NCBI GenBank assembly: GCA_944325165.1
Contig: CALUZF010000003.1
Coordinates: forward strand, 1-43,887
Source: Candidatus Gastranaerophilales bacterium
Lineage (GTDB): Bacteria; Cyanobacteriota; Vampirovibrionia; Gastranaerophilales; Gastranaerophilaceae
Length of the DNA: 43,887 bases
Direction of reading: 5' to 3'
The position numbers and the translations under genes were made by a program. Below are positions 1 to 43,887 of this stretch, piece by piece. How positions within the stretch are numbered: position 1 is the first letter of the stretch; the number at the start of each line of letters is the position of its first letter. The notes under the pieces are model-generated. The model did no database searches. It was not told the origin of the DNA and saw nothing but the letters and a program-made list of their open reading frames with translations.

Positions 1-108
1 TATTCGCATTCAATAATTTTATATAATGATAAAAATGATAATAATGTCTTTATTGGCTAATACTTTTGTGATAAATTAATTTCATAAATGTTAGACAGAG
101 GATTAAAT

Positions 109-2715
109 ATGACAGATATAAATCAACAAATGGCAACAACTTATGAAGCAAGAAAAATAGAAAATGAAATTTATAAATTTTGGGAAGATAACGAATGTTT
201 TAAAGCGGATTCAAATTCTCAAAAAGAACCATATTCAATAGTAATTCCACCACCAAACGTTACAGGTGTTTTGCATATGGGTCATGCACTTGATGGCACT
301 TTGCAAGATATTTTAATAAGATACAATCGTATGCTTCAAAAAGAAGTACTTTGGATGCCAGGATGCGACCATGCTGGTATTGCTACACAAAATGTCATAG
401 AAAAAAATCTAGCCAAAGAAGGTTTAACTCGTCATGATTTAGGAAGAGAAAAGTTCTTAGCAAAAACTTGGCAATGGGCAGAAGAACACAAAAACAGAAT
501 TTTAGAACAATTTAAATTATTGGGTGCAAGCTTTGATTTATCAAGAAAAAGATTTACACTTGATGAAGGTTGTTCTAACGCTGTTAAAAAAGTTTTTGTT
601 GATTTATATAATAAAGGTTTAATTTATAAAGGTAATTATATTGTAAATTGGTGTCCAAGATGTCAAAGTGCTATATCAGACGTTGAAACAAACTATGAAA
701 CCGAAGATGGACATCTATGGGAAATTTCATACGGTTTAAAAGATAGAATGGGCGCTATTGTTATAGCGACAACAAGACCTGAAACAATGTTTGGCGATGT
801 TGCAATTGCAGTTAATCCAAATGACTATAAATATAAAGATTTAATTGGATGTGATTGTGTTATGCCACTAACAGGAAGGGTTATTCCTATAATTGCCGAT
901 GAATATGTTGATAAATCGTTCGGTACAGGTGCTCTTAAAATTACACCAGCACACGATCCTAACGATTTTGAAGTAGGAATAAGACACAACTTACCACAAA
1001 TTAAAGTAATTGATGAAAAAGGCGCTATGATGAGAAATGAATATGTGCCACCTCAATTACAAGGATTAACACGTGAAGAAGCTCGTGAAAAAACTGTTAA
1101 AATGCTTGAAGAAAATCAAGTGTTAGTTAGAGTTACTCCACATGTTCATAACGTAGGAAAATGCCAAAGATGTAACACTACAATTGAACCATTATTATCT
1201 CGCCAATGGTTTGTTAAAATGGAACCACTAGCAAAACCTGCTATAGAAGCGGTTAAATCGGGTGCTATTAAATTTATTCCTCAAAGATGGGAAAAGAATT
1301 ACTTAATGTGGATGGAAAACATTCGTGATTGGTGTATTTCAAGACAATTATGGTGGGGTCATCAAATTCCTGCATATTACCACAATAAAACAGGTGAGAT
1401 GGTTGTTGCAACAGAAAATCCAGACCCTAATAATTATACACAAGAAACAGATGTACTTGATACATGGTTTTCATCTGGATTATGGCCATTTGAAACAATG
1501 GGTTGGCCTGATACAAACCATCCAGATTATAAAAAATTCTACCCAACTAATACTCTTGTAACAGGATTTGATATTATATTTTTCTGGGTTGCAAGAATGA
1601 TTTCAATGGGCTTAGAATTTACCAAAAAACCGCCATTTTCGACAGTTTATATCCATGGCTTAATCAGAGATGAGCATGGTCAAAAAATGTCAAAATCAAA
1701 AGGCAATACAATCGACCCTGTTGATTTAATTGAAAAATATGGTTGTGATGCGCTAAGATTTACCTTAACATATTTATGCACCTATGGCGGTCAAGATATT
1801 AAAATCAGTGATGAAAAATTTGAATTTGGAAGAAATTTTGCAAATAAAATCTGGAATGCTTCAAGATTTGTATTAATGAATTTATCTAAAAAAGCTGACG
1901 AGCTTGAGCTTGATTTAAATAATCTTACCATTGCAGATAAATGGATATTAAATGAATTAAACGAAACATCCAAATTAGTTAATGAAAATCTTCAAAATTA
2001 TAGAATAGGCGAAGTTGCTTCAATTCTATATGAATTTTTCTGGAATAAATATTGTGATTGGTATGTTGAATTATCTAAAATTGAGAAAAATGAAGCAGTT
2101 TTAGTGTACGTTTTAGAAAATTTCTTGAAATTGATTCATCCGATTATGCCTCATATAAGTGAAGCAATTTGGCAAAAAATGCCTATAAATAAGTCTACAG
2201 TTGGCATTTTAAACACTCAATATCCGATATATCAAGAAAAATTATGTTTCAATCAAGATGCTAAAAAAATGGAAATGGTATTTGAAACAATTAAAACATT
2301 AAGAAATCTAAGAGCTGAATTTAACATTCCTCTAGGTTCAAAAATTGATATTATAATTGATAAAAATGAAGAATTATATTCTCAAATTATTCCATATTTA
2401 GAAAGATTAGCAAAAGTAAATTCTGTTAAATTTATGACTGATTCAAATATTCCAAAAAGCGCATATTGCACAGTAGGGGATACTAAAATCACAGTTCCAT
2501 TGGAAGATTTAATAGATTTAAATCAAGAAATAGCTCGTCAACAAAAGAAAATTGATAAATTACAATTAGAATTAAATTCAATTGAAGGTCGATTAAAAAA
2601 TTCAAAATTCATTGATAGTGCACCACAAGAAGTCGTTCAAAAAACGAAAGATAGAAAAGATGAGCTACTTAAAGAAATTGAGCTTATAAATAATACAATC
2701 AAAAAGCTTTCATAA
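109..2715 (+). CDS. valS: Valine--tRNA ligase (ValRS)
   Basis: Charges tRNA-Val with valine in the cytoplasm. The class I signatures are clear: the HIGH-type motif appears as HMGHA in PPNVTGVLHMGHALDG, followed by GCDHAGIATQ typical of ValRS. The KMSKS loop is intact (KMSKSKGNT). An editing (CP1) domain lies between them, an anticodon-binding helical domain follows, and the last 70 residues form the coiled-coil tRNA arm. An upstream in-frame ATG exists at 88, but I place the start at 109: AGAGGA at 97-102 sits 6 nt before that ATG and lies inside the longer reading. This gives 868 aa, a normal ValRS length. A TATAAT at 22-27 may be its -10 box. It stands alone and ends at a strong hairpin. 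Confidence 0.97.
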   Translation: MTDINQQMATTYEARKIENEIYKFWEDNECFKADSNSQKEPYSIVIPPPNVTGVLHMGHALDGTLQDILIRYNRMLQKEVLWMPGCDHAGIATQNVIEKNLAKEGLTRHDLGREKFLAKTWQWAEEHKNRILEQFKLLGASFDLSRKRFTLDEGCSNAVKKVFVDLYNKGLIYKGNYIVNWCPRCQSAISDVETNYETEDGHLWEISYGLKDRMGAIVIATTRPETMFGDVAIAVNPNDYKYKDLIGCDCVMPLTGRVIPIIADEYVDKSFGTGALKITPAHDPNDFEVGIRHNLPQIKVIDEKGAMMRNEYVPPQLQGLTREEAREKTVKMLEENQVLVRVTPHVHNVGKCQRCNTTIEPLLSRQWFVKMEPLAKPAIEAVKSGAIKFIPQRWEKNYLMWMENIRDWCISRQLWWGHQIPAYYHNKTGEMVVATENPDPNNYTQETDVLDTWFSSGLWPFETMGWPDTNHPDYKKFYPTNTLVTGFDIIFFWVARMISMGLEFTKKPPFSTVYIHGLIRDEHGQKMSKSKGNTIDPVDLIEKYGCDALRFTLTYLCTYGGQDIKISDEKFEFGRNFANKIWNASRFVLMNLSKKADELELDLNNLTIADKWILNELNETSKLVNENLQNYRIGEVASILYEFFWNKYCDWYVELSKIEKNEAVLVYVLENFLKLIHPIMPHISEAIWQKMPINKSTVGILNTQYPIYQEKLCFNQDAKKMEMVFETIKTLRNLRAEFNIPLGSKIDIIIDKNEELYSQIIPYLERLAKVNSVKFMTDSNIPKSAYCTVGDTKITVPLEDLIDLNQEIARQQKKIDKLQLELNSIEGRLKNSKFIDSAPQEVVQKTKDRKDELLKEIELINNTIKKLS

Positions 2716-2722
2716 ACAAAAT

Positions 2723-2746
2723 AAAACCCTCAATTACGAGGGTTTT
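2723..2746. terminator. Bidirectional intrinsic terminator
   Basis: A perfect 9-bp stem, AAAACCCTC / GAGGGTTTT, has a 6-nt loop, with A and T runs on both sides. It lies between valS (plus) and the converging glycosyltransferase gene (minus), whose stop codon overlaps it. It can serve both transcripts. Confidence 0.85.
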
Positions 2747-3449
2747 AAACTATAAATTTAATTTTAATAACATTTAATAAAGCTTCAAAAAATATTTTAT
2801 AATTCATTTTTGATTTTCCGAATTTTCTATCTTCAAAAATAATCGGAAATTCGGCAATTGTTGCGCCATTAATATAAGCTCTATATTTCATTTCAATTTG
2901 AAAAGCATAACCTTTTGAAATTATATTATTTAAGCCTATTTTATTTAATATATCTAATCTCCAGCCGTTAAAACCGCCCGTTAAGTCTTTAATCGGGCAA
3001 CTTAAAATTAATCTAGAATATAGTGAACCGCCTCTTGAGATTAAATTTCTAAATAAATTCCAACCTATAATCTTTGCACCCAAAATATTTCTTGAAGCGA
3101 TAACAACATCATTATCATTTAATTTATCCAAAATGTTAGGAAGATACTTTGGGTTATGCGAAAAATCAGCATCCATCTCAATAAATGCTTTGTATCCTAA
3201 ATCTGCACCGTATTTAAAGCCATCAATGTAAGCGCTTGCTAGACCATATTTTCCACCGCGTTCAAGCAAATATAGGTTATCGTGTTGATTTTGTAATCTT
3301 TTTACTATTTTTGCAGTTCCATCTTTAGAATTATCGTCAACCACCAATATACCGATATCTTCGTTTTTCAAGATGTCAAAAACGCTTTTGATAATTCTTT
3401 CTATATTTAATTCTTCGTTAAAAGTAGGAATAATAACAAGTGTCTTCAA
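2745..3449 (-). CDS. Family 2 glycosyltransferase, polyprenol-phosphate mannosyltransferase (DPM1) type
   Basis: Predicted to move a sugar from a nucleotide donor to polyprenol phosphate at the inner face of the cytoplasmic membrane. The 234-aa protein is a single GT-A domain. It has the N-terminal nucleotide-binding strand IPTFNEELNI, the DDNSKDGT motif, the metal-binding EMDADFSH, then DLTGGF and the FEDRKFGKSKM segment typical of dolichol-phosphate mannose synthase-like enzymes. There is no C-terminal multi-TM GtrA-like domain, so it is the short soluble/peripheral form. The sugar cannot be told from sequence. It lies 282 bp downstream of murE on the same strand, probably as its own unit. 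The start is the first in-frame ATG and matches the family N-terminus. Confidence 0.88.
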   Translation of the reverse strand: MKTLVIIPTFNEELNIERIIKSVFDILKNEDIGILVVDDNSKDGTAKIVKRLQNQHDNLYLLERGGKYGLASAYIDGFKYGADLGYKAFIEMDADFSHNPKYLPNILDKLNDNDVVIASRNILGAKIIGWNLFRNLISRGGSLYSRLILSCPIKDLTGGFNGWRLDILNKIGLNNIISKGYAFQIEMKYRAYINGATIAEFPIIFEDRKFGKSKMNYKIFFEALLNVIKIKFIV

Positions 3450-3687
3450 TTTTAATACCTTACAAAATACCTTATTAATTATTAAACTACTTTTTTAAAA
3501 ATCAATAAATTAAATATTAAGTTTTATTAATAAAATATATACTAAATAACAATTTTGAAGCGAAAAAATACTTTATAAAAGAGTAAGGGAAGTTAACAAT
3601 TATTATGAAATAAATATCACTAAAATTAAATAATAGAGGATAATAAACAAAGTATTTTACTCTCTCTCTTGATATCCTCGTGTTTAT

Positions 3688-3722
3688 AAATGTTTGACCG
3701 ATTTTTGTCAAACATTTTTTTT
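3688..3722 (+). terminator. Plus-strand intrinsic terminator with no plus-strand gene before it
   Basis: An 11-bp stem (AAATGTTTGAC / GTCAAACATTT) with an 8-nt loop runs into T residues to 3722. The T run is only on the plus strand; read on the minus strand (after murE) there are just three T. The 282-bp gap 3450-3731 holds no convincing ORF. Either this weakly serves murE, or it ends a small plus-strand RNA starting near 3586 (see findings). Confidence 0.6.
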
Positions 3723-3731
3723 ATTTAATTA

Positions 3732-5192
3732 CTATTGACCAAAAACTTTTACTACTTCTTCCCTATCATCAAAATGAACAGTTCTATCAGCCAATATTTG
3801 ATAGTCTTCATGACCTTTACCGGCTAAAACTAAAACATCATTTTCATTTGATATATCTTTTAAAAGTTTAATTGCAAGATGTCTATCGGGTTCAACAAAA
3901 ACTGTCTTTGGATTAATTAAAGCTAATCCAGAAAGAATATCTGTAATAATTTGTTGAGGATCTTCACTTCTTGGATTATCAGATGTAATAATTATTTTAT
4001 CGCAAAGTTGTTGAGCAATTTTACCCATTTTAGGTCTTTTTGTACAGTCTCTGTTGCCCCCGCAACCAAATAAACAAATTAAATTACCATCTTTTGGAGT
4101 TAATTCTCTTGCGGCTCTTAAAATATTTTCTAAACCATCAGGAGTATGTGCATAATCAACTATAACCATAGGATTAGATTTAACTATTTCAAATCTTCCA
4201 GCTACGCTTCTTGTTTCTTCTAACGCAGATTTAATTACTTCAAGCTCAATACCATTAAATAAACCGGCTCCAATCGCAGCAAGACAATTATAAACGCTAA
4301 ACATGCCATTTAAATGAAGTTTAAAATTAAGTGATTTACCTTGATAAACTACATCGAATGATACACCATCAGACATAAATTCAATATTTTTTGCCATTAA
4401 ACTAGCATTATTTTTTACACCATAAGTGATTATTTTAACCCCATCTGGAACAACAGAAATTAATTTTTTTGCATATTTATCATCTGAATTTATAACAGCA
4501 CCGCTGTTAGCTTTTAAACCTTTGAATAATTTAGCTTTTGCATTAAAATAATTATCCATAGTGATATGGTAATCCAAATGGTCTTGAGTTAAATTTGTGA
4601 AAATAGCCAATGAAAAATTACAATTTTTAACTCTAAATTGTTCTAAAGCATGGCTTGAAACCTCAGTTATAACATTTAATACATCAGCCTTTAAGATTTT
4701 TTGCAATGTCTCTTGCATTTGAGGAGCTTGAGGAGTTGTGTGCTTTGCTTCAAGATAATCATCTTTTGAAGCTAATTTATAGCCCAAAGTACCGATTAGT
4801 GCACATTTTTTATTGTTTTCTTCAAATATTTTTTGAACTAAATGAGCAACCGTAGTTTTACCGTTAGTTCCTGTAACACCCATTAAATTCAAAGACATGC
4901 TTGGATTATGATAAAATGCGGCAGCCAAATCTGCAATGGATTCTTGTGTAGATTTAACAATAATTTGAGGAATTTCAATATTTAATGGTCTTTCACACAT
5001 CAGCGCAACTGCACCTTTTTCAAAGGCACTCTGTGCAAAATTATGACCATCAACATGTTCACCTTTTAAGCAAACAAAAATCTCATGCGAATTTATTGTA
5101 TTTGAATTATATGAAATGCCTTTAATATCTATATCTTTAAAATTTAATACTTCTACAACATCAATATTTTTTATTAATTTACTTAAGTCCAT
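3732..5192 (-). CDS. murE: UDP-N-acetylmuramoyl-tripeptide synthetase, meso-diaminopimelate type
   Basis: Adds the third stem-peptide residue to UDP-MurNAc-L-Ala-D-Glu in the cytoplasm, using ATP. Three Mur-ligase domains are visible: the N-terminal UDP-binding domain, the central ATPase with the P-loop GVTGTNGKTT, and a C-terminal domain carrying SDNPRSEDP. In known MurE enzymes the DNPR motif binds meso-diaminopimelate, so I infer meso-DAP rather than lysine. At 486 aa it has the usual length. The start is supported by GAGGAAAAG just upstream. It is the last gene of the cell-wall operon, 41 bp after ftsI. Confidence 0.96.
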   Translation of the reverse strand: MDLSKLIKNIDVVEVLNFKDIDIKGISYNSNTINSHEIFVCLKGEHVDGHNFAQSAFEKGAVALMCERPLNIEIPQIIVKSTQESIADLAAAFYHNPSMSLNLMGVTGTNGKTTVAHLVQKIFEENNKKCALIGTLGYKLASKDDYLEAKHTTPQAPQMQETLQKILKADVLNVITEVSSHALEQFRVKNCNFSLAIFTNLTQDHLDYHITMDNYFNAKAKLFKGLKANSGAVINSDDKYAKKLISVVPDGVKIITYGVKNNASLMAKNIEFMSDGVSFDVVYQGKSLNFKLHLNGMFSVYNCLAAIGAGLFNGIELEVIKSALEETRSVAGRFEIVKSNPMVIVDYAHTPDGLENILRAARELTPKDGNLICLFGCGGNRDCTKRPKMGKIAQQLCDKIIITSDNPRSEDPQQIITDILSGLALINPKTVFVEPDRHLAIKLLKDISNENDVLVLAGKGHEDYQILADRTVHFDDREEVVKVFGQ

Positions 5193-5233
5193 ATCTTTTC
5201 CTCAGCTGAATACATGTTTATTTTACCAAAAAA

Positions 5234-6949
5234 TTATTTTTTGACGTGTTTATCAGGATTTAAATTTAAAATTCTCACAAGCTCCATTGAAATTTCTTTA
5301 AATACGGGTGCTGCAACAGTTGAACCCCAAATACCTTCACCGGATGGAGAATCAACAATAACATATAAAACAACTTTAGGATCAGTTGCAGGGAAATAAC
5401 CAATCATAGACGTATATAATTTATTAGAATAGCCTGTGCCATTTGCATTTGGTTTTCTAGATGTTCCTGTTTTTGCAGCTATATAATAATCATCCATTTT
5501 AGCGGTATTTCTGCCATTTTCCATAGATTTTACGAGTAATTGAGTAATATCTTTTGCATCTTGTTCTTCTAAGATTCTTCTTTTAACTATTTTTGTTTCT
5601 GCTTCTTGAGCAGAATACTTAATCACATGAGGAGTTATCCATACGCCATTATTAGCAATTGCACTAACTGCTGAAACCATTTGAATTACAGTAGTTGAAG
5701 CACCATAGCCATAACCCATAGCACCATGGGTCGCAACATCCCAATATTTAGGAGATGGTAACAATCCTGCAGATTCACCCGGTAAATCAATACCTGTTTT
5801 TTCGCCAAAATTAAATAATTTTAAACTGTCATAAAACTCTCTATCACTCATCATTTGAGCAATTTTAATTGAGCCGATATTTGATGAATGTTCAAATAAA
5901 TAAACAATATCTATAATTCCAGGAGCACCTTTAGACCTATAATCATAGTTGTAAATATCCCACCAGCCAATTTTCATTTTACCGGTATCATTAATTTTTG
6001 AATTTTTATTAATTTTCTTATTCATAAAACCGCATGCTACGGTAATTATTTTAAATGTTGACCCTGGAGGAAAAACGTCTGAAATTGCCCAATTTTTCAT
6101 CTCTTGCATAGAATATTTACCATATTCATTAGGGTTATATGTTGGTGCAACTGCAAGTGCTAATATTTCACCTGTCTTTGGATCCATAACAATAGCCGAT
6201 GCGCGAGGTGCATTAAATTTCTGAATTGTTTTTAGAAGGTATTTTTCACAAACATGTTGAACGGCGCTATCTATTGTTAATGTTAAGGTTTTACCTTTTG
6301 CAGGAGCTGAAACATCTTCAGGGTTTACGCTAATATTATATATAATATCGCCATTTGGAGCTTTTTCATAAGTAATAGTTTTATCAACATATTCAAGATA
6401 ATCTTTAGCACGATATTCAATTCCACCTGCAGTATCAGCATTTGGATTATAAAATCCTAACACATGAGAAGCAAGAGTTCCTTGCGGATAGACACGCTGA
6501 TTTTTTACCTCGTAAGATAATTCTCTTAGGCCTTTTTTCTTAATTTCACGAACAGTTTTTCTATCTAAATCTTTTTTAACTGTAATAATTTTTTTATTGG
6601 TCTGAGATAATTTTTTAGTCAATTCGCCGACAGGAATTTTAACATAAGGAGAAAGAATTTCAGCCAACTCCCTCGGCGAATAATCATAATATTCAGGATG
6701 TGCATACAAAATAAATGTTGTCTTATCAGCAGCAAGCTTAAAACCGTATCTATCTACAATTTCACCTCTTAGAACATACATTTTTGATGTTCTTTGAGAT
6801 TTTGCTTTGTTTTTACAGTGTCTAATATCACAAACTTGCAATAAGAAAAGATATAATATCAAACCCATAAAACAAAAGTAAAATATTGACTGTAAACAGC
6901 CTATTCGTCTGTCAAATTTATTATGAATAGGATTTTTCAACTCACTCAC
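5234..6949 (-). CDS. ftsI: Class B penicillin-binding protein, septal transpeptidase (FtsI/PBP3-like)
   Basis: Cross-links septal peptidoglycan in the periplasm. The 571-aa protein has a short cytoplasmic tail, one membrane anchor at about residues 20-42 and a dimerisation domain beginning with the RGEIVDRYG motif. The transpeptidase domain holds all three catalytic boxes: SxxK as PGSTFK, SxN as SSN and KTGT as KTGTS. No PASTA domain is present, which argues against a SpoVD/PBP2x form. The start codon is GTG with no clear Shine-Dalgarno sequence, and the gene lies 5 bp after the ftsL-like gene, so translation is probably coupled. Its place after rsmH and ftsL is the classical dcw order. Confidence 0.93.
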   Translation of the reverse strand: MSELKNPIHNKFDRRIGCLQSIFYFCFMGLILYLFLLQVCDIRHCKNKAKSQRTSKMYVLRGEIVDRYGFKLAADKTTFILYAHPEYYDYSPRELAEILSPYVKIPVGELTKKLSQTNKKIITVKKDLDRKTVREIKKKGLRELSYEVKNQRVYPQGTLASHVLGFYNPNADTAGGIEYRAKDYLEYVDKTITYEKAPNGDIIYNISVNPEDVSAPAKGKTLTLTIDSAVQHVCEKYLLKTIQKFNAPRASAIVMDPKTGEILALAVAPTYNPNEYGKYSMQEMKNWAISDVFPPGSTFKIITVACGFMNKKINKNSKINDTGKMKIGWWDIYNYDYRSKGAPGIIDIVYLFEHSSNIGSIKIAQMMSDREFYDSLKLFNFGEKTGIDLPGESAGLLPSPKYWDVATHGAMGYGYGASTTVIQMVSAVSAIANNGVWITPHVIKYSAQEAETKIVKRRILEEQDAKDITQLLVKSMENGRNTAKMDDYYIAAKTGTSRKPNANGTGYSNKLYTSMIGYFPATDPKVVLYVIVDSPSGEGIWGSTVAAPVFKEISMELVRILNLNPDKHVKK

Positions 6950-6954
6950 CGCAA

Positions 6955-7482
6955 TTAATAGCTAACGACCAATGATTTTTTAGATTGTTTTTTGTTAAGA
7001 TTTAAATCAGGCAAAGCAATAGCATCAACCTCAACAACTTGTTTAGCTCTCTCAAGTATATTCGTTTTTGATACTGCTTTATCAATATTGTAATACGATT
7101 GCAAACTATCAACTTTATTTTGCAATTCGTCATTTTCATAATTTAATTCCAAAGTTTCTCTTGAAATTTGATTTAATTGAACTTCCTTGCATGAAACAAA
7201 ATAATAACAAACCAAACAAAATACAACTAAAAATATTAAAACACCATATAAAAAATTATTAACTCTTTGAATAATCATTTCTCTATATGATTTTTCGTTC
7301 AAAAAATAACCACTAATAATCTGACTATTATCATTATTGATAGGGTTAGTAACCTCGCAATTATGAGTATTATTCATAATTTCGGAGCTATCTTTTTTTT
7401 GTTGATTTTTGTTTTTATATTTATTAAATGAAGGTTTCAATTGTTTCTCACTTAATTTTTCTTGCAATTCGTAGTTTTGCAC
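6955..7482 (-). CDS. ftsL: FtsL-like bitopic division protein
   Basis: A 175-aa protein with a charged, Asn/Lys-rich cytoplasmic part of about 75 residues, one membrane segment (about 78-95: a run of Leu, Ile, Phe and Val), then a short periplasmic heptad region (about 100-130, beginning QLNQISRETLELNYEND). FtsL partners in the FtsQLB complex have this layout. Sequence conservation of FtsL is poor, so the name rests on topology and on position between rsmH and ftsI. The assigned GTG start lies inside rsmH (35-bp overlap). An ATG at residue 36 is an alternative start, and the ribosome site is unclear for both. The unusually long cytoplasmic tail should be read with that in mind. Confidence 0.72.
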   Translation of the reverse strand: MQNYELQEKLSEKQLKPSFNKYKNKNQQKKDSSEIMNNTHNCEVTNPINNDNSQIISGYFLNEKSYREMIIQRVNNFLYGVLIFLVVFCLVCYYFVSCKEVQLNQISRETLELNYENDELQNKVDSLQSYYNIDKAVSKTNILERAKQVVEVDAIALPDLNLNKKQSKKSLVVSY

Positions 7483-8395
7483 TCCTAGAAGGAGGATTTA
7501 TTTTTATCTCTTCATTAGTTGCCATAATTGGCTTTTTATTGACTAATTCCAATATTTTACCGCCACATGTACATTTGATTGCATTTTTATCACAGCGACA
7601 TTGTGAAGAATATAGTTTCAATGTTCTTTTTGCCAATCTATCCTCAAGAGAATGGAAAGATAACAAACATATTATAGCACCAACATCACTTAATTCGATA
7701 ACTTTTTTTAATGTATTTTCAAAATTTAACAATTCGTGATTAACTTCGATTCTAAGCGCTTGAAAGACTCTTGTTGCAGGATGTATTTTAGATTTTATAT
7801 TGGGGGTAGAATTTTTAATCAAATCAGCAAGCTCTAAAGTGGTATTAATCGGACGATTTTGAACGATAGCTTTTGCAATTCTTTTTGAAAATCTTTCTTC
7901 TCCAAGCTCTGAAAAAATTTTGACCAACTCAGCTTCTTTATATTTATTAACAATATCCCATGCGCAAAAATCTTGGTCTTGATTAAATCTCATATCCAAA
8001 GGGGCATCTTTCATAAAACTAAAACCTCGATTTTGACATGTTAATTGATGATAGGAAGCACCTAAATCAAATATAACTCCACCTGTAATCTTTTCTATAC
8101 CTAGCTTTTTAAGATAAATATCAATATCACTATAGCTTCCTTTGATTATGATTACATTTTTATATTTTTCCAAACGCTTTGAAGCAAAATTTATCGCATC
8201 ATCATCAACATCAAAAGAAATCAACTTTCCTTTTGGAGATATTCTTTTTAAAATTTCTTCACTATGACCACCGCCACCAAGAGTGCAATCAATATAAATT
8301 TTATCTGAATTATAGCAATTAAGACCGTCTATAACTTCATTTTTCATAACGGTATAATGCACAAAATCAGTAGTATTTTTATTTTTATTTTCCAT
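7448..8395 (-). CDS. rsmH: 16S rRNA (cytosine(1402)-N(4))-methyltransferase
   Basis: Methylates N4 of C1402 in 16S rRNA using S-adenosylmethionine. Family hallmarks are present: the N-terminal HYTVMKNEVIDGL, the SAM loop DCTLGGGGHSEEIL, GVIFDLGASYHQL, the FSFMKDAPLDMR segment, and the LSFHSLEDRLAKR block. There is a cysteine-containing C-terminal stretch (CRCDKNAIKCTC) before the terminal PPSRSAKLR motif. The 315 aa are normal for RsmH. The start overlaps the end of the preceding gene almost directly (1 bp apart), with no obvious ribosome site, so it is probably translationally coupled. Usually mraZ precedes rsmH; here an unrelated small gene does. Confidence 0.96.
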   Translation of the reverse strand: MENKNKNTTDFVHYTVMKNEVIDGLNCYNSDKIYIDCTLGGGGHSEEILKRISPKGKLISFDVDDDAINFASKRLEKYKNVIIIKGSYSDIDIYLKKLGIEKITGGVIFDLGASYHQLTCQNRGFSFMKDAPLDMRFNQDQDFCAWDIVNKYKEAELVKIFSELGEERFSKRIAKAIVQNRPINTTLELADLIKNSTPNIKSKIHPATRVFQALRIEVNHELLNFENTLKKVIELSDVGAIICLLSFHSLEDRLAKRTLKLYSSQCRCDKNAIKCTCGGKILELVNKKPIMATNEEIKINPPSRSAKLRIARKIK

Positions 8396-8396
8396 A

Positions 8397-8777
8397 TTAA
8401 AAATTTATCATTCTTTTAAAATTTTTCATAATACTTTTAATTGGTTTATCCCATTCACCCATAAGGTTTTCGCTATGATATTTTTGATATTGTTCGATAA
8501 TATTTTGAGGTAATCTTTCATTATTTCTCAATATATTAGCTAAATCATACAAAAATTCATCTTGAATTTGGGCATAATCGCTTATTTTACTTCTTAAATC
8601 TTCGTCTGCTTCTCTATGTATTAAAGCATCAAACGCGCATTTAATATTTATATCGTTTTTTTCTTTTGGAAAGTTACTCAAAGCTTGACTAACAGTCATC
8701 TTATTTTTTAGAACTTCTATTATTAATTTTGCAACAAGCAACCTATTTTCAAAGATTTTTAATTTTTCGCTTTCCAT
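8397..8777 (-). CDS. Small helical protein of unknown function in the dcw operon
   Basis: I do not recognise this 126-aa protein. It is predicted to be all helical, with no signal peptide or membrane segment, and is charged, with scattered aromatic residues towards the C-terminus. It occupies the position where most bacteria carry mraZ, but there is no MraZ/AbrB-like beta motif and no DxxxR pattern. It is sandwiched between the BlaI-like repressor (8 bp gap) and rsmH (1 bp gap), so it must be co-transcribed with them. Codon usage looks like its neighbours. A role tied to division or envelope regulation is suggested only by position. Confidence 0.7.
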   Translation of the reverse strand: MESEKLKIFENRLLVAKLIIEVLKNKMTVSQALSNFPKEKNDINIKCAFDALIHREADEDLRSKISDYAQIQDEFLYDLANILRNNERLPQNIIEQYQKYHSENLMGEWDKPIKSIMKNFKRMINF

Positions 8778-8785
8778 TAATCAAA

Positions 8786-9142
8786 TTATACACCAACAAG
8801 ACATTTTTCGCTTAACATTGAATTTAATATATTAGATAAACGCGACAAATCTCCATCACAATATCTGTTAGTAATTTCTTCAAGAGATTTAATAATTATT
8901 TCATTATTTGAATAAACTGTTCTATAAAAAAATTTTTTTCCTTGTTTATATCTTAATAAAATTTTCTTTTCATATAACCTGTCCATGACTGTTTTTATGG
9001 TTGTATACGCTCTTTTTTCGTCATCATTTTCAGATAAAATATTATATACATCTTTAACGGAATTTGTGTATATATTATGAGATTCCAAATTCCACAAAGC
9101 GTTCAAAATCGCACATTCTAAACTACCATGTCTTGATAGCAT
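8786..9142 (-). CDS. BlaI/MecI/CopY-family transcriptional repressor
   Basis: A 118-aa winged-helix DNA-binding protein. The recognition-helix region AYTTIKTVMDRLYEKKIL, followed by the wing YKQGKKFFYRTV, matches the penicillinase-repressor family, whose members bind as dimers and control beta-lactamase, PBP2a or copper genes. The C-terminal helices needed for dimerisation are present. No BlaR1-type sensor protease lies in the window, so the signal is unknown. It is translated from an ATG with AAAGGA upstream and is transcribed with rsmH, ftsL, ftsI and murE, so autoregulation of a cell-wall operon is a natural hypothesis. Confidence 0.88.
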   Translation of the reverse strand: MLSRHGSLECAILNALWNLESHNIYTNSVKDVYNILSENDDEKRAYTTIKTVMDRLYEKKILLRYKQGKKFFYRTVYSNNEIIIKSLEEITNRYCDGDLSRLSNILNSMLSEKCLVGV

Positions 9143-9181
9143 ATTTATTCCTTTCTTTCGTTGTTAATGGTATTTATTATT

Positions 9182-9439
9182 TTATTTAAATCTCATCGGC
9201 ATGTCAAAATTTAAATCTGATGGACCAAAATTCATATTAGATTTTGAATCATCATCTCTTAAATTAATTATTCCTGGACGACTTTTAGGTTGTTTGCGAG
9301 GTTCATTTATCTGATTTAAAAAATCGCTTGCAGCACTTTCACGATAAAATTTAATTTTTTCTACTTTACAACCAAACAAAAACATGCTACAAACGACTAC
9401 AACAAACAATGACAGTATACTAATAACTTTTTTAGACAT
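9182..9439 (-). CDS. Small putative lipoprotein
   Basis: An 85-aa protein with a positively charged start, a long hydrophobic core and a lipobox ending LFGC at residues 21-24, so the mature lipoprotein would start at Cys24. The mature part is 62 residues, rich in Asp, Asn, Arg and Pro, with no recognisable domain, and ends in MPMRFK. Placed 4 bp after the mechanosensitive channel gene and 39 bp before the BlaI-like gene, it appears to be in their operon. Its job is unknown. Confidence 0.75.
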   Translation of the reverse strand: MSKKVISILSLFVVVVCSMFLFGCKVEKIKFYRESAASDFLNQINEPRKQPKSRPGIINLRDDDSKSNMNFGPSDLNFDMPMRFK

Positions 9440-9443
9440 AATC

Positions 9444-10307
9444 CTAATTCGCCTCAGTAATAACTAATTGATTAAATGGAATTTCAATATTTTCTTTTTC
9501 AAATCTTTCTTTAACTATTCTATTAAATTCACGTTTAACTGACCATTGTTCTTTTGGATGAGTTTTTATTCTTGCTTTAATACATATAGAACTTTCTCTA
9601 AATTCATCAAGCCCCCATATTTCAATATCATCCATTACCTTTTCTTTATATATAGGATTTGAAATTAATTCTTTATAGCAATCTCTCAAAACATTGAACA
9701 CGTGATTGACATTTTCCTTATATGCAACGTCCAATTCAAAAAATGCAAACGAATGATTCATGGTATGGTTAATAATAGAATCAATATAACCGCATCTTAT
9801 AAAGCATAAAGCCCCTGTAGTTGCGCTTCGAACAGTAATTAGAGGAATTGTTATTTTTTCAACAAAACCACTAACACCTTGCACTTCGACATAATCACCA
9901 ACTCTGAGCTGTCCTTCGATAAGAATAATTATACCCGATATAGCATCTTCAACAAATCTTTTTGCACCAAAACCTATTGCAACACCCATAACCCCAGCTG
10001 TAGCAAGTATTGGTCGAACATCTATACCAAAAATATTAAGCATGTTCATTACATAAATAACAAATATAATACCTTCAATAGTATGAAGAATAATTGATTT
10101 TAGAGTAATCAATTGTTGTTTACGCTCTTGAACCAATATTTTAGACACTATTTTTTTAGTTATACCATTAGCAAAAAAGCGTATTAATTTTATCGAAACT
10201 ACAAACAAAAAAGTGCATTTAATAATACTCCAGACAAATAGTATTGTTTTTATTTGTATAGGAGATAAATATTTTGCAAAAAACTCTAAACTTAATAATT
10301 CATCCAT
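9444..10307 (-). CDS. MscS-family small-conductance mechanosensitive channel
   Basis: Releases solutes on sudden drops in osmolarity. There are three N-terminal membrane segments, then the pore helix and gate region (ATAGVMGVAIGFGAKRFVED), the beta domain beginning IEGQLRVGDYVEVQGVSG, and an alpha/beta C-terminal domain, as in MscS. The upstream ATG at 10322 is in frame, but I prefer the ATG at 10307 because AGAGG lies just before it, inside the longer reading. This gives 287 aa, similar to E. coli MscS. It is the first gene of the minus-strand envelope operon that runs through murE. Confidence 0.92.
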   Translation of the reverse strand: MDELLSLEFFAKYLSPIQIKTILFVWSIIKCTFLFVVSIKLIRFFANGITKKIVSKILVQERKQQLITLKSIILHTIEGIIFVIYVMNMLNIFGIDVRPILATAGVMGVAIGFGAKRFVEDAISGIIILIEGQLRVGDYVEVQGVSGFVEKITIPLITVRSATTGALCFIRCGYIDSIINHTMNHSFAFFELDVAYKENVNHVFNVLRDCYKELISNPIYKEKVMDDIEIWGLDEFRESSICIKARIKTHPKEQWSVKREFNRIVKERFEKENIEIPFNQLVITEAN

Positions 10308-10433
10308 TTTTAGACCTCTCATCTTTTAAAAGATTATAGAAAAAATAAATCTAAAGGTCAAAGATAAAATTCATCTTTCGATTAATAAGTTTTTTTCTTA
10401 AACAAACTAAACTTAAAATGTTTAGGAGGAATT

Positions 10434-11219
10434 TTGAGTTTTAGATATTCAAATGATAAAACAAATACATTTAACAAGGCTGTAAATTATTCTTCCAACC
10501 CTGTTAAAAAAGATAAAAACTTTTTCTGCAATTTAGGCGATAATTTCATGCTTAAAAATGAATACCGAAAAGCAGTAAAAGAGTATCTAGTATCTCTAAT
10601 GATTGATAAAAATCATATTCCTGCTTGCAAAGGCGCATCTAAAGCCTATAAAAATCTTAAAGAATACGATAAAGCAATAAAACACTTAAAAAAAGCAAGA
10701 AATATATATGGTTTTGATTCTGAAATATATTATGAATTAGGTTTAAACTATTTGCTAAGCGCAGACAATTCTAATGCACAAAAAAACTTCATAAGAACAA
10801 TTAAGCTTGAGCCTAACAATAAAAATGCACAAATCAAACTTGCATTGACTCACGAGCTTTCCGGCGAGGAAGAAATGGCAGTTTTGGTTTATGAAACAAT
10901 AATTGAAAAATATCCATTTTATATTCCTGCGCTATCAAGTTTAGCGAGCTTATATATAGAACAAGAAGAATACAAAAAAGCAATAGCTCTTTTTAAAAAA
11001 ATTCTTAAGATAAATGAAGAGTATTACAGAGCACATTTAGGACTTGGAATATGTTTTGATAAAATGGGGAAATATATATATGCAGTTAGATTTTATAAAA
11101 AATACATTGCAAAAAAACCTCATTCTCAAACAGCCAAATCACTTGTTGGAAGGATTTATGAAATATATAAAAGCAAAGAAAATTCCAATAAAGGAAATCT
11201 AAAAGTAATAAGCAATTAA
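10434..11219 (+). CDS. Tetratricopeptide-repeat protein
   Basis: A 261-aa soluble protein made of about six consecutive TPR units from residue 30 to 245. Typical helix-pair patterns are visible, such as YYELGLNYLLSADNSNAQKN and PALSSLASLYIEQEEYKKAI. There is no signal peptide. TPR stacks act as protein-protein scaffolds; the partner is unknown. The start is TTG, supported by AGGAGG 4 nt upstream (10424-10429). It stands directly upstream of the pilin-like gene, which has its own promoter, so a link between the two is only positional. Confidence 0.88.
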   Translation: MSFRYSNDKTNTFNKAVNYSSNPVKKDKNFFCNLGDNFMLKNEYRKAVKEYLVSLMIDKNHIPACKGASKAYKNLKEYDKAIKHLKKARNIYGFDSEIYYELGLNYLLSADNSNAQKNFIRTIKLEPNNKNAQIKLALTHELSGEEEMAVLVYETIIEKYPFYIPALSSLASLYIEQEEYKKAIALFKKILKINEEYYRAHLGLGICFDKMGKYIYAVRFYKKYIAKKPHSQTAKSLVGRIYEIYKSKENSNKGNLKVISN

Positions 11220-11248
11220 TACTATGTAATGATATTAGTAATTTTAGT

Positions 11249-11277
11249 TTGACACACAAAAAAACAAACATTATAAT
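11249..11277 (+). promoter_or_regulatory. Perfect sigma-70-type promoter of the pilin-like gene
   Basis: TTGACA at 11249-11254 and TATAAT at 11272-11277 are separated by exactly 17 bp, a full consensus housekeeping promoter. Transcription would begin near 11284, giving a leader of about 38 nt with AAAGGAAG before the pilin ATG. Such a perfect match predicts very strong constitutive expression. Confidence 0.85.
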
Positions 11278-11321
11278 AAAAACAAGATAGAATCGTTAAT
11301 AGACATAAAGGAAGTATTACT

Positions 11322-12092
11322 ATGAGACTTAAAAAAGGGTTTACATTAGCCGAAATCTTAATTGTATTGATGGTAATCGGTGTTATCGCAACAATGACCA
11401 TACCTTCTATGATGAAAGGTGTTACTGAAGCACAATTAAAAACAGGCTACAAAAAAGCTTACAACACAATTTCAAACTTTGCTGCAATGGAAAAAGTAGC
11501 TGGTACATTACCTGCACGTGGTTCAAACAAAAACATAAATTCACTTTATACAGCATTAAATAATTCATTGTCAGTAAAAGGATACGGTATTCAATCAATT
11601 AATGCAGGTAGCGTTCTTGCTTCAGGACAAGGCTCTGCAAATTGTTTAACATTGCTTGATAATGAAGGTACATTGGGTACAAATGATGGTGGAACTTGCG
11701 CTCAAGTCGTTGCAGACGAAGGTGCAGGTGCAGGTGGTGCTATAAACACATCAGATCAAGCATGGATTATTACAGAAGATAATATTGCATACGCTGTAGT
11801 ACAAGGCGGTCGTGTAGATACTAATGCTGATACAAAACAACAAATTGCTGCAGCAGATGATGATGCAGCAGCTTCAGGAGCTTCAAGTGCTATTATAGTT
11901 GTTGACGTAAATGGTTTATCTAAAGGTCCTAATACATTTGAAGAACAAGGAATTGTAGATACACTAGAAGCTGCAAACCCGCTAGATACAATAACAGGTG
12001 ACCAATATAAAATCTACATTGGTTCTGATGGTGCTACTGCAGGACCTAAAGAAACAACAGTTACAGGTCGTATAGTTGCAGATTTAAAATAG
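11322..12092 (+). CDS. Type IV pilin/pseudopilin-like protein with class III signal
   Basis: A 256-aa protein with a short basic leader MRLKKG, then FTLAEILIVLMVIGVIATM: the prepilin peptidase site G^FTLxE followed by the hydrophobic N-terminal helix of type IV pilins and type II secretion pseudopilins. Glu5 of the mature protein is present. The globular part is rich in Ala, Gly, Asp and Thr, low in Lys, and noticeably higher in GC than the neighbouring genes, as expected for an exposed abundant structural protein. Two Cys (in ANCLTLLD and GGTCAQ) could form a disulphide. It is transcribed alone, from a consensus promoter to a strong terminator. Pilus or pseudopilus cannot be decided from this window, since no assembly ATPase or secretin is present. 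Confidence 0.88.
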   Translation: MRLKKGFTLAEILIVLMVIGVIATMTIPSMMKGVTEAQLKTGYKKAYNTISNFAAMEKVAGTLPARGSNKNINSLYTALNNSLSVKGYGIQSINAGSVLASGQGSANCLTLLDNEGTLGTNDGGTCAQVVADEGAGAGGAINTSDQAWIITEDNIAYAVVQGGRVDTNADTKQQIAAADDDAAASGASSAIIVVDVNGLSKGPNTFEEQGIVDTLEAANPLDTITGDQYKIYIGSDGATAGPKETTVTGRIVADLK

Positions 12093-12110
12093 TCTGATAG
12101 TATAAATATA

Positions 12111-12141
12111 AAAAAACCGCAGATACTCTCTGCGGTTTTTT
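12111..12141 (+). terminator. Strong intrinsic terminator after the pilin-like gene
   Basis: A perfect 13-bp stem (AAAAAACCGCAGA / TCTGCGGTTTTTT) with a 5-nt loop ends in T residues. It lies 19 bp after the pilin stop codon and makes that gene monocistronic. Confidence 0.93.
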
Positions 12142-12150
12142 GCATAAATA

Positions 12151-12178
12151 TTGTAACAAATTTGTTACATGGTATAAT
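12151..12178 (+). promoter_or_regulatory. Promoter overlapped by an 18-bp palindromic operator candidate
   Basis: TTGTAA at 12151-12156 and TATAAT at 12173-12178, 16 bp apart, form a good promoter for the gene at 12238. A perfect 18-bp palindrome, TGTAACAAATTTGTTACA (12152-12169), covers the -35 box and the spacer. A dimeric repressor bound there would block RNA polymerase. There is no T run, so it is not a terminator. Confidence 0.6.
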
Positions 12179-12237
12179 CTTTTAGCATGCTAATTTATGT
12201 TTGAACTTATATAAATTATCAGATAAGGAACAATAAT

Positions 12238-13746
12238 ATGAATATTTCAGCTATCAACAATTTATCAAGCATTAATACATCATTAAAACTAAAAAATTTA
12301 CAAAAAACATCAAATTCATTAACTCAAAGCTCATATTCAATTGCAAAAAATACTCTACAAGAAGCAATTGGAAGAAGTATGGTGCTTCCTTTTAAAGGCA
12401 ATGGACAAATTACTCAAGACGGCTTTTTGTATACACAAGAAAATATGCTAGGCTCCTTAAATGATAGAATTACATACAACAAGAAAACAGGCGAATTTAT
12501 CTTTGAAAAAACGCTTCCAAATGGAATTGTAAAAGAAAGTGTAAAATTTAACCCACAAAATGGTACAACTATTTCATATAAACTAAATGATAATGATACC
12601 ACTACTCAAACAATAAAGACTCCAAAAGACACAAGAACTTTAATAAAAGATGAACAAGGACGTAGAATTTATTTTGAAATAGAAAATCCGAAAGGTCAAA
12701 GAAAAACAGTTGAAACAGACTACGATAGAAATCGTGAAGTTACACAATTAAGTGCGCCAAACATTCCTACAAAAACAACCGTAAAAGATTTATCAACAGG
12801 AAAATATGTAGTTAGTGGGCCTTTAGTAGAAGATAGAATAGAAGTAGAAGATGGCATATTTGAAACAAAAAATATAGTAACAGGTGCGCTATATAAACGT
12901 GAAATATACACAAATAAAGGAAGAACAATTCAAATCACTGATTTTTCTAGAGAAACAGGAATAAAAACAAAAGAAACAATAATTGATAAAGGCGAGACAG
13001 ATATTACATATTTTGATAAAAATGGCGTAAGAAACAAAAATGTCTATACCAACAAAAAAGGTGTGAAAACATATACAATCTATGCTGAAGATGGAATTTA
13101 TGAAACATCAAAAGTAGAAAAAACATTTGATAAAAAAGGTAAACTTCTAAGAAAAGTTACATATACTCCAAATACAGATTTAATAGAAAATATTGTTGAA
13201 GTAAATAACGCAAATAAATCTACTACAACATATTATTTTGAATCATACCCAAATGTTTGCAAATATAGCGAAACTAAAGTAAATGATGTTTTAGTTAAAT
13301 CAATTAATTACTATGAAGATGGCAAAAAACCTAAAAAAATTACAAAATACGACACAAATGGCTCATATATTGAAGAATTGTATGATAAAAAAGGACATTT
13401 TCCTAAAGCTAAAACACTATATTATGATACAAATCATGAATTATATAAACGTGAAGAATTTGACACTCGAACAGGTAAAATATTTGAATCATGGGAAAAA
13501 CACCCAAATATTGACAATTTGAGCATACTAAAAATGTTTGATTATAATGGAATTCTTGAAAAGAAAGATATCATACAAAACGAAAGAATATTGTCCGAAA
13601 GAACATATTATTATGACGATGGTATTACGCCAAGAAAAATAATTAAATATAATCCAGATAGATCCTACAAAGAGCTTGAATATTCAAGAGCATTTAAATT
13701 AACGTCTGAAAATGAATACACAGCTTATGGCGAATTAAAATCATAG
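12238..13746 (+). CDS. Large Tyr/Asp/Gly repeat protein with tagged N-terminus, unknown function
   Basis: A 502-aa protein without signal peptide or membrane segment. The N-terminus MNISAINNLSSINTS and an LPFKGNG at about residue 51 resemble the N-terminal tag seen on several other proteins here (see findings). From about residue 60 to the end it is built of short beta-hairpin units such as TYFDKNGVRNKNVYTNKKGV and YYEDGKKPKKITKYDTNGSY, in the style of RHS/YD or YwqK-like (MORN-related) repeats. Such repeats form beta sheets used for binding. No catalytic domain is visible. AAGGA precedes the ATG by 6 nt. It has its own promoter with a palindrome. Confidence 0.75.
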   Translation: MNISAINNLSSINTSLKLKNLQKTSNSLTQSSYSIAKNTLQEAIGRSMVLPFKGNGQITQDGFLYTQENMLGSLNDRITYNKKTGEFIFEKTLPNGIVKESVKFNPQNGTTISYKLNDNDTTTQTIKTPKDTRTLIKDEQGRRIYFEIENPKGQRKTVETDYDRNREVTQLSAPNIPTKTTVKDLSTGKYVVSGPLVEDRIEVEDGIFETKNIVTGALYKREIYTNKGRTIQITDFSRETGIKTKETIIDKGETDITYFDKNGVRNKNVYTNKKGVKTYTIYAEDGIYETSKVEKTFDKKGKLLRKVTYTPNTDLIENIVEVNNANKSTTTYYFESYPNVCKYSETKVNDVLVKSINYYEDGKKPKKITKYDTNGSYIEELYDKKGHFPKAKTLYYDTNHELYKREEFDTRTGKIFESWEKHPNIDNLSILKMFDYNGILEKKDIIQNERILSERTYYYDDGITPRKIIKYNPDRSYKELEYSRAFKLTSENEYTAYGELKS

Positions 13747-13817
13747 TCCATTCTTTACATTTGTTAATATTATAATAAAGTTTTTCCAAAAAATACCGTT
13801 ATATATCAGGTAGGTAT

Positions 13818-15065
13818 ATGAAGGTAACTATGTCAACAAATGTAGGTAATTATCAACTTCCATGGCTTAGACAAACATCTGATACATCAGGTATTAATTC
13901 TTGGCGTAAATTAAGTCCAAATTGCATAGATGAACTATATGCAACCAACCTAAAAGAAGAAGACAGAGGAAATTTTGAAGAAACTTTCCCTGAAGGAGCT
14001 AGATTTAAAATAGTAGACGAGCATCTATATACACCGAACTCAGAAAGCTCACAACCATACGATTTTTATAATTCTTTAATTGATAATAAACAATATTTAA
14101 CAAATACGCTTGATTTAACAAGCGAAGAATATGACGCCCTATCTTGTATAGCGCTTGCTCTTGCATCTCAAGAGACAGGAATGGGCTATGAAGAAGGCTA
14201 TAACGAAGAAAACACCTTTAAAGGCGGTATATTAAGAAAATTAGGAATATTTTTTACATCTGACAATTCAGCTTCATCTGGATTAACTCAAATTAAAATC
14301 TACGATAGAGCTCAAGAGTTTGTCCAAATTTATAGAAGCATAATGCAACAAAGAGGCGTGAAATTTGACGGGAAAGTATCTGATAACCTTGATGATCCGG
14401 AAAAATCCGCTATAGCTACAATGGTTCTTTTAAAAACAATTTCGCTTAAATACAATGACTATAAAAAAACAATGAACGAGAAAAACGAAGAACTCAAACA
14501 AGAATTTGCAAATCAAGGAATAGACCCACAAGAAGCTGAAAATAAAGGTTTTGACTATTTATCTCAAATTTATCAAGCATATCAAAATTCAACTGACGAA
14601 CAAAAAGTTGAAATAAGAGTTGCTTTTAAACAACTTCTTAAATCAACTGATGGCTCTACAAGAGAAAACCCATCACCCGATGGCAAAGAATACACAGAAG
14701 AAATACAATTTGAAAGATTGCAAGAAGCTCTTGGCGACAACGTAGTGCTTGAAGATGACGCGCTAAGCTACATGAAATTAGCCTTAAGCAATGAAATATG
14801 CCAAATGGATATGATTGAATATTGTGCGTACGCTTGGAATAGCGGTACAGGAGATACAGGCATGCAGCCGGATAGAATAATGGCTGAAAAAATTGGAATC
14901 ATATTATCTGACCCAGAAGATTTTGATTATGATCAATACAGCGCAAATGTAGTCTCACTAACTGAAAGATATGCTCAACAAGCAGGAAATGCCAAAGATA
15001 GAGATGAAGCATATTCGATGATGCAAGAAGCTCTTAAAGATTTAGATAAAAAAGGCACTCATTAA
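13818..15065 (+). CDS. Lysozyme-fold (SLT-like) protein, putative lytic transglycosylase
   Basis: A 415-aa protein whose pattern matches the goose-lysozyme/soluble lytic transglycosylase fold: a helix with a candidate catalytic Glu119 (ALASQETGMG), then SSGLTQIK (153-160) equivalent to the family's S-x-x-G-L-x-Q-I, and AYAWNSG (337-343) equivalent to the AYNAG motif. Between them lies a long helical insertion (about 210-310). This is a motif match, not an alignment, so activity on peptidoglycan is inferred. No signal peptide is visible, which is odd for such an enzyme. A second ATG at residue 5, preceded by AAGG, is an alternative start. An extended -10 (TATAAT, 13771-13776) lies upstream. 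Confidence 0.6.
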   Translation: MKVTMSTNVGNYQLPWLRQTSDTSGINSWRKLSPNCIDELYATNLKEEDRGNFEETFPEGARFKIVDEHLYTPNSESSQPYDFYNSLIDNKQYLTNTLDLTSEEYDALSCIALALASQETGMGYEEGYNEENTFKGGILRKLGIFFTSDNSASSGLTQIKIYDRAQEFVQIYRSIMQQRGVKFDGKVSDNLDDPEKSAIATMVLLKTISLKYNDYKKTMNEKNEELKQEFANQGIDPQEAENKGFDYLSQIYQAYQNSTDEQKVEIRVAFKQLLKSTDGSTRENPSPDGKEYTEEIQFERLQEALGDNVVLEDDALSYMKLALSNEICQMDMIEYCAYAWNSGTGDTGMQPDRIMAEKIGIILSDPEDFDYDQYSANVVSLTERYAQQAGNAKDRDEAYSMMQEALKDLDKKGTH

Positions 15066-15075
15066 AAGTGCCTTT
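15051..15075. terminator. Hairpin between convergent genes
   Basis: A 9-bp perfect stem AAAGGCACT / AGTGCCTTT with a 7-nt loop includes the stop codon of the lysozyme-fold gene and lies 3 bp from the end of the 36-aa gene on the other strand. T tracts are short on both sides, so it is a moderate bidirectional terminator. Confidence 0.6.
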
Positions 15076-15078
15076 AAT

Positions 15079-15189
15079 TTATTTAATTACAAATGATAAC
15101 AGCCACATCACTAAAATAATCGTTCCCGAATAAAGTAATGCTTTTTGCATATCATCAGAATAATCATCTTTATCCTTTTTTTTATCCAT
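15079..15189 (-). CDS. 36-aa single-pass membrane protein
   Basis: A very short gene downstream of the ArsB/NhaD permease, separated from its stop by 12 bp. A good ribosome site (AAAAAGGACAATAT before ATG) supports it. The product begins with a strongly charged stretch of Lys and Asp (MDKKKDKDDYSDD) and continues into one hydrophobic helix (ALLYSGTIILVMWLLSFVI, residues 17-35), ending in Lys. This is the typical form of a small membrane accessory protein. Its place as third gene after an OadG-like subunit and a permease suggests that it joins or tunes that transporter. No family is recognised. Confidence 0.65.
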   Translation of the reverse strand: MDKKKDKDDYSDDMQKALLYSGTIILVMWLLSFVIK

Positions 15190-15201
15190 ATATTGTCCTT
15201 T

Positions 15202-16527
15202 TTATCTCAAAAATTTTAAGTAAATATATAGGCTACTAAGAACAAGTGAAATAAACACAACCGCAACACCATATTTCATAAATCCTAAAAATGAAATAGG
15301 ATGTCCGTGTTTTGCTGAATTTTCACTAACAATAACATTAGCTGCAGCACCTATTATAGTTAAGTTTCCACCAAGACATGCCCCTAGTGATAAACACCAC
15401 CAAATAGGATAAGCATATTGAGAACCTAAAACTGCTTGCATTTGAGCAATCATAGGCGCCATTGTAGCAGTATATGGAATATTATCAATTACACCTGATA
15501 TAATGCCTGAGCCCCATAAAATAATCATAGAAGCAGCACTTTGAGAACCATGGGTAACATTAATTATCCATTCTGCCATAAGTCTTATACCACCTGTTGC
15601 TTCAAGACCGCCAATTATAATAAATAAGCCAATAAAGAAGAAAATAGTGTTCCATTCAACTTCTTCCAAAATTTTTGAAGGTTTTTCAAAAAACAACAGT
15701 ATTGAAGCACCAAGCATAGCCACAATACTTGTTTCTATATGAATAACATCATGTGATATAAAACCTAAAATAACAAAAGCTAAAACAGTGCAAGAGCGCA
15801 CCATAGATTTAAAATCAGTAATAACTCCCGTATTATCAATGTTGGCAGCTTGTGCCATTTTATCTTCTGTAGTTTTTAATCGTTTTCTAAAGCAAAATGC
15901 AAGCATGCTTACAACGCAAATCATAATAATAGTTACAATTAATGTAAGCTCTTTTATGAAATCCATAAAAACAAAACCTGCAGCAGAACCTATAATAATA
16001 TTAGGAGGATCGCCAATTAAAGTAGCTGTTCCACCTATATTTGAACAGAAAACTTCAGTAATTAAAAAGGGTATAGGATTTATATCCAATTTTTTTGCTA
16101 TAGAAAAAGTTATAGGCATAATTAAGATAACTGTTGTAACATTATCCAAAAAAGCACTAACAACAGCCGTAAAGACGCCTAAAACTGCCAAAATCTTAAT
16201 CGGATGACCTTTTGTCATCTTTAAAAAATTATTGGCTACATAATTAAAAACACCACTTTTAGCAGTAATTGAAACAATAATCATCATTGAAACAAGTAAA
16301 AATATTACATTAAAATCTATGTAATTAATAAAATACAAAGGATTTATAGCACCATCTACAACCTTTGTTTGGCTAATTAAACCTAAAATTATTGTTAAAA
16401 CACCACCAAAAAGTGCAATGGTTACTTTTGGAATTTTTTCCAAAGCAATAAAAATATAAGCAAGTATCAAAATGGTTGCAGATATAATAACTCCATTTTG
16501 AGATACTATATTATGTAAAGCTTCCAT
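15202..16527 (-). CDS. ArsB/NhaD-type ion transporter (SLC13-like permease)
   Basis: A 441-aa integral membrane protein with about 11-12 hydrophobic helices. The signature IGGTATLIGDPPNIIIGSAAG near the middle, repeated in weaker form near the C-terminus (GACLGGNLTIIGAAANVIV), marks the two inverted halves of the ion-transporter superfamily that includes ArsB arsenite permeases, NhaD Na+/H+ antiporters and divalent-anion symporters. The substrate cannot be set from sequence; lack of arsR or arsC nearby and the neighbouring OadG-like subunit make a sodium-linked role more likely than arsenic export. AGGAGG precedes the ATG. Its ATG overlaps the stop of the upstream gene by 1 nt (TAATG), indicating translational coupling. 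Confidence 0.85.
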   Translation of the reverse strand: MEALHNIVSQNGVIISATILILAYIFIALEKIPKVTIALFGGVLTIILGLISQTKVVDGAINPLYFINYIDFNVIFLLVSMMIIVSITAKSGVFNYVANNFLKMTKGHPIKILAVLGVFTAVVSAFLDNVTTVILIMPITFSIAKKLDINPIPFLITEVFCSNIGGTATLIGDPPNIIIGSAAGFVFMDFIKELTLIVTIIMICVVSMLAFCFRKRLKTTEDKMAQAANIDNTGVITDFKSMVRSCTVLAFVILGFISHDVIHIETSIVAMLGASILLFFEKPSKILEEVEWNTIFFFIGLFIIIGGLEATGGIRLMAEWIINVTHGSQSAASMIILWGSGIISGVIDNIPYTATMAPMIAQMQAVLGSQYAYPIWWCLSLGACLGGNLTIIGAAANVIVSENSAKHGHPISFLGFMKYGVAVVFISLVLSSLYIYLKFLR

Positions 16528-16787
16528 TATTTTCCTCCTAATTTTGCGCTATATGCCAATGCAACAGCAAGAGCGATTTCATCATTATTAAAAGCGGGTT
16601 TTTTCTTTGTTTTTGTTTTTTCTTCTTTAACTTCTTCTGGAAAATATTTGTTTAAAACTTTTAGAATTAAACCGCTTGTAATATTCATTACAAAAATCAT
16701 CAATGTTAAAAAAGCTAGCACAACTGCCATACCAATAAATGTAACAGTAAGTGCTGTACCCAAATTTTGGGCAATCAAATCTGTCAT
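16527..16787 (-). CDS. OadG-like (sodium-pump decarboxylase gamma subunit family) small membrane protein
   Basis: An 86-aa protein with one N-terminal membrane helix (ALTVTFIGMAVVLAFLTLMI) followed by a Lys/Glu-rich linker and a short Ala-rich helix. The G-M-A-V-V pattern in the membrane segment is the hallmark of the OadG family, which stabilises oxaloacetate and related decarboxylase sodium pumps. No alpha or beta subunit lies here. Instead it is translationally coupled to an ArsB/NhaD permease, suggesting that this family member was recruited by a transporter. AGGAGAAGAATT precedes the start. Confidence 0.72.
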   Translation of the reverse strand: MTDLIAQNLGTALTVTFIGMAVVLAFLTLMIFVMNITSGLILKVLNKYFPEEVKEEKTKTKKKPAFNNDEIALAVALAYSAKLGGK

Positions 16788-16831
16788 AATTCTTCTCCTA
16801 TTCTATATAAATAAACAACAAAAACACACTA

Positions 16832-17197
16832 TTAAGGTGCATTAGGCTGAATTTGGTGCAATAAAAAGAGAAGTGCTAGTTCGTTTTTATCTTCCAAATA
16901 AGCCATGTTATATAAATATGAAGATACATTATTAAATTCATTTATTTTTAAAAGAGCAACATTATCATTTGTACTATTTTCGGAGTGATTTCTTCTATTA
17001 TTAATCGTTGCATTTGAATTTTGTACAACATCAATAGATAATTCACTATTAGGATTTAATAAAATTTGTTTTTGCGATTGAAATGAAGAAATGTAAGAAC
17101 AATCGATATTAACTACTTCATTGCAATTTGCACAATTAAACAATAAAGCAGTTAATACCAATGCAAAAATTAAAAATATCTTTTTAATTAAATCCAT
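16832..17197 (-). CDS. Small exported protein of unknown function
   Basis: A 121-aa protein with a cleavable-type signal sequence: basic MDLIKK, a hydrophobic core IFLIFALVLTALLF, then NCANC. The Cys context (LFNC) does not fit a standard lipobox, so secretion to the periplasm seems more likely than lipidation. The mature part is rich in Asn, Ser and Leu, with a C-terminal helix of Leu/Ala residues (ELALLFLLHQIQ). No domain is recognised. It lies 44 bp upstream of the oadG-like gene on the same strand and divergent from lptC. Confidence 0.65.
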   Translation of the reverse strand: MDLIKKIFLIFALVLTALLFNCANCNEVVNIDCSYISSFQSQKQILLNPNSELSIDVVQNSNATINNRRNHSENSTNDNVALLKINEFNNVSSYLYNMAYLEDKNELALLFLLHQIQPNAP

Positions 17198-17257
17198 ACA
17201 ATATATATTATTATAAAAATAAAATTTTAAAATATTAATTTGTGATATGATTTTTAT

Positions 17258-17848
17258 ATGAAAAGAAAAAAAATAGCCAAAATAGTATCTGTTATAATTG
17301 CCCTGCTTTTAGCATGGGGGTTAATTTGGAGCTATAGTGTTACAAAAATAGTCAAAAAAAATAGCAAAAATGCTAACTTAAAAAATCAGCATGCCGTTGT
17401 AAAAAATATTATAGTAACAGAAACCCAAGACGGCAAAAAATATTGGGAATTTTATGCAAAGTCAGGAGAATATAATTCTCAACACAACAGCATAAAATTA
17501 AACGATTTAATCGGAAATTTTTATGATAAAAATGAACAAGTTGTCGTAAGTTTTAAATCAAACCAAGGAACTTATGATGAAAAAACTAAAAAAGTAATCC
17601 TAAACGGAGAAAATCTCTTTGTTGGAAAAGACGGTTCTCAGCTATATGCCGATGAATTAATCTGGCAAGGACAAGACAAAGATATTCTGGCAAATGGCAA
17701 TGTTCAATTTATCCAAGATAACAAAATAATAACAAAATCACAAAAAGCAATTTTTAACTCCAGCCTTACTGATTTTAGGATAATAGGTAAAACAAAAACA
17801 CAGCTTTTTGCTGATGAAAATAAGAAGAAAAAATATACACAGCTATAA
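17258..17848 (+). CDS. lptC: LPS export ABC transporter periplasmic protein LptC
   Basis: The LptC subunit sits on the inner-membrane LptBFG complex and passes lipopolysaccharide to LptA. The 196-aa protein has one N-terminal membrane anchor (about 8-28) and a periplasmic beta-jellyroll: strands run from VVKNIIVTETQDG through WEFYAKSGEYN to SQLYADELIWQGQDKDILANGNVQFIQ, the family pattern. No good ribosome site precedes the ATG; TATGAT at 17246-17251 lies so close that the message may be nearly leaderless. It opens a plus-strand run of seven envelope and metabolic genes. Confidence 0.85.
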   Translation: MKRKKIAKIVSVIIALLLAWGLIWSYSVTKIVKKNSKNANLKNQHAVVKNIIVTETQDGKKYWEFYAKSGEYNSQHNSIKLNDLIGNFYDKNEQVVVSFKSNQGTYDEKTKKVILNGENLFVGKDGSQLYADELIWQGQDKDILANGNVQFIQDNKIITKSQKAIFNSSLTDFRIIGKTKTQLFADENKKKKYTQL

Positions 17849-17870
17849 TTTTTGTGTTAAATTAATAGTA

Positions 17871-18863
17871 ATGAAGAAGAGAGAATTTAAATTTTTAATA
17901 ATAATATTATCCTTGCTTTTATTAGGAAGTGCTTTTGCAATTACAATTGAATCCAAAAAGCAACAAGTGCAATTGGATAAAAACAAAGGATATTTTAGCG
18001 GAGATGTCAAAGTTCAAGTTGGCGATGTCATTGTGCAATCTCCTAGAGCAGACTTAGATTTAGAGCCCGAAACCAAAAAGCCTTCATTGGCAACATTTTT
18101 TGATAAGCCCTATGCACACCAAACCAAAGACAATAAAAAGCATGAAGTAAAGGCTGATATAATCAAAGTTTCTTTAATTAAAAAAATTATCACAGCACAA
18201 GGTAATGCGCAAACAAATGTATTGCAAGATAAAAAACCAATAGTAATCATAACCGCAAACGAACAGGAATACAATACAAATAATAACCTTATGAAAGCAA
18301 TAGGCTCAGTTGTTATAAATTATGAAGATATGGTAGCAACGTCAGACACTGCTTATGCTCTTATGGATAAACATGGCGATGTTCAAAACATAAAACTATC
18401 ATCAAGAGCCACAATTAAACAAGATAAAAGTATAATTAAAGGCGATAATATACAATATTCAAAATTGCGCCAAGACATTATTGTATCTGGAAATACAATG
18501 TCCGATGTAACTTTTGAAAATGGCGATAGAGTTATAATCAACGCCAGAAGTCAGCAATATGACAGAATAGGAAACACAATAATGGCAACAGGTTCTGTTA
18601 ATGTAAAATATGCAGATTATGTTGCAGTAGGTCCGAAAGCAATTATGTATATAAATTCAAAAACAAATAAACCAGATAAGATTGTTTTTATTGGTCGCTC
18701 TAAAATAACAGAGAAGAAAATAAATTCTGTTGAAGCTGATAAAATAGTGATAACTATGCAGCCAAAAACATTTGAAGCCTCTGGACAAGTTAAAACAATT
18801 ATCGAACAAGGTTCAAACCAAAATAAATCTAATGACAGCAATAAAATGGAGTTTAGCTTATAA
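17871..18863 (+). CDS. lptA: LptA/OstA-domain periplasmic protein
   Basis: A 330-aa exported protein with a signal peptide (MKKREFKFLIIILSLLLLGS then AFA). The mature part consists of repeated OstA beta units: GYFSGDVKVQVGDVIVQSPR, ITAQGNAQTNV, MKAIGSVVINYEDMVATSD, IVSGNTMSDVTFENGD, and MATGSVNVKYADYVAVG. LptA forms the periplasmic bridge for LPS. This is about twice the length of E. coli LptA, so it carries two OstA modules and may span more of the periplasm alone. The reading frame is open further upstream, but only the ATG at 17871 gives a signal peptide and avoids overlap with lptC. Its stop is followed at once by the ATG of lpxI. Confidence 0.83.
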   Translation: MKKREFKFLIIILSLLLLGSAFAITIESKKQQVQLDKNKGYFSGDVKVQVGDVIVQSPRADLDLEPETKKPSLATFFDKPYAHQTKDNKKHEVKADIIKVSLIKKIITAQGNAQTNVLQDKKPIVIITANEQEYNTNNNLMKAIGSVVINYEDMVATSDTAYALMDKHGDVQNIKLSSRATIKQDKSIIKGDNIQYSKLRQDIIVSGNTMSDVTFENGDRVIINARSQQYDRIGNTIMATGSVNVKYADYVAVGPKAIMYINSKTNKPDKIVFIGRSKITEKKINSVEADKIVITMQPKTFEASGQVKTIIEQGSNQNKSNDSNKMEFSL

Positions 18864-19685
18864 ATGACAAGTATAACACTTGAACACAAACAATGTTTAA
18901 TAGCAGGAGATGGAAATTTACCCATAAGTATGGCAAAAAGTGCAGCTCAAAATGGATTTGAAGTAGTTTGCATATCGCTATCTTCAGATAATTATAATGA
19001 ACTTAAAAAATATTGTTCAAAAGTAGTTTCCTATGGCCCTGGGCAAGTCGACTCAATTAAGAAATTCTTATTAGATGAACAAATTAAACAACTTACATTT
19101 CTAGGCAAAGTATCAAAAACAATGCTTGTAAAGCGTCCAAAACTTGAAAAAAGAGCTATTGAAATGCTCAAAGAAATGAGAAAATTAAATGATGATGCTG
19201 TAATGTTAAGAATTATCCAAGAGCTTGAAAATATTGGTATTACAATTCTTGATCAAACAATATTCATAAAAAGTTTAATGGTTCAAAAAGGTGTACTTAC
19301 AAAATTATCACCATCTGAAGCTCAATATGCCGACATAGAATACGGCTTCAATATAGCAAAACAAATGGGTGGCTTGGATATTGGTCAGTCTGTCGTTATG
19401 AAAGATAGAATGATTATGGCAATTGAAGCCATTGAAGGTACAGATAAATGCATAAAAAGAGGCTGTAAACTTGCAAGAAGAAAAAATGCAATCGTTGTTA
19501 AGGTATCAAAACCAGCTCAAGACAAACGATTTGACATACCTGCAGTCGGCCTTAAAACTATAAAAACTATGAAAAGATACGGCGCAAATGTCCTTGCTTT
19601 AGAAAGCGGAGAGACAATAATTGCCAATTTAGATGAAATGGTGAATTACGCCAATAAAAACAAAATGATAATAGTAGCACTATAA
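18864..19685 (+). CDS. lpxI: UDP-2,3-diacylglucosamine pyrophosphatase LpxI
   Basis: Hydrolyses UDP-2,3-diacylglucosamine to lipid X in lipid A synthesis, replacing the LpxH found in Gammaproteobacteria. The family signatures are an N-terminal Rossmann-like half (LIAGDGNLPISMAKSA) and the C-terminal catalytic half with MAIEAIEGTDKCIKRGCKLA and KPAQDKRFDIPAVGLKTI. Length (273 aa) is normal. The start codon abuts the lptA stop codon, so translation is coupled, and lpxB follows 3 bp later: the two consecutive enzymes of the pathway are adjacent. Confidence 0.94.
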   Translation: MTSITLEHKQCLIAGDGNLPISMAKSAAQNGFEVVCISLSSDNYNELKKYCSKVVSYGPGQVDSIKKFLLDEQIKQLTFLGKVSKTMLVKRPKLEKRAIEMLKEMRKLNDDAVMLRIIQELENIGITILDQTIFIKSLMVQKGVLTKLSPSEAQYADIEYGFNIAKQMGGLDIGQSVVMKDRMIMAIEAIEGTDKCIKRGCKLARRKNAIVVKVSKPAQDKRFDIPAVGLKTIKTMKRYGANVLALESGETIIANLDEMVNYANKNKMIIVAL

Positions 19686-19688
19686 AAT

Positions 19689-20804
19689 ATGACTAAAAAA
19701 ATATTTATTATTACAGGAGATTATTCAGCTGATATTCACGCTGCAGGGGTTGCAAGGGAATTAAAAAAAATAATTCCCGATGTAATCATAGAAGGCGTTG
19801 GAGAATCCAATCTGGAAAATGCGGGAGTTAAGCTTTTTAGAAACCATGAGAAGATGGGAAAAATGGGACTTACCTTCAAAACAATTCTTGACCATCTTTT
19901 TTTGGGGCTTGATATAGTTAAATATTTAAAAGAAAGTTTCAGACCAGATTTAGTATTATTAGTTGATTATGGTGCATTTAATTTGCAAATATCAAAAGCT
20001 TTAAAAAAGGCAAATATTCGAACTTTCTTTTTTATCCCGCCTCAAATATGGGCTTCAAGAAAATACCGCCTAAAAACAATCAAAAAAAATATAGATAAAG
20101 TACTTACAATTTTTCCGTTTGAAAAAGAATTCTATGAAAACGAAGGAATTGATTCAACCTATGTCGGACATCCATTAGTTTCAGAGCTTCCAGAATGTAA
20201 TCGAAAAGAAGAATTTTTCAAAAAACATAACCTAGATATAAATAAAAAATTAATAGGCATATTCCCAGGTTCAAGAACATTTGAAATTAAATTTTTATTA
20301 AATATTTTCCTTGGTGCAGCAAAAATAATTGAAAAAACATTGCAAGATGTGCAGATAGTTTTTTCACATGCGCAAAATTTAAAAGATGATGCCTTTAGCG
20401 TTCCATATAAAACAATAAAAGGCGAAAATCATGAACTACTTGCATATTCAGACGCTTTAATATTAGCCTCTGGAACAGTTGCGCTGGAAGCTGCAATGTA
20501 TAATACGCCAATGCTTATTGCATACAAAGGTCCTATATTTTTCTATTTAATTTATTTATTGGTAAGAAATATCAAAAGAGCCTGTCTTGTTAATATAATT
20601 ACTAAAAATGACTACGTAGATGAATATTTAATGTTCGATGCAACTGAAGAAAAAATTGCAAAAGGAATTATAGAAATAATAAATAATCCCAAAAAACGTG
20701 ACTATATTTTGAAAGGTTGCGCAAAAACAAGAGAATTAATAGGCAGTAAACATTGTGTTGAAGAAGTAGCAAAAATAATCAAAAATGAACTTATAGGGGA
20801 ATAA
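19689..20804 (+). CDS. lpxB: Lipid-A-disaccharide synthase
   Basis: A GT-B glycosyltransferase (family GT19) joining UDP-diacylglucosamine and lipid X at the membrane face. Conserved blocks are visible: GDYSADIHAAGVARELK (the usual GExSGD site is GDYSAD here), GVGESNLENAGVKLF, LLVDYGAFNLQI, FFIPPQIWASRKYRLK, the FPFEKEFYE and YVGHPL sequences, and a C-terminal donor site SGTVALEAAMYNTPM. At 371 aa it has the normal size. A change of the first Ser-Gly in GExSGD to Ser-Ala is minor but worth noting. It is part of the lptC-nnrD operon, directly downstream of lpxI. Confidence 0.95.
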   Translation: MTKKIFIITGDYSADIHAAGVARELKKIIPDVIIEGVGESNLENAGVKLFRNHEKMGKMGLTFKTILDHLFLGLDIVKYLKESFRPDLVLLVDYGAFNLQISKALKKANIRTFFFIPPQIWASRKYRLKTIKKNIDKVLTIFPFEKEFYENEGIDSTYVGHPLVSELPECNRKEEFFKKHNLDINKKLIGIFPGSRTFEIKFLLNIFLGAAKIIEKTLQDVQIVFSHAQNLKDDAFSVPYKTIKGENHELLAYSDALILASGTVALEAAMYNTPMLIAYKGPIFFYLIYLLVRNIKRACLVNIITKNDYVDEYLMFDATEEKIAKGIIEIINNPKKRDYILKGCAKTRELIGSKHCVEEVAKIIKNELIGE

Positions 20805-20807
20805 ATT

Positions 20808-21407
20808 ATGAAAAAGAATTTAGCAAATATTATTACATTATCTCGAATATTCTTTGTGTTTATTGTAGCAGGGCTTTTATTTTGCAAAGAATGTCAATAT
20901 TCATATCAAATTGCACTGTTTTTAACTGCTATTTTAATGTGGTTTGATGGATTAGACGGATTTGTTGCAAGAAAATTTAACGTATCATCAAGATTAGGCG
21001 CTCTTTTAGATATAATGGGCGATAGAATTGTTGAAAATGTATTTTGGATTACATTCTGTGCTCTCGGCTGGATAAATGTTATCATTCCAATTGTAGTTTT
21101 AACAAGAGGAATTATAACTGATTCACTAAGAACTTTAGCATTTGAAAAAGGCTACACAGCATTCGGTTCAACTACTATGATGCAAGGAAAAATCGCAAAA
21201 TTCATCGTAGCGTCTAACTTTTCAAGATTTACATACGCAGTATGTAAAGCAGTTGCATTTTTCTTCTTGATTGCAGGAAATATGCCTCTATCATTTGCAA
21301 ATCAAGATATAATACTAAAAATAGGAGAAATTTGCGCTATAATTTCAGTTGCATTCTGCGTATTAAGAGGTTTACCTGTAATAGTTGAATCAAAAAGATT
21401 TTTTTAA
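20808..21407 (+). CDS. pgsA: CDP-alcohol phosphatidyltransferase, probably phosphatidylglycerophosphate synthase
   Basis: An inner-membrane enzyme that transfers a phosphatidyl group from CDP-diacylglycerol to an alcohol phosphate. The complete family motif D-G-x2-D-G-x-x-A-R-x8-G-x3-D-x3-D is present as DGLDGFVARKFNVSSRLGAL followed by LDIMGDRI, with about five membrane helices in 199 aa. Glycerol-3-phosphate as acceptor is inferred from size and context; other CDP-alcohol transferases share the motif. It lies 3 bp after lpxB and 3 bp before trmL. Confidence 0.82.
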   Translation: MKKNLANIITLSRIFFVFIVAGLLFCKECQYSYQIALFLTAILMWFDGLDGFVARKFNVSSRLGALLDIMGDRIVENVFWITFCALGWINVIIPIVVLTRGIITDSLRTLAFEKGYTAFGSTTMMQGKIAKFIVASNFSRFTYAVCKAVAFFFLIAGNMPLSFANQDIILKIGEICAIISVAFCVLRGLPVIVESKRFF

Positions 21408-21410
21408 ATT

Positions 21411-21881
21411 ATGAAATCAGATTTCTTAAATATTGTTTTATATGAGCCAGAAATACCTCAAAATACCGGCAACATCGCAAGACTTTGTGCCTGTCTTGGT
21501 GCAAAATTATATCTTGTCGGCAGATTGGGTTTTATTTTATCCGATAAATACCTAAAGCGTGCAGGATTAGATTATTGGGACAAATTAGAAATTGAGCATG
21601 TTGAAAGCTTAGATAAATTAATTGAAGAAAATAAAACCTCTAATTTTTACTATTTCACAACAAAAACAGATAAAATATATACAAAAATAAACTACAAAAA
21701 AGGCGATTTTTTGATATTCGGCCCTGAAACAAGAGGAATACCGGAAGATATACTGAATAAAAATTCTTCAATGTGTGCTACAATACCAATGAGAAAAGAA
21801 ACAAGAAGTTTAAATTTATCAAATTCTGTTGCAATAGCAGCCTATGAAGCTTTTAGACAATTTGATTGCCATCTGGACTAA
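21411..21881 (+). CDS. trmL: tRNA (cytidine(34)-2'-O)-methyltransferase
   Basis: A small SPOUT methyltransferase that modifies the wobble position of tRNA-Leu. The 156-aa length, the opening VLYEPEIPQNTGNIARLCA, the knot motifs IFGPETRGIPEDIL and IPMRKETRSLNLSNSVAIAA, and the final AYEAFRQ are all typical. It sits in the envelope operon with no obvious functional link, a common arrangement for trmL. Confidence 0.94.
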   Translation: MKSDFLNIVLYEPEIPQNTGNIARLCACLGAKLYLVGRLGFILSDKYLKRAGLDYWDKLEIEHVESLDKLIEENKTSNFYYFTTKTDKIYTKINYKKGDFLIFGPETRGIPEDILNKNSSMCATIPMRKETRSLNLSNSVAIAAYEAFRQFDCHLD

Positions 21882-21890
21882 GGAGTTAAA

Positions 21891-22790
21891 ATGAGCCAAC
21901 AACAAGCAAATATACAAGTTTTAGGTAAAGAAATAATTTTAAATATGTTACCAAAAAGAATACAAAATTCTCACAAAGGTACATACGGACATGTCTTAAA
22001 TATAGCAGGCTCTTGTCAATATCAAGGCGCTGCCTTCTTAAGCTCAATTTCATCTCTCAAAGTTGGCGCAGGATATTGCATGCTTGCAAGTTGCTCAGAT
22101 GTTATAACAACAGTTGCAGGAAATACACCCGATATAACATTTTTAGATTTAGGACAATCCGGATATGGCACTATTCCAAAAGATGCAACAAGATTTATAA
22201 GCGCTATTGCCAATTATGATGTTGTATCAATTGGTTGCGGTCTTAATCAAATAGGTGGTGTGGAAGATTTTACAATCAATTTCTTAAAGAAAAATAAAAA
22301 TTCATATACACCAATCATAATTGATGCTGATGGTATCAATATAATGGCAAAACAAAAGCATTATTCAATGCCCCTTAATTCAATAATAACACCACATCCT
22401 ATGGAATTATCAAGGTTGATGGGTGTAGAAATCAAAGAAATTGAACAAAATAGAGCAAAATGGGCTTGGGAAGCAAGCAAAGAATTTGACTGCATTGTTT
22501 TATTAAAAGGTCATGAAACCGTTATAGCGATACCAAGCGGAAAAATTTTCATAAATCATACAGGTAACTCCGCTCTATCAAAAGCAGGAACAGGAGATGT
22601 CCTAACAGGAATGATTGCAGGCTTTTGCGCACAAGGAATATCCCTAGAAGAAGCTGCATGTTGCGCTGTATATATCCATGGAATAACAAGTGAAATTGCC
22701 TCTAAATCAATGAGTGAATATAGCGTCTTAGCTTCCGATCTTATTAAATACATTCCGCTAGCCATGAAAGCAATTTTAACCGTTAATTAA
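21891..22790 (+). CDS. nnrD: ADP-dependent (S)-NAD(P)H-hydrate dehydratase
   Basis: Repairs hydrated NAD(P)H. The 299-aa ribokinase-fold domain shows the family patterns HKGTYGHVLNIAGS, GCGLNQIGG, ADGINIMA, ITPHPMELSRLMG, VLLKGHETVIA and the C-terminal NHTGNSALSKAGTGDVLTGM. The N-terminal epimerase domain (NnrE) that is fused in many bacteria is missing, and no separate epimerase is present in the window. AAGGAG precedes the ATG. Its last 8 bp overlap the end of the convergent gene on the minus strand. Confidence 0.93.
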   Translation: MSQQQANIQVLGKEIILNMLPKRIQNSHKGTYGHVLNIAGSCQYQGAAFLSSISSLKVGAGYCMLASCSDVITTVAGNTPDITFLDLGQSGYGTIPKDATRFISAIANYDVVSIGCGLNQIGGVEDFTINFLKKNKNSYTPIIIDADGINIMAKQKHYSMPLNSIITPHPMELSRLMGVEIKEIEQNRAKWAWEASKEFDCIVLLKGHETVIAIPSGKIFINHTGNSALSKAGTGDVLTGMIAGFCAQGISLEEAACCAVYIHGITSEIASKSMSEYSVLASDLIKYIPLAMKAILTVN

Positions 22791-24099
22791 GGCTGGATAA
22801 TTGTATTTTATCTTCAATAGTTTCGCTTACTATTAAAGCGTTTGATATTGCAATGCCTTCTTTATTTACTGCAGAATTTGCGATTTTACCTTTAACATAT
22901 AACACGCTTGATGAACCGCCGTCAAAATTCATAGCGTATTCACAGCCAATTTCTTTCATTAAATTAGCTAATTCATATAATGTCATTCCAACAGAAGCCT
23001 TTTCCCTGCCATCGACCGTAACTATCATAAAAGTGCCATCGTTTTTAAATCCGATGGCACTCCTCGGATTTTTGCCAGAAATTGCAAGTAATTTCTGAGC
23101 TTTTGTATCTACATATATTTCTGAGTCCTTAACCAAATAAGGTCCCGCACCTATTATGTGTTTTGCACCCATCAAGCTTTCTTGTAATTTAATATCAATA
23201 TAAATTTCTTTATTATTTCTTGCCAGCTTAGTAATTATTGCCTTAGGAGCAGAAATAACAACGCTATTTTCAACAAATTCGATAGGATTTGCAGAAATTT
23301 TTTCAATTTTATTATTAACAACAAGCATATTATATCCACCTTTAGGTGCAATAGGGCTCATCTTGCCCCACATTGGAGTGTATAATAATGTATAAGTTGA
23401 TAACATTCTAGGTTGATTAATATTATCAATTTCAACCATGGCAGTTTTTGTATAAGCTTTAATATCAAAATTGATATTATCCATCTTAAAACTTATTTGT
23501 TCTCCATCATCAAAAATAGCAATTCCAACTCTATTGTAAATTTGACCTGTTAAAACATTCCTATCAATCATCAAAGCTCCAAGAGGTACACCTGTTTGTG
23601 GTTTAAAATAGCCTCCGTTTATAGCTATAGTGGCTCCTTCTTGTTGGGCAATTCTCCTAATTGTTTTCTTAGAATTTAATTTCTGACTCGCAATCTGCGG
23701 TTTAATAACTAAATTTGGATTTACTTTTGTGTTTAGCTCAACGATATTAATTTTAATGGGTTTAGCGTTGATATATTTAACCTTTTTGATATGTGCAACC
23801 CCTTGGGTTGGAAATGTTACATAGGATTTATTATATTTGTTTTTAATATTTTCTTCAAAATTTTTCTGTAAGTATATTCTCTCCTGCGCACTTGCGATTT
23901 TTGTACCTCCCGAATCAGTTTTAGCAAATATCGGACGAGATAACCAGCAAGCTGAGATAAGTACGGCCAATAAAAACAAAATTATAATATAATTGAGCTT
24001 ACGATCTTGATAAGATTTATTTGCAAGGTACTCGCTCAAAGAACTTAAACTCGAACCGTAAGAAGCATGATAATATTCACTTGTCTTTGAAATTATCAT
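22783..24099 (-). CDS. Membrane-anchored phosphodiester glycosidase (NAGPA/DUF2233 family)
   Basis: The C-terminal two thirds match the family named after human N-acetylglucosamine-1-phosphodiester alpha-N-acetylglucosaminidase: AINGGYFKPQTGVPLGALMI, GAGPYLV, NPRSAIGFKNDGTFMIVTVD, and MNFDGGSSSVLYV. Such proteins act outside the cytoplasm on sugar phosphodiesters such as exopolysaccharide or wall polymers. A cytoplasmic tail of about 35 residues precedes one membrane helix (about 37-58, ending LISACW, a possible but doubtful lipobox). The frame is open further upstream through a TTG at 24171, but that TTG is part of the -35 box of a good promoter, so the ATG at 24099 (438 aa) is the realistic start. 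Confidence 0.82.
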   Translation of the reverse strand: MIISKTSEYYHASYGSSLSSLSEYLANKSYQDRKLNYIIILFLLAVLISACWLSRPIFAKTDSGGTKIASAQERIYLQKNFEENIKNKYNKSYVTFPTQGVAHIKKVKYINAKPIKINIVELNTKVNPNLVIKPQIASQKLNSKKTIRRIAQQEGATIAINGGYFKPQTGVPLGALMIDRNVLTGQIYNRVGIAIFDDGEQISFKMDNINFDIKAYTKTAMVEIDNINQPRMLSTYTLLYTPMWGKMSPIAPKGGYNMLVVNNKIEKISANPIEFVENSVVISAPKAIITKLARNNKEIYIDIKLQESLMGAKHIIGAGPYLVKDSEIYVDTKAQKLLAISGKNPRSAIGFKNDGTFMIVTVDGREKASVGMTLYELANLMKEIGCEYAMNFDGGSSSVLYVKGKIANSAVNKEGIAISNALIVSETIEDKIQLSSLN

Positions 24100-24142
24100 C
24101 TTTGTTGTCACCGTATTTAAATGTCTAGTATGCTCTACTAAT

Positions 24143-24171
24143 ATTATAGCACAAATAAAAAACCCCCTCAA
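24143..24171 (-). promoter_or_regulatory. Promoter of the phosphodiester glycosidase gene
   Basis: On the minus strand TTGAGG (24166-24171) and TATAAT (24143-24148) are 17 bp apart. Transcription would start near 24136, leaving a leader of about 37 nt before the ATG at 24099. Confidence 0.7.
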
Positions 24172-24435
24172 TACCAGATATAATAATATTTTTAGACACT
24201 TTTTTAAGTGTAGAATTTACTATTTTTATAAATCGTGATAAATGGCACAATTAGACAAATAAAAAATATTAAGTGTAAATTTGTTCATTAAGAAATGTAA
24301 AACTAAGATATTAATGTTTAAATTTTAATAAAAATTGGTATATATATAATATATACATTATATATACTAACAACCTTTATACACACACCTACATTTTTCC
24401 TAACCTTTCCTTCCTTTCTATGTACCAAATAGAAG

Positions 24436-24459
24436 TCCCCATGGTTGGGGATTTTTTTT
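24436..24459 (+). terminator. Plus-strand intrinsic terminator in a gene-free 300-bp gap
   Basis: TCCCCA / TGGGGA with a 4-nt loop is followed by eight T on the plus strand. No plus-strand gene lies upstream (24172-24435). Read on the minus strand, after the EF-hand gene, there is no T run. The gap also holds an alternating AT stretch around 24339-24368 and a pyrimidine-rich stretch (CCTTTCCTTCCTTTCT, 24404-24419). This may be the end of a small RNA (see findings). Confidence 0.6.
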
Positions 24460-24472
24460 ATAAGGAGAAAGA

Positions 24473-25957
24473 TTATTCATCAATTTCATCAGATTCTTCA
24501 GTATCAGTCTTATCTTCACTTAGTTCTTGTTGTGACTGTTCAAATTCGGCAATCCTTATTTGATTTTGAATTAAAATCATATTAGTTTGAGAATTTTGAA
24601 TATCATTAGCAGCAACATTTATGACTTCAGAGCGCTTTTGATCATAATTTTGTTTGCAAGTTACATAATTATCATAGGCTGCTTGAGCCTCTTCATTTTG
24701 AGCAATTAATGCTTCTTCCATCTCGGTTAAAGTCGCAGCTTCAGTTTCATACAATCGATTTTGATCTTCAAGAGAAGTATTTTTCTCTTCAATTTGAGTT
24801 GTAAGTGCTCTCACTTCGTTTTGACACTGTATTTTTTCATTTTCAAGTGCTTCTTTTTGCTCGTTTAGCGCAGTTATTTGAGCGTCTATTGCTGCTATCT
24901 GAGCAGAATTATCGACGACATTGCCATTTTCATCTTCTTGTCCATCAGAAGCTTCAAGTGCTGATTTTTGAGAATTTAAGGAAGTAACTGATGAGTCAAT
25001 AGATGTGATTTGTTGTTCAATAGTTGATATATTTAGTTCTAATTCTTGTTTGTGCAAATCATCTTGCATAAGCTCTAATTGTAAATTAGTTGTGCTAATT
25101 TCCATCTCATCAAGCAAAGCTCTTTTATCCGAAATTTCTTGTTTAGCTTCAGTATCGTCAGACAAATCTAAAAAACTACTATAAGCAGCATCTGTCTGCT
25201 CTTTTAAGCCGGATACTTCAGAAGATGTACCATTTAGCGCAGCAGTAAATGCTTCTTGATTTTGTTGATTATTTGCAGTTTCTTGCTCTAATTCTGTGTT
25301 TAGCTCATCTAAGCTCATACCTTCATATTTAGATGAGTTTTCAGCCACTGATTGAGATGAAGCTGATGAAGCAGAAGAAGCACTGTTATATGAGCCTCCC
25401 CCACTGCTATATCCACCGCCTGAGCCACCTGAGGATTGAACAGCTTGGGTTTCTTGAGCAGTATTACTTTTAAAATCAGCCAAATCAACCATTTCAAATT
25501 TATTATTATTAATATCTTTTATGCCACCAAAAATATCACTAATTGAAACATTCTCGTCATCGCCATCATTTTTACCAACAGTTGCAAAAAAACCTTGTAA
25601 TTCTTCGCCGCTTATACTACCGTCGCCATCAATATCAACTGCTTCAATCATTTTATCTGAAGAAGTTAAATCGCCAATAAAATCAAAGAAAAATTCCTCA
25701 TCTTCATTTTTAGCAAAATCATTTTTGGCTTGCTCCAAATAATCATCAATTTCACTTGCATCAAGCGAAAGCAAGTTGTCCATTTTCATAGTTTGAGAAT
25801 CAAGGTCAAATTCTTCATTCTGCTTTAAAAAATCTTTGAATTCACTAGCATATTCAAAAATATTTATATCATCCTCAATATCTGATTTATCGCCTTCCTT
25901 TTCTTTTAACTTAATCAGATATTCTCTAAATGCAATTTTTAAATCAGAGTAATTCAT
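24473..25957 (-). CDS. EF-hand protein with Gly/Ser/Tyr linker and long coiled coil
   Basis: A soluble, acidic 494-aa protein. The N-terminal 100 residues are helical. A canonical EF-hand calcium loop, DIDGDGSISGEE, lies at about 108-119; a second, weaker one may lie around 130-150. A low-complexity linker of Gly, Ser and Tyr (about 176-204) joins it to a coiled coil of roughly 270 residues rich in Gln, Glu and Leu. The C-terminus is highly acidic (DKTDTEESDEIDE). No signal peptide is visible. Start choice: AAGGA at 25966-25970 is 8 nt before the ATG at 25957 but only 2 nt before another ATG at 25963. It looks like a calcium-responsive structural or adaptor protein; its function is unknown. 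Confidence 0.75.
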   Translation of the reverse strand: MNYSDLKIAFREYLIKLKEKEGDKSDIEDDINIFEYASEFKDFLKQNEEFDLDSQTMKMDNLLSLDASEIDDYLEQAKNDFAKNEDEEFFFDFIGDLTSSDKMIEAVDIDGDGSISGEELQGFFATVGKNDGDDENVSISDIFGGIKDINNNKFEMVDLADFKSNTAQETQAVQSSGGSGGGYSSGGGSYNSASSASSASSQSVAENSSKYEGMSLDELNTELEQETANNQQNQEAFTAALNGTSSEVSGLKEQTDAAYSSFLDLSDDTEAKQEISDKRALLDEMEISTTNLQLELMQDDLHKQELELNISTIEQQITSIDSSVTSLNSQKSALEASDGQEDENGNVVDNSAQIAAIDAQITALNEQKEALENEKIQCQNEVRALTTQIEEKNTSLEDQNRLYETEAATLTEMEEALIAQNEEAQAAYDNYVTCKQNYDQKRSEVINVAANDIQNSQTNMILIQNQIRIAEFEQSQQELSEDKTDTEESDEIDE

Positions 25958-26040
25958 CGACATATTCCTTTTTCTCCACAAAATAAATATCGGCAAAAAA
26001 CCAGAAAAATTAAGAGAAAAATAACATCTGTTACAAAAAT

Positions 26041-26730
26041 TTACATATTATTTACAATAGATTGAGCTAAAAAATAATCATTAGGATAAGTTATCTTAAA
26101 ATTATCATTTTCACCCTCTACGACATAAATTTCACACAAATTATGCTTCAAAACCAATCCACAATCATCAGTAAAATTTTCATCATTCAATGACAATTCA
26201 TGCGCTTTTTTTATAATCGACAGCTTAAAGCATTGAGGTGTCTGACAGCACCTTAAATTTTCTCGATTTAAAACAGACTTGATAATATTATCTTTAACTT
26301 CAATTACAGTATCAGTAGATTTAATCGCAACATTAACTGCACTATACTTTGATAACGCATCAATACAATCAGAAATTATTCTTTGGCTGACGAAAGGGCG
26401 CGCACAATCATGTATCAAAACATTAGCTTCTCCATCACCAATTACAAAAACACCCATTCTCGAGCTATCTTTTCTTAATTTTCCACCTTCAATAACTTTA
26501 GAAACCTTTTTAAACCCTGCATTGTCAATTATTTTTTTTGCAAAATCAACATAACTTGGAGTCACCACCACAATAATTTCATCAATCTTTAAACTAGTTT
26601 CAAAAGCTGAAACAGTGTATTCAAGAATAGTTTTATCACCAATTTTTTCAAATTGTTTTGGAGTATTTTTGCCATATCTACTACCACTACCAGAAGCCAA
26701 AATTAGCGCATAATTTTTTAATTTGTTCAT
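26041..26730 (-). CDS. ispD: 2-C-methyl-D-erythritol 4-phosphate cytidylyltransferase
   Basis: Makes CDP-methylerythritol in the non-mevalonate isoprenoid pathway. The 229-aa nucleotidyltransferase shows the N-terminal loop ALILASGSGSRYGKNTPKQF, the GGKLRKDSS element, the VLIHDCARPFV motif with the metal-binding Asp, and NLRCCQTPQCF. The related ribitol-5-phosphate cytidylyltransferase (TarI) cannot be fully excluded, but no teichoic acid genes are nearby. The frame is open further upstream; the ATG at 26730 is chosen because AAGGAAAG precedes it and because it matches the family start. Confidence 0.88.
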   Translation of the reverse strand: MNKLKNYALILASGSGSRYGKNTPKQFEKIGDKTILEYTVSAFETSLKIDEIIVVVTPSYVDFAKKIIDNAGFKKVSKVIEGGKLRKDSSRMGVFVIGDGEANVLIHDCARPFVSQRIISDCIDALSKYSAVNVAIKSTDTVIEVKDNIIKSVLNRENLRCCQTPQCFKLSIIKKAHELSLNDENFTDDCGLVLKHNLCEIYVVEGENDNFKITYPNDYFLAQSIVNNM

Positions 26731-26883
26731 AAACTTTCCTTTTAATAAAACTCTTTGAAGTCTTATCCATTGCAATATTATTACATAAACCCTAAAAAAA
26801 ATATCATAAATTAATTTACAAAATTTAATAAAAACATTTTAAAAAAATTTTTAAGCTAAAATTAGACAAGAAAGGAACACGCC

Positions 26884-27204
26884 ATGAATATCTCGCCAAT
26901 TAGAAATAATGTTTATTTTAAAAGAAATTATAATAGTTCGTTTGGCAATAACTATAATAGAAGCGATAATGAGCTTGAAAATATTGCAAAAATAATAAGT
27001 CTTAAACAAAAAGTTAATGAAATTAAAGATTATAGACAAACTAGACTAATCGAATTAACCAAACAACAAATCAGAATAAGAGGGCAAATGCAATCTGAAA
27101 TAGATAGAATTGAAAGAGAAAAAGAAGAATTAATAAGTAAAACCTCAAGACAAATATTCAATTTAAACAGTCAAATAACATTTCATCTTGGCGAAAATAA
27201 ATAG
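26884..27204 (+). CDS. Small coiled-coil protein with MNISPI N-terminal tag
   Basis: A 106-aa protein. The first 25 residues, MNISPIRNNVYFKRNYNSSF and on, are Asn-rich with FK and SFG elements that resemble the other tagged proteins here; the rest (about 33-100) is a highly charged coiled coil (Arg, Glu, Lys, Gln with Ile/Leu at heptad positions). No signal peptide or membrane segment. AAAGGA precedes the ATG. The next gene, 9 bp downstream, has the same design, so the two form a small operon ending at a terminator. Function unknown. Confidence 0.7.
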   Translation: MNISPIRNNVYFKRNYNSSFGNNYNRSDNELENIAKIISLKQKVNEIKDYRQTRLIELTKQQIRIRGQMQSEIDRIEREKEELISKTSRQIFNLNSQITFHLGENK

Positions 27205-27213
27205 GAAAATTTT

Positions 27214-27528
27214 ATGAATATTCAGCCTATTAGCTCAACAATTTCAAAAAATATTCACTTTGGTGCCACACAAAATATAACCGAAACCCAAAGACATGAG
27301 GCAAATAAAGAAATTGACGATATAAGAAAACAAATTAGCGAACTAGATAAGTCATTAACAAGCAATATATCAAAAATCGATTCTGCTGAAAAAGAAATTA
27401 AAGAAGATGGAGAAAGGCAAATCTCTGTACTTGAAAAAGAAAAAGACGATTTAAGAAAACAAACAAACAAAGATAAAACAACTCTCCAAAAAAGAATTGA
27501 TGACTTGCAAAATCAATATGATGTTTAA
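27214..27528 (+). CDS. Small coiled-coil protein with MNIQPI N-terminal tag
   Basis: A 104-aa protein. The start MNIQPISSTISKNIHFGATQ shows the same M-x-I-x-P-I opening and a later H-F-G-A as in its neighbour and other proteins in the window. Residues 25-104 form a continuous charged coiled coil (EIDDIRKQISELDKSLTSNI and on). AGGAAAATTTT precedes the ATG. The identical architecture of the two genes suggests either duplication or a heteromeric pair, though the coiled coils are not obviously homologous. Function unknown. Confidence 0.72.
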   Translation: MNIQPISSTISKNIHFGATQNITETQRHEANKEIDDIRKQISELDKSLTSNISKIDSAEKEIKEDGERQISVLEKEKDDLRKQTNKDKTTLQKRIDDLQNQYDV

Positions 27529-27558
27529 TGGTTTATAATTCATATTTAATATAAATAT

Positions 27559-27589
27559 GCCTGCTAATTTTAAATTAATAGGCTTTTTT
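27559..27589 (+). terminator. Terminator of the small coiled-coil pair
   Basis: GCCT / AGGC arms enclose TAATTT-T-AAATTA with a 2-nt internal mismatch, followed by six T. It lies 30 bp after the stop codon of the second small gene. Confidence 0.75.
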
Positions 27590-27640
27590 GCAATGAAAAA
27601 AAAGGAGGAAATTTATTCCAAAAAAAAAAAAAAAAATAAC

Positions 27641-27921
27641 ATGAAAAACTTATTACTTATAGATATCCACAACACGTACATTTATTTGAATAGCAAAGAC
27701 TACAATCAGAACTAAATTTACTACATCTTGCAGTTACTTCAGATATATTAAAAATAAATGTAAACGATTTTGGGATAATCGTAAATAATAAAGAAAATTC
27801 TTTGTTGAAAAAAATGCTTACAATTATATATTCATCTGATGAAAACCAATTACAACTATATTTAGATATAATAAATGCTATAATTAAAAATTCTAAGCCT
27901 AAAAATTTATCTAAATTTTAA
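27641..27921 (+). pseudogene. Decayed XRE-family (helix-turn-helix) regulator
   Basis: Two overlapping frames can be joined: ATG at 27641 reads into THNTYIYLNSKDYNQ-like sequence and stops near 27715, and a second frame continues ELNLLHLAVTSDILKINVND to a TAA at 27921. Together they resemble the second half of an XRE domain (TYIS..E.KdYNPS-L.LL...a.iLkInvnDF) plus a C-terminal helix IIYSSDENQLQLYLDIINAI. The intact XRE protein at 41470-41811 ends with the similar VYSSNNAELELFVNFIESI. The N-terminal helices are missing; instead a 17-bp A run (27620-27636) stands there. A frameshift near 27700-27715 disrupts it. The rest of 27529-28050 holds no gene. Confidence 0.6.
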
Positions 27922-27972
27922 AAATATGCTAAAACGTTAAAAGTGCATCAATATATGCAAAATAAAACTTAA

Positions 27973-28021
27973 AAATCAAACTATCAGCATTAGATATAAA
28001 TCCATAGCGATAGTTTGATTT
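27973..28021 (-). terminator. Long inverted repeat, likely terminator of the alcohol dehydrogenase gene
   Basis: AAATCAAACTATC (27973-27985) and GATAGTTTGATTT (28009-28021) form a perfect 13-bp stem with a 23-nt loop. Read on the minus strand it is followed by a short T run and lies 30 bp after the dehydrogenase stop codon. The arm sequence partly resembles the AATCAAAC repeats at 31.7 and 40.7-40.9 kb. Confidence 0.6.
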
Positions 28022-28050
28022 AATAATAATATATAAACACCTAGTTATTG

Positions 28051-29109
28051 TTAATCAATTAATACGAGCGGTTTAATTAAGTCTTTAGGTTTATTTTTCA
28101 TAAGCATAAGTGCATCTTCTACCTTATCAAGACCATGAAATACGTGTGTTATCATTTTCTCAGGGTGTATTCTTCCTGTTTGTACAAGTCTGGCAAGTTT
28201 TTCAGATCTCAATCTGCCACCTGGCATTAAACCGCCTACAATTTGCTTATGACCCATACCACAACCCCATTCAACACGAGGAATTTTAATATAATCGCCT
28301 TCACCAAGGTAATTTACATTTCCGATTTTTCCTCCGGGTTTTAGGATTTTTATTGCTTGCTCAAATGTATCATTATTTCCACCCGCAACTACAACTCTAT
28401 CTACGCCTTGACCGTTTGTTTTTTCAAGTATTTGACTAACGATATCACCTTGTTTATAGTTGATAATTTCAGTTGCACCAAACTCTTTAGCAAGCTCTAT
28501 ACAATTTTGTCTTGAGCCAACTGCATAAATATTTGCAGCGCCTCGAATTGCAGCTGCAGCAACAGCCATCAACCCAACAGGCCCGATACCAATAACTGCA
28601 ACATTATCGCCAAAATTAATATCAGCCAATTCTACACCACAAAAACCTGTAGGAACCATATCGCTTATCATACAAGCGGCTCCCAAATCCATTCCTTCGG
28701 GCAAATGAGCTAAATTGCCATCTGCATCATTTACATGGAAATATTCTGCAAATACACCGTCTTTAAAATTTGAGAATTTCCATCCTCCAAGCATACCGCC
28801 AGAATGCATTGCATAAGACTCTTGCGCTGCAAGTGAATTCCAATCGGGAGTAATAGCTGAAACTAAAACTTTATCGTTAACCTTAAAGTCTTTTACTAAA
28901 TTTCCGACTTTTACAACCTCTCCAACAGCCTCATGTCCGAGTATCATATTGTGTCTGTCCCCTATTGCACCTGAATATACGGTATGTATATCAGAAGTAC
29001 ATGGCGCAAGTGCAATTGGCCTGCAAAGTGCATCGTATGGCCCTATTTCTGGAATTTCCTTTTCAATCCAACCAACTTGGCCGATTGATAACATAGCAAA
29101 ACCTTTAAT
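28051..29109 (-). CDS. NADP-dependent secondary alcohol dehydrogenase (TbADH/CbADH type), AUU start
   Basis: A zinc-dependent medium-chain dehydrogenase that interconverts secondary alcohols and ketones. The sequence closely follows the Thermoanaerobacter and Clostridium beijerinckii enzymes: PYDALCRPIALAPCTSDIHT, GHEAVGEVV, SGGMLGGWKFSN and KPKDLIKPLV. The first ATG (29094) is 21 nt from the AGGAGG at 29116-29121, too far, while the ATT at 29107-29109 is 6 nt away and is followed by KGFAML, the family start. Counting from ATT gives zinc ligands Cys37, His59 and Asp150 and the NADP-binding Gly198-Ser199-Arg200, exactly the TbADH numbers. I therefore call a 352-aa protein initiated at AUU. ATG to ATT mutation with reduced expression is the alternative. 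Confidence 0.88.
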   Translation of the reverse strand: MKGFAMLSIGQVGWIEKEIPEIGPYDALCRPIALAPCTSDIHTVYSGAIGDRHNMILGHEAVGEVVKVGNLVKDFKVNDKVLVSAITPDWNSLAAQESYAMHSGGMLGGWKFSNFKDGVFAEYFHVNDADGNLAHLPEGMDLGAACMISDMVPTGFCGVELADINFGDNVAVIGIGPVGLMAVAAAAIRGAANIYAVGSRQNCIELAKEFGATEIINYKQGDIVSQILEKTNGQGVDRVVVAGGNNDTFEQAIKILKPGGKIGNVNYLGEGDYIKIPRVEWGCGMGHKQIVGGLMPGGRLRSEKLARLVQTGRIHPEKMITHVFHGLDKVEDALMLMKNKPKDLIKPLVLID

Positions 29110-29190
29110 AATAAGCCTCCTTATCTATTCAACCTCTAACAACAAGGATAACATACCATATTTTAGGCTCAATTACAATATTTGACTTTA

Positions 29191-30531
29191 CTATTTTTTA
29201 ATATATTCACTATAAAATTTAAAAGCTTGAAATGTTTTTGAAAAATGATTTTTGCCAAGTCCGGCCTTCATTTTAAGCGAATTTAAAAAATCCTTTTTAT
29301 TATTTATTTGCTCCCAAACACTTGGAAGATATACAGCCTGATAAATACCATCTTTTATGATAATTCCATCTTTAAAAGGTGTGATATTATCAAGCAAATC
29401 ATCTTCATTACTAAATTCTATTTTAATCGGGTGAGATAAAATAGAAACCTTAATTTCAATTTTATCAATTTCATCTTCAGATAAAGGCAAAAACCTAGGG
29501 TCTTTATATGCGGCATTATAAGCATTTTTAACTAAATTATTAATCAAAGGCTCATAAGCAACAACAGAACCTATACAGCCTCTTAAAAAACCGTTTATTT
29601 CAAGAGTAACAAAACAAGCACCCACTTCATCAAACACGCAATTATATTCTTTAGGAAAATATTTTCCTTTTTGTTCAATACTTTTTTTACATAAATCTAA
29701 AATAAAATTGCTAAAATATTCTTTAATATACTTATTTTTACTTTCTTCATAAAGTTTCCAAGCACCATAGCCCACAACCCTTGTTTTATCATTTGTTGCT
29801 TTTGATGAATTAAACAAACCTATTCTAATTAATGAAAAATCATTATCTTTTGAAAACTTTTTAAGAGCGTATATTCCTTCATGTCCACAAGCTCTAGGGC
29901 GTTCAAATTTTATAAATTCATTTGACTCGATTATTTGCGCTGTTTTTTCATCTATTTTTTCAGCCTCAGAATCACTATAAAAATGACTTAAATCAGAAGA
30001 TATTACAAAAGAATTCCTTTTATCTTCCCAATATTCGCTTATTATTTGATTAATTATTTCATAAGAATTATAAGAGGTTAATATAGGAATTATTTTAAAA
30101 TCATTGTCTTTATTTAGATACTTTAATATAGGTAATTGGACTTCGATTGAATGCTCTTTTTCAAATGCTTCATTGATATAATTTAAATTTAGCTTATTTT
30201 TTATATCATTTGTAATAGCTAAATTTTGATATATAGTGCCAAATGGGGTTAAAAAGCCGTCATAATCCGATATTCCAATTGTTGTTAAAGGGTATGTATG
30301 CGAGGGGGCTATAATGAAAAAATTTTTTGTATCTTTGTTGATATTTTTAATTGCTTCATAAGCAAGCACTCCAGAGTACCTATAGCCGGCATGAGGAGCA
30401 ATTACTGCTCTTGCAGGAGCAATGATTTTTTCTTTTAGTGTTTTATCATAATCTAAAAAAAGATTTTCAAGCTCAGTTTTATCGCTTGAATAAAACACTC
30501 CTGCTGTTAATTGTTGTTTAATTTTTTCCAT
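29191..30531 (-). CDS. AmmeMemoRadiSam proteins B and A fused (MEMO1-AMMECR1)
   Basis: A 446-aa two-domain protein. Residues 1-260 are a MEMO-like domain related to class III extradiol dioxygenases, with VIAPHAGYRYSGVLAYEAI, the metal-site-like HSIEVQLPILKYL and SSDLSHF. Residues about 285-446 are an AMMECR1 domain with its signature LRGCIG (in FLRGCIGSVVAYEPLI) and YKDPRFLPLSEDE. Together with the divergent radical SAM gene 54 bp away this is the complete AmmeMemoRadiSam set, which is widespread in bacteria and archaea but, to my knowledge, without an agreed reaction. The fusion of A and B is a known arrangement. Confidence 0.93.
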   Translation of the reverse strand: MEKIKQQLTAGVFYSSDKTELENLFLDYDKTLKEKIIAPARAVIAPHAGYRYSGVLAYEAIKNINKDTKNFFIIAPSHTYPLTTIGISDYDGFLTPFGTIYQNLAITNDIKNKLNLNYINEAFEKEHSIEVQLPILKYLNKDNDFKIIPILTSYNSYEIINQIISEYWEDKRNSFVISSDLSHFYSDSEAEKIDEKTAQIIESNEFIKFERPRACGHEGIYALKKFSKDNDFSLIRIGLFNSSKATNDKTRVVGYGAWKLYEESKNKYIKEYFSNFILDLCKKSIEQKGKYFPKEYNCVFDEVGACFVTLEINGFLRGCIGSVVAYEPLINNLVKNAYNAAYKDPRFLPLSEDEIDKIEIKVSILSHPIKIEFSNEDDLLDNITPFKDGIIIKDGIYQAVYLPSVWEQINNKKDFLNSLKMKAGLGKNHFSKTFQAFKFYSEYIKK

Positions 30532-30585
30532 AGAAATTTTATTTGCATATTCTAATTATTTATTAAATTAATTATAATATTTTTT

Positions 30586-31593
30586 ATGAAATATCAAAGA
30601 AAAATTGAAAATAACATCCAAATGTGCGAAATTTGTCCAAGAAAATGTATTCTAAAAGAAGGACAAAATGGCTATTGCAACGCAAGAAAAAACATAAATT
30701 CAAATATAGAATTAACAACTTTTGGCTATTGTTCATCTTTAGCATTAGATCCCATTGAAAAGAAACCGCTCTACCATTTTTACCCGTCATCAAAAGTGTT
30801 ATCATTTGGAACAATAGGCTGTAATATGGGGTGTTTATTTTGTCAAAATTGGCATATTACCAAAATCAAAATAGATGATTATAAAGGTTATATACACAAA
30901 CTAGCACCTGTCGATATTGTTAATATTGCCCTTCAAAATAAATACAAAAGTATTGCTTTTACATATAATGACCCTATTGCATTTTTTGAATATGCCTTAG
31001 AAACTGCAAAATTAGCGAAAGACAAAGGAATAAAAACAATTGCAGTATCAGCAGGTTACATAAATAAAGAACCGCTAGAGGAATTATTTTCATATATTGA
31101 TGCTGCAAATATTGATTTAAAAGCATTTAGCGATGATTTTTATAAAAAATATTGTAATGCTTCATTGGATATTGTGTTAGATAATTTAAAATATATAAAA
31201 CATAACACCAACACATGGCTTGAAATTACAACTCTTTTAATTGAAGGGTTAAATGATTCTGATGATATGTTAAAAAAAGAATGCGATTGGATATTGAATA
31301 ATCTTGGAGATAATACAGTTATTCATTTTAGTGCTTTCAGTCCGCAATATAAGTTTTTGAATTATCCAAAAACTTCAGCTAAAACAATTACAAAAGCTTG
31401 TGAAATAGCAAAAAAACAGGGCTTAAAATACATCTATAGCGGTAATATTTTGAATAATAAAACATCAAATACATACTGTCCAAAATGCAATAACATTTTA
31501 ATTGAAAGATTATGTTATGATGTTTTAAATTTTAATATAATTGATTCAAAATGCAAATTTTGCGGTGAAAAAATTGATGGCGTATTTAGTTAA
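30586..31593 (+). CDS. amrS: AmmeMemoRadiSam system radical SAM enzyme
   Basis: A 335-aa radical SAM protein of the pyruvate formate-lyase-activating type. An N-terminal Cys cluster, CEICPRKCILKEGQNGYC, precedes the [4Fe-4S]-binding CNMGCLFC (CX3CX2C) at about residues 81-88. The SAM fold continues through IAFTYNDPIAFFEYALE and AVSAGYINKEPLEEL. The C-terminus carries a rubredoxin-like metal site, YCPKC and CKFCG. This layout is specific for the AmmeMemoRadiSam enzyme. It is divergently transcribed from the fused MEMO-AMMECR1 gene; the shared 54-bp spacer must hold both promoters. The substrate is unknown. Confidence 0.92.
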   Translation: MKYQRKIENNIQMCEICPRKCILKEGQNGYCNARKNINSNIELTTFGYCSSLALDPIEKKPLYHFYPSSKVLSFGTIGCNMGCLFCQNWHITKIKIDDYKGYIHKLAPVDIVNIALQNKYKSIAFTYNDPIAFFEYALETAKLAKDKGIKTIAVSAGYINKEPLEELFSYIDAANIDLKAFSDDFYKKYCNASLDIVLDNLKYIKHNTNTWLEITTLLIEGLNDSDDMLKKECDWILNNLGDNTVIHFSAFSPQYKFLNYPKTSAKTITKACEIAKKQGLKYIYSGNILNNKTSNTYCPKCNNILIERLCYDVLNFNIIDSKCKFCGEKIDGVFS

Positions 31594-31690
31594 TTCGTTA
31601 TTTTAAGACCTGATGAAAATTAAAAAATATTTCTAAAATCTCTTACATAATTCTCTACAAATTAATTCACCGTTTATGTAAAGAAACACA

Positions 31691-31729
31691 TGGTTTGATT
31701 ATTACGTACGGTTGGTTTGATTATTTTAG
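31691..31729 (-). repeat. Intergenic repeat copy with internal 13-bp direct repeat
   Basis: TGGTTTGATTATT occurs twice (31691-31703 and 31713-31725), with the palindrome CGTACG between. The right part, read on the minus strand (31729 to 31704), matches the repeats at 40692-40717 and 40858-40883: AAAATAATCAAA, a few variable bases, then CCGTAC. It lies in the gene-poor gap 31594-32129 after the AmmeMemoRadiSam gene. Confidence 0.7.
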
Positions 31730-31921
31730 TAAAAAAGATATAAAAATCTTATTTAATTTTTATCATTTTGTAAATTTCTTATTATACCATCACTATGAAT
31801 TTTATTCCATAAAATCCGCCTAAATTTGGAAGGTCTTACAAATTATGCGCGTTTTTCGCTACATTATATAATTCCATACAATAAAATACAGGAGTGTTAA
31901 TTAAATGAAAGGATAGAATAT

Positions 31922-32130
31922 TTGCTCAAAAGTATTTATTTAGGAATGAAATTAGAGAAAAATAAAAAACCTCTAACTCGTGAAAAAATTCTTTCTTTAA
32001 TAAAAGGAGAATTATCGAGTGCAAAAATTTTATATTGATTAAAATTAATAAAGAAAATTTCAAAACTGCATTTACTCGACAATCATTTGATACTATGAAG
32101 ACATCTTTAAATTTTGCAAAAAGAATAACT
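31922..32130 (+). pseudogene. Remnants of one or two small unknown genes
   Basis: A 38-codon frame (31922-32038) reads LLKSIYLGMKLEKNKKPLTR and on to SSAKILY and a TGA. That TGA overlaps a TTG (TTGA) that opens a second frame, IKINKENFKTAFTRQSFDTM and on, which runs past 32130 antisense into the end of the kinase-like gene. The 4-bp overlap resembles coupled genes, and both stretches have protein-like composition, but neither is a recognised family and the second lacks its own end. I read them as remnants of a lost gene pair. The remaining sequence from 31594 holds nothing else I can name. Confidence 0.35.
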
Positions 32131-33941
32131 TATTGTTTAACCGAAACAAGAAAATCATGCATGCTAAAGGGGTTAATTGGTGTAGTATTTGCAGAATTTA
32201 TTGGTTTTGTAGCTGTTTGGATTTGCTGTGTATTTTGTCCTATTTTATTTGCTTGCGATTGCTGTATATTTCCTAATGCGTTATTATTTTCTATATTTTG
32301 ATTTTGTTTATTTTTTCTATGTTTAAAATAAGCAAATACAGAACCAATAACAGCACCAATACCAATAATTGCAGCTATAATTTTTCCTCCGTTTTTAGAA
32401 CCTTGTTTTACTATCATAGCAGGTTCTGTTTTTAGAGTATCTGTTACAGTCTCCATGGTGTCTTGGGTTGCTTGCGCTGTTTTTACAAATAATTTTTCTA
32501 CAAGATTGAATTCAGGCTCAAGTTGAGCTCTTTTTGCACCTTCAGGTATTCTATAAATACCAGCTTTTAATTTTTCAAAAAATGACAGCGAATCATTATA
32601 ATATTGCTTTAGTTCACCTGTATCTTTATCTTTAAAACCTTGTATCATAGAAACTAGAGTTTCAAACTGAGTTTGAACCGCACTTTTTTGCTCCTCTGCC
32701 ACCCATCTTATTTGCATTTTTGCCAATTCTGTTTTTAAAACATTTTCTTTAATTGTTTCTTGCGATAATAAATCGGTCAGCATTTTTTCATAGCTTGTTG
32801 CATTTTTAATTCTTTGAGAAATTGTTTCTCTATCCAGTTGGCAAGCATTTGATACTTCATCAATATTTAATCCTTCAAAGAAACTTACCATAATTTTATG
32901 ATGCTCAGACCCTTTAGCTTTAAGATAATTTATCAACACTTGGCTTGCAATATCACTATCTTTAGCTTTTGCAGTATCAAATAAATGGTAAAAGAGGCTT
33001 CTGTATTCAAAATTAGCTACATTTGATAGAGAACTAAAATATGGATTAGCGTTTCTTGAAATACAAGTTGTATCAATATCAGAAAAGCCTAAATACGGCT
33101 TTGTATTTTTAAGCAATTCTTCAAGGTTTAATCTTCTAATATCACCCTCTTTTAATGCACCAAAATCAGGGTAGAATGAATCATAATCCATTGAAACGCC
33201 TAATGATTTCAGCATTTCAAGAGTTATTTTATCCTGTACAGATACACTAAATCCTCCAAAGTCAATTAATTCAGCTTTATCTCCATTAAAAAATATATTT
33301 TCAAGTTGAGCATCGTATTGCATAAAACCGCTTTTATCGAGCTGAGTTAATTTTTTTAAAACATCTCGGGTTTGATTTGGATTTAATATTCTCCCCTCTT
33401 GTGCATTTAAAACTTTACCTTTTGCAAGGTTTGTTATTATGTAGTGTTTGCCATCTTTTTCAATTATATCAATCAATTCTTGAGCATCTTCAACACCTGA
33501 CTCTTTTACTTTTTTTAGTGCAAAAGCTTCTTTCTCGTACGTAGAATCATTGCCGTAGTTCATAGCATCAGGTCTAAAAAACCTTACACCATAGCTTTCG
33601 CCATCAGTTGAAGGAATCTTGTAGCAAATTGAGTTCGTTCCAACTCCCATTATTTTAAAGTCTGATGAATCTGCTTTTTTTAAAAAGTTTTTCATCTCAT
33701 CTTTGCCCATTTGTCGATTGGTTGATTGCAAATGTTTATCTGTAGTTTGTTTTAAATCTTCATAAATTGATGCTAAAAAAGTAATAAAACTTTCAAAATC
33801 AGGTACAGTGTCTTTATTGCCTTTAAAACTTACCGTATCAACATTATCTTGAAAGATAGGTTTTGTTATACCAAAGCTTCTAATATTCTTTGAAATATTA
33901 TAAGAACTACCTATGTTAAGTTTTATAGTATTAATTCTCAC
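32130..33941 (-). CDS. Divergent protein-kinase-fold membrane protein
   Basis: A 603-aa protein with a kinase-like domain at about 95-300: a Gly-rich loop GVGTNSICYKI (99-109), YGVR with Arg120 where kinases have the ATP-binding Lys, a possible helix-C Glu136 or Glu138, a catalytic-loop equivalent MQYDAQLENIFF (Asp210 and Asn215 kept; the His, Arg and Lys of HRDxK replaced), and a metal-binding DFG at 228-230. Helical sequence follows, then one membrane segment (about 518-539) and a Gln/Asn-rich tail of 64 residues. The N-terminus (MRINTIKLNI, then IRSFG and VSFKG at 37-41) carries the recurrent tag. The start codon is GTG. Activity is uncertain because of the Lys to Arg change. It is divergent from the HAD/radical-SAM operon. 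Confidence 0.7.
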   Translation of the reverse strand: MRINTIKLNIGSSYNISKNIRSFGITKPIFQDNVDTVSFKGNKDTVPDFESFITFLASIYEDLKQTTDKHLQSTNRQMGKDEMKNFLKKADSSDFKIMGVGTNSICYKIPSTDGESYGVRFFRPDAMNYGNDSTYEKEAFALKKVKESGVEDAQELIDIIEKDGKHYIITNLAKGKVLNAQEGRILNPNQTRDVLKKLTQLDKSGFMQYDAQLENIFFNGDKAELIDFGGFSVSVQDKITLEMLKSLGVSMDYDSFYPDFGALKEGDIRRLNLEELLKNTKPYLGFSDIDTTCISRNANPYFSSLSNVANFEYRSLFYHLFDTAKAKDSDIASQVLINYLKAKGSEHHKIMVSFFEGLNIDEVSNACQLDRETISQRIKNATSYEKMLTDLLSQETIKENVLKTELAKMQIRWVAEEQKSAVQTQFETLVSMIQGFKDKDTGELKQYYNDSLSFFEKLKAGIYRIPEGAKRAQLEPEFNLVEKLFVKTAQATQDTMETVTDTLKTEPAMIVKQGSKNGGKIIAAIIGIGAVIGSVFAYFKHRKNKQNQNIENNNALGNIQQSQANKIGQNTQQIQTATKPINSANTTPINPFSMHDFLVSVKQ

Positions 33942-34140
33942 TTATTATTTTTTCCTCTTAGTATAACAACACTACGTCTGCATATATATAAAACTACAAA
34001 AAAATATTTTTTAATAGAAGAATGTAAATAATTATTAATTTTATATATAAATACTATTTAAAAATAACTTTAAAAAGGGTTTAATGAAGTAATATTAAAC
34101 AATTAGTTTAACAAATTAATATAGAAATAATTGGTGAAAC

Positions 34141-35487
34141 TTGCGCATTACTAACATTAAACAACACTATAGGCAAATCAATTTTAGTGCAGGCAACTTT
34201 TCTCTTTTTTCTGATTTTGACGGTACTTACATGCCTTTTGACCATAAAGATATTTGTACTTATGATGGTTACAAAAATAATAATGAAATCAAAAGACTGT
34301 TTAACTGCTGTTATGTACCATTTCAAAATTTTATAAATAAATTTGGTGACAATTTTAATTTCGTAATTACAACGGGAAGAAATCGACCTGAATTTAACTA
34401 CTTTCTAAGTAAATTAAAAGCGCAAGGAGCAGATTTACCAAAACCTGATACTCTAATTACTTGTGACGGCAAAGATATTTTCTATAGACAGGGCGGTGTT
34501 TATCCAAAAGAGACACTGGATCATAAGAAAAGGGATGAATTATCTAGGAAACTGAATTGGAATCCTGCTCAAATAGTACCTAGAGTGCAAGAGCTTATAT
34601 CAAAAACACCAACCAAAGACGGGAAACACATTAATATAATCACAGTCCCAATTAACAAAAGTTCTATTGATTATGGCAATATTTCCCTTCAAAATATATT
34701 AGATAATAGTGCTAATATCAGAAATAATTTTGCTTCATTCAATGAAGGTTACGATTTTAATCCCTATATCGTTTTTTCAGATAATGCAGATGTTGAAACA
34801 ATAAAAAAACGACTTGAAGAATTTTTAAGACATAGCCAAATAAACGCTAAAGTCAGCTATTGTGAACAAGATTGGGATGTTCAATATGGTGTACCTTACC
34901 AATCATTATCAGTAAAACCATATGCAACAGAAGGTTTTTGGAAAGATAAAAAGATCAACAAGCTGATCGATACCCACAAAAAAGTTGAGGAAATTTATAA
35001 AAATAAAACAAACGATCTTATTATTGTTGCAGGCGATGCAAGAAACGATGAAGATATGCTAAATATATTTAATTATGTTGATATACTTGGCTTTGAAATA
35101 CCGACCAGAGATAAATACAAAGAATTTTTAGAAGATTCAAAAAATAGAGAACTTTTAAGGCAGTTGCCTATTATTAGTGTTGTGGTTGGCTCAAAACAAG
35201 ACTTGGAACAAATAAGACGAAATCAACAGTTATTAGATAAATACGGAATAAGCAAAACGGTGTTTATTGATTATAACAATGGCGACATATTGCTTGACGG
35301 CGTAAAACAAGCAATAAATATATATTCAAAACAAAATGAACAATTTAAAAATGCACTTCCCGCAGAGCTTTTAAATGAATTAAAGCCGCTAAATATACCT
35401 TTATCAAATAGATATAATAAGCTTATAGAGGAGATAAAAGTTTTATTTAGAAAATTAGATAAAATCAAGGAGTCCTTATATGCTTGA
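34141..35487 (+). CDS. HAD-superfamily phosphatase (Cof/sucrose-phosphatase type) with tagged N-terminus
   Basis: A 448-aa protein. HAD motif I is DFDGT (25-29, catalytic Asp25 and Asp27), motif II TTGR (77-80), and motif IV GDARND (298-303). The cap between motifs places it among the HAD-IIB hydrolases that act on sugar phosphates. A C-terminal extension of about 130 residues is not part of the known domain. The N-terminus MRITNIKQHYRQINFSAG precedes motif I directly and matches the tag family. The start is TTG: it is the first possible codon after an in-frame stop at 34135 and it alone preserves the tag. The ribosome site is weak (GGTG). Its last 8 bp overlap the radical SAM gene, so the two are coupled. 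Confidence 0.8.
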   Translation: MRITNIKQHYRQINFSAGNFSLFSDFDGTYMPFDHKDICTYDGYKNNNEIKRLFNCCYVPFQNFINKFGDNFNFVITTGRNRPEFNYFLSKLKAQGADLPKPDTLITCDGKDIFYRQGGVYPKETLDHKKRDELSRKLNWNPAQIVPRVQELISKTPTKDGKHINIITVPINKSSIDYGNISLQNILDNSANIRNNFASFNEGYDFNPYIVFSDNADVETIKKRLEEFLRHSQINAKVSYCEQDWDVQYGVPYQSLSVKPYATEGFWKDKKINKLIDTHKKVEEIYKNKTNDLIIVAGDARNDEDMLNIFNYVDILGFEIPTRDKYKEFLEDSKNRELLRQLPIISVVVGSKQDLEQIRRNQQLLDKYGISKTVFIDYNNGDILLDGVKQAINIYSKQNEQFKNALPAELLNELKPLNIPLSNRYNKLIEEIKVLFRKLDKIKESLYA

Positions 35488-36751
35488 ATTACCTTTTCAG
35501 ATGGAATTTGTTGTTAATTTAACTCATAGATGCAATATGACTTGCAATATGTGTACTCAATACGGTGCAACATTTAAAAATAATACATTAAATGAAATGA
35601 CCTTTGAGGAGTGGGATAACTTCTTTAAAAGTTTAAAAATAGTTAGACCGAGGCCACTTGTTACTTTAATGGGCGGTGAACCATTGTTGCATAAAGATTT
35701 TGACAAGATTTTAATGTCAGCAGTTGAAAACAAACTTAAAGTACATATTGTAACAAACGGATTTCTTTTAAAAGAACATCTTGATACAATTGCAAAATCG
35801 AAAGCAAATATATCCATAAGCATTGATGGGCTTGGTGAAACTCATGATAGGATTAGAAATACAAAAGGAAGCTTTGAAAAATCTGTAGAATGTTTAAAAC
35901 TAATACAAAAAATCAACAAACCAAAAAGGCAAATAAGGACTTGTATAAATTTTGTAATGTTGCCCGAAAATATTGATGAAATATTGGAATTTGCACAAAC
36001 TATGTGGCAATATGAACCTGCTTTCATTGGTTTTCAACATTTGCAGTTTTCGTCTGATAAATTAGACAAAGAAAACAATAAAGAGTGGATTAAATGTTTT
36101 AATCAAAAATATACAACAAAACTAAAGCCGAAAGTTGAATATAAGTTCGATGAAGATTATATTCAGAAGTTATATTCAATAATAGAGCAGTTGAGAAAAA
36201 AATATGCTCCTACCAAGGTTTATGATTTTCCTCATTTAACATTTGAAGAAATGAAAAAATATTATCTAGAAGAAGATTTATTCTTAATCAGAAAAAATAG
36301 GGTTTGCACAACTCCTTGGATGGCGCCATCTATTACACCCGATGGCAAGGTTTCAAATTGTATCTGTAACGAAATTGGCGATTTAAGAAAAGAGGATTTT
36401 TGGACAATTTTTGATAACCATAAGGCAAATCTAATAAGACAAAGACTTGTTGAACATGGTAAATTCCCCGTATGTTCAAGGTGCTGTTGCTTTTATAAAA
36501 GTAATTTTTTGCTTGCACCAAATAAAGTAATTAAATTAAATGATGGGCAAAAATTACTTTTGCCACAGGAATTAAACTTTATAACAGCAGCAAAAGATGG
36601 TGTATTTGTTTATAATTCTAGTTTTGTCTTTGAAAATAGTGAACAAATGGATTACACGCCTGTTTTGCCCCATACTATTCACAATAAAAAACAGCAAAAA
36701 AGAATAGAAAAAGATAATGTTATAGTTGGCACATATGATCAAATGTTGTAA
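35480..36751 (+). CDS. Radical SAM enzyme with SPASM-like C-terminal domain
   Basis: A 423-aa enzyme. The [4Fe-4S] site C-x3-C-x2-C is Cys18-Cys22-Cys25 (CNMTCNMC). GGEP (65-68) and ISIDGLGETHDRIR complete the radical SAM barrel. The C-terminal part has Cys276 (CTTPW), Cys294 and Cys296 (CIC) around PDGKVSNC, and Cys332, 335, 336 and 337 (CSRCCC), the arrangement of SPASM/twitch auxiliary clusters found in peptide-modifying enzymes and some carbohydrate or cofactor enzymes. AAGGAG precedes the ATG. Its gene overlaps the HAD gene and lies 29 bp before a small Gly-rich protein gene, which could encode its substrate. Substrate unknown. Confidence 0.88.
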   Translation: MLELPFQMEFVVNLTHRCNMTCNMCTQYGATFKNNTLNEMTFEEWDNFFKSLKIVRPRPLVTLMGGEPLLHKDFDKILMSAVENKLKVHIVTNGFLLKEHLDTIAKSKANISISIDGLGETHDRIRNTKGSFEKSVECLKLIQKINKPKRQIRTCINFVMLPENIDEILEFAQTMWQYEPAFIGFQHLQFSSDKLDKENNKEWIKCFNQKYTTKLKPKVEYKFDEDYIQKLYSIIEQLRKKYAPTKVYDFPHLTFEEMKKYYLEEDLFLIRKNRVCTTPWMAPSITPDGKVSNCICNEIGDLRKEDFWTIFDNHKANLIRQRLVEHGKFPVCSRCCCFYKSNFLLAPNKVIKLNDGQKLLLPQELNFITAAKDGVFVYNSSFVFENSEQMDYTPVLPHTIHNKKQQKRIEKDNVIVGTYDQML

Positions 36752-36780
36752 AATACAGTTAGATAAAAGGAGAAACGACA

Positions 36781-37365
36781 ATGGCAATCAATACTCACGA
36801 CAATAGTTTATTGTTTTCAAAAAAACATTCAAAACAAAAACTTTCAAGTTCAAAAAGTACAAAAGCTAAAGCAAGTGATTTACAAAGTTTTACAGGTACA
36901 AGTATTTATGAAACAGGAAAGAAAAATAAAATTGATTCTGTTAAGTTAAAGAATTCATTGCTATCAAATATTTCTTTTGCAGGGACAACAAACGCAATTG
37001 CATTTGGCTCAGGTGGTGGTTATGGTTCGTATGGTGGGGGTTATAGCTCCACTCCATCATCTTCTCAATCTGCGCAAGGAAGTCAACAAACTACAGGAGT
37101 GCAAAAATCTCAGGCAACACAAAGAGCAAGTGTGGTAAATGATGATTTTAATATCGAAGGATTATACAATAGCGATAAGGTGAAAAAATTGACAACTGAA
37201 AAAATGAACTTAATTAAACAATATAAAGACTTGCAGGCGACAATAAGAGAATTAGATGCCAAAAAGAAAGAAGCTGTTGAAATGCTTGCTGAAATTAGAG
37301 GCAAAGTTCATCAGATAAACATGGATATTTTAACTGCTGAAGAAGAAGAACTTTTTAGGCAATAA
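36781..37365 (+). CDS. Gly/Ser/Tyr-rich protein with C-terminal coiled coil, possible radical-SAM partner
   Basis: A 194-aa protein between the radical SAM gene and the GH13-like gene. The first 60 residues are Ser/Lys-rich. Then come ISFAG (64-68) and IAFGSGGGYGSYGGGY (73-88), a Ser/Gln-rich linker to about 115, and a charged coiled coil from about 135 to 190. The FAG and FG elements are like those of the tagged proteins, and the Gly-Tyr-Ser stretch resembles the linker of the EF-hand protein at 24.5-26.0 kb. No signal peptide, leader cleavage site or Cys is present. AAGGAGAAACGACA precedes ATG. It is either a structural protein or a substrate of the upstream enzyme. Confidence 0.7.
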   Translation: MAINTHDNSLLFSKKHSKQKLSSSKSTKAKASDLQSFTGTSIYETGKKNKIDSVKLKNSLLSNISFAGTTNAIAFGSGGGYGSYGGGYSSTPSSSQSAQGSQQTTGVQKSQATQRASVVNDDFNIEGLYNSDKVKKLTTEKMNLIKQYKDLQATIRELDAKKKEAVEMLAEIRGKVHQINMDILTAEEEELFRQ

Positions 37366-37367
37366 AT

Positions 37368-39272
37368 ATGCAGCAATTTAAAAACTATACCGAATTTATG
37401 TTAGTTTCTCCAAAGGATATTTTAGGTATAGATTTAAATGTTTTTAAAAAAATAATGATTGATAGGCTTGGAAAAGATAAGTTTTTTCAAGCCTATCAAT
37501 GTAATAAATTAATTAAAAGTCCTGTAAGTTCTTGTAATAATTCAGATTGGTTTAAAAAATCGAAAATTATAGGGGTTAACCCTAGAATTGCAGGCAGCTT
37601 TATTAATATTGTAAAATATGCGCTAACTTTTCCTGAAAATGCAATACATATTATGCCGTTTTTTGAATCAGGGCATGAAGGTAGTTTATATGTACAAAAT
37701 AGCTGGCGTATTTCAGATGAATTTTTTGATAATGAACTTAAAAAAGATGGATTTGATACAGTTGAAAAACAGCTTAAGGTTACAATAAATCTTTTACATG
37801 CATTAGGAAAAGCGGTTGGGTTTGATGTATTAACCCATGTTGACAATTTTTCTGAAATTGTATTTTTAAACCCTAAATATTTTGAGTGGGCTAAATTGAA
37901 TAAAGATAAAACTTCTCAATTATTCCCCCCTGAAATTGATTATAACAAGATATATTTAGAAGTTGAAAAAAAGATTATAGAATTTGTTAAAAATAAAAAT
38001 TCTAAGATTGATTTTGATATAGATAATTTATTTAATAATACCAATGAATATTTACGCCACAAAATTATATTTGGCACAAATGAAAAACAGTGGGAACCTG
38101 TAAGATTAGAGCTAATAAAATACATACGCTCTTTTGGCTATGAAACACTTCCAGTAGTTGAACATGCACCAATTCGCCCGATTGTATTTGAAAAAATTAT
38201 AAGTAAAAATAATACGAATTGGGCTCAATTTAAAGTCGAAAATAAAGCACCCGATGCCGTTATTTTAGGATGTGTTACACCATATAGGTGGTACAAGATT
38301 GACGATATGGGATATCCTCAAACTTCAAAATATGAAACAGAAGTTTGGAAATATTTTATGGATAAATATAAACAAATTCAAAAAGAATTTAATTTTGATT
38401 TTGCAAGAGCCGATATGGCACACAATCAAATTTCTCATTCATCAAAAACTATAGGGAAAAATAAGAAAAAAGAATTTTGGAAAGAATTAAAAAAAGCTAT
38501 TCAAAAAGATACCCCTTATTTTGCAACATTAGCAGAGGCTTTTTATAACACTTATTACATTGATGGTTATTCTGATATGATAAATAAAGATTTTGATGTT
38601 GTTTTGGGAAATTTAAATTACAGACTTTTGAATGAAAACTACATAAATCACATTAAAGATTTTCTTGGGATTTATTCTAAACATTTTTCTTTTGCACCTT
38701 GTATATGTGCTTTTACAAATGATTCAGATAAAAAAGAACATAATATACACTATCAATCGCCCCTTGGAAATGAAATAAGAATGTTTTGTGCTTTTTTTCT
38801 AGAGCTTCCAAGCTATATGGGAATGGGATATGAATTAAGAGATTCATTACCCAAAAAGCAAGAAGAATATTCTTTTAATTACATAAAAAGTCAAAAGAAA
38901 CCATATAAGTGGGGTAATAATGAAGAATTTTTATCGGCTGTTTTTGAAATGAGAGAGGTGTTTTCAAAAATTAAAGATGAAATTAAAAATCCAAGAATAG
39001 AGCTATGTGATACGGATAATATAAGTTTAGCTTGGCTATATTTAGATGAAAACAATAATGCTAAGTATCTTTTCTGTTTTAATTTAGATACAGAAAAGGA
39101 AAAGGTTTGCATAAACTTAAATAAAGAATTAATAACAAGCAAAGTATTGAAGGGATTTTATTCAAATATTTATGAAGATATTGTTGAGCTTAATTTAAAA
39201 GTAACAAACTCAAACAAAATTAATCTCAACAATTTACCCATAGGAGCTTGTTTAATACTTTCTTTTGTATAG
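37368..39272 (+). CDS. GH13-like (alpha-amylase superfamily) glycoside hydrolase or transglycosidase
   Basis: A 634-aa protein with a TIM-barrel pattern. The four GH13 regions can be traced: region I GFDVLTHVDN (151-160; Asp153), region II FDFARADMAH (343-352; candidate nucleophile Asp349), region III FATLAEAF (385-392; candidate acid/base Glu390) and region IV CAFTNDSD (447-454; Asp452 or 454). Start-region blocks such as ENAIHIMPFFESGHEG resemble strand 2 of the barrel. Overall similarity to well-known amylases is low, so the substrate is open; starch-like glucans or alpha-glucosides are possible. No signal peptide, so it acts in the cytoplasm. It is the last gene of the operon, 2 bp after the Gly-rich gene. 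Confidence 0.7.
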   Translation: MQQFKNYTEFMLVSPKDILGIDLNVFKKIMIDRLGKDKFFQAYQCNKLIKSPVSSCNNSDWFKKSKIIGVNPRIAGSFINIVKYALTFPENAIHIMPFFESGHEGSLYVQNSWRISDEFFDNELKKDGFDTVEKQLKVTINLLHALGKAVGFDVLTHVDNFSEIVFLNPKYFEWAKLNKDKTSQLFPPEIDYNKIYLEVEKKIIEFVKNKNSKIDFDIDNLFNNTNEYLRHKIIFGTNEKQWEPVRLELIKYIRSFGYETLPVVEHAPIRPIVFEKIISKNNTNWAQFKVENKAPDAVILGCVTPYRWYKIDDMGYPQTSKYETEVWKYFMDKYKQIQKEFNFDFARADMAHNQISHSSKTIGKNKKKEFWKELKKAIQKDTPYFATLAEAFYNTYYIDGYSDMINKDFDVVLGNLNYRLLNENYINHIKDFLGIYSKHFSFAPCICAFTNDSDKKEHNIHYQSPLGNEIRMFCAFFLELPSYMGMGYELRDSLPKKQEEYSFNYIKSQKKPYKWGNNEEFLSAVFEMREVFSKIKDEIKNPRIELCDTDNISLAWLYLDENNNAKYLFCFNLDTEKEKVCINLNKELITSKVLKGFYSNIYEDIVELNLKVTNSNKINLNNLPIGACLILSFV

Positions 39273-39322
39273 ACATAAGATGTTTTAATTGGTCAACAAT
39301 AGCTTAAAATTGTATTTTATAA

Positions 39323-39360
39323 ATTATGCTCCTAAAAATTCAGGAGTATAATCTCTTTTT
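39323..39360 (+). terminator. Terminator of the HAD-radical SAM-GH13 operon
   Basis: ATTATGCTCCT / AGGAGTATAAT pairs over 11 bp with one G-U, an 8-nt loop, then CTCTTTTT. It lies 50 bp after the GH13-like stop codon. Confidence 0.8.
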
Positions 39361-39405
39361 CTTATTCCGACATCTTAATCAGCTGTTCTTTAGCAACTTT
39401 AAAAT

Positions 39406-39609
39406 TTATTGGGTATTATTAAAATAATCTTCAGGTTTAATATTTGTTTTCTTTAATACGGAAGTAAGAATTTTTACACCTTCAAGTTTCATGATTTTGT
39501 TTTTAGCTAAAAATCTTGCAAACCTTGCTCTTTCTAAATCATCAAGACTATAGTATCTTTTTTCATTTTTTTTCTTAGGATTTAAAATTCCTTCTTTTTC
39601 ATAATTCAA
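39406..39609 (-). pseudogene. N-terminally truncated MerR-like helix-turn-helix fragment
   Basis: A 67-codon frame opening with TTG reads NYEKEGILNPKKKNEKRYYS then LDDLERARFARFLAKNKIMK, the wing and third/fourth helices of MerR-type DNA-binding domains. The first recognition helices are missing: an in-frame stop lies two codons upstream. A neighbouring frame reads AVLAKVTFEL just before it, hinting at frameshift or rearrangement. AGCTGTTCTT at 39381-39390 and its complement at 39623-39632 flank it as an inverted repeat. The gaps 39273-39405 and 39610-39708 hold only the operon terminator and these repeats. Confidence 0.55.
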
Positions 39610-39708
39610 AAGTTACCTTTGCAAGAACAGCTCTAAATATTTTTTAAAGTATCAAATATTTTTCTATCGACTTTATAGCTAGAGGAATTTGTATTATTTT
39701 CCCTTAGT

Positions 39709-40653
39709 GTGTCTAATACAATTACAGCAACAGTTATTGGAAATTATAAATATGTAAAATATCAAGAAGAACCTTATTATTGTTCTCAAAACATTAATAA
39801 ACTAATTCCAAAATTTAAAATTACACCGAAAGTTGCATTATATTTTATTACATGCATAAAAAAATTTGTTTCTCAATACAATGGGCAGCAAGGGGGATAT
39901 AAAATCGAACAATTAAAAAATTTTTCAATCTTATTACCTGTAAATAAAAATGAAGAACCCGACTTTCACTATATGGAACACTATATAAGCGAACTCGAAG
40001 AGGAACGAATAAGCGAACTCGAAGCTTACTTGAAAATAAATGGTTTTGATAATTATGAATTAACCCAGGAAGAATTATCTGCCATCGAAAATTTAAAAAA
40101 CAAGAAAATTCAATTTGATGAATTTAATATAACTGGACAAGATGGCATTTTTAATGTAAAAAATACACATAGTATTTTACAAGAATGGATAATTCCAAAT
40201 AGTGGTACTATTCCTTATGTGACAGCTGGAGTTGGAAATAATTCAATAACGACAAATATTAATGCACCACAAGAATGGATTGAAGAAGGCAACTCAATAA
40301 TGATTGGAGGTAAAACTCTTGTTATTACATATCAAGAAAATGACTATGTTTCAAATGATAGTCATAATTTAGCATTATATTTAAAAGATGAAAGATATAA
40401 AACTGAGAATATACATTTATTTTTAGTGTCTGCTCTATATAAAAGCTTAAAACCAAAATATGAATGGGGCAACTCCATCTCAAAAACAAAAATTCAAAAA
40501 GATAAGATTAAATTGCCAATTGATGAAAATAAAAATATTGACTACAAATTTATGGAAACATATATTAGTGGGATTAAAAAACTGTCCATAAGAAATGTGG
40601 TTGATTGGAAAGATAAAATCATCAAAATTACTAAAGATATATGTAATAAGTAA
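39709..40653 (+). CDS. Restriction-modification specificity subunit (HsdS-like), N-terminally truncated
   Basis: A 314-aa protein with the central conserved helix region of S subunits (LLPVNKNEEPDFHYMEHYI, then SELEEERISELEAYLKINGF) and a second target-recognition domain (residues about 150-280) ending in IKLPIDENKNIDYKFMETYI, a repeat of the first boundary. Only the last part of the first recognition domain is present (residues 1-85). The GTG start is the best codon available; the frame is open back to 39679, where a stop ends it, so about 100 residues of domain one are missing. No hsdM or hsdR is beside it. It is therefore an orphan, probably degraded, although it could pair with subunits elsewhere. 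Confidence 0.78.
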   Translation: MSNTITATVIGNYKYVKYQEEPYYCSQNINKLIPKFKITPKVALYFITCIKKFVSQYNGQQGGYKIEQLKNFSILLPVNKNEEPDFHYMEHYISELEEERISELEAYLKINGFDNYELTQEELSAIENLKNKKIQFDEFNITGQDGIFNVKNTHSILQEWIIPNSGTIPYVTAGVGNNSITTNINAPQEWIEEGNSIMIGGKTLVITYQENDYVSNDSHNLALYLKDERYKTENIHLFLVSALYKSLKPKYEWGNSISKTKIQKDKIKLPIDENKNIDYKFMETYISGIKKLSIRNVVDWKDKIIKITKDICNK

Positions 40654-40691
40654 TTTTGTTATTTTTTAATTCCTTGCACAACTGGACTATA

Positions 40692-40717
40692 CCGAAATAA
40701 TCAAACTATCCGTACAC
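40692..40717 (+). repeat. Intergenic repeat, copy A
   Basis: CCGAAATAATCAAACTAT followed by CCGTACAC. It differs at only a few positions from copy B (40858-40883) and from the inverted copy at 31704-31729. It lies in the gene-free gap 40654-41183. A partial inverted match, AGTTTGATTTTT, is at 40794-40805. Confidence 0.75.
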
Positions 40718-40857
40718 CTTAAAAACGGTCTAAACGCTAGCTTTTTAAGAAAAAATCAATAATCACTACAGTCCGAAAAAAGTCCATTTCGGCAGTTTGA
40801 TTTTTGCGGGTTATCGTAATTTTCCGACCTGAAAACGCCCTCACAGAGTGACCTAAG

Positions 40858-40883
40858 CCAAAATAATCAAAGTATCCGTACAA
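40858..40883 (+). repeat. Intergenic repeat, copy B
   Basis: CCAAAATAATCAAAGTAT followed by CCGTACAA, in the same orientation as copy A, 166 bp further on. Confidence 0.75.
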
Positions 40884-40889
40884 ATCAAT

Positions 40890-40923
40890 CTGGTCGTTAA
40901 ATTACACTGGTCGTTAAATTACA
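40890..40923 (+). repeat. Perfect tandem duplication of 17 bp
   Basis: CTGGTCGTTAAATTACA occurs twice in direct succession (40890-40906, 40907-40923), just after repeat copy B. Confidence 0.85.
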
Positions 40924-40951
40924 TTAAAAGTGAAAAAACATATATAAATAC

Positions 40952-40999
40952 GAAAAGCCTGAGACCGTACACATACCGTACACAAATCTCAGGCTTTTC
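40952..40999 (-). terminator. Hairpin downstream of the tRNA fragment
   Basis: A perfect 13-bp stem GAAAAGCCTGAGA / TCTCAGGCTTTTC has a 22-nt loop made of two near-copies of CCGTACACA 11 bp apart. On the minus strand it follows the tRNA-fMet 3' end by 7 nt and ends CTTTTC, so it is a plausible original terminator of that tRNA gene. The TACACA sequences in its loop match those on the other side of the tRNA fragment. Confidence 0.65.
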
Positions 41000-41006
41000 C
41001 TTTAAA

Positions 41007-41051
41007 TGGTTGCGGGAGCTGGATTTGAACCAACGACCTTCGGGTTATGAG
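41007..41051 (-). other. Putative attachment site: 3' fragment of an initiator tRNA (fMet) gene
   Basis: Read on the minus strand, 45 nt begin at the anticodon loop CTCATAA, continue with the CCC half of the anticodon stem, the variable loop, the T arm GTTGGTTCAAATCCAGC, the acceptor strand and CCA. The CCC stem and the A at position 72 (TCCCGCA then ACCA) are initiator features. The 5' half of the tRNA is absent: upstream bases do not supply GGG or a D arm. Such 3' fragments, starting at the anticodon, are the classical footprint of tyrosine-recombinase integration. The element should lie on the 5' side of the fragment, that is to the right (41052 onwards), and the intact tRNA gene at its far end, outside the window. 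Confidence 0.82.
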
Positions 41052-41140
41052 TGTGGTTTAGTAGTTTTATTAAATTTTATATAGTTTAATAAAATCAATG
41101 GTTTTAAGGTATTTTTAATAAAAATAAAACTCTATAAAAC

Positions 41141-41178
41141 TACACAAAATTACACAACACTACACAAATATTACACAA
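41141..41178 (+). repeat. Four helically phased TACACAA repeats beside the att site
   Basis: TACACAA occurs at 41141, 41151, 41161 and 41172, that is, with 10, 10 and 11 bp spacing, on one face of the helix. Two TACACA copies 11 bp apart lie on the other side of the tRNA fragment (40968 and 40979). Arm-type binding sites of tyrosine integrases or sites for excisionase have this layout. A 10-bp inverted repeat TTTTATTAAA / TTTAATAAAA (41065-41094) lies between. Confidence 0.65.
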
Positions 41179-41183
41179 AAAAA

Positions 41184-41465
41184 TTAAGCCAAACTTTTTT
41201 GCAAATCTTCAATATACTCTTCACCCCTTAATGTCAAATAATCCTCTGGTATAGTTGTAAAAAAGTTCTGTCCTATACCTCTTTTGGCTACAACGTGCGT
41301 ATAGCCTAGTGTATTCAATTCATTTATAACCTCAATCATACCGCTTATATCTTTTCTTATAAGCTCTTTAACTCCTTGATTTACTTCTAGCAAGGTTTTA
41401 CTATTCTGTTTTGAATTATACAGTAAATTTAGCAATTCTTTTGTATATTCTTGACGTTTTCCCAT
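41184..41465 (-). CDS. Small winged-helix-like protein of the island
   Basis: A 93-aa basic protein, mostly helical, with a C-terminal pattern (ELNTLGYTHVVAKRGIGQNF, then YLTLRGEEYIEDL) that resembles the wing and last helix of small winged-helix proteins seen in prophages and conjugative elements. No family can be named with confidence. It starts 4 bp after the XRE regulator gene and is presumably co-transcribed with it. It lies immediately inside the putative attachment site. Confidence 0.6.
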   Translation of the reverse strand: MGKRQEYTKELLNLLYNSKQNSKTLLEVNQGVKELIRKDISGMIEVINELNTLGYTHVVAKRGIGQNFFTTIPEDYLTLRGEEYIEDLQKSLA

Positions 41466-41469
41466 AATC

Positions 41470-41811
41470 CTATCCCTTAATTTTTTTATTATATTTCTTT
41501 ATTGATTCTATGAAATTTACAAATAACTCTAGCTCGGCATTATTAGAAGAATACACTTCTTTAATAATCTTATCCCTATTTGTATTTTTGTTTTCTTCAA
41601 CTTGAAACCCAAACTCTGACAGCGGAACATTTAAAACATCTATCAATTTAAAAAATGTTTCAAGGCTTGGCATAAAAACACCTCTTTCTAATTTTCCATA
41701 GTGTTTTTCTGCAATTCCTATCTTCTCCGATAGTTCTTCTTGGGTTAATTTCGCCTTTTTTCTATATTCTTTAAATTTTTTGCCTAAAAATTCCTTGTCG
41801 TAAAATATCAT
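41470..41811 (-). CDS. XRE-family transcriptional regulator
   Basis: A 113-aa protein. Residues about 10-68 form a Cro/C1-type helix-turn-helix: FKEYRKKAKLTQEELSEKIG, then KHYGKLERGVFMPSLETFFK and LIDVLNVPLSEF. A C-terminal helical tail (VYSSNNAELELFVNFIESIK) probably dimerises. GAGGT precedes the ATG. It is divergent from the HsdR_N-type nuclease gene across 152 bp; this spacer must hold both promoters and likely its operators. An imperfect palindrome AAGGTATAT / ATATTCCTT lies at about 41892-41911. The decayed copy at 27.6-27.9 kb belongs to the same subfamily. Confidence 0.88.
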   Translation of the reverse strand: MIFYDKEFLGKKFKEYRKKAKLTQEELSEKIGIAEKHYGKLERGVFMPSLETFFKLIDVLNVPLSEFGFQVEENKNTNRDKIIKEVYSSNNAELELFVNFIESIKKYNKKIKG

Positions 41812-41963
41812 AGGGTTGTACCTCGCTATTTTTCTTAAAATAGAATATTTATGACTACTTTTTAACTCTCTTTCTATTCCTTAACTTAAATAAGGTATAT
41901 TTATATTCCTTTTTGTGTTAATATCCTATTGAGGTAGTTAAAAAATAATGAGGTATTTGCTAT

Positions 41964-43019
41964 ATGGAATTTATTGAAAAGATTAACCAGCTAAAGGAAC
42001 GCTGTTCGGCTATGAAAGACAGCTTGCAAACAGAGGAAGCAACAAAAAACGCATTAATTATGCCTTTTATTAATGCACTCGGGTATGATGTTTTTAATCC
42101 TATTGAAGTTGTACCTGAATATATTGCAGATGTAGGAGTTAAAAAAGGTGAAAAGGTTGACTATGCAATATTAAAAGATAATAAACCGATAATACTCATT
42201 GAATGCAAGAAAGTTGATAATAAATCTTTAGATATTAAAAAACACGCAACTCAACTTATAAGATATTTTAGTGTTACTGACGCAAAGTTTATAATTTTAT
42301 CAAATGGAATTGTATATAAATTCTTTTCTGATATTGAATCTGCTGGCAAATTAGATAATGAGCCGTTTTTTACATTTAACTTATTAGATTTCAAAGAAAA
42401 TCAAATAGAAACTCTATCTGAATTTTGCAAAGAAAATTTTGATATAGAAAAAGCATTTTCAAATGCAGGTGATTTAAAGTATATTAAGCAATTTGAAGAA
42501 GTTATTGAAAATGAATACAGACAACCAAGCGATGATTTTATAAGGTATTTAATAAATAAATCTGGAGTTTGTGAAGGTCGCATTACCGATAGAATTATTG
42601 AAAAACATAAAAATACTACCATAGAAGCATTTAACCTCTTTATGTCAAAAGTAATGAAAACATCCCTCGATTTTAATTTAAGCTCCAAACAAGAAACCAA
42701 AGAAACAAAAAACGAAATTATAACAACTCTTGAAGAATTAGAAGGCTACGCAATAGTAAAAAGTCTTTTAAATGGTGTTGTTGATACAAAAAGAATAACA
42801 TATAGGGATAATGCTAGCTATTTCAATGTTTTATTAGATGACAATATAAGAAAGGCTATATGTAGATTGTATTTTAACCGTTCACAAAAATATATAGCAT
42901 TTGTAAAAGATAAAAAAGAAGAAAAAATTGCTATTAATTCTATTGATGATATATTTAATTTTTCCGAACAGATAAAAGAAAAAATTAATGAAATATTGGC
43001 TGTACAATCAAGTAATTAA
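41964..43019 (+). CDS. HsdR N-terminal-type nuclease domain protein
   Basis: A 351-aa protein whose first 170 residues match the N-terminal nuclease domain of type I restriction R subunits: EATKNALIMPFINALGYDVF, then Asp66 (VDYAILKDNKP) and Glu80-x-Lys82 (IILIECKK), a PD-(D/E)xK site with the residues in place. The helicase/translocase motor of HsdR is absent; residues about 180-351 form a separate alpha/beta domain of unknown function. Such stand-alone proteins are common on prophages and integrative elements, where defence is suspected. GAGGT precedes ATG. Two small zinc-ribbon membrane protein genes follow at 11 bp intervals, so the three form an operon divergent from an XRE regulator. Confidence 0.82.
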   Translation: MEFIEKINQLKERCSAMKDSLQTEEATKNALIMPFINALGYDVFNPIEVVPEYIADVGVKKGEKVDYAILKDNKPIILIECKKVDNKSLDIKKHATQLIRYFSVTDAKFIILSNGIVYKFFSDIESAGKLDNEPFFTFNLLDFKENQIETLSEFCKENFDIEKAFSNAGDLKYIKQFEEVIENEYRQPSDDFIRYLINKSGVCEGRITDRIIEKHKNTTIEAFNLFMSKVMKTSLDFNLSSKQETKETKNEIITTLEELEGYAIVKSLLNGVVDTKRITYRDNASYFNVLLDDNIRKAICRLYFNRSQKYIAFVKDKKEEKIAINSIDDIFNFSEQIKEKINEILAVQSSN

Positions 43020-43030
43020 GGAGGTATATA

Positions 43031-43345
43031 ATGTATTGTAAGAATTGTGGAAAAGAAATAGATGATAAAGCGGCAATATGCGTTCATTGTGGTGTACCAA
43101 CTGGGAATTCGGCATATACTCTAGGTAACAAAAATTGGGTAACTGCTTTGTTGCTATGTTTATTTTTGGGTGGGATGGGTGCTCATAGGTTTTACACTGG
43201 ACACACAGGAACAGCTATTTTGCAATTAATTTTAACGTTCTCCTTTTTTGGTCTTATAATTTCAGCACCTTGGGCTTTGATAGATTTAATTTATATAATA
43301 TGCGGTAAGTTTAAAACCAGTGATGGTTATGAACTTTCAAGATAG
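43031..43345 (+). CDS. Zinc-ribbon TM2-domain membrane protein
   Basis: A 104-aa protein. The N-terminal zinc ribbon has two Cys pairs (YCKNCGKEIDDKAAICVHCG). It is followed by a TM2 domain: two membrane helices around the motif GGMGAHRFYTGHTGTAILQL, ending in a short cytoplasmic or exposed tail. TM2 proteins are widespread and of poorly known function; the zinc ribbon may recruit a partner. AAGGAGG precedes the ATG. It is 11 bp downstream of the HsdR_N-type nuclease gene. Confidence 0.88.
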   Translation: MYCKNCGKEIDDKAAICVHCGVPTGNSAYTLGNKNWVTALLLCLFLGGMGAHRFYTGHTGTAILQLILTFSFFGLIISAPWALIDLIYIICGKFKTSDGYELSR

Positions 43346-43356
43346 GAGGAATGAAA

Positions 43357-43839
43357 ATGTTTTGTCCAAATTGCGGAAAAGAGATTGACGATAAAGCCGT
43401 TATGTGCCCTTATTGTCAGAAAGAATTAATAATAAAATCTAAAAACAATATTGGTAGAAATATTGCTGTAGGTTGTCTTACACCAGTAATAATTCTAATT
43501 TTAATGGCAACAATTCCATCTTTTATGGAGGATGGCTCCAATAATTCAATAAACAACAAGACAAAATCAAAGCCAAAATTAGAAGTATTGAATTCGCATA
43601 ATTGTAATATATCGTCATACGGCGGTAGGGCTATTTGTGGAACCGTTATAAACAATACAGATAGAACATACGGATATGCACAAATTCAAATTAATCTGTA
43701 CGACAAAAATGGAACACAAATCGGAAGTACAATGGATAATATAAATAACCTAGCTCCACATACCAAATGGGATTTTAAAGCTATGGTTGTCGAAGATAGA
43801 GCTGATAACTACAAAATCATTGATGTATCAGGCTTTTAA
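43357..43839 (+). CDS. Zinc-ribbon membrane protein with FxLYD-like domain
   Basis: A 160-aa protein: zinc ribbon (FCPNCGKEIDDKAVMCPYC), one membrane helix (AVGCLTPVIILILMATIPSF, about 35-55), then a beta domain with QIQINLYDKNGTQIGSTMDN and NNLAPHTKWDF, typical of FxLYD domains that sit outside the membrane. Start: AGGAGG at 43344-43349 is only 1 nt from the ATG at 43351 but 7 nt from the ATG at 43357, so the second is chosen. Its zinc ribbon is close to that of the preceding gene (both contain NCGKEIDDKA), suggesting duplication or shuffling. The last 48 bp of the window hold no gene. Confidence 0.82.
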   Translation: MFCPNCGKEIDDKAVMCPYCQKELIIKSKNNIGRNIAVGCLTPVIILILMATIPSFMEDGSNNSINNKTKSKPKLEVLNSHNCNISSYGGRAICGTVINNTDRTYGYAQIQINLYDKNGTQIGSTMDNINNLAPHTKWDFKAMVVEDRADNYKIIDVSGF

Positions 43840-43887
43840 TTAATATTTATCTTGTTTGTTTCGCTATAATACCAGCTACAATTTGCT

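What the first reader, a model, noticed from the sequence alone, without database searches (positions are those of the whole stretch)
12238..37365. A shared N-terminal tag on unrelated proteins
Five proteins begin M-[RN]-I-x-x-I followed within 10-40 residues by F-x-G/A-type elements: 12238 (MNISAI, later LPFKG), 26884 (MNISPI, SSFG), 27214 (MNIQPI, IHFGA), 33941 minus (MRINTI, RSFG and VSFKG) and 34141 (MRITNI, INFSAG). A sixth, 36781, opens MAINT and has ISFAG. Their bodies have nothing in common: repeat protein, coiled coils, kinase-like, HAD, Gly-rich protein. A common leader on unrelated cargo suggests a sorting or secretion signal, or a binding site for one shared partner. I know of no described signal with this form. 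This is the strongest candidate here for an undescribed system.
Basis: partly seen in the sequence, partly recalled or inferred. Interest (0 to 1): 0.78.

Follow-up and report, generated by a model that had tools for sequence, protein, structure and literature searches.

The report
Shared N-terminal tag, gut Gastranaerophilales
Many unrelated proteins of this gut bacterium start with the same short two-part tag, which looks like an address label for an uncharacterised, flagellum-like protein export machine carried by its order; export itself has not been shown.

Summary
The tag is real, N-terminal and not confined to one gene family. It reads roughly M-[K/N/R]-I-[S/N/T]-x-[I/V]-[N/S], an Asn/Ser/Thr-rich linker, then [I/V/L]-[S/N]-F-x-[G/N]. 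The genome belongs to Candidatus Gastranaerophilales (gut "Melainabacteria"). In held-out genomes of the order the two halves occur in one protein more often than expected (18 vs 6.9, p 1.5e-5); two outgroups gave no significant excess in small samples. Tagged proteins include a kinase-like protein, a HAD phosphatase-like protein, a GT5 starch-synthase paralogue, GH77-, FtsH- and Hel308-like proteins. Canonical glycogen synthase is untagged (0 of 30); its diverged paralogue is tagged in 14 of 24. A candidate partner is a second, flagellum-type T3SS, present also in seven genomes without flagellin. Best reading: an export signal with the same plan as the two-part signal of early flagellar subunits (confidence 0.48). 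Against it: tagged genes do not cluster at the T3SS loci, the second half does not fit FxxxΦ, the system's own FliE lack the first half, a class relative with two FlhA showed no tags in 126 genes, and no export is shown. Intracellular recruitment is a strong rival.

The parts
12238..12399 (+). Tag of the 502-aa protein: MNISAINN start, Asn/Ser-rich linker, LPFKG (Phe 52)
   Evidence: AGGA upstream
12238..13746 (+). Cargo gene, 502 aa, no Pfam family above cut-off
26884..26949 (+). Tag of the 106-aa coiled-coil-like protein: MNISPIRN ... SSFGN (Phe 20)
27214..27267 (+). Tag of the 104-aa coiled-coil-like protein: MNIQPISS ... IHFGA (Phe 16)
33819..33941 (-). Tag of the kinase-like protein: MRINTIKL (GTG start) ... 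RSFG (Phe 23), VSFKG (Phe 39)
   Evidence: residues 1-47 predicted disordered
32130..33941 (-). Cargo gene, 603 aa, kinase-like with invariant D210, N215, D227; found in 13 of 58 relatives
34141..34194 (+). Tag of the HAD phosphatase-like protein: MRITNIKQ (TTG start, no Shine-Dalgarno seen) ... INFSAG (Phe 15)
34141..35487 (+). Cargo gene, 448 aa, S6PP/HAD-like (24.4 bits, cut-off 20.3)
36781..36984 (+). Partial tag of the 194-aa Gly-rich protein: MAINTH (no second Ile), ISFAG (Phe 66)

Best explanation
The tag is an uncleaved, disordered, two-part N-terminal export signal used in the order Gastranaerophilales to send proteins out through a second, filament-less, flagellum-type type III secretion system. 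Proposed steps: (1) the short hydrophobic start (Ile3, Ile6) engages the FliPQR-FlhAB gate; (2) the Asn/Ser-rich linker stays unfolded; (3) the [IV]-[SN]-F-x-[GN] element docks on a cytosolic export part (FlhB-C, the FlhA ring, or, where present, a stand-alone FlhA cytosolic-domain protein); (4) the cargo, often diverged copies of enzymes, is exported, perhaps towards host, protist or neighbouring cells. Shown here: the tag, the joint occurrence of its halves, its spread over unrelated families, the genes of the second T3SS. Inferred: every step of recognition, export and destination.
For: Joint occurrence of both halves in held-out order proteins, p 1.5e-5, not significant in outgroups. Tag stretch (residues 8-35 of 32 tagged vs 1,327 untagged) is Asn 15 vs 7%, Asn+Ser+Thr 33 vs 18%, acidic 8 vs 11%, Ile/Leu/Val/Phe 20 vs 31%: not a Sec signal's hydrophobic core. 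Kinase model: residues 1-47 below pLDDT 50. Cargo patchy: kinase in 13 of 58 relatives. Matched pair: canonical GlgA untagged 0 of 30, diverged GT5 tagged 14 of 24 with that family left out of training. Second FliP of 57 of 57 FliP-bearing relatives; second FlhA in most; FliMN-O-P-Q-R and FliE-FliF-x-FliH-FlhA loci, T3SS-type ATPase, rod proteins. Seven relatives have the second FliP and FlhA and no flagellin and no flagellar-type FliP. Plan of the signal like that of early flagellar subunits (PMC8983047, passages). Precedent for exported glycogen enzymes: PMC4829429, passages.
Against: Tagged genes are not linked to second-T3SS loci: score >=8 in 1 of 266 genes within 5 kb (that one is the FliMN gene itself) vs 51 of 1,138 elsewhere. 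FxxxΦ not met: hydrophobic at +4 in 30% vs 38% background. The 13 FliE of the order's second system lack the first half. G058, class relative with two full-length FlhA, has no tag at >=8 in 126 genes. Several tagged GT5 proteins have a membrane-like segment just after the tag (by eye). In kinase homologues the first half is loose (3 of 11 at >=4). Several cargo look metabolic. No export data.
Confidence: 0.48

Rival explanations
1. Intracellular recruitment tag: the motif binds one cytosolic or inner-membrane hub and gathers unrelated enzymes into a complex, pole or compartment; nothing is exported.
For: Cargo such as GT5, GH77, FtsH-like, Hel308-like and methyltransferase proteins could work inside the cell. 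Membrane-like segments follow the tag in several GT5 copies (by eye). No linkage to T3SS loci.
Against: No hub protein was found or sought. Canonical GlgA is untagged while the diverged copy is tagged. The plan resembles a known export signal.
Confidence: 0.27
2. The tag is used by another exporter (the flagellum itself, a contractile injection particle, type IV or type II machinery) rather than by the second T3SS.
For: Most relatives also carry a flagellum (flagellin in 50 of 58). N-terminal packing signals exist in contractile particles (recalled).
Against: Tagged or tag-like genes occur in G033 and G028, which lack flagellin and flagellar-type FliP. Sheath protein PF04984 in only 8 of 58 relatives and not in the own genome. 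Type II and IV machinery was not tested.
Confidence: 0.13
3. No functional unit: AT-rich coding bias, start-codon context and low-complexity N-termini make look-alike starts, picked out by eye.
For: First regex tests were weak. Outgroups also exceed shuffles slightly (2 of 496 vs 0.25). First half loose in kinase homologues.
Against: The halves are associated in held-out proteins after near-duplicates were removed. In the kinase alignment F39 and F52 are the only nearly invariant positions in the first 100 residues. Paralogue contrast in GT5.
Confidence: 0.12

Closest known systems
Two-part export signal of early flagellar rod/hook subunits (PMC8983047; passages)
   Same: Hydrophobic residues at the extreme N-terminus, an unfolded spacer, and a downstream docking motif.
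   Different: The docking motif there (recalled as FxxxΦ) is not enriched here; here the cargo are soluble enzymes and signalling-like proteins.
Non-flagellar T3SS and its Myxococcales form (PMC3459982; passages)
   Same: Export core without a filament in seven genomes.
   Different: That paper's NF-T3SS discriminators are a secretin and absence of FlgB, FlgC, FliE; here FliE and rod-type proteins are present and a secretin was not sought.
Exported chlamydial glycogen enzymes, including GlgA and MalQ (PMC4829429; passages)
   Same: GT5 and glucanotransferase-type enzymes as T3S substrates.
   Different: No shared sequence tag is described in the passages seen; the canonical GlgA here is untagged.
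Incomplete flagella of gut Melainabacteria (PMC3787301; passages)
   Same: [quoted passage not shown] the paper's gene list holds two flhA of ACD20.
   Different: Read there as genome reduction; here flagellated relatives carry a flagellar set and this second set side by side.

Membership tests
Early flagellar two-part export signal | Small hydrophobic residues at the extreme N-terminus | tested here: met
   Position 3 Ile in 47 and position 6 Ile or Val in 44 of 57 tagged proteins; the set was chosen by the score, so this is partly by construction
Early flagellar two-part export signal | Downstream gate motif FxxxΦ (form recalled) | tested here: not met
   Hydrophobic at +4 of the Phe in 30% vs background 38%
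Early flagellar two-part export signal | Export through a T3SS gate | not testable with these tools
   needs an export assay
Non-flagellar T3SS | Core export genes (FliPQR, FlhA, FlhB, ATPase, FliF, FliH, FliMN kin) | tested here: met
   FlhB seen in one locus (L146) only
Non-flagellar T3SS | No FliE, FlgB or FlgC | tested here: not met
   FliE in 12 of 14 loci (L154 and L200 are one contig), rod-type Pfam matches at L144 and L204
Non-flagellar T3SS | Secretin | not tested
   no secretin search was run
Flagellum (second system) | Flagellin filament | tested here: not met
   no PF00669 match in G009, G028, G029, G030, G033, G034, G047, which keep the second FliP and FlhA
Sec signal peptide | Hydrophobic core in the first 35 residues | tested here: not met
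   Ile/Leu/Val/Phe 20% in residues 8-35 of 32 tagged vs 31% of untagged; no signal-peptide predictor was run
Contractile injection particle cargo | Sheath protein in tagged genomes | tested here: not met
   PF04984 in 8 of 58 relatives, not in the own genome, G001, G008 or G033; G045 has one

The most novel reading that the evidence does not exclude
Gastranaerophilales, gut commensals sister to Cyanobacteria, export some dozens of proteins per genome (about 2% of roughly 1,680 sampled genes score >=12, training genes included) through a dedicated filament-less flagellum-type T3SS. The cargo carry a readable two-part address, and in most members a stand-alone FlhA cytosolic-domain protein serves as an extra receptor for the F-x-G half.
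Probability: 0.15. Interest if true: 0.93.

Novelty: new variant of a known kind. Interest (0 to 1): 0.72.

Why it matters
T3SS signals are, to my knowledge, rarely readable as a motif; a readable one would let the exported set of a little-cultured gut order be listed from genomes alone. It would give a function to the 'incomplete flagella' of gut Melainabacteria, read so far as decay (PMC3787301, passages), and point to a delivery system in a commensal group where the paper listings searched show none.

Tried and rejected
DNA patterns over the own genome: one search found none; two searches found some real tags among many chance hits. Simple protein regexes were too weak to settle the matter. 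Linkage of tagged genes to second-T3SS loci: not found. FliE as the model of the tag: one Bacillus FliE (L239) scores 19.6, but it is the only outgroup FliE recovered, and the 13 distinct FliE of the order's second system lack the first half; dropped. FxxxΦ: not met. Contractile particle: not general. Anti-phage defence: PADLOC hits among ten proteins are a helicase, a methyltransferase and one weak coiled-coil match. The stand-alone FlhA-C as universal receptor: G029 (98% complete) and G030 (93%) show one FlhA match each, so it is not in every genome. Next to it lies a GH77 gene with a weak tag score in G033; a look-alike in G028 was not scanned.

Rows dropped: of the 15 match rows, L135 and L139 (fragments) and L138 (same gene as L134) were left out of the alignment; L128 was aligned from an internal start because extending it met stops, and left out of the N-terminal count. 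In one search near-duplicates were removed (1,228 to 1,050; 496 to 494; 1,386 to 1,040). The 24 diverged GT5 rows are related by descent and were found by likeness to a tagged one; their p-value overstates independence, and L331 may have a mis-called start. Gene starts come from my own simple caller, not a trained gene finder. Some own contigs were chosen because they held hits.

Full report
What is there. The bodies share no Pfam family above cut-off. The genome is a 1.76 Mb, 87% complete assembly of 195 contigs. A scan of named genomes with a same-genus relative's second FlhA returned Candidatus Gastranaerophilales and Galligastranaerophilus records among the closest, so I place the window in Gastranaerophilales (Vampirovibrionia, 'Melainabacteria').

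Beyond the window. In 20 further stretches of the same genome, tagged genes appear on a GH77-like protein, a GT5 starch-synthase-like protein, a methyltransferase, a Hel308/Ski2-like helicase, a protein with ankyrin-like repeats (below Pfam's cut-off) and unknowns. In relatives they also appear on an FtsH-like AAA-peptidase, a TPR protein and further unknowns.

Is it more than chance? A two-block score was trained on 14 own-genome N-termini (seven residues after Met; a seven-residue block around F further in). In held-out members of the order 16 of 1,100 genes reached 12 against 1.33 in within-protein shuffles: G033 2 of 430, G045 6 of 200, others 8 of 470. Four outgroup samples gave 2 of 496 against 0.25. 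Because start context lifts scores everywhere, I also tested whether the halves occur in one protein more often than their own frequencies predict: 18 vs 6.88 (p 1.5e-5) in 1,050 non-redundant held-out order proteins, 3 vs 1.18 (p 0.10) in 494 class-outgroup proteins, 2 vs 1.58 (p 0.49) in 1,040 proteins around FlhA loci of other bacteria, one Caenarcanales locus included. Earlier simple tests were weak.

Shape of the tag. In 57 non-redundant tagged proteins (chosen by the score, training proteins included) position 3 is Ile in 47, position 6 Ile in 34 and Val in 10, position 7 Asn or Ser in 37. The second block is mostly Φ-[S/N]-F-[G/K]-[G/N]; its F lies between residues 12 and 77, in 32 of 57 before residue 30. 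The stretch between is rich in Asn/Ser/Thr and poor in acidic and hydrophobic residues. In the kinase model residues 1-47 have pLDDT below 50.

Two families keep the tag while sequence drifts. Kinase-like: matches in 13 of 58 relatives. In an alignment of 12 homologues (19-85% identity to the window's) D210, N215 and D227, which look like the catalytic loop and DFG of kinases, are invariant; in the first 100 residues only F39 (of VSF39KG) and F52 are nearly invariant. With this family left out of training, the F block scores 7 or more in 10 of 11 readable homologues, but the first block scores 4 or more in only 3 of 11: the start is hydrophobic but looser than MxIxxI. The 50 best Foldseek matches shown are entries of protein kinases (E 5.9e-6 to 3.0e-5). 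GT5: most of 39 genomes have a canonical glycogen synthase, and many a longer diverged paralogue. None of 30 canonical copies fetched has a tag; 14 of 24 diverged copies reach 8 with that family left out of training. Likewise a canonical FtsH of G033 starts without a tag, while the FtsH-like protein of G045 has one.

A candidate partner. FliP occurs in 57 of 58 relatives; the exception is G057, of another order of the class. A shorter second FliP is listed for each of the 57, beside a longer flagellar one in most. FlhA occurs in the same 57, in three kinds: flagellar, a second full-length copy in most, and in most a protein of about 490 aa that matches only the cytosolic domain; G029 and G030 have a single match and lack the third kind (the table was cut). 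A profile of the third kind matches solved FlhA cytosolic domains (best 3mix, E 1.7e-40). The second system has FliMN-FliO-FliP-FliQ-FliR in one place and FliE-FliF-unknown-FliH-FlhA in another: of 14 loci examined (13 distinct) FliE is in 12, FliF and FliH in 13, an SLT transglycosylase in 5. FlhB lies beside it in one locus; a T3SS-type ATPase in three and rod-type proteins in two were confirmed by Pfam. Seven relatives have the second FliP and FlhA but no flagellin and no flagellar-type FliP; rod-family matches remain in all 57. In the class, FlhA is found in 94 of 146 genomes; f8 and f13 genomes listed have none.

How it may work. The simplest joint reading is that the tag is the export signal of this second system. 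[quoted passage not shown] The tag has the same plan with a different second motif. Chlamydial glycogen enzymes including MalQ carry T3S signals (PMC4829429, passages), so such cargo have a precedent.

What speaks against. Tagged genes do not cluster at the second-T3SS loci. The Phe motif is not FxxxΦ. The system's own FliE lack the first half. G058, with two full-length FlhA, had no gene at 8 or above in 126. Several tagged GT5 proteins have a membrane-like segment straight after the tag (by eye). Presence of tag and of T3SS follow the order, so their co-occurrence is confounded by descent. Export, receptor and destination are inferred. An internal recruitment tag fits much of the same evidence.

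Literature. Full-text searches of the open library gave no listing whose title or abstract start describes this system or tag. Passages were read of PMC3787301, PMC5877343, PMC4451040, PMC8983047, PMC3459982 and PMC4829429; PMC5877343 ran a secretion-system scan whose results were not in the passages seen. Supplements, subscription journals and preprints were not seen.

Verdict. A real, order-level N-terminal tag on unrelated cargo; most likely an export signal of a second, filament-less flagellum-type T3SS (0.48), with internal recruitment as the main rival (0.27).

Noticed in passing
L141:1043-2494 minus (own contig C74); homologues in L143, L145, L147, L149, L151, L153, L155: A stand-alone protein of about 490 aa whose C-terminal part is an FlhA cytosolic domain (best solved relative 3mix), in most but not all genomes of the order. 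In G045 it lies beside genes that look like FliJ, FliK, FlgD and FlgE (by eye).
   Followed up: partly
L066:3842-7543 (own contig C6); L142, L144, L146 and others: A second, flagellum-type T3SS in the order, kept in genomes without flagellin.
   Followed up: partly
window 35480-36751 plus: A radical SAM/SPASM protein sits between the tagged HAD-like gene and the Gly-rich 36781 gene; it might modify a peptide or protein.
   Followed up: no
window 24473-25996 minus and 36781-37365 plus: Both carry a GGGY/SSGGG-type Gly/Ser-rich stretch beside coiled-coil segments (by eye); 24473 also has an EF-hand-like match just below cut-off.
   Followed up: no
window 37368-39272 plus: A 634-aa protein directly after 36781 with no Pfam or NCBIfam family at the thresholds used.
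   Followed up: no
L239:118 plus (Bacillus sp.): A FliE, an early flagellar export substrate, begins MNISGINTD and has a TSF motif, scoring like a tag; single case.
   Followed up: partly
L072, L102, L104, L310-L324: A diverged second GT5 family in which a membrane-like segment follows the tag in several copies.
   Followed up: partly
G141: A 99% complete genome of the same family whose best FlhA match scores like the cytosolic-domain-only protein: a possible natural loss of the second FlhA.
   Followed up: no

What the first reader, a model, noticed from the sequence alone, without database searches (positions are those of the whole stretch)
32130..39272. Kinase-like / HAD / radical SAM-SPASM / Gly-rich / GH13 cluster
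Four plus-strand genes are packed as an operon (8-bp overlap, 29-bp and 2-bp gaps, shared terminator) and face a kinase-like membrane gene. The mix of a sugar-phosphate-type phosphatase, a SPASM radical SAM enzyme, a Gly-Tyr-Ser protein without Cys and a GH13-like enzyme matches no pathway I know. The enzyme may modify the small protein, or the set may build or trim a glycoconjugate with the small protein as scaffold. The kinase-like gene and two operon members carry tag-like sequences.
Basis: partly seen in the sequence, partly recalled or inferred. Interest (0 to 1): 0.75.

Follow-up and report, generated by a model that had tools for sequence, protein, structure and literature searches.

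The report
Co-inherited tagged-protein and sugar-enzyme cassette
Gut bacteria of the non-photosynthetic cyanobacterial group Gastranaerophilales carry an optional, undescribed set of five genes (kinase, phosphatase, radical-SAM enzyme, tagged coiled-coil protein, amylase-fold enzyme) that are inherited together and probably build or modify a sugar polymer, while only three of the five proteins bear a short front-end tag.

Summary
The gene layout is confirmed, and the five genes are a real system. The same order (KIN facing HAD-rSAM-CC-GH13) recurs in other Gastranaerophilaceae with different flanks. All five genes occur in 20 of 28 loci. The families' distance matrices correlate at r = 0.93-0.98, and all genes are under purifying selection.

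GH13 is a new branch of the alpha-amylase fold, nearest to Thermotoga maltosyltransferase and GlgE, with its catalytic residues invariant. In one genome it is fused to a glycogen-synthase (GT5) domain. KIN is a C-terminally anchored protein-kinase-like protein. HAD is a complete phosphatase. rSAM is a new SPASM/twitch-type enzyme.

The "Gly-rich protein" is misnamed. Equivalents are 180-500 aa proteins, and the Gly stretch is confined to one clade. What they share is the N-terminal tag region.

Tags occur on KIN, HAD and CC (68 of 73 by pattern) and never on rSAM, GH13 or the optional methyltransferase and pseudo-rSAM (0 of 68). Tags also occur in genomes without the cassette.

Best reading (moderate confidence): cytosolic GH13 and rSAM make or tailor an alpha-glucan-type sugar on or for the tagged coiled-coil protein, and KIN and HAD control phosphate. 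Chemistry, substrate and tag function are unproven.

The parts
32130..33941 (-). KIN: tagged, protein-kinase-like protein with one hydrophobic segment near the C-terminus; faces the operon
   Evidence: D210, N215, D227 invariant in 8 orthologues
33816..33941 (-). N-terminal tag region of KIN (MRINTIK...DTVSFKGN, residues 1-42)
   Evidence: direct reading; tag pattern in 21 of 22 KIN
33942..34140 (.). 199-bp divergent intergenic region between KIN and HAD
34141..35487 (+). HAD-IIB-type phosphatase (DFDGT, TTGR, K274, GDxxND), tagged
34141..34197 (+). N-terminal tag of HAD (MRITNIKQHYRQINFSAGN)
   Evidence: direct reading
35480..36751 (+). radical SAM enzyme with one SPASM/twitch-type auxiliary cluster (C18/C22/C25; C276, C294, C332, C335), untagged
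36781..37365 (+). CC ('Gly-rich'): tagged protein of 194 aa with a Ser/Thr/Gln-rich middle and a probably helical C-terminus
36781..36987 (+). two-part tag region of CC (DLQSFTG ... NSLLSNISFAGT), the only part clearly shared with the long CC proteins
37006..37044 (+). Gly-Tyr-Ser stretch, present only in the window's clade
37368..39272 (+). GH13-fold enzyme, untagged; D349, E390, D452/D454 invariant
39323..39352 (+). terminator-like hairpin of the operon

Best explanation
An accessory five-gene cassette of gut Gastranaerophilales, inherited as one unit. SHOWN: conserved order and co-inheritance; an intact catalytic set in HAD and GH13, the radical SAM and auxiliary-cluster cysteines in rSAM, and the invariant kinase Asp/Asn/Asp in KIN; tags on KIN, HAD and CC only. 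INFERRED: the untagged enzymes work in the cytoplasm. GH13, a retaining transglycosylase like maltosyltransferase or GlgE, moves alpha-linked glucosyl or maltosyl units. The rSAM (plus methyltransferase and pseudo-rSAM where present) alters sugar carbons of that product. The tagged coiled-coil protein is the carrier or scaffold of the glucan or the partner of GH13, and the tagged, membrane-anchored kinase and the tagged phosphatase add and remove phosphate on the sugar or on CC. The tag sorts these three proteins to a shared place used by other tagged proteins of the lineage.
For: Full set in 20 of 28 loci (window plus the 27 loci), with different flanking genes. Distance correlations 0.93-0.98. 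dN/dS 0.04-0.25 for all five genes. GH13 fold with 1gju and GlgE at Z about 20 and catalytic residues invariant. GH13 fused to a GT5 glycogen-synthase domain, with a second GT5 gene next. The rSAM auxiliary domain matches BtrN, and its core matches cytosylglucuronate decarboxylase, both sugar-acting enzymes (my knowledge). Short rSAM relatives lie beside a DegT-type aminotransferase. The HAD matches sucrose-phosphate phosphatase. Tag split 68/73 versus 0/68. A CC protein, or a CC-like one by eye, lies by GH13 or in the same cassette in every locus except the GT5 fusion.
Against: No substrate or product is known. G036 carries the cassette but has no glycogen synthase above the Pfam cut-off, so glycogen made by GlgA cannot be the general substrate. 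KIN is closer to protein kinases than to sugar kinases. KIN with HAD forms a pair elsewhere without GH13 or rSAM, so they may not share the sugar role. The best PDB match of the rSAM core is peptide-modifying SkfB.
Confidence: 0.35

Rival explanations
1. Peptide-modification (RiPP-like) system: the rSAM, with methyltransferase and pseudo-rSAM in some genomes, modifies residues in the conserved N-terminal region of CC; GH13, HAD and KIN are tailoring or accessory enzymes.
For: CC has a conserved N-terminal region followed by bodies of very different length (182-498 aa). The rSAM profile hits SkfB best in the PDB. A methyltransferase and a pseudo-rSAM that lacks CxxxCxxC but keeps the SPASM cysteines are often added.
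Against: CC persists beside GH13 without rSAM in L050, L055 and L062. The rSAM is far below the cut-off of every NCBIfam model shown, peptide maturases among them. No PqqD/RRE domain was seen. The bodies are long and helix-like, unlike a core peptide. Tags exist in genomes without this cassette.
Confidence: 0.2
2. Tagged KIN, HAD and CC are substrates of the lineage's flagellar/type III export apparatus and act outside the cell; rSAM and GH13 are cytosolic helpers. The tag is an export signal.
For: The tag is N-terminal, not a Sec signal, and split cleanly by gene. FlhB-type export genes occur in 12 of 12 genomes, two copies in most. A single-scaffold Melainabacterium genome lacks filament and hook-filament junction genes while still having flagellar genes (PMC3787301). 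A tagged ankyrin-repeat protein sits inside one cassette.
Against: Tagged proteins also include an M41 peptidase-AAA protein, a GT5 synthase and an alpha-amylase-type enzyme, which need not be exported. The tail anchor of KIN argues for the cell's own membrane. No secretion data exist and no link of tag genes to export genes was tested.
Confidence: 0.15
3. The genes are two modules of separate function (KIN-HAD and rSAM-CC-GH13) that only travel together.
For: KIN and HAD also occur as a pair elsewhere (L158, L160, L162, L163, L168). CC-GH13 occurs without the others. In L058-L061 the two modules are separate blocks.
Against: Same five genes in 20 of 28 loci with varied flanks; distance correlations 0.93-0.98.
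Confidence: 0.2

Closest known systems
Thermotoga maritima maltosyltransferase (1gju) and GlgE (GH13_3)
   Same: GH13 fold over most of the model (Z 20.8 and 20.2), catalytic Asp/Glu/Asp in place
   Different: about 12-18% identity, no Pfam match; set with rSAM, coiled-coil, kinase and HAD genes that those systems lack as far as I know
GlgE pathway (TreS, Pep2 maltokinase, GlgE, GlgB)
   Same: a kinase and a GlgE-like GH13 side by side
   Different: KIN is protein-kinase-like, not Pep2-like in any search made here; no TreS or GlgB in the cassette; rSAM and CC added
rSAM/SPASM peptide-maturase (RiPP) cassettes
   Same: rSAM with auxiliary cluster next to a Cys-free tagged protein gene
   Different: long helix-rich CC proteins, no RRE/PqqD hit, scores far below NCBIfam cut-offs
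BtrN / cytosylglucuronate decarboxylase (rSAM enzymes acting on sugars)
   Same: profile matches to the auxiliary domain (BtrN) and to the core (decarboxylase)
   Different: longer C-terminal extension that resembles only the pseudo-rSAM of the same cassette
Prokaryotic viperins (pVip)
   Same: rSAM core matches PADLOC pVip (E 2e-22); some pVips have kinase partners
   Different: 68.6 bits against the NCBIfam cut-off of 180; extra auxiliary-cluster domain

Membership tests
GH13 (alpha-amylase family) | (beta/alpha)8 GH13 fold | tested here: met
   Foldseek 1gju E 6.7e-16; VIA-align Z 20.8, rmsd 6.0, 447 aligned; GlgE 5cgm Z 20.2, rmsd 3.8, 358 aligned
GH13 (alpha-amylase family) | catalytic Asp (region II), Glu (III), Asp (IV) | tested here: met
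   RAD349, AE390AF, ND452xD454 invariant in 10 sequences; region II aligns with 1gju
GlgE pathway | GlgE, maltokinase Pep2, TreS and GlgB together | tested here: not met
   no TreS, GlgB or Pep2 match among the cassette proteins
HAD-IIB phosphatases | DxDGT, T, K and GDxxND motifs | tested here: met
   DFDGT, TTGR, K274, GDxxND in the window; motif residues invariant across 8 sequences apart from the G of DFDGT; S6PP over gathering
Protein kinase superfamily | curated family score in at least one orthologue; catalytic Asp, Asn and DFG | tested here: met
   Pkinase 34.2 bits over 31.7 in L029; D210, N215, D227 invariant. The window protein itself is below the score and has Arg where several orthologues have Lys in the probable beta-3 strand.
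Radical SAM | CxxxCxxC and core domain | tested here: met
   Radical_SAM 100.6 bits; C18, C22, C25 invariant
RiPP rSAM-maturase system | maturase model above curated cut-off | tested here: not met
   the 25 best NCBIfam hits score 52-83 bits against cut-offs of 170 or more
RiPP rSAM-maturase system | short precursor with leader and core peptide | tested here: inconclusive
   conserved N-terminal region but bodies of 180-500 aa
Viperin (pVip) | curated viperin score, NF038283 | tested here: not met
   68.6 bits against 180; PADLOC pVip 77.7 bits, no cut-off given

The most novel reading that the evidence does not exclude
A lineage-wide N-terminal sorting tag (M-K-I-x-x-I ... S-F-K-G) directs kinase, phosphatase and coiled-coil scaffold to a shared site, where a glucan built by a new GH13 branch and altered by a radical SAM enzyme is attached: a bacterial glucan-protein made by a kind of system not yet described.
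Probability: 0.15. Interest if true: 0.85.

Novelty: categorically new. Interest (0 to 1): 0.6.

Why it matters
No described system that I could find pairs these five genes; this rests on the curated libraries and open-access papers searched here. If confirmed it would give a first handle on a tag used across a common but barely studied gut lineage, a new branch of the best-known starch enzyme family, and a new setting for radical SAM chemistry. The clean tag split makes the question testable with five proteins.

Tried and rejected
Rejected: tag as a dedicated recognition site of this rSAM (tags occur in genomes without the cassette). Rejected: viperin. No PADLOC system explains the set. Phage or plasmid cargo: no match in phage or plasmid records or viral contigs. 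Tried without result: literature on the lineage with glycogen, radical SAM, secretion. A simple tag regex on unbiased stretches did not exceed shuffles; only the combined test of start plus motif did. The kinase model is poor (mean pLDDT 52), so its fold matches are weak support. The empty-site test in two same-genus genomes shows synteny up to 31594 and no cassette; in G261 the next pieces are rearranged, so no clean insertion point was found.
Full report
WHAT IS THERE. The genome is a 1.76-Mb, 195-contig assembly; its relatives are named Candidatus Gastranaerophilales.

CONSERVATION. In 117 genomes of the family, the GH13 gene is found in 10 and the rSAM at E <= 1e-60 in 11; eight genomes hold both. 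The other three rSAM hits are shorter proteins in another context, in two of them beside a DegT-type aminotransferase gene. Of the two GH13 genomes without the rSAM, G019 keeps a HAD remnant with two stops just upstream of CC. A scan of one genome per species gave 27 loci, all from Gastranaerophilales or from records titled only 'Cyanobacteria bacterium', 'uncultured bacterium' or 'Bacterium'. With the window, 20 of 28 loci hold all five genes (nine of the 27 loci are genomes already met in the family search). In most loci the order is the window's; in L058-L061 rSAM and GH13 precede KIN|HAD-CC. In eight loci a methyltransferase and a pseudo-rSAM follow GH13. The flanking genes differ widely between loci. 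Distance matrices of the families correlate at 0.93-0.98. dN/dS is 0.04-0.25 for every gene compared. In a sample of 292 genomes of the phylum, full-length GH13 appears only in this family.

GH13. Pfam and NCBIfam are silent, but the profile finds 1gju at E 6e-5. The model (mean pLDDT 66.7) matches 1gju first in Foldseek and GlgE at Z about 20. D349, E390 and D452/D454, the expected catalytic residues, are invariant, and region II aligns with 1gju. In L056 the same domain is fused to a GT5 glycogen-synthase-type domain (Glyco_transf_5, E 7e-30) and another GT5 gene follows. A distant 770-aa relative occurs in many family members.

rSAM. C18, C22 and C25 and four further cysteines (C276, C294, C332, C335) are invariant in 11 sequences, so one auxiliary cluster is expected. 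It stays below all curated cut-offs shown. The pseudo-rSAM starts with the same LPF motif and keeps the auxiliary cysteines but lacks CxxxCxxC.

KIN AND HAD. KIN orthologues reach Pkinase, keep the catalytic Asp, Asn and DFG Asp, and most have one hydrophobic segment 26-82 residues from the C-terminus. HAD has its catalytic motifs. KIN and HAD also form a pair elsewhere, both tagged, without GH13 or rSAM (L158, L160, L162, L163, L168). In L037 a 567-bp deletion removes the start of HAD.

CC. The Gly stretch is limited to the window's clade. A profile of the long CC proteins made without that clade finds the short ones through the tag region (15-25 bits), with only a faint match in the C-terminal helix. 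The bodies are therefore equivalent by position, not proven homologous. CC, or a CC-like protein in L036/L052, lies by GH13 or in the same cassette everywhere except in the GT5 fusion locus L056.

THE TAG. By one pattern the tag is on 21/22 KIN, 17/21 HAD and 30/30 CC, and on 0/24 rSAM, 0/28 GH13, 0/8 methyltransferase and 0/8 pseudo-rSAM. Three of the four HAD misses are tagged by eye, and the fourth has lost its N-terminus. Related sequences count separately here, so the counts are not independent events. Outside the cassette, start and motif co-occur at the N-terminus only, also in genomes without the cassette. Tagged proteins include a GT5 enzyme, an alpha-amylase-type enzyme and an AAA-M41 peptidase. 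FlhB-type export genes are present in all 12 genomes tested.

READING. Sugar chemistry is favoured by the GH13 fold, the GT5 fusion, the HAD type and the sugar-acting relatives of the rSAM. It is weakened by G036, which has the cassette and no GlgA above cut-off, and by the protein-kinase character of KIN. I put the whole mechanism at 0.35 and the reality of the cassette near 0.95.

NOVELTY. I rate it 'categorically new' as a system because no known kind that I tested fits (membership tests), while every enzyme in it belongs to a known superfamily. The rating would fall to 'new variant of a known kind' if GH13 proves to be a GlgE-type maltosyltransferase in a familiar pathway.

A NOTE ON CONDUCT. 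While thinking about the export idea I began to write a known injected effector's letters from memory.

Noticed in passing
window 12238-13746, 26884-27204, 27214-27528: Three more proteins of unknown function with the same kind of N-terminal tag (for example MNISAINN...LPFKGN).
   Followed up: partly
window 29191-31593: AmmeMemoRadiSam genes (fused Memo-AMMECR1 and the matching radical SAM enzyme), matching their NCBIfam models.
   Followed up: no
window 39709-43019: Pieces of a type I restriction system (HsdS specificity domain, HsdR N-terminus) right after the cassette.
   Followed up: no
window 40662-40906; L182 7523-7766 and 18794-18948: A stretch of about 245 bp of which a same-genus genome holds two copies (one partial), one next to the sequence that precedes the cassette in the window; possible mobile element or RNA.
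   Followed up: no
L056 9986-13630: GH13 domain fused to a GT5 glycogen-synthase-type domain, followed by a second GT5 gene and preceded by a DegT-like aminotransferase.
   Followed up: yes
L042 3446-4765, L043 12080-13378, L053 5277-6563: A tagged protein with a weak PHP phosphoesterase match lies near the cassette in three genomes.
   Followed up: partly
L169 7583-9913, L179 5870-8197: A 775-aa distant relative of the GH13 gene, common in the family, close to an FlhB gene in L179 and to a conserved 364-373 aa protein in both.
   Followed up: no
L037 5976-6845: A tagged ankyrin-repeat protein between KIN and a HAD gene that has lost its start by a 567-bp deletion.
   Followed up: partly
L034 10324-12852 (own genome, contig 18), L138 5593-8637 (own genome, contig 15): Tagged GT5 glycogen-synthase-type protein and tagged AAA plus M41 peptidase protein.
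   Followed up: partly
L158, L160, L162, L163, L168: KIN-HAD pairs, both tagged, outside the cassette.
   Followed up: partly
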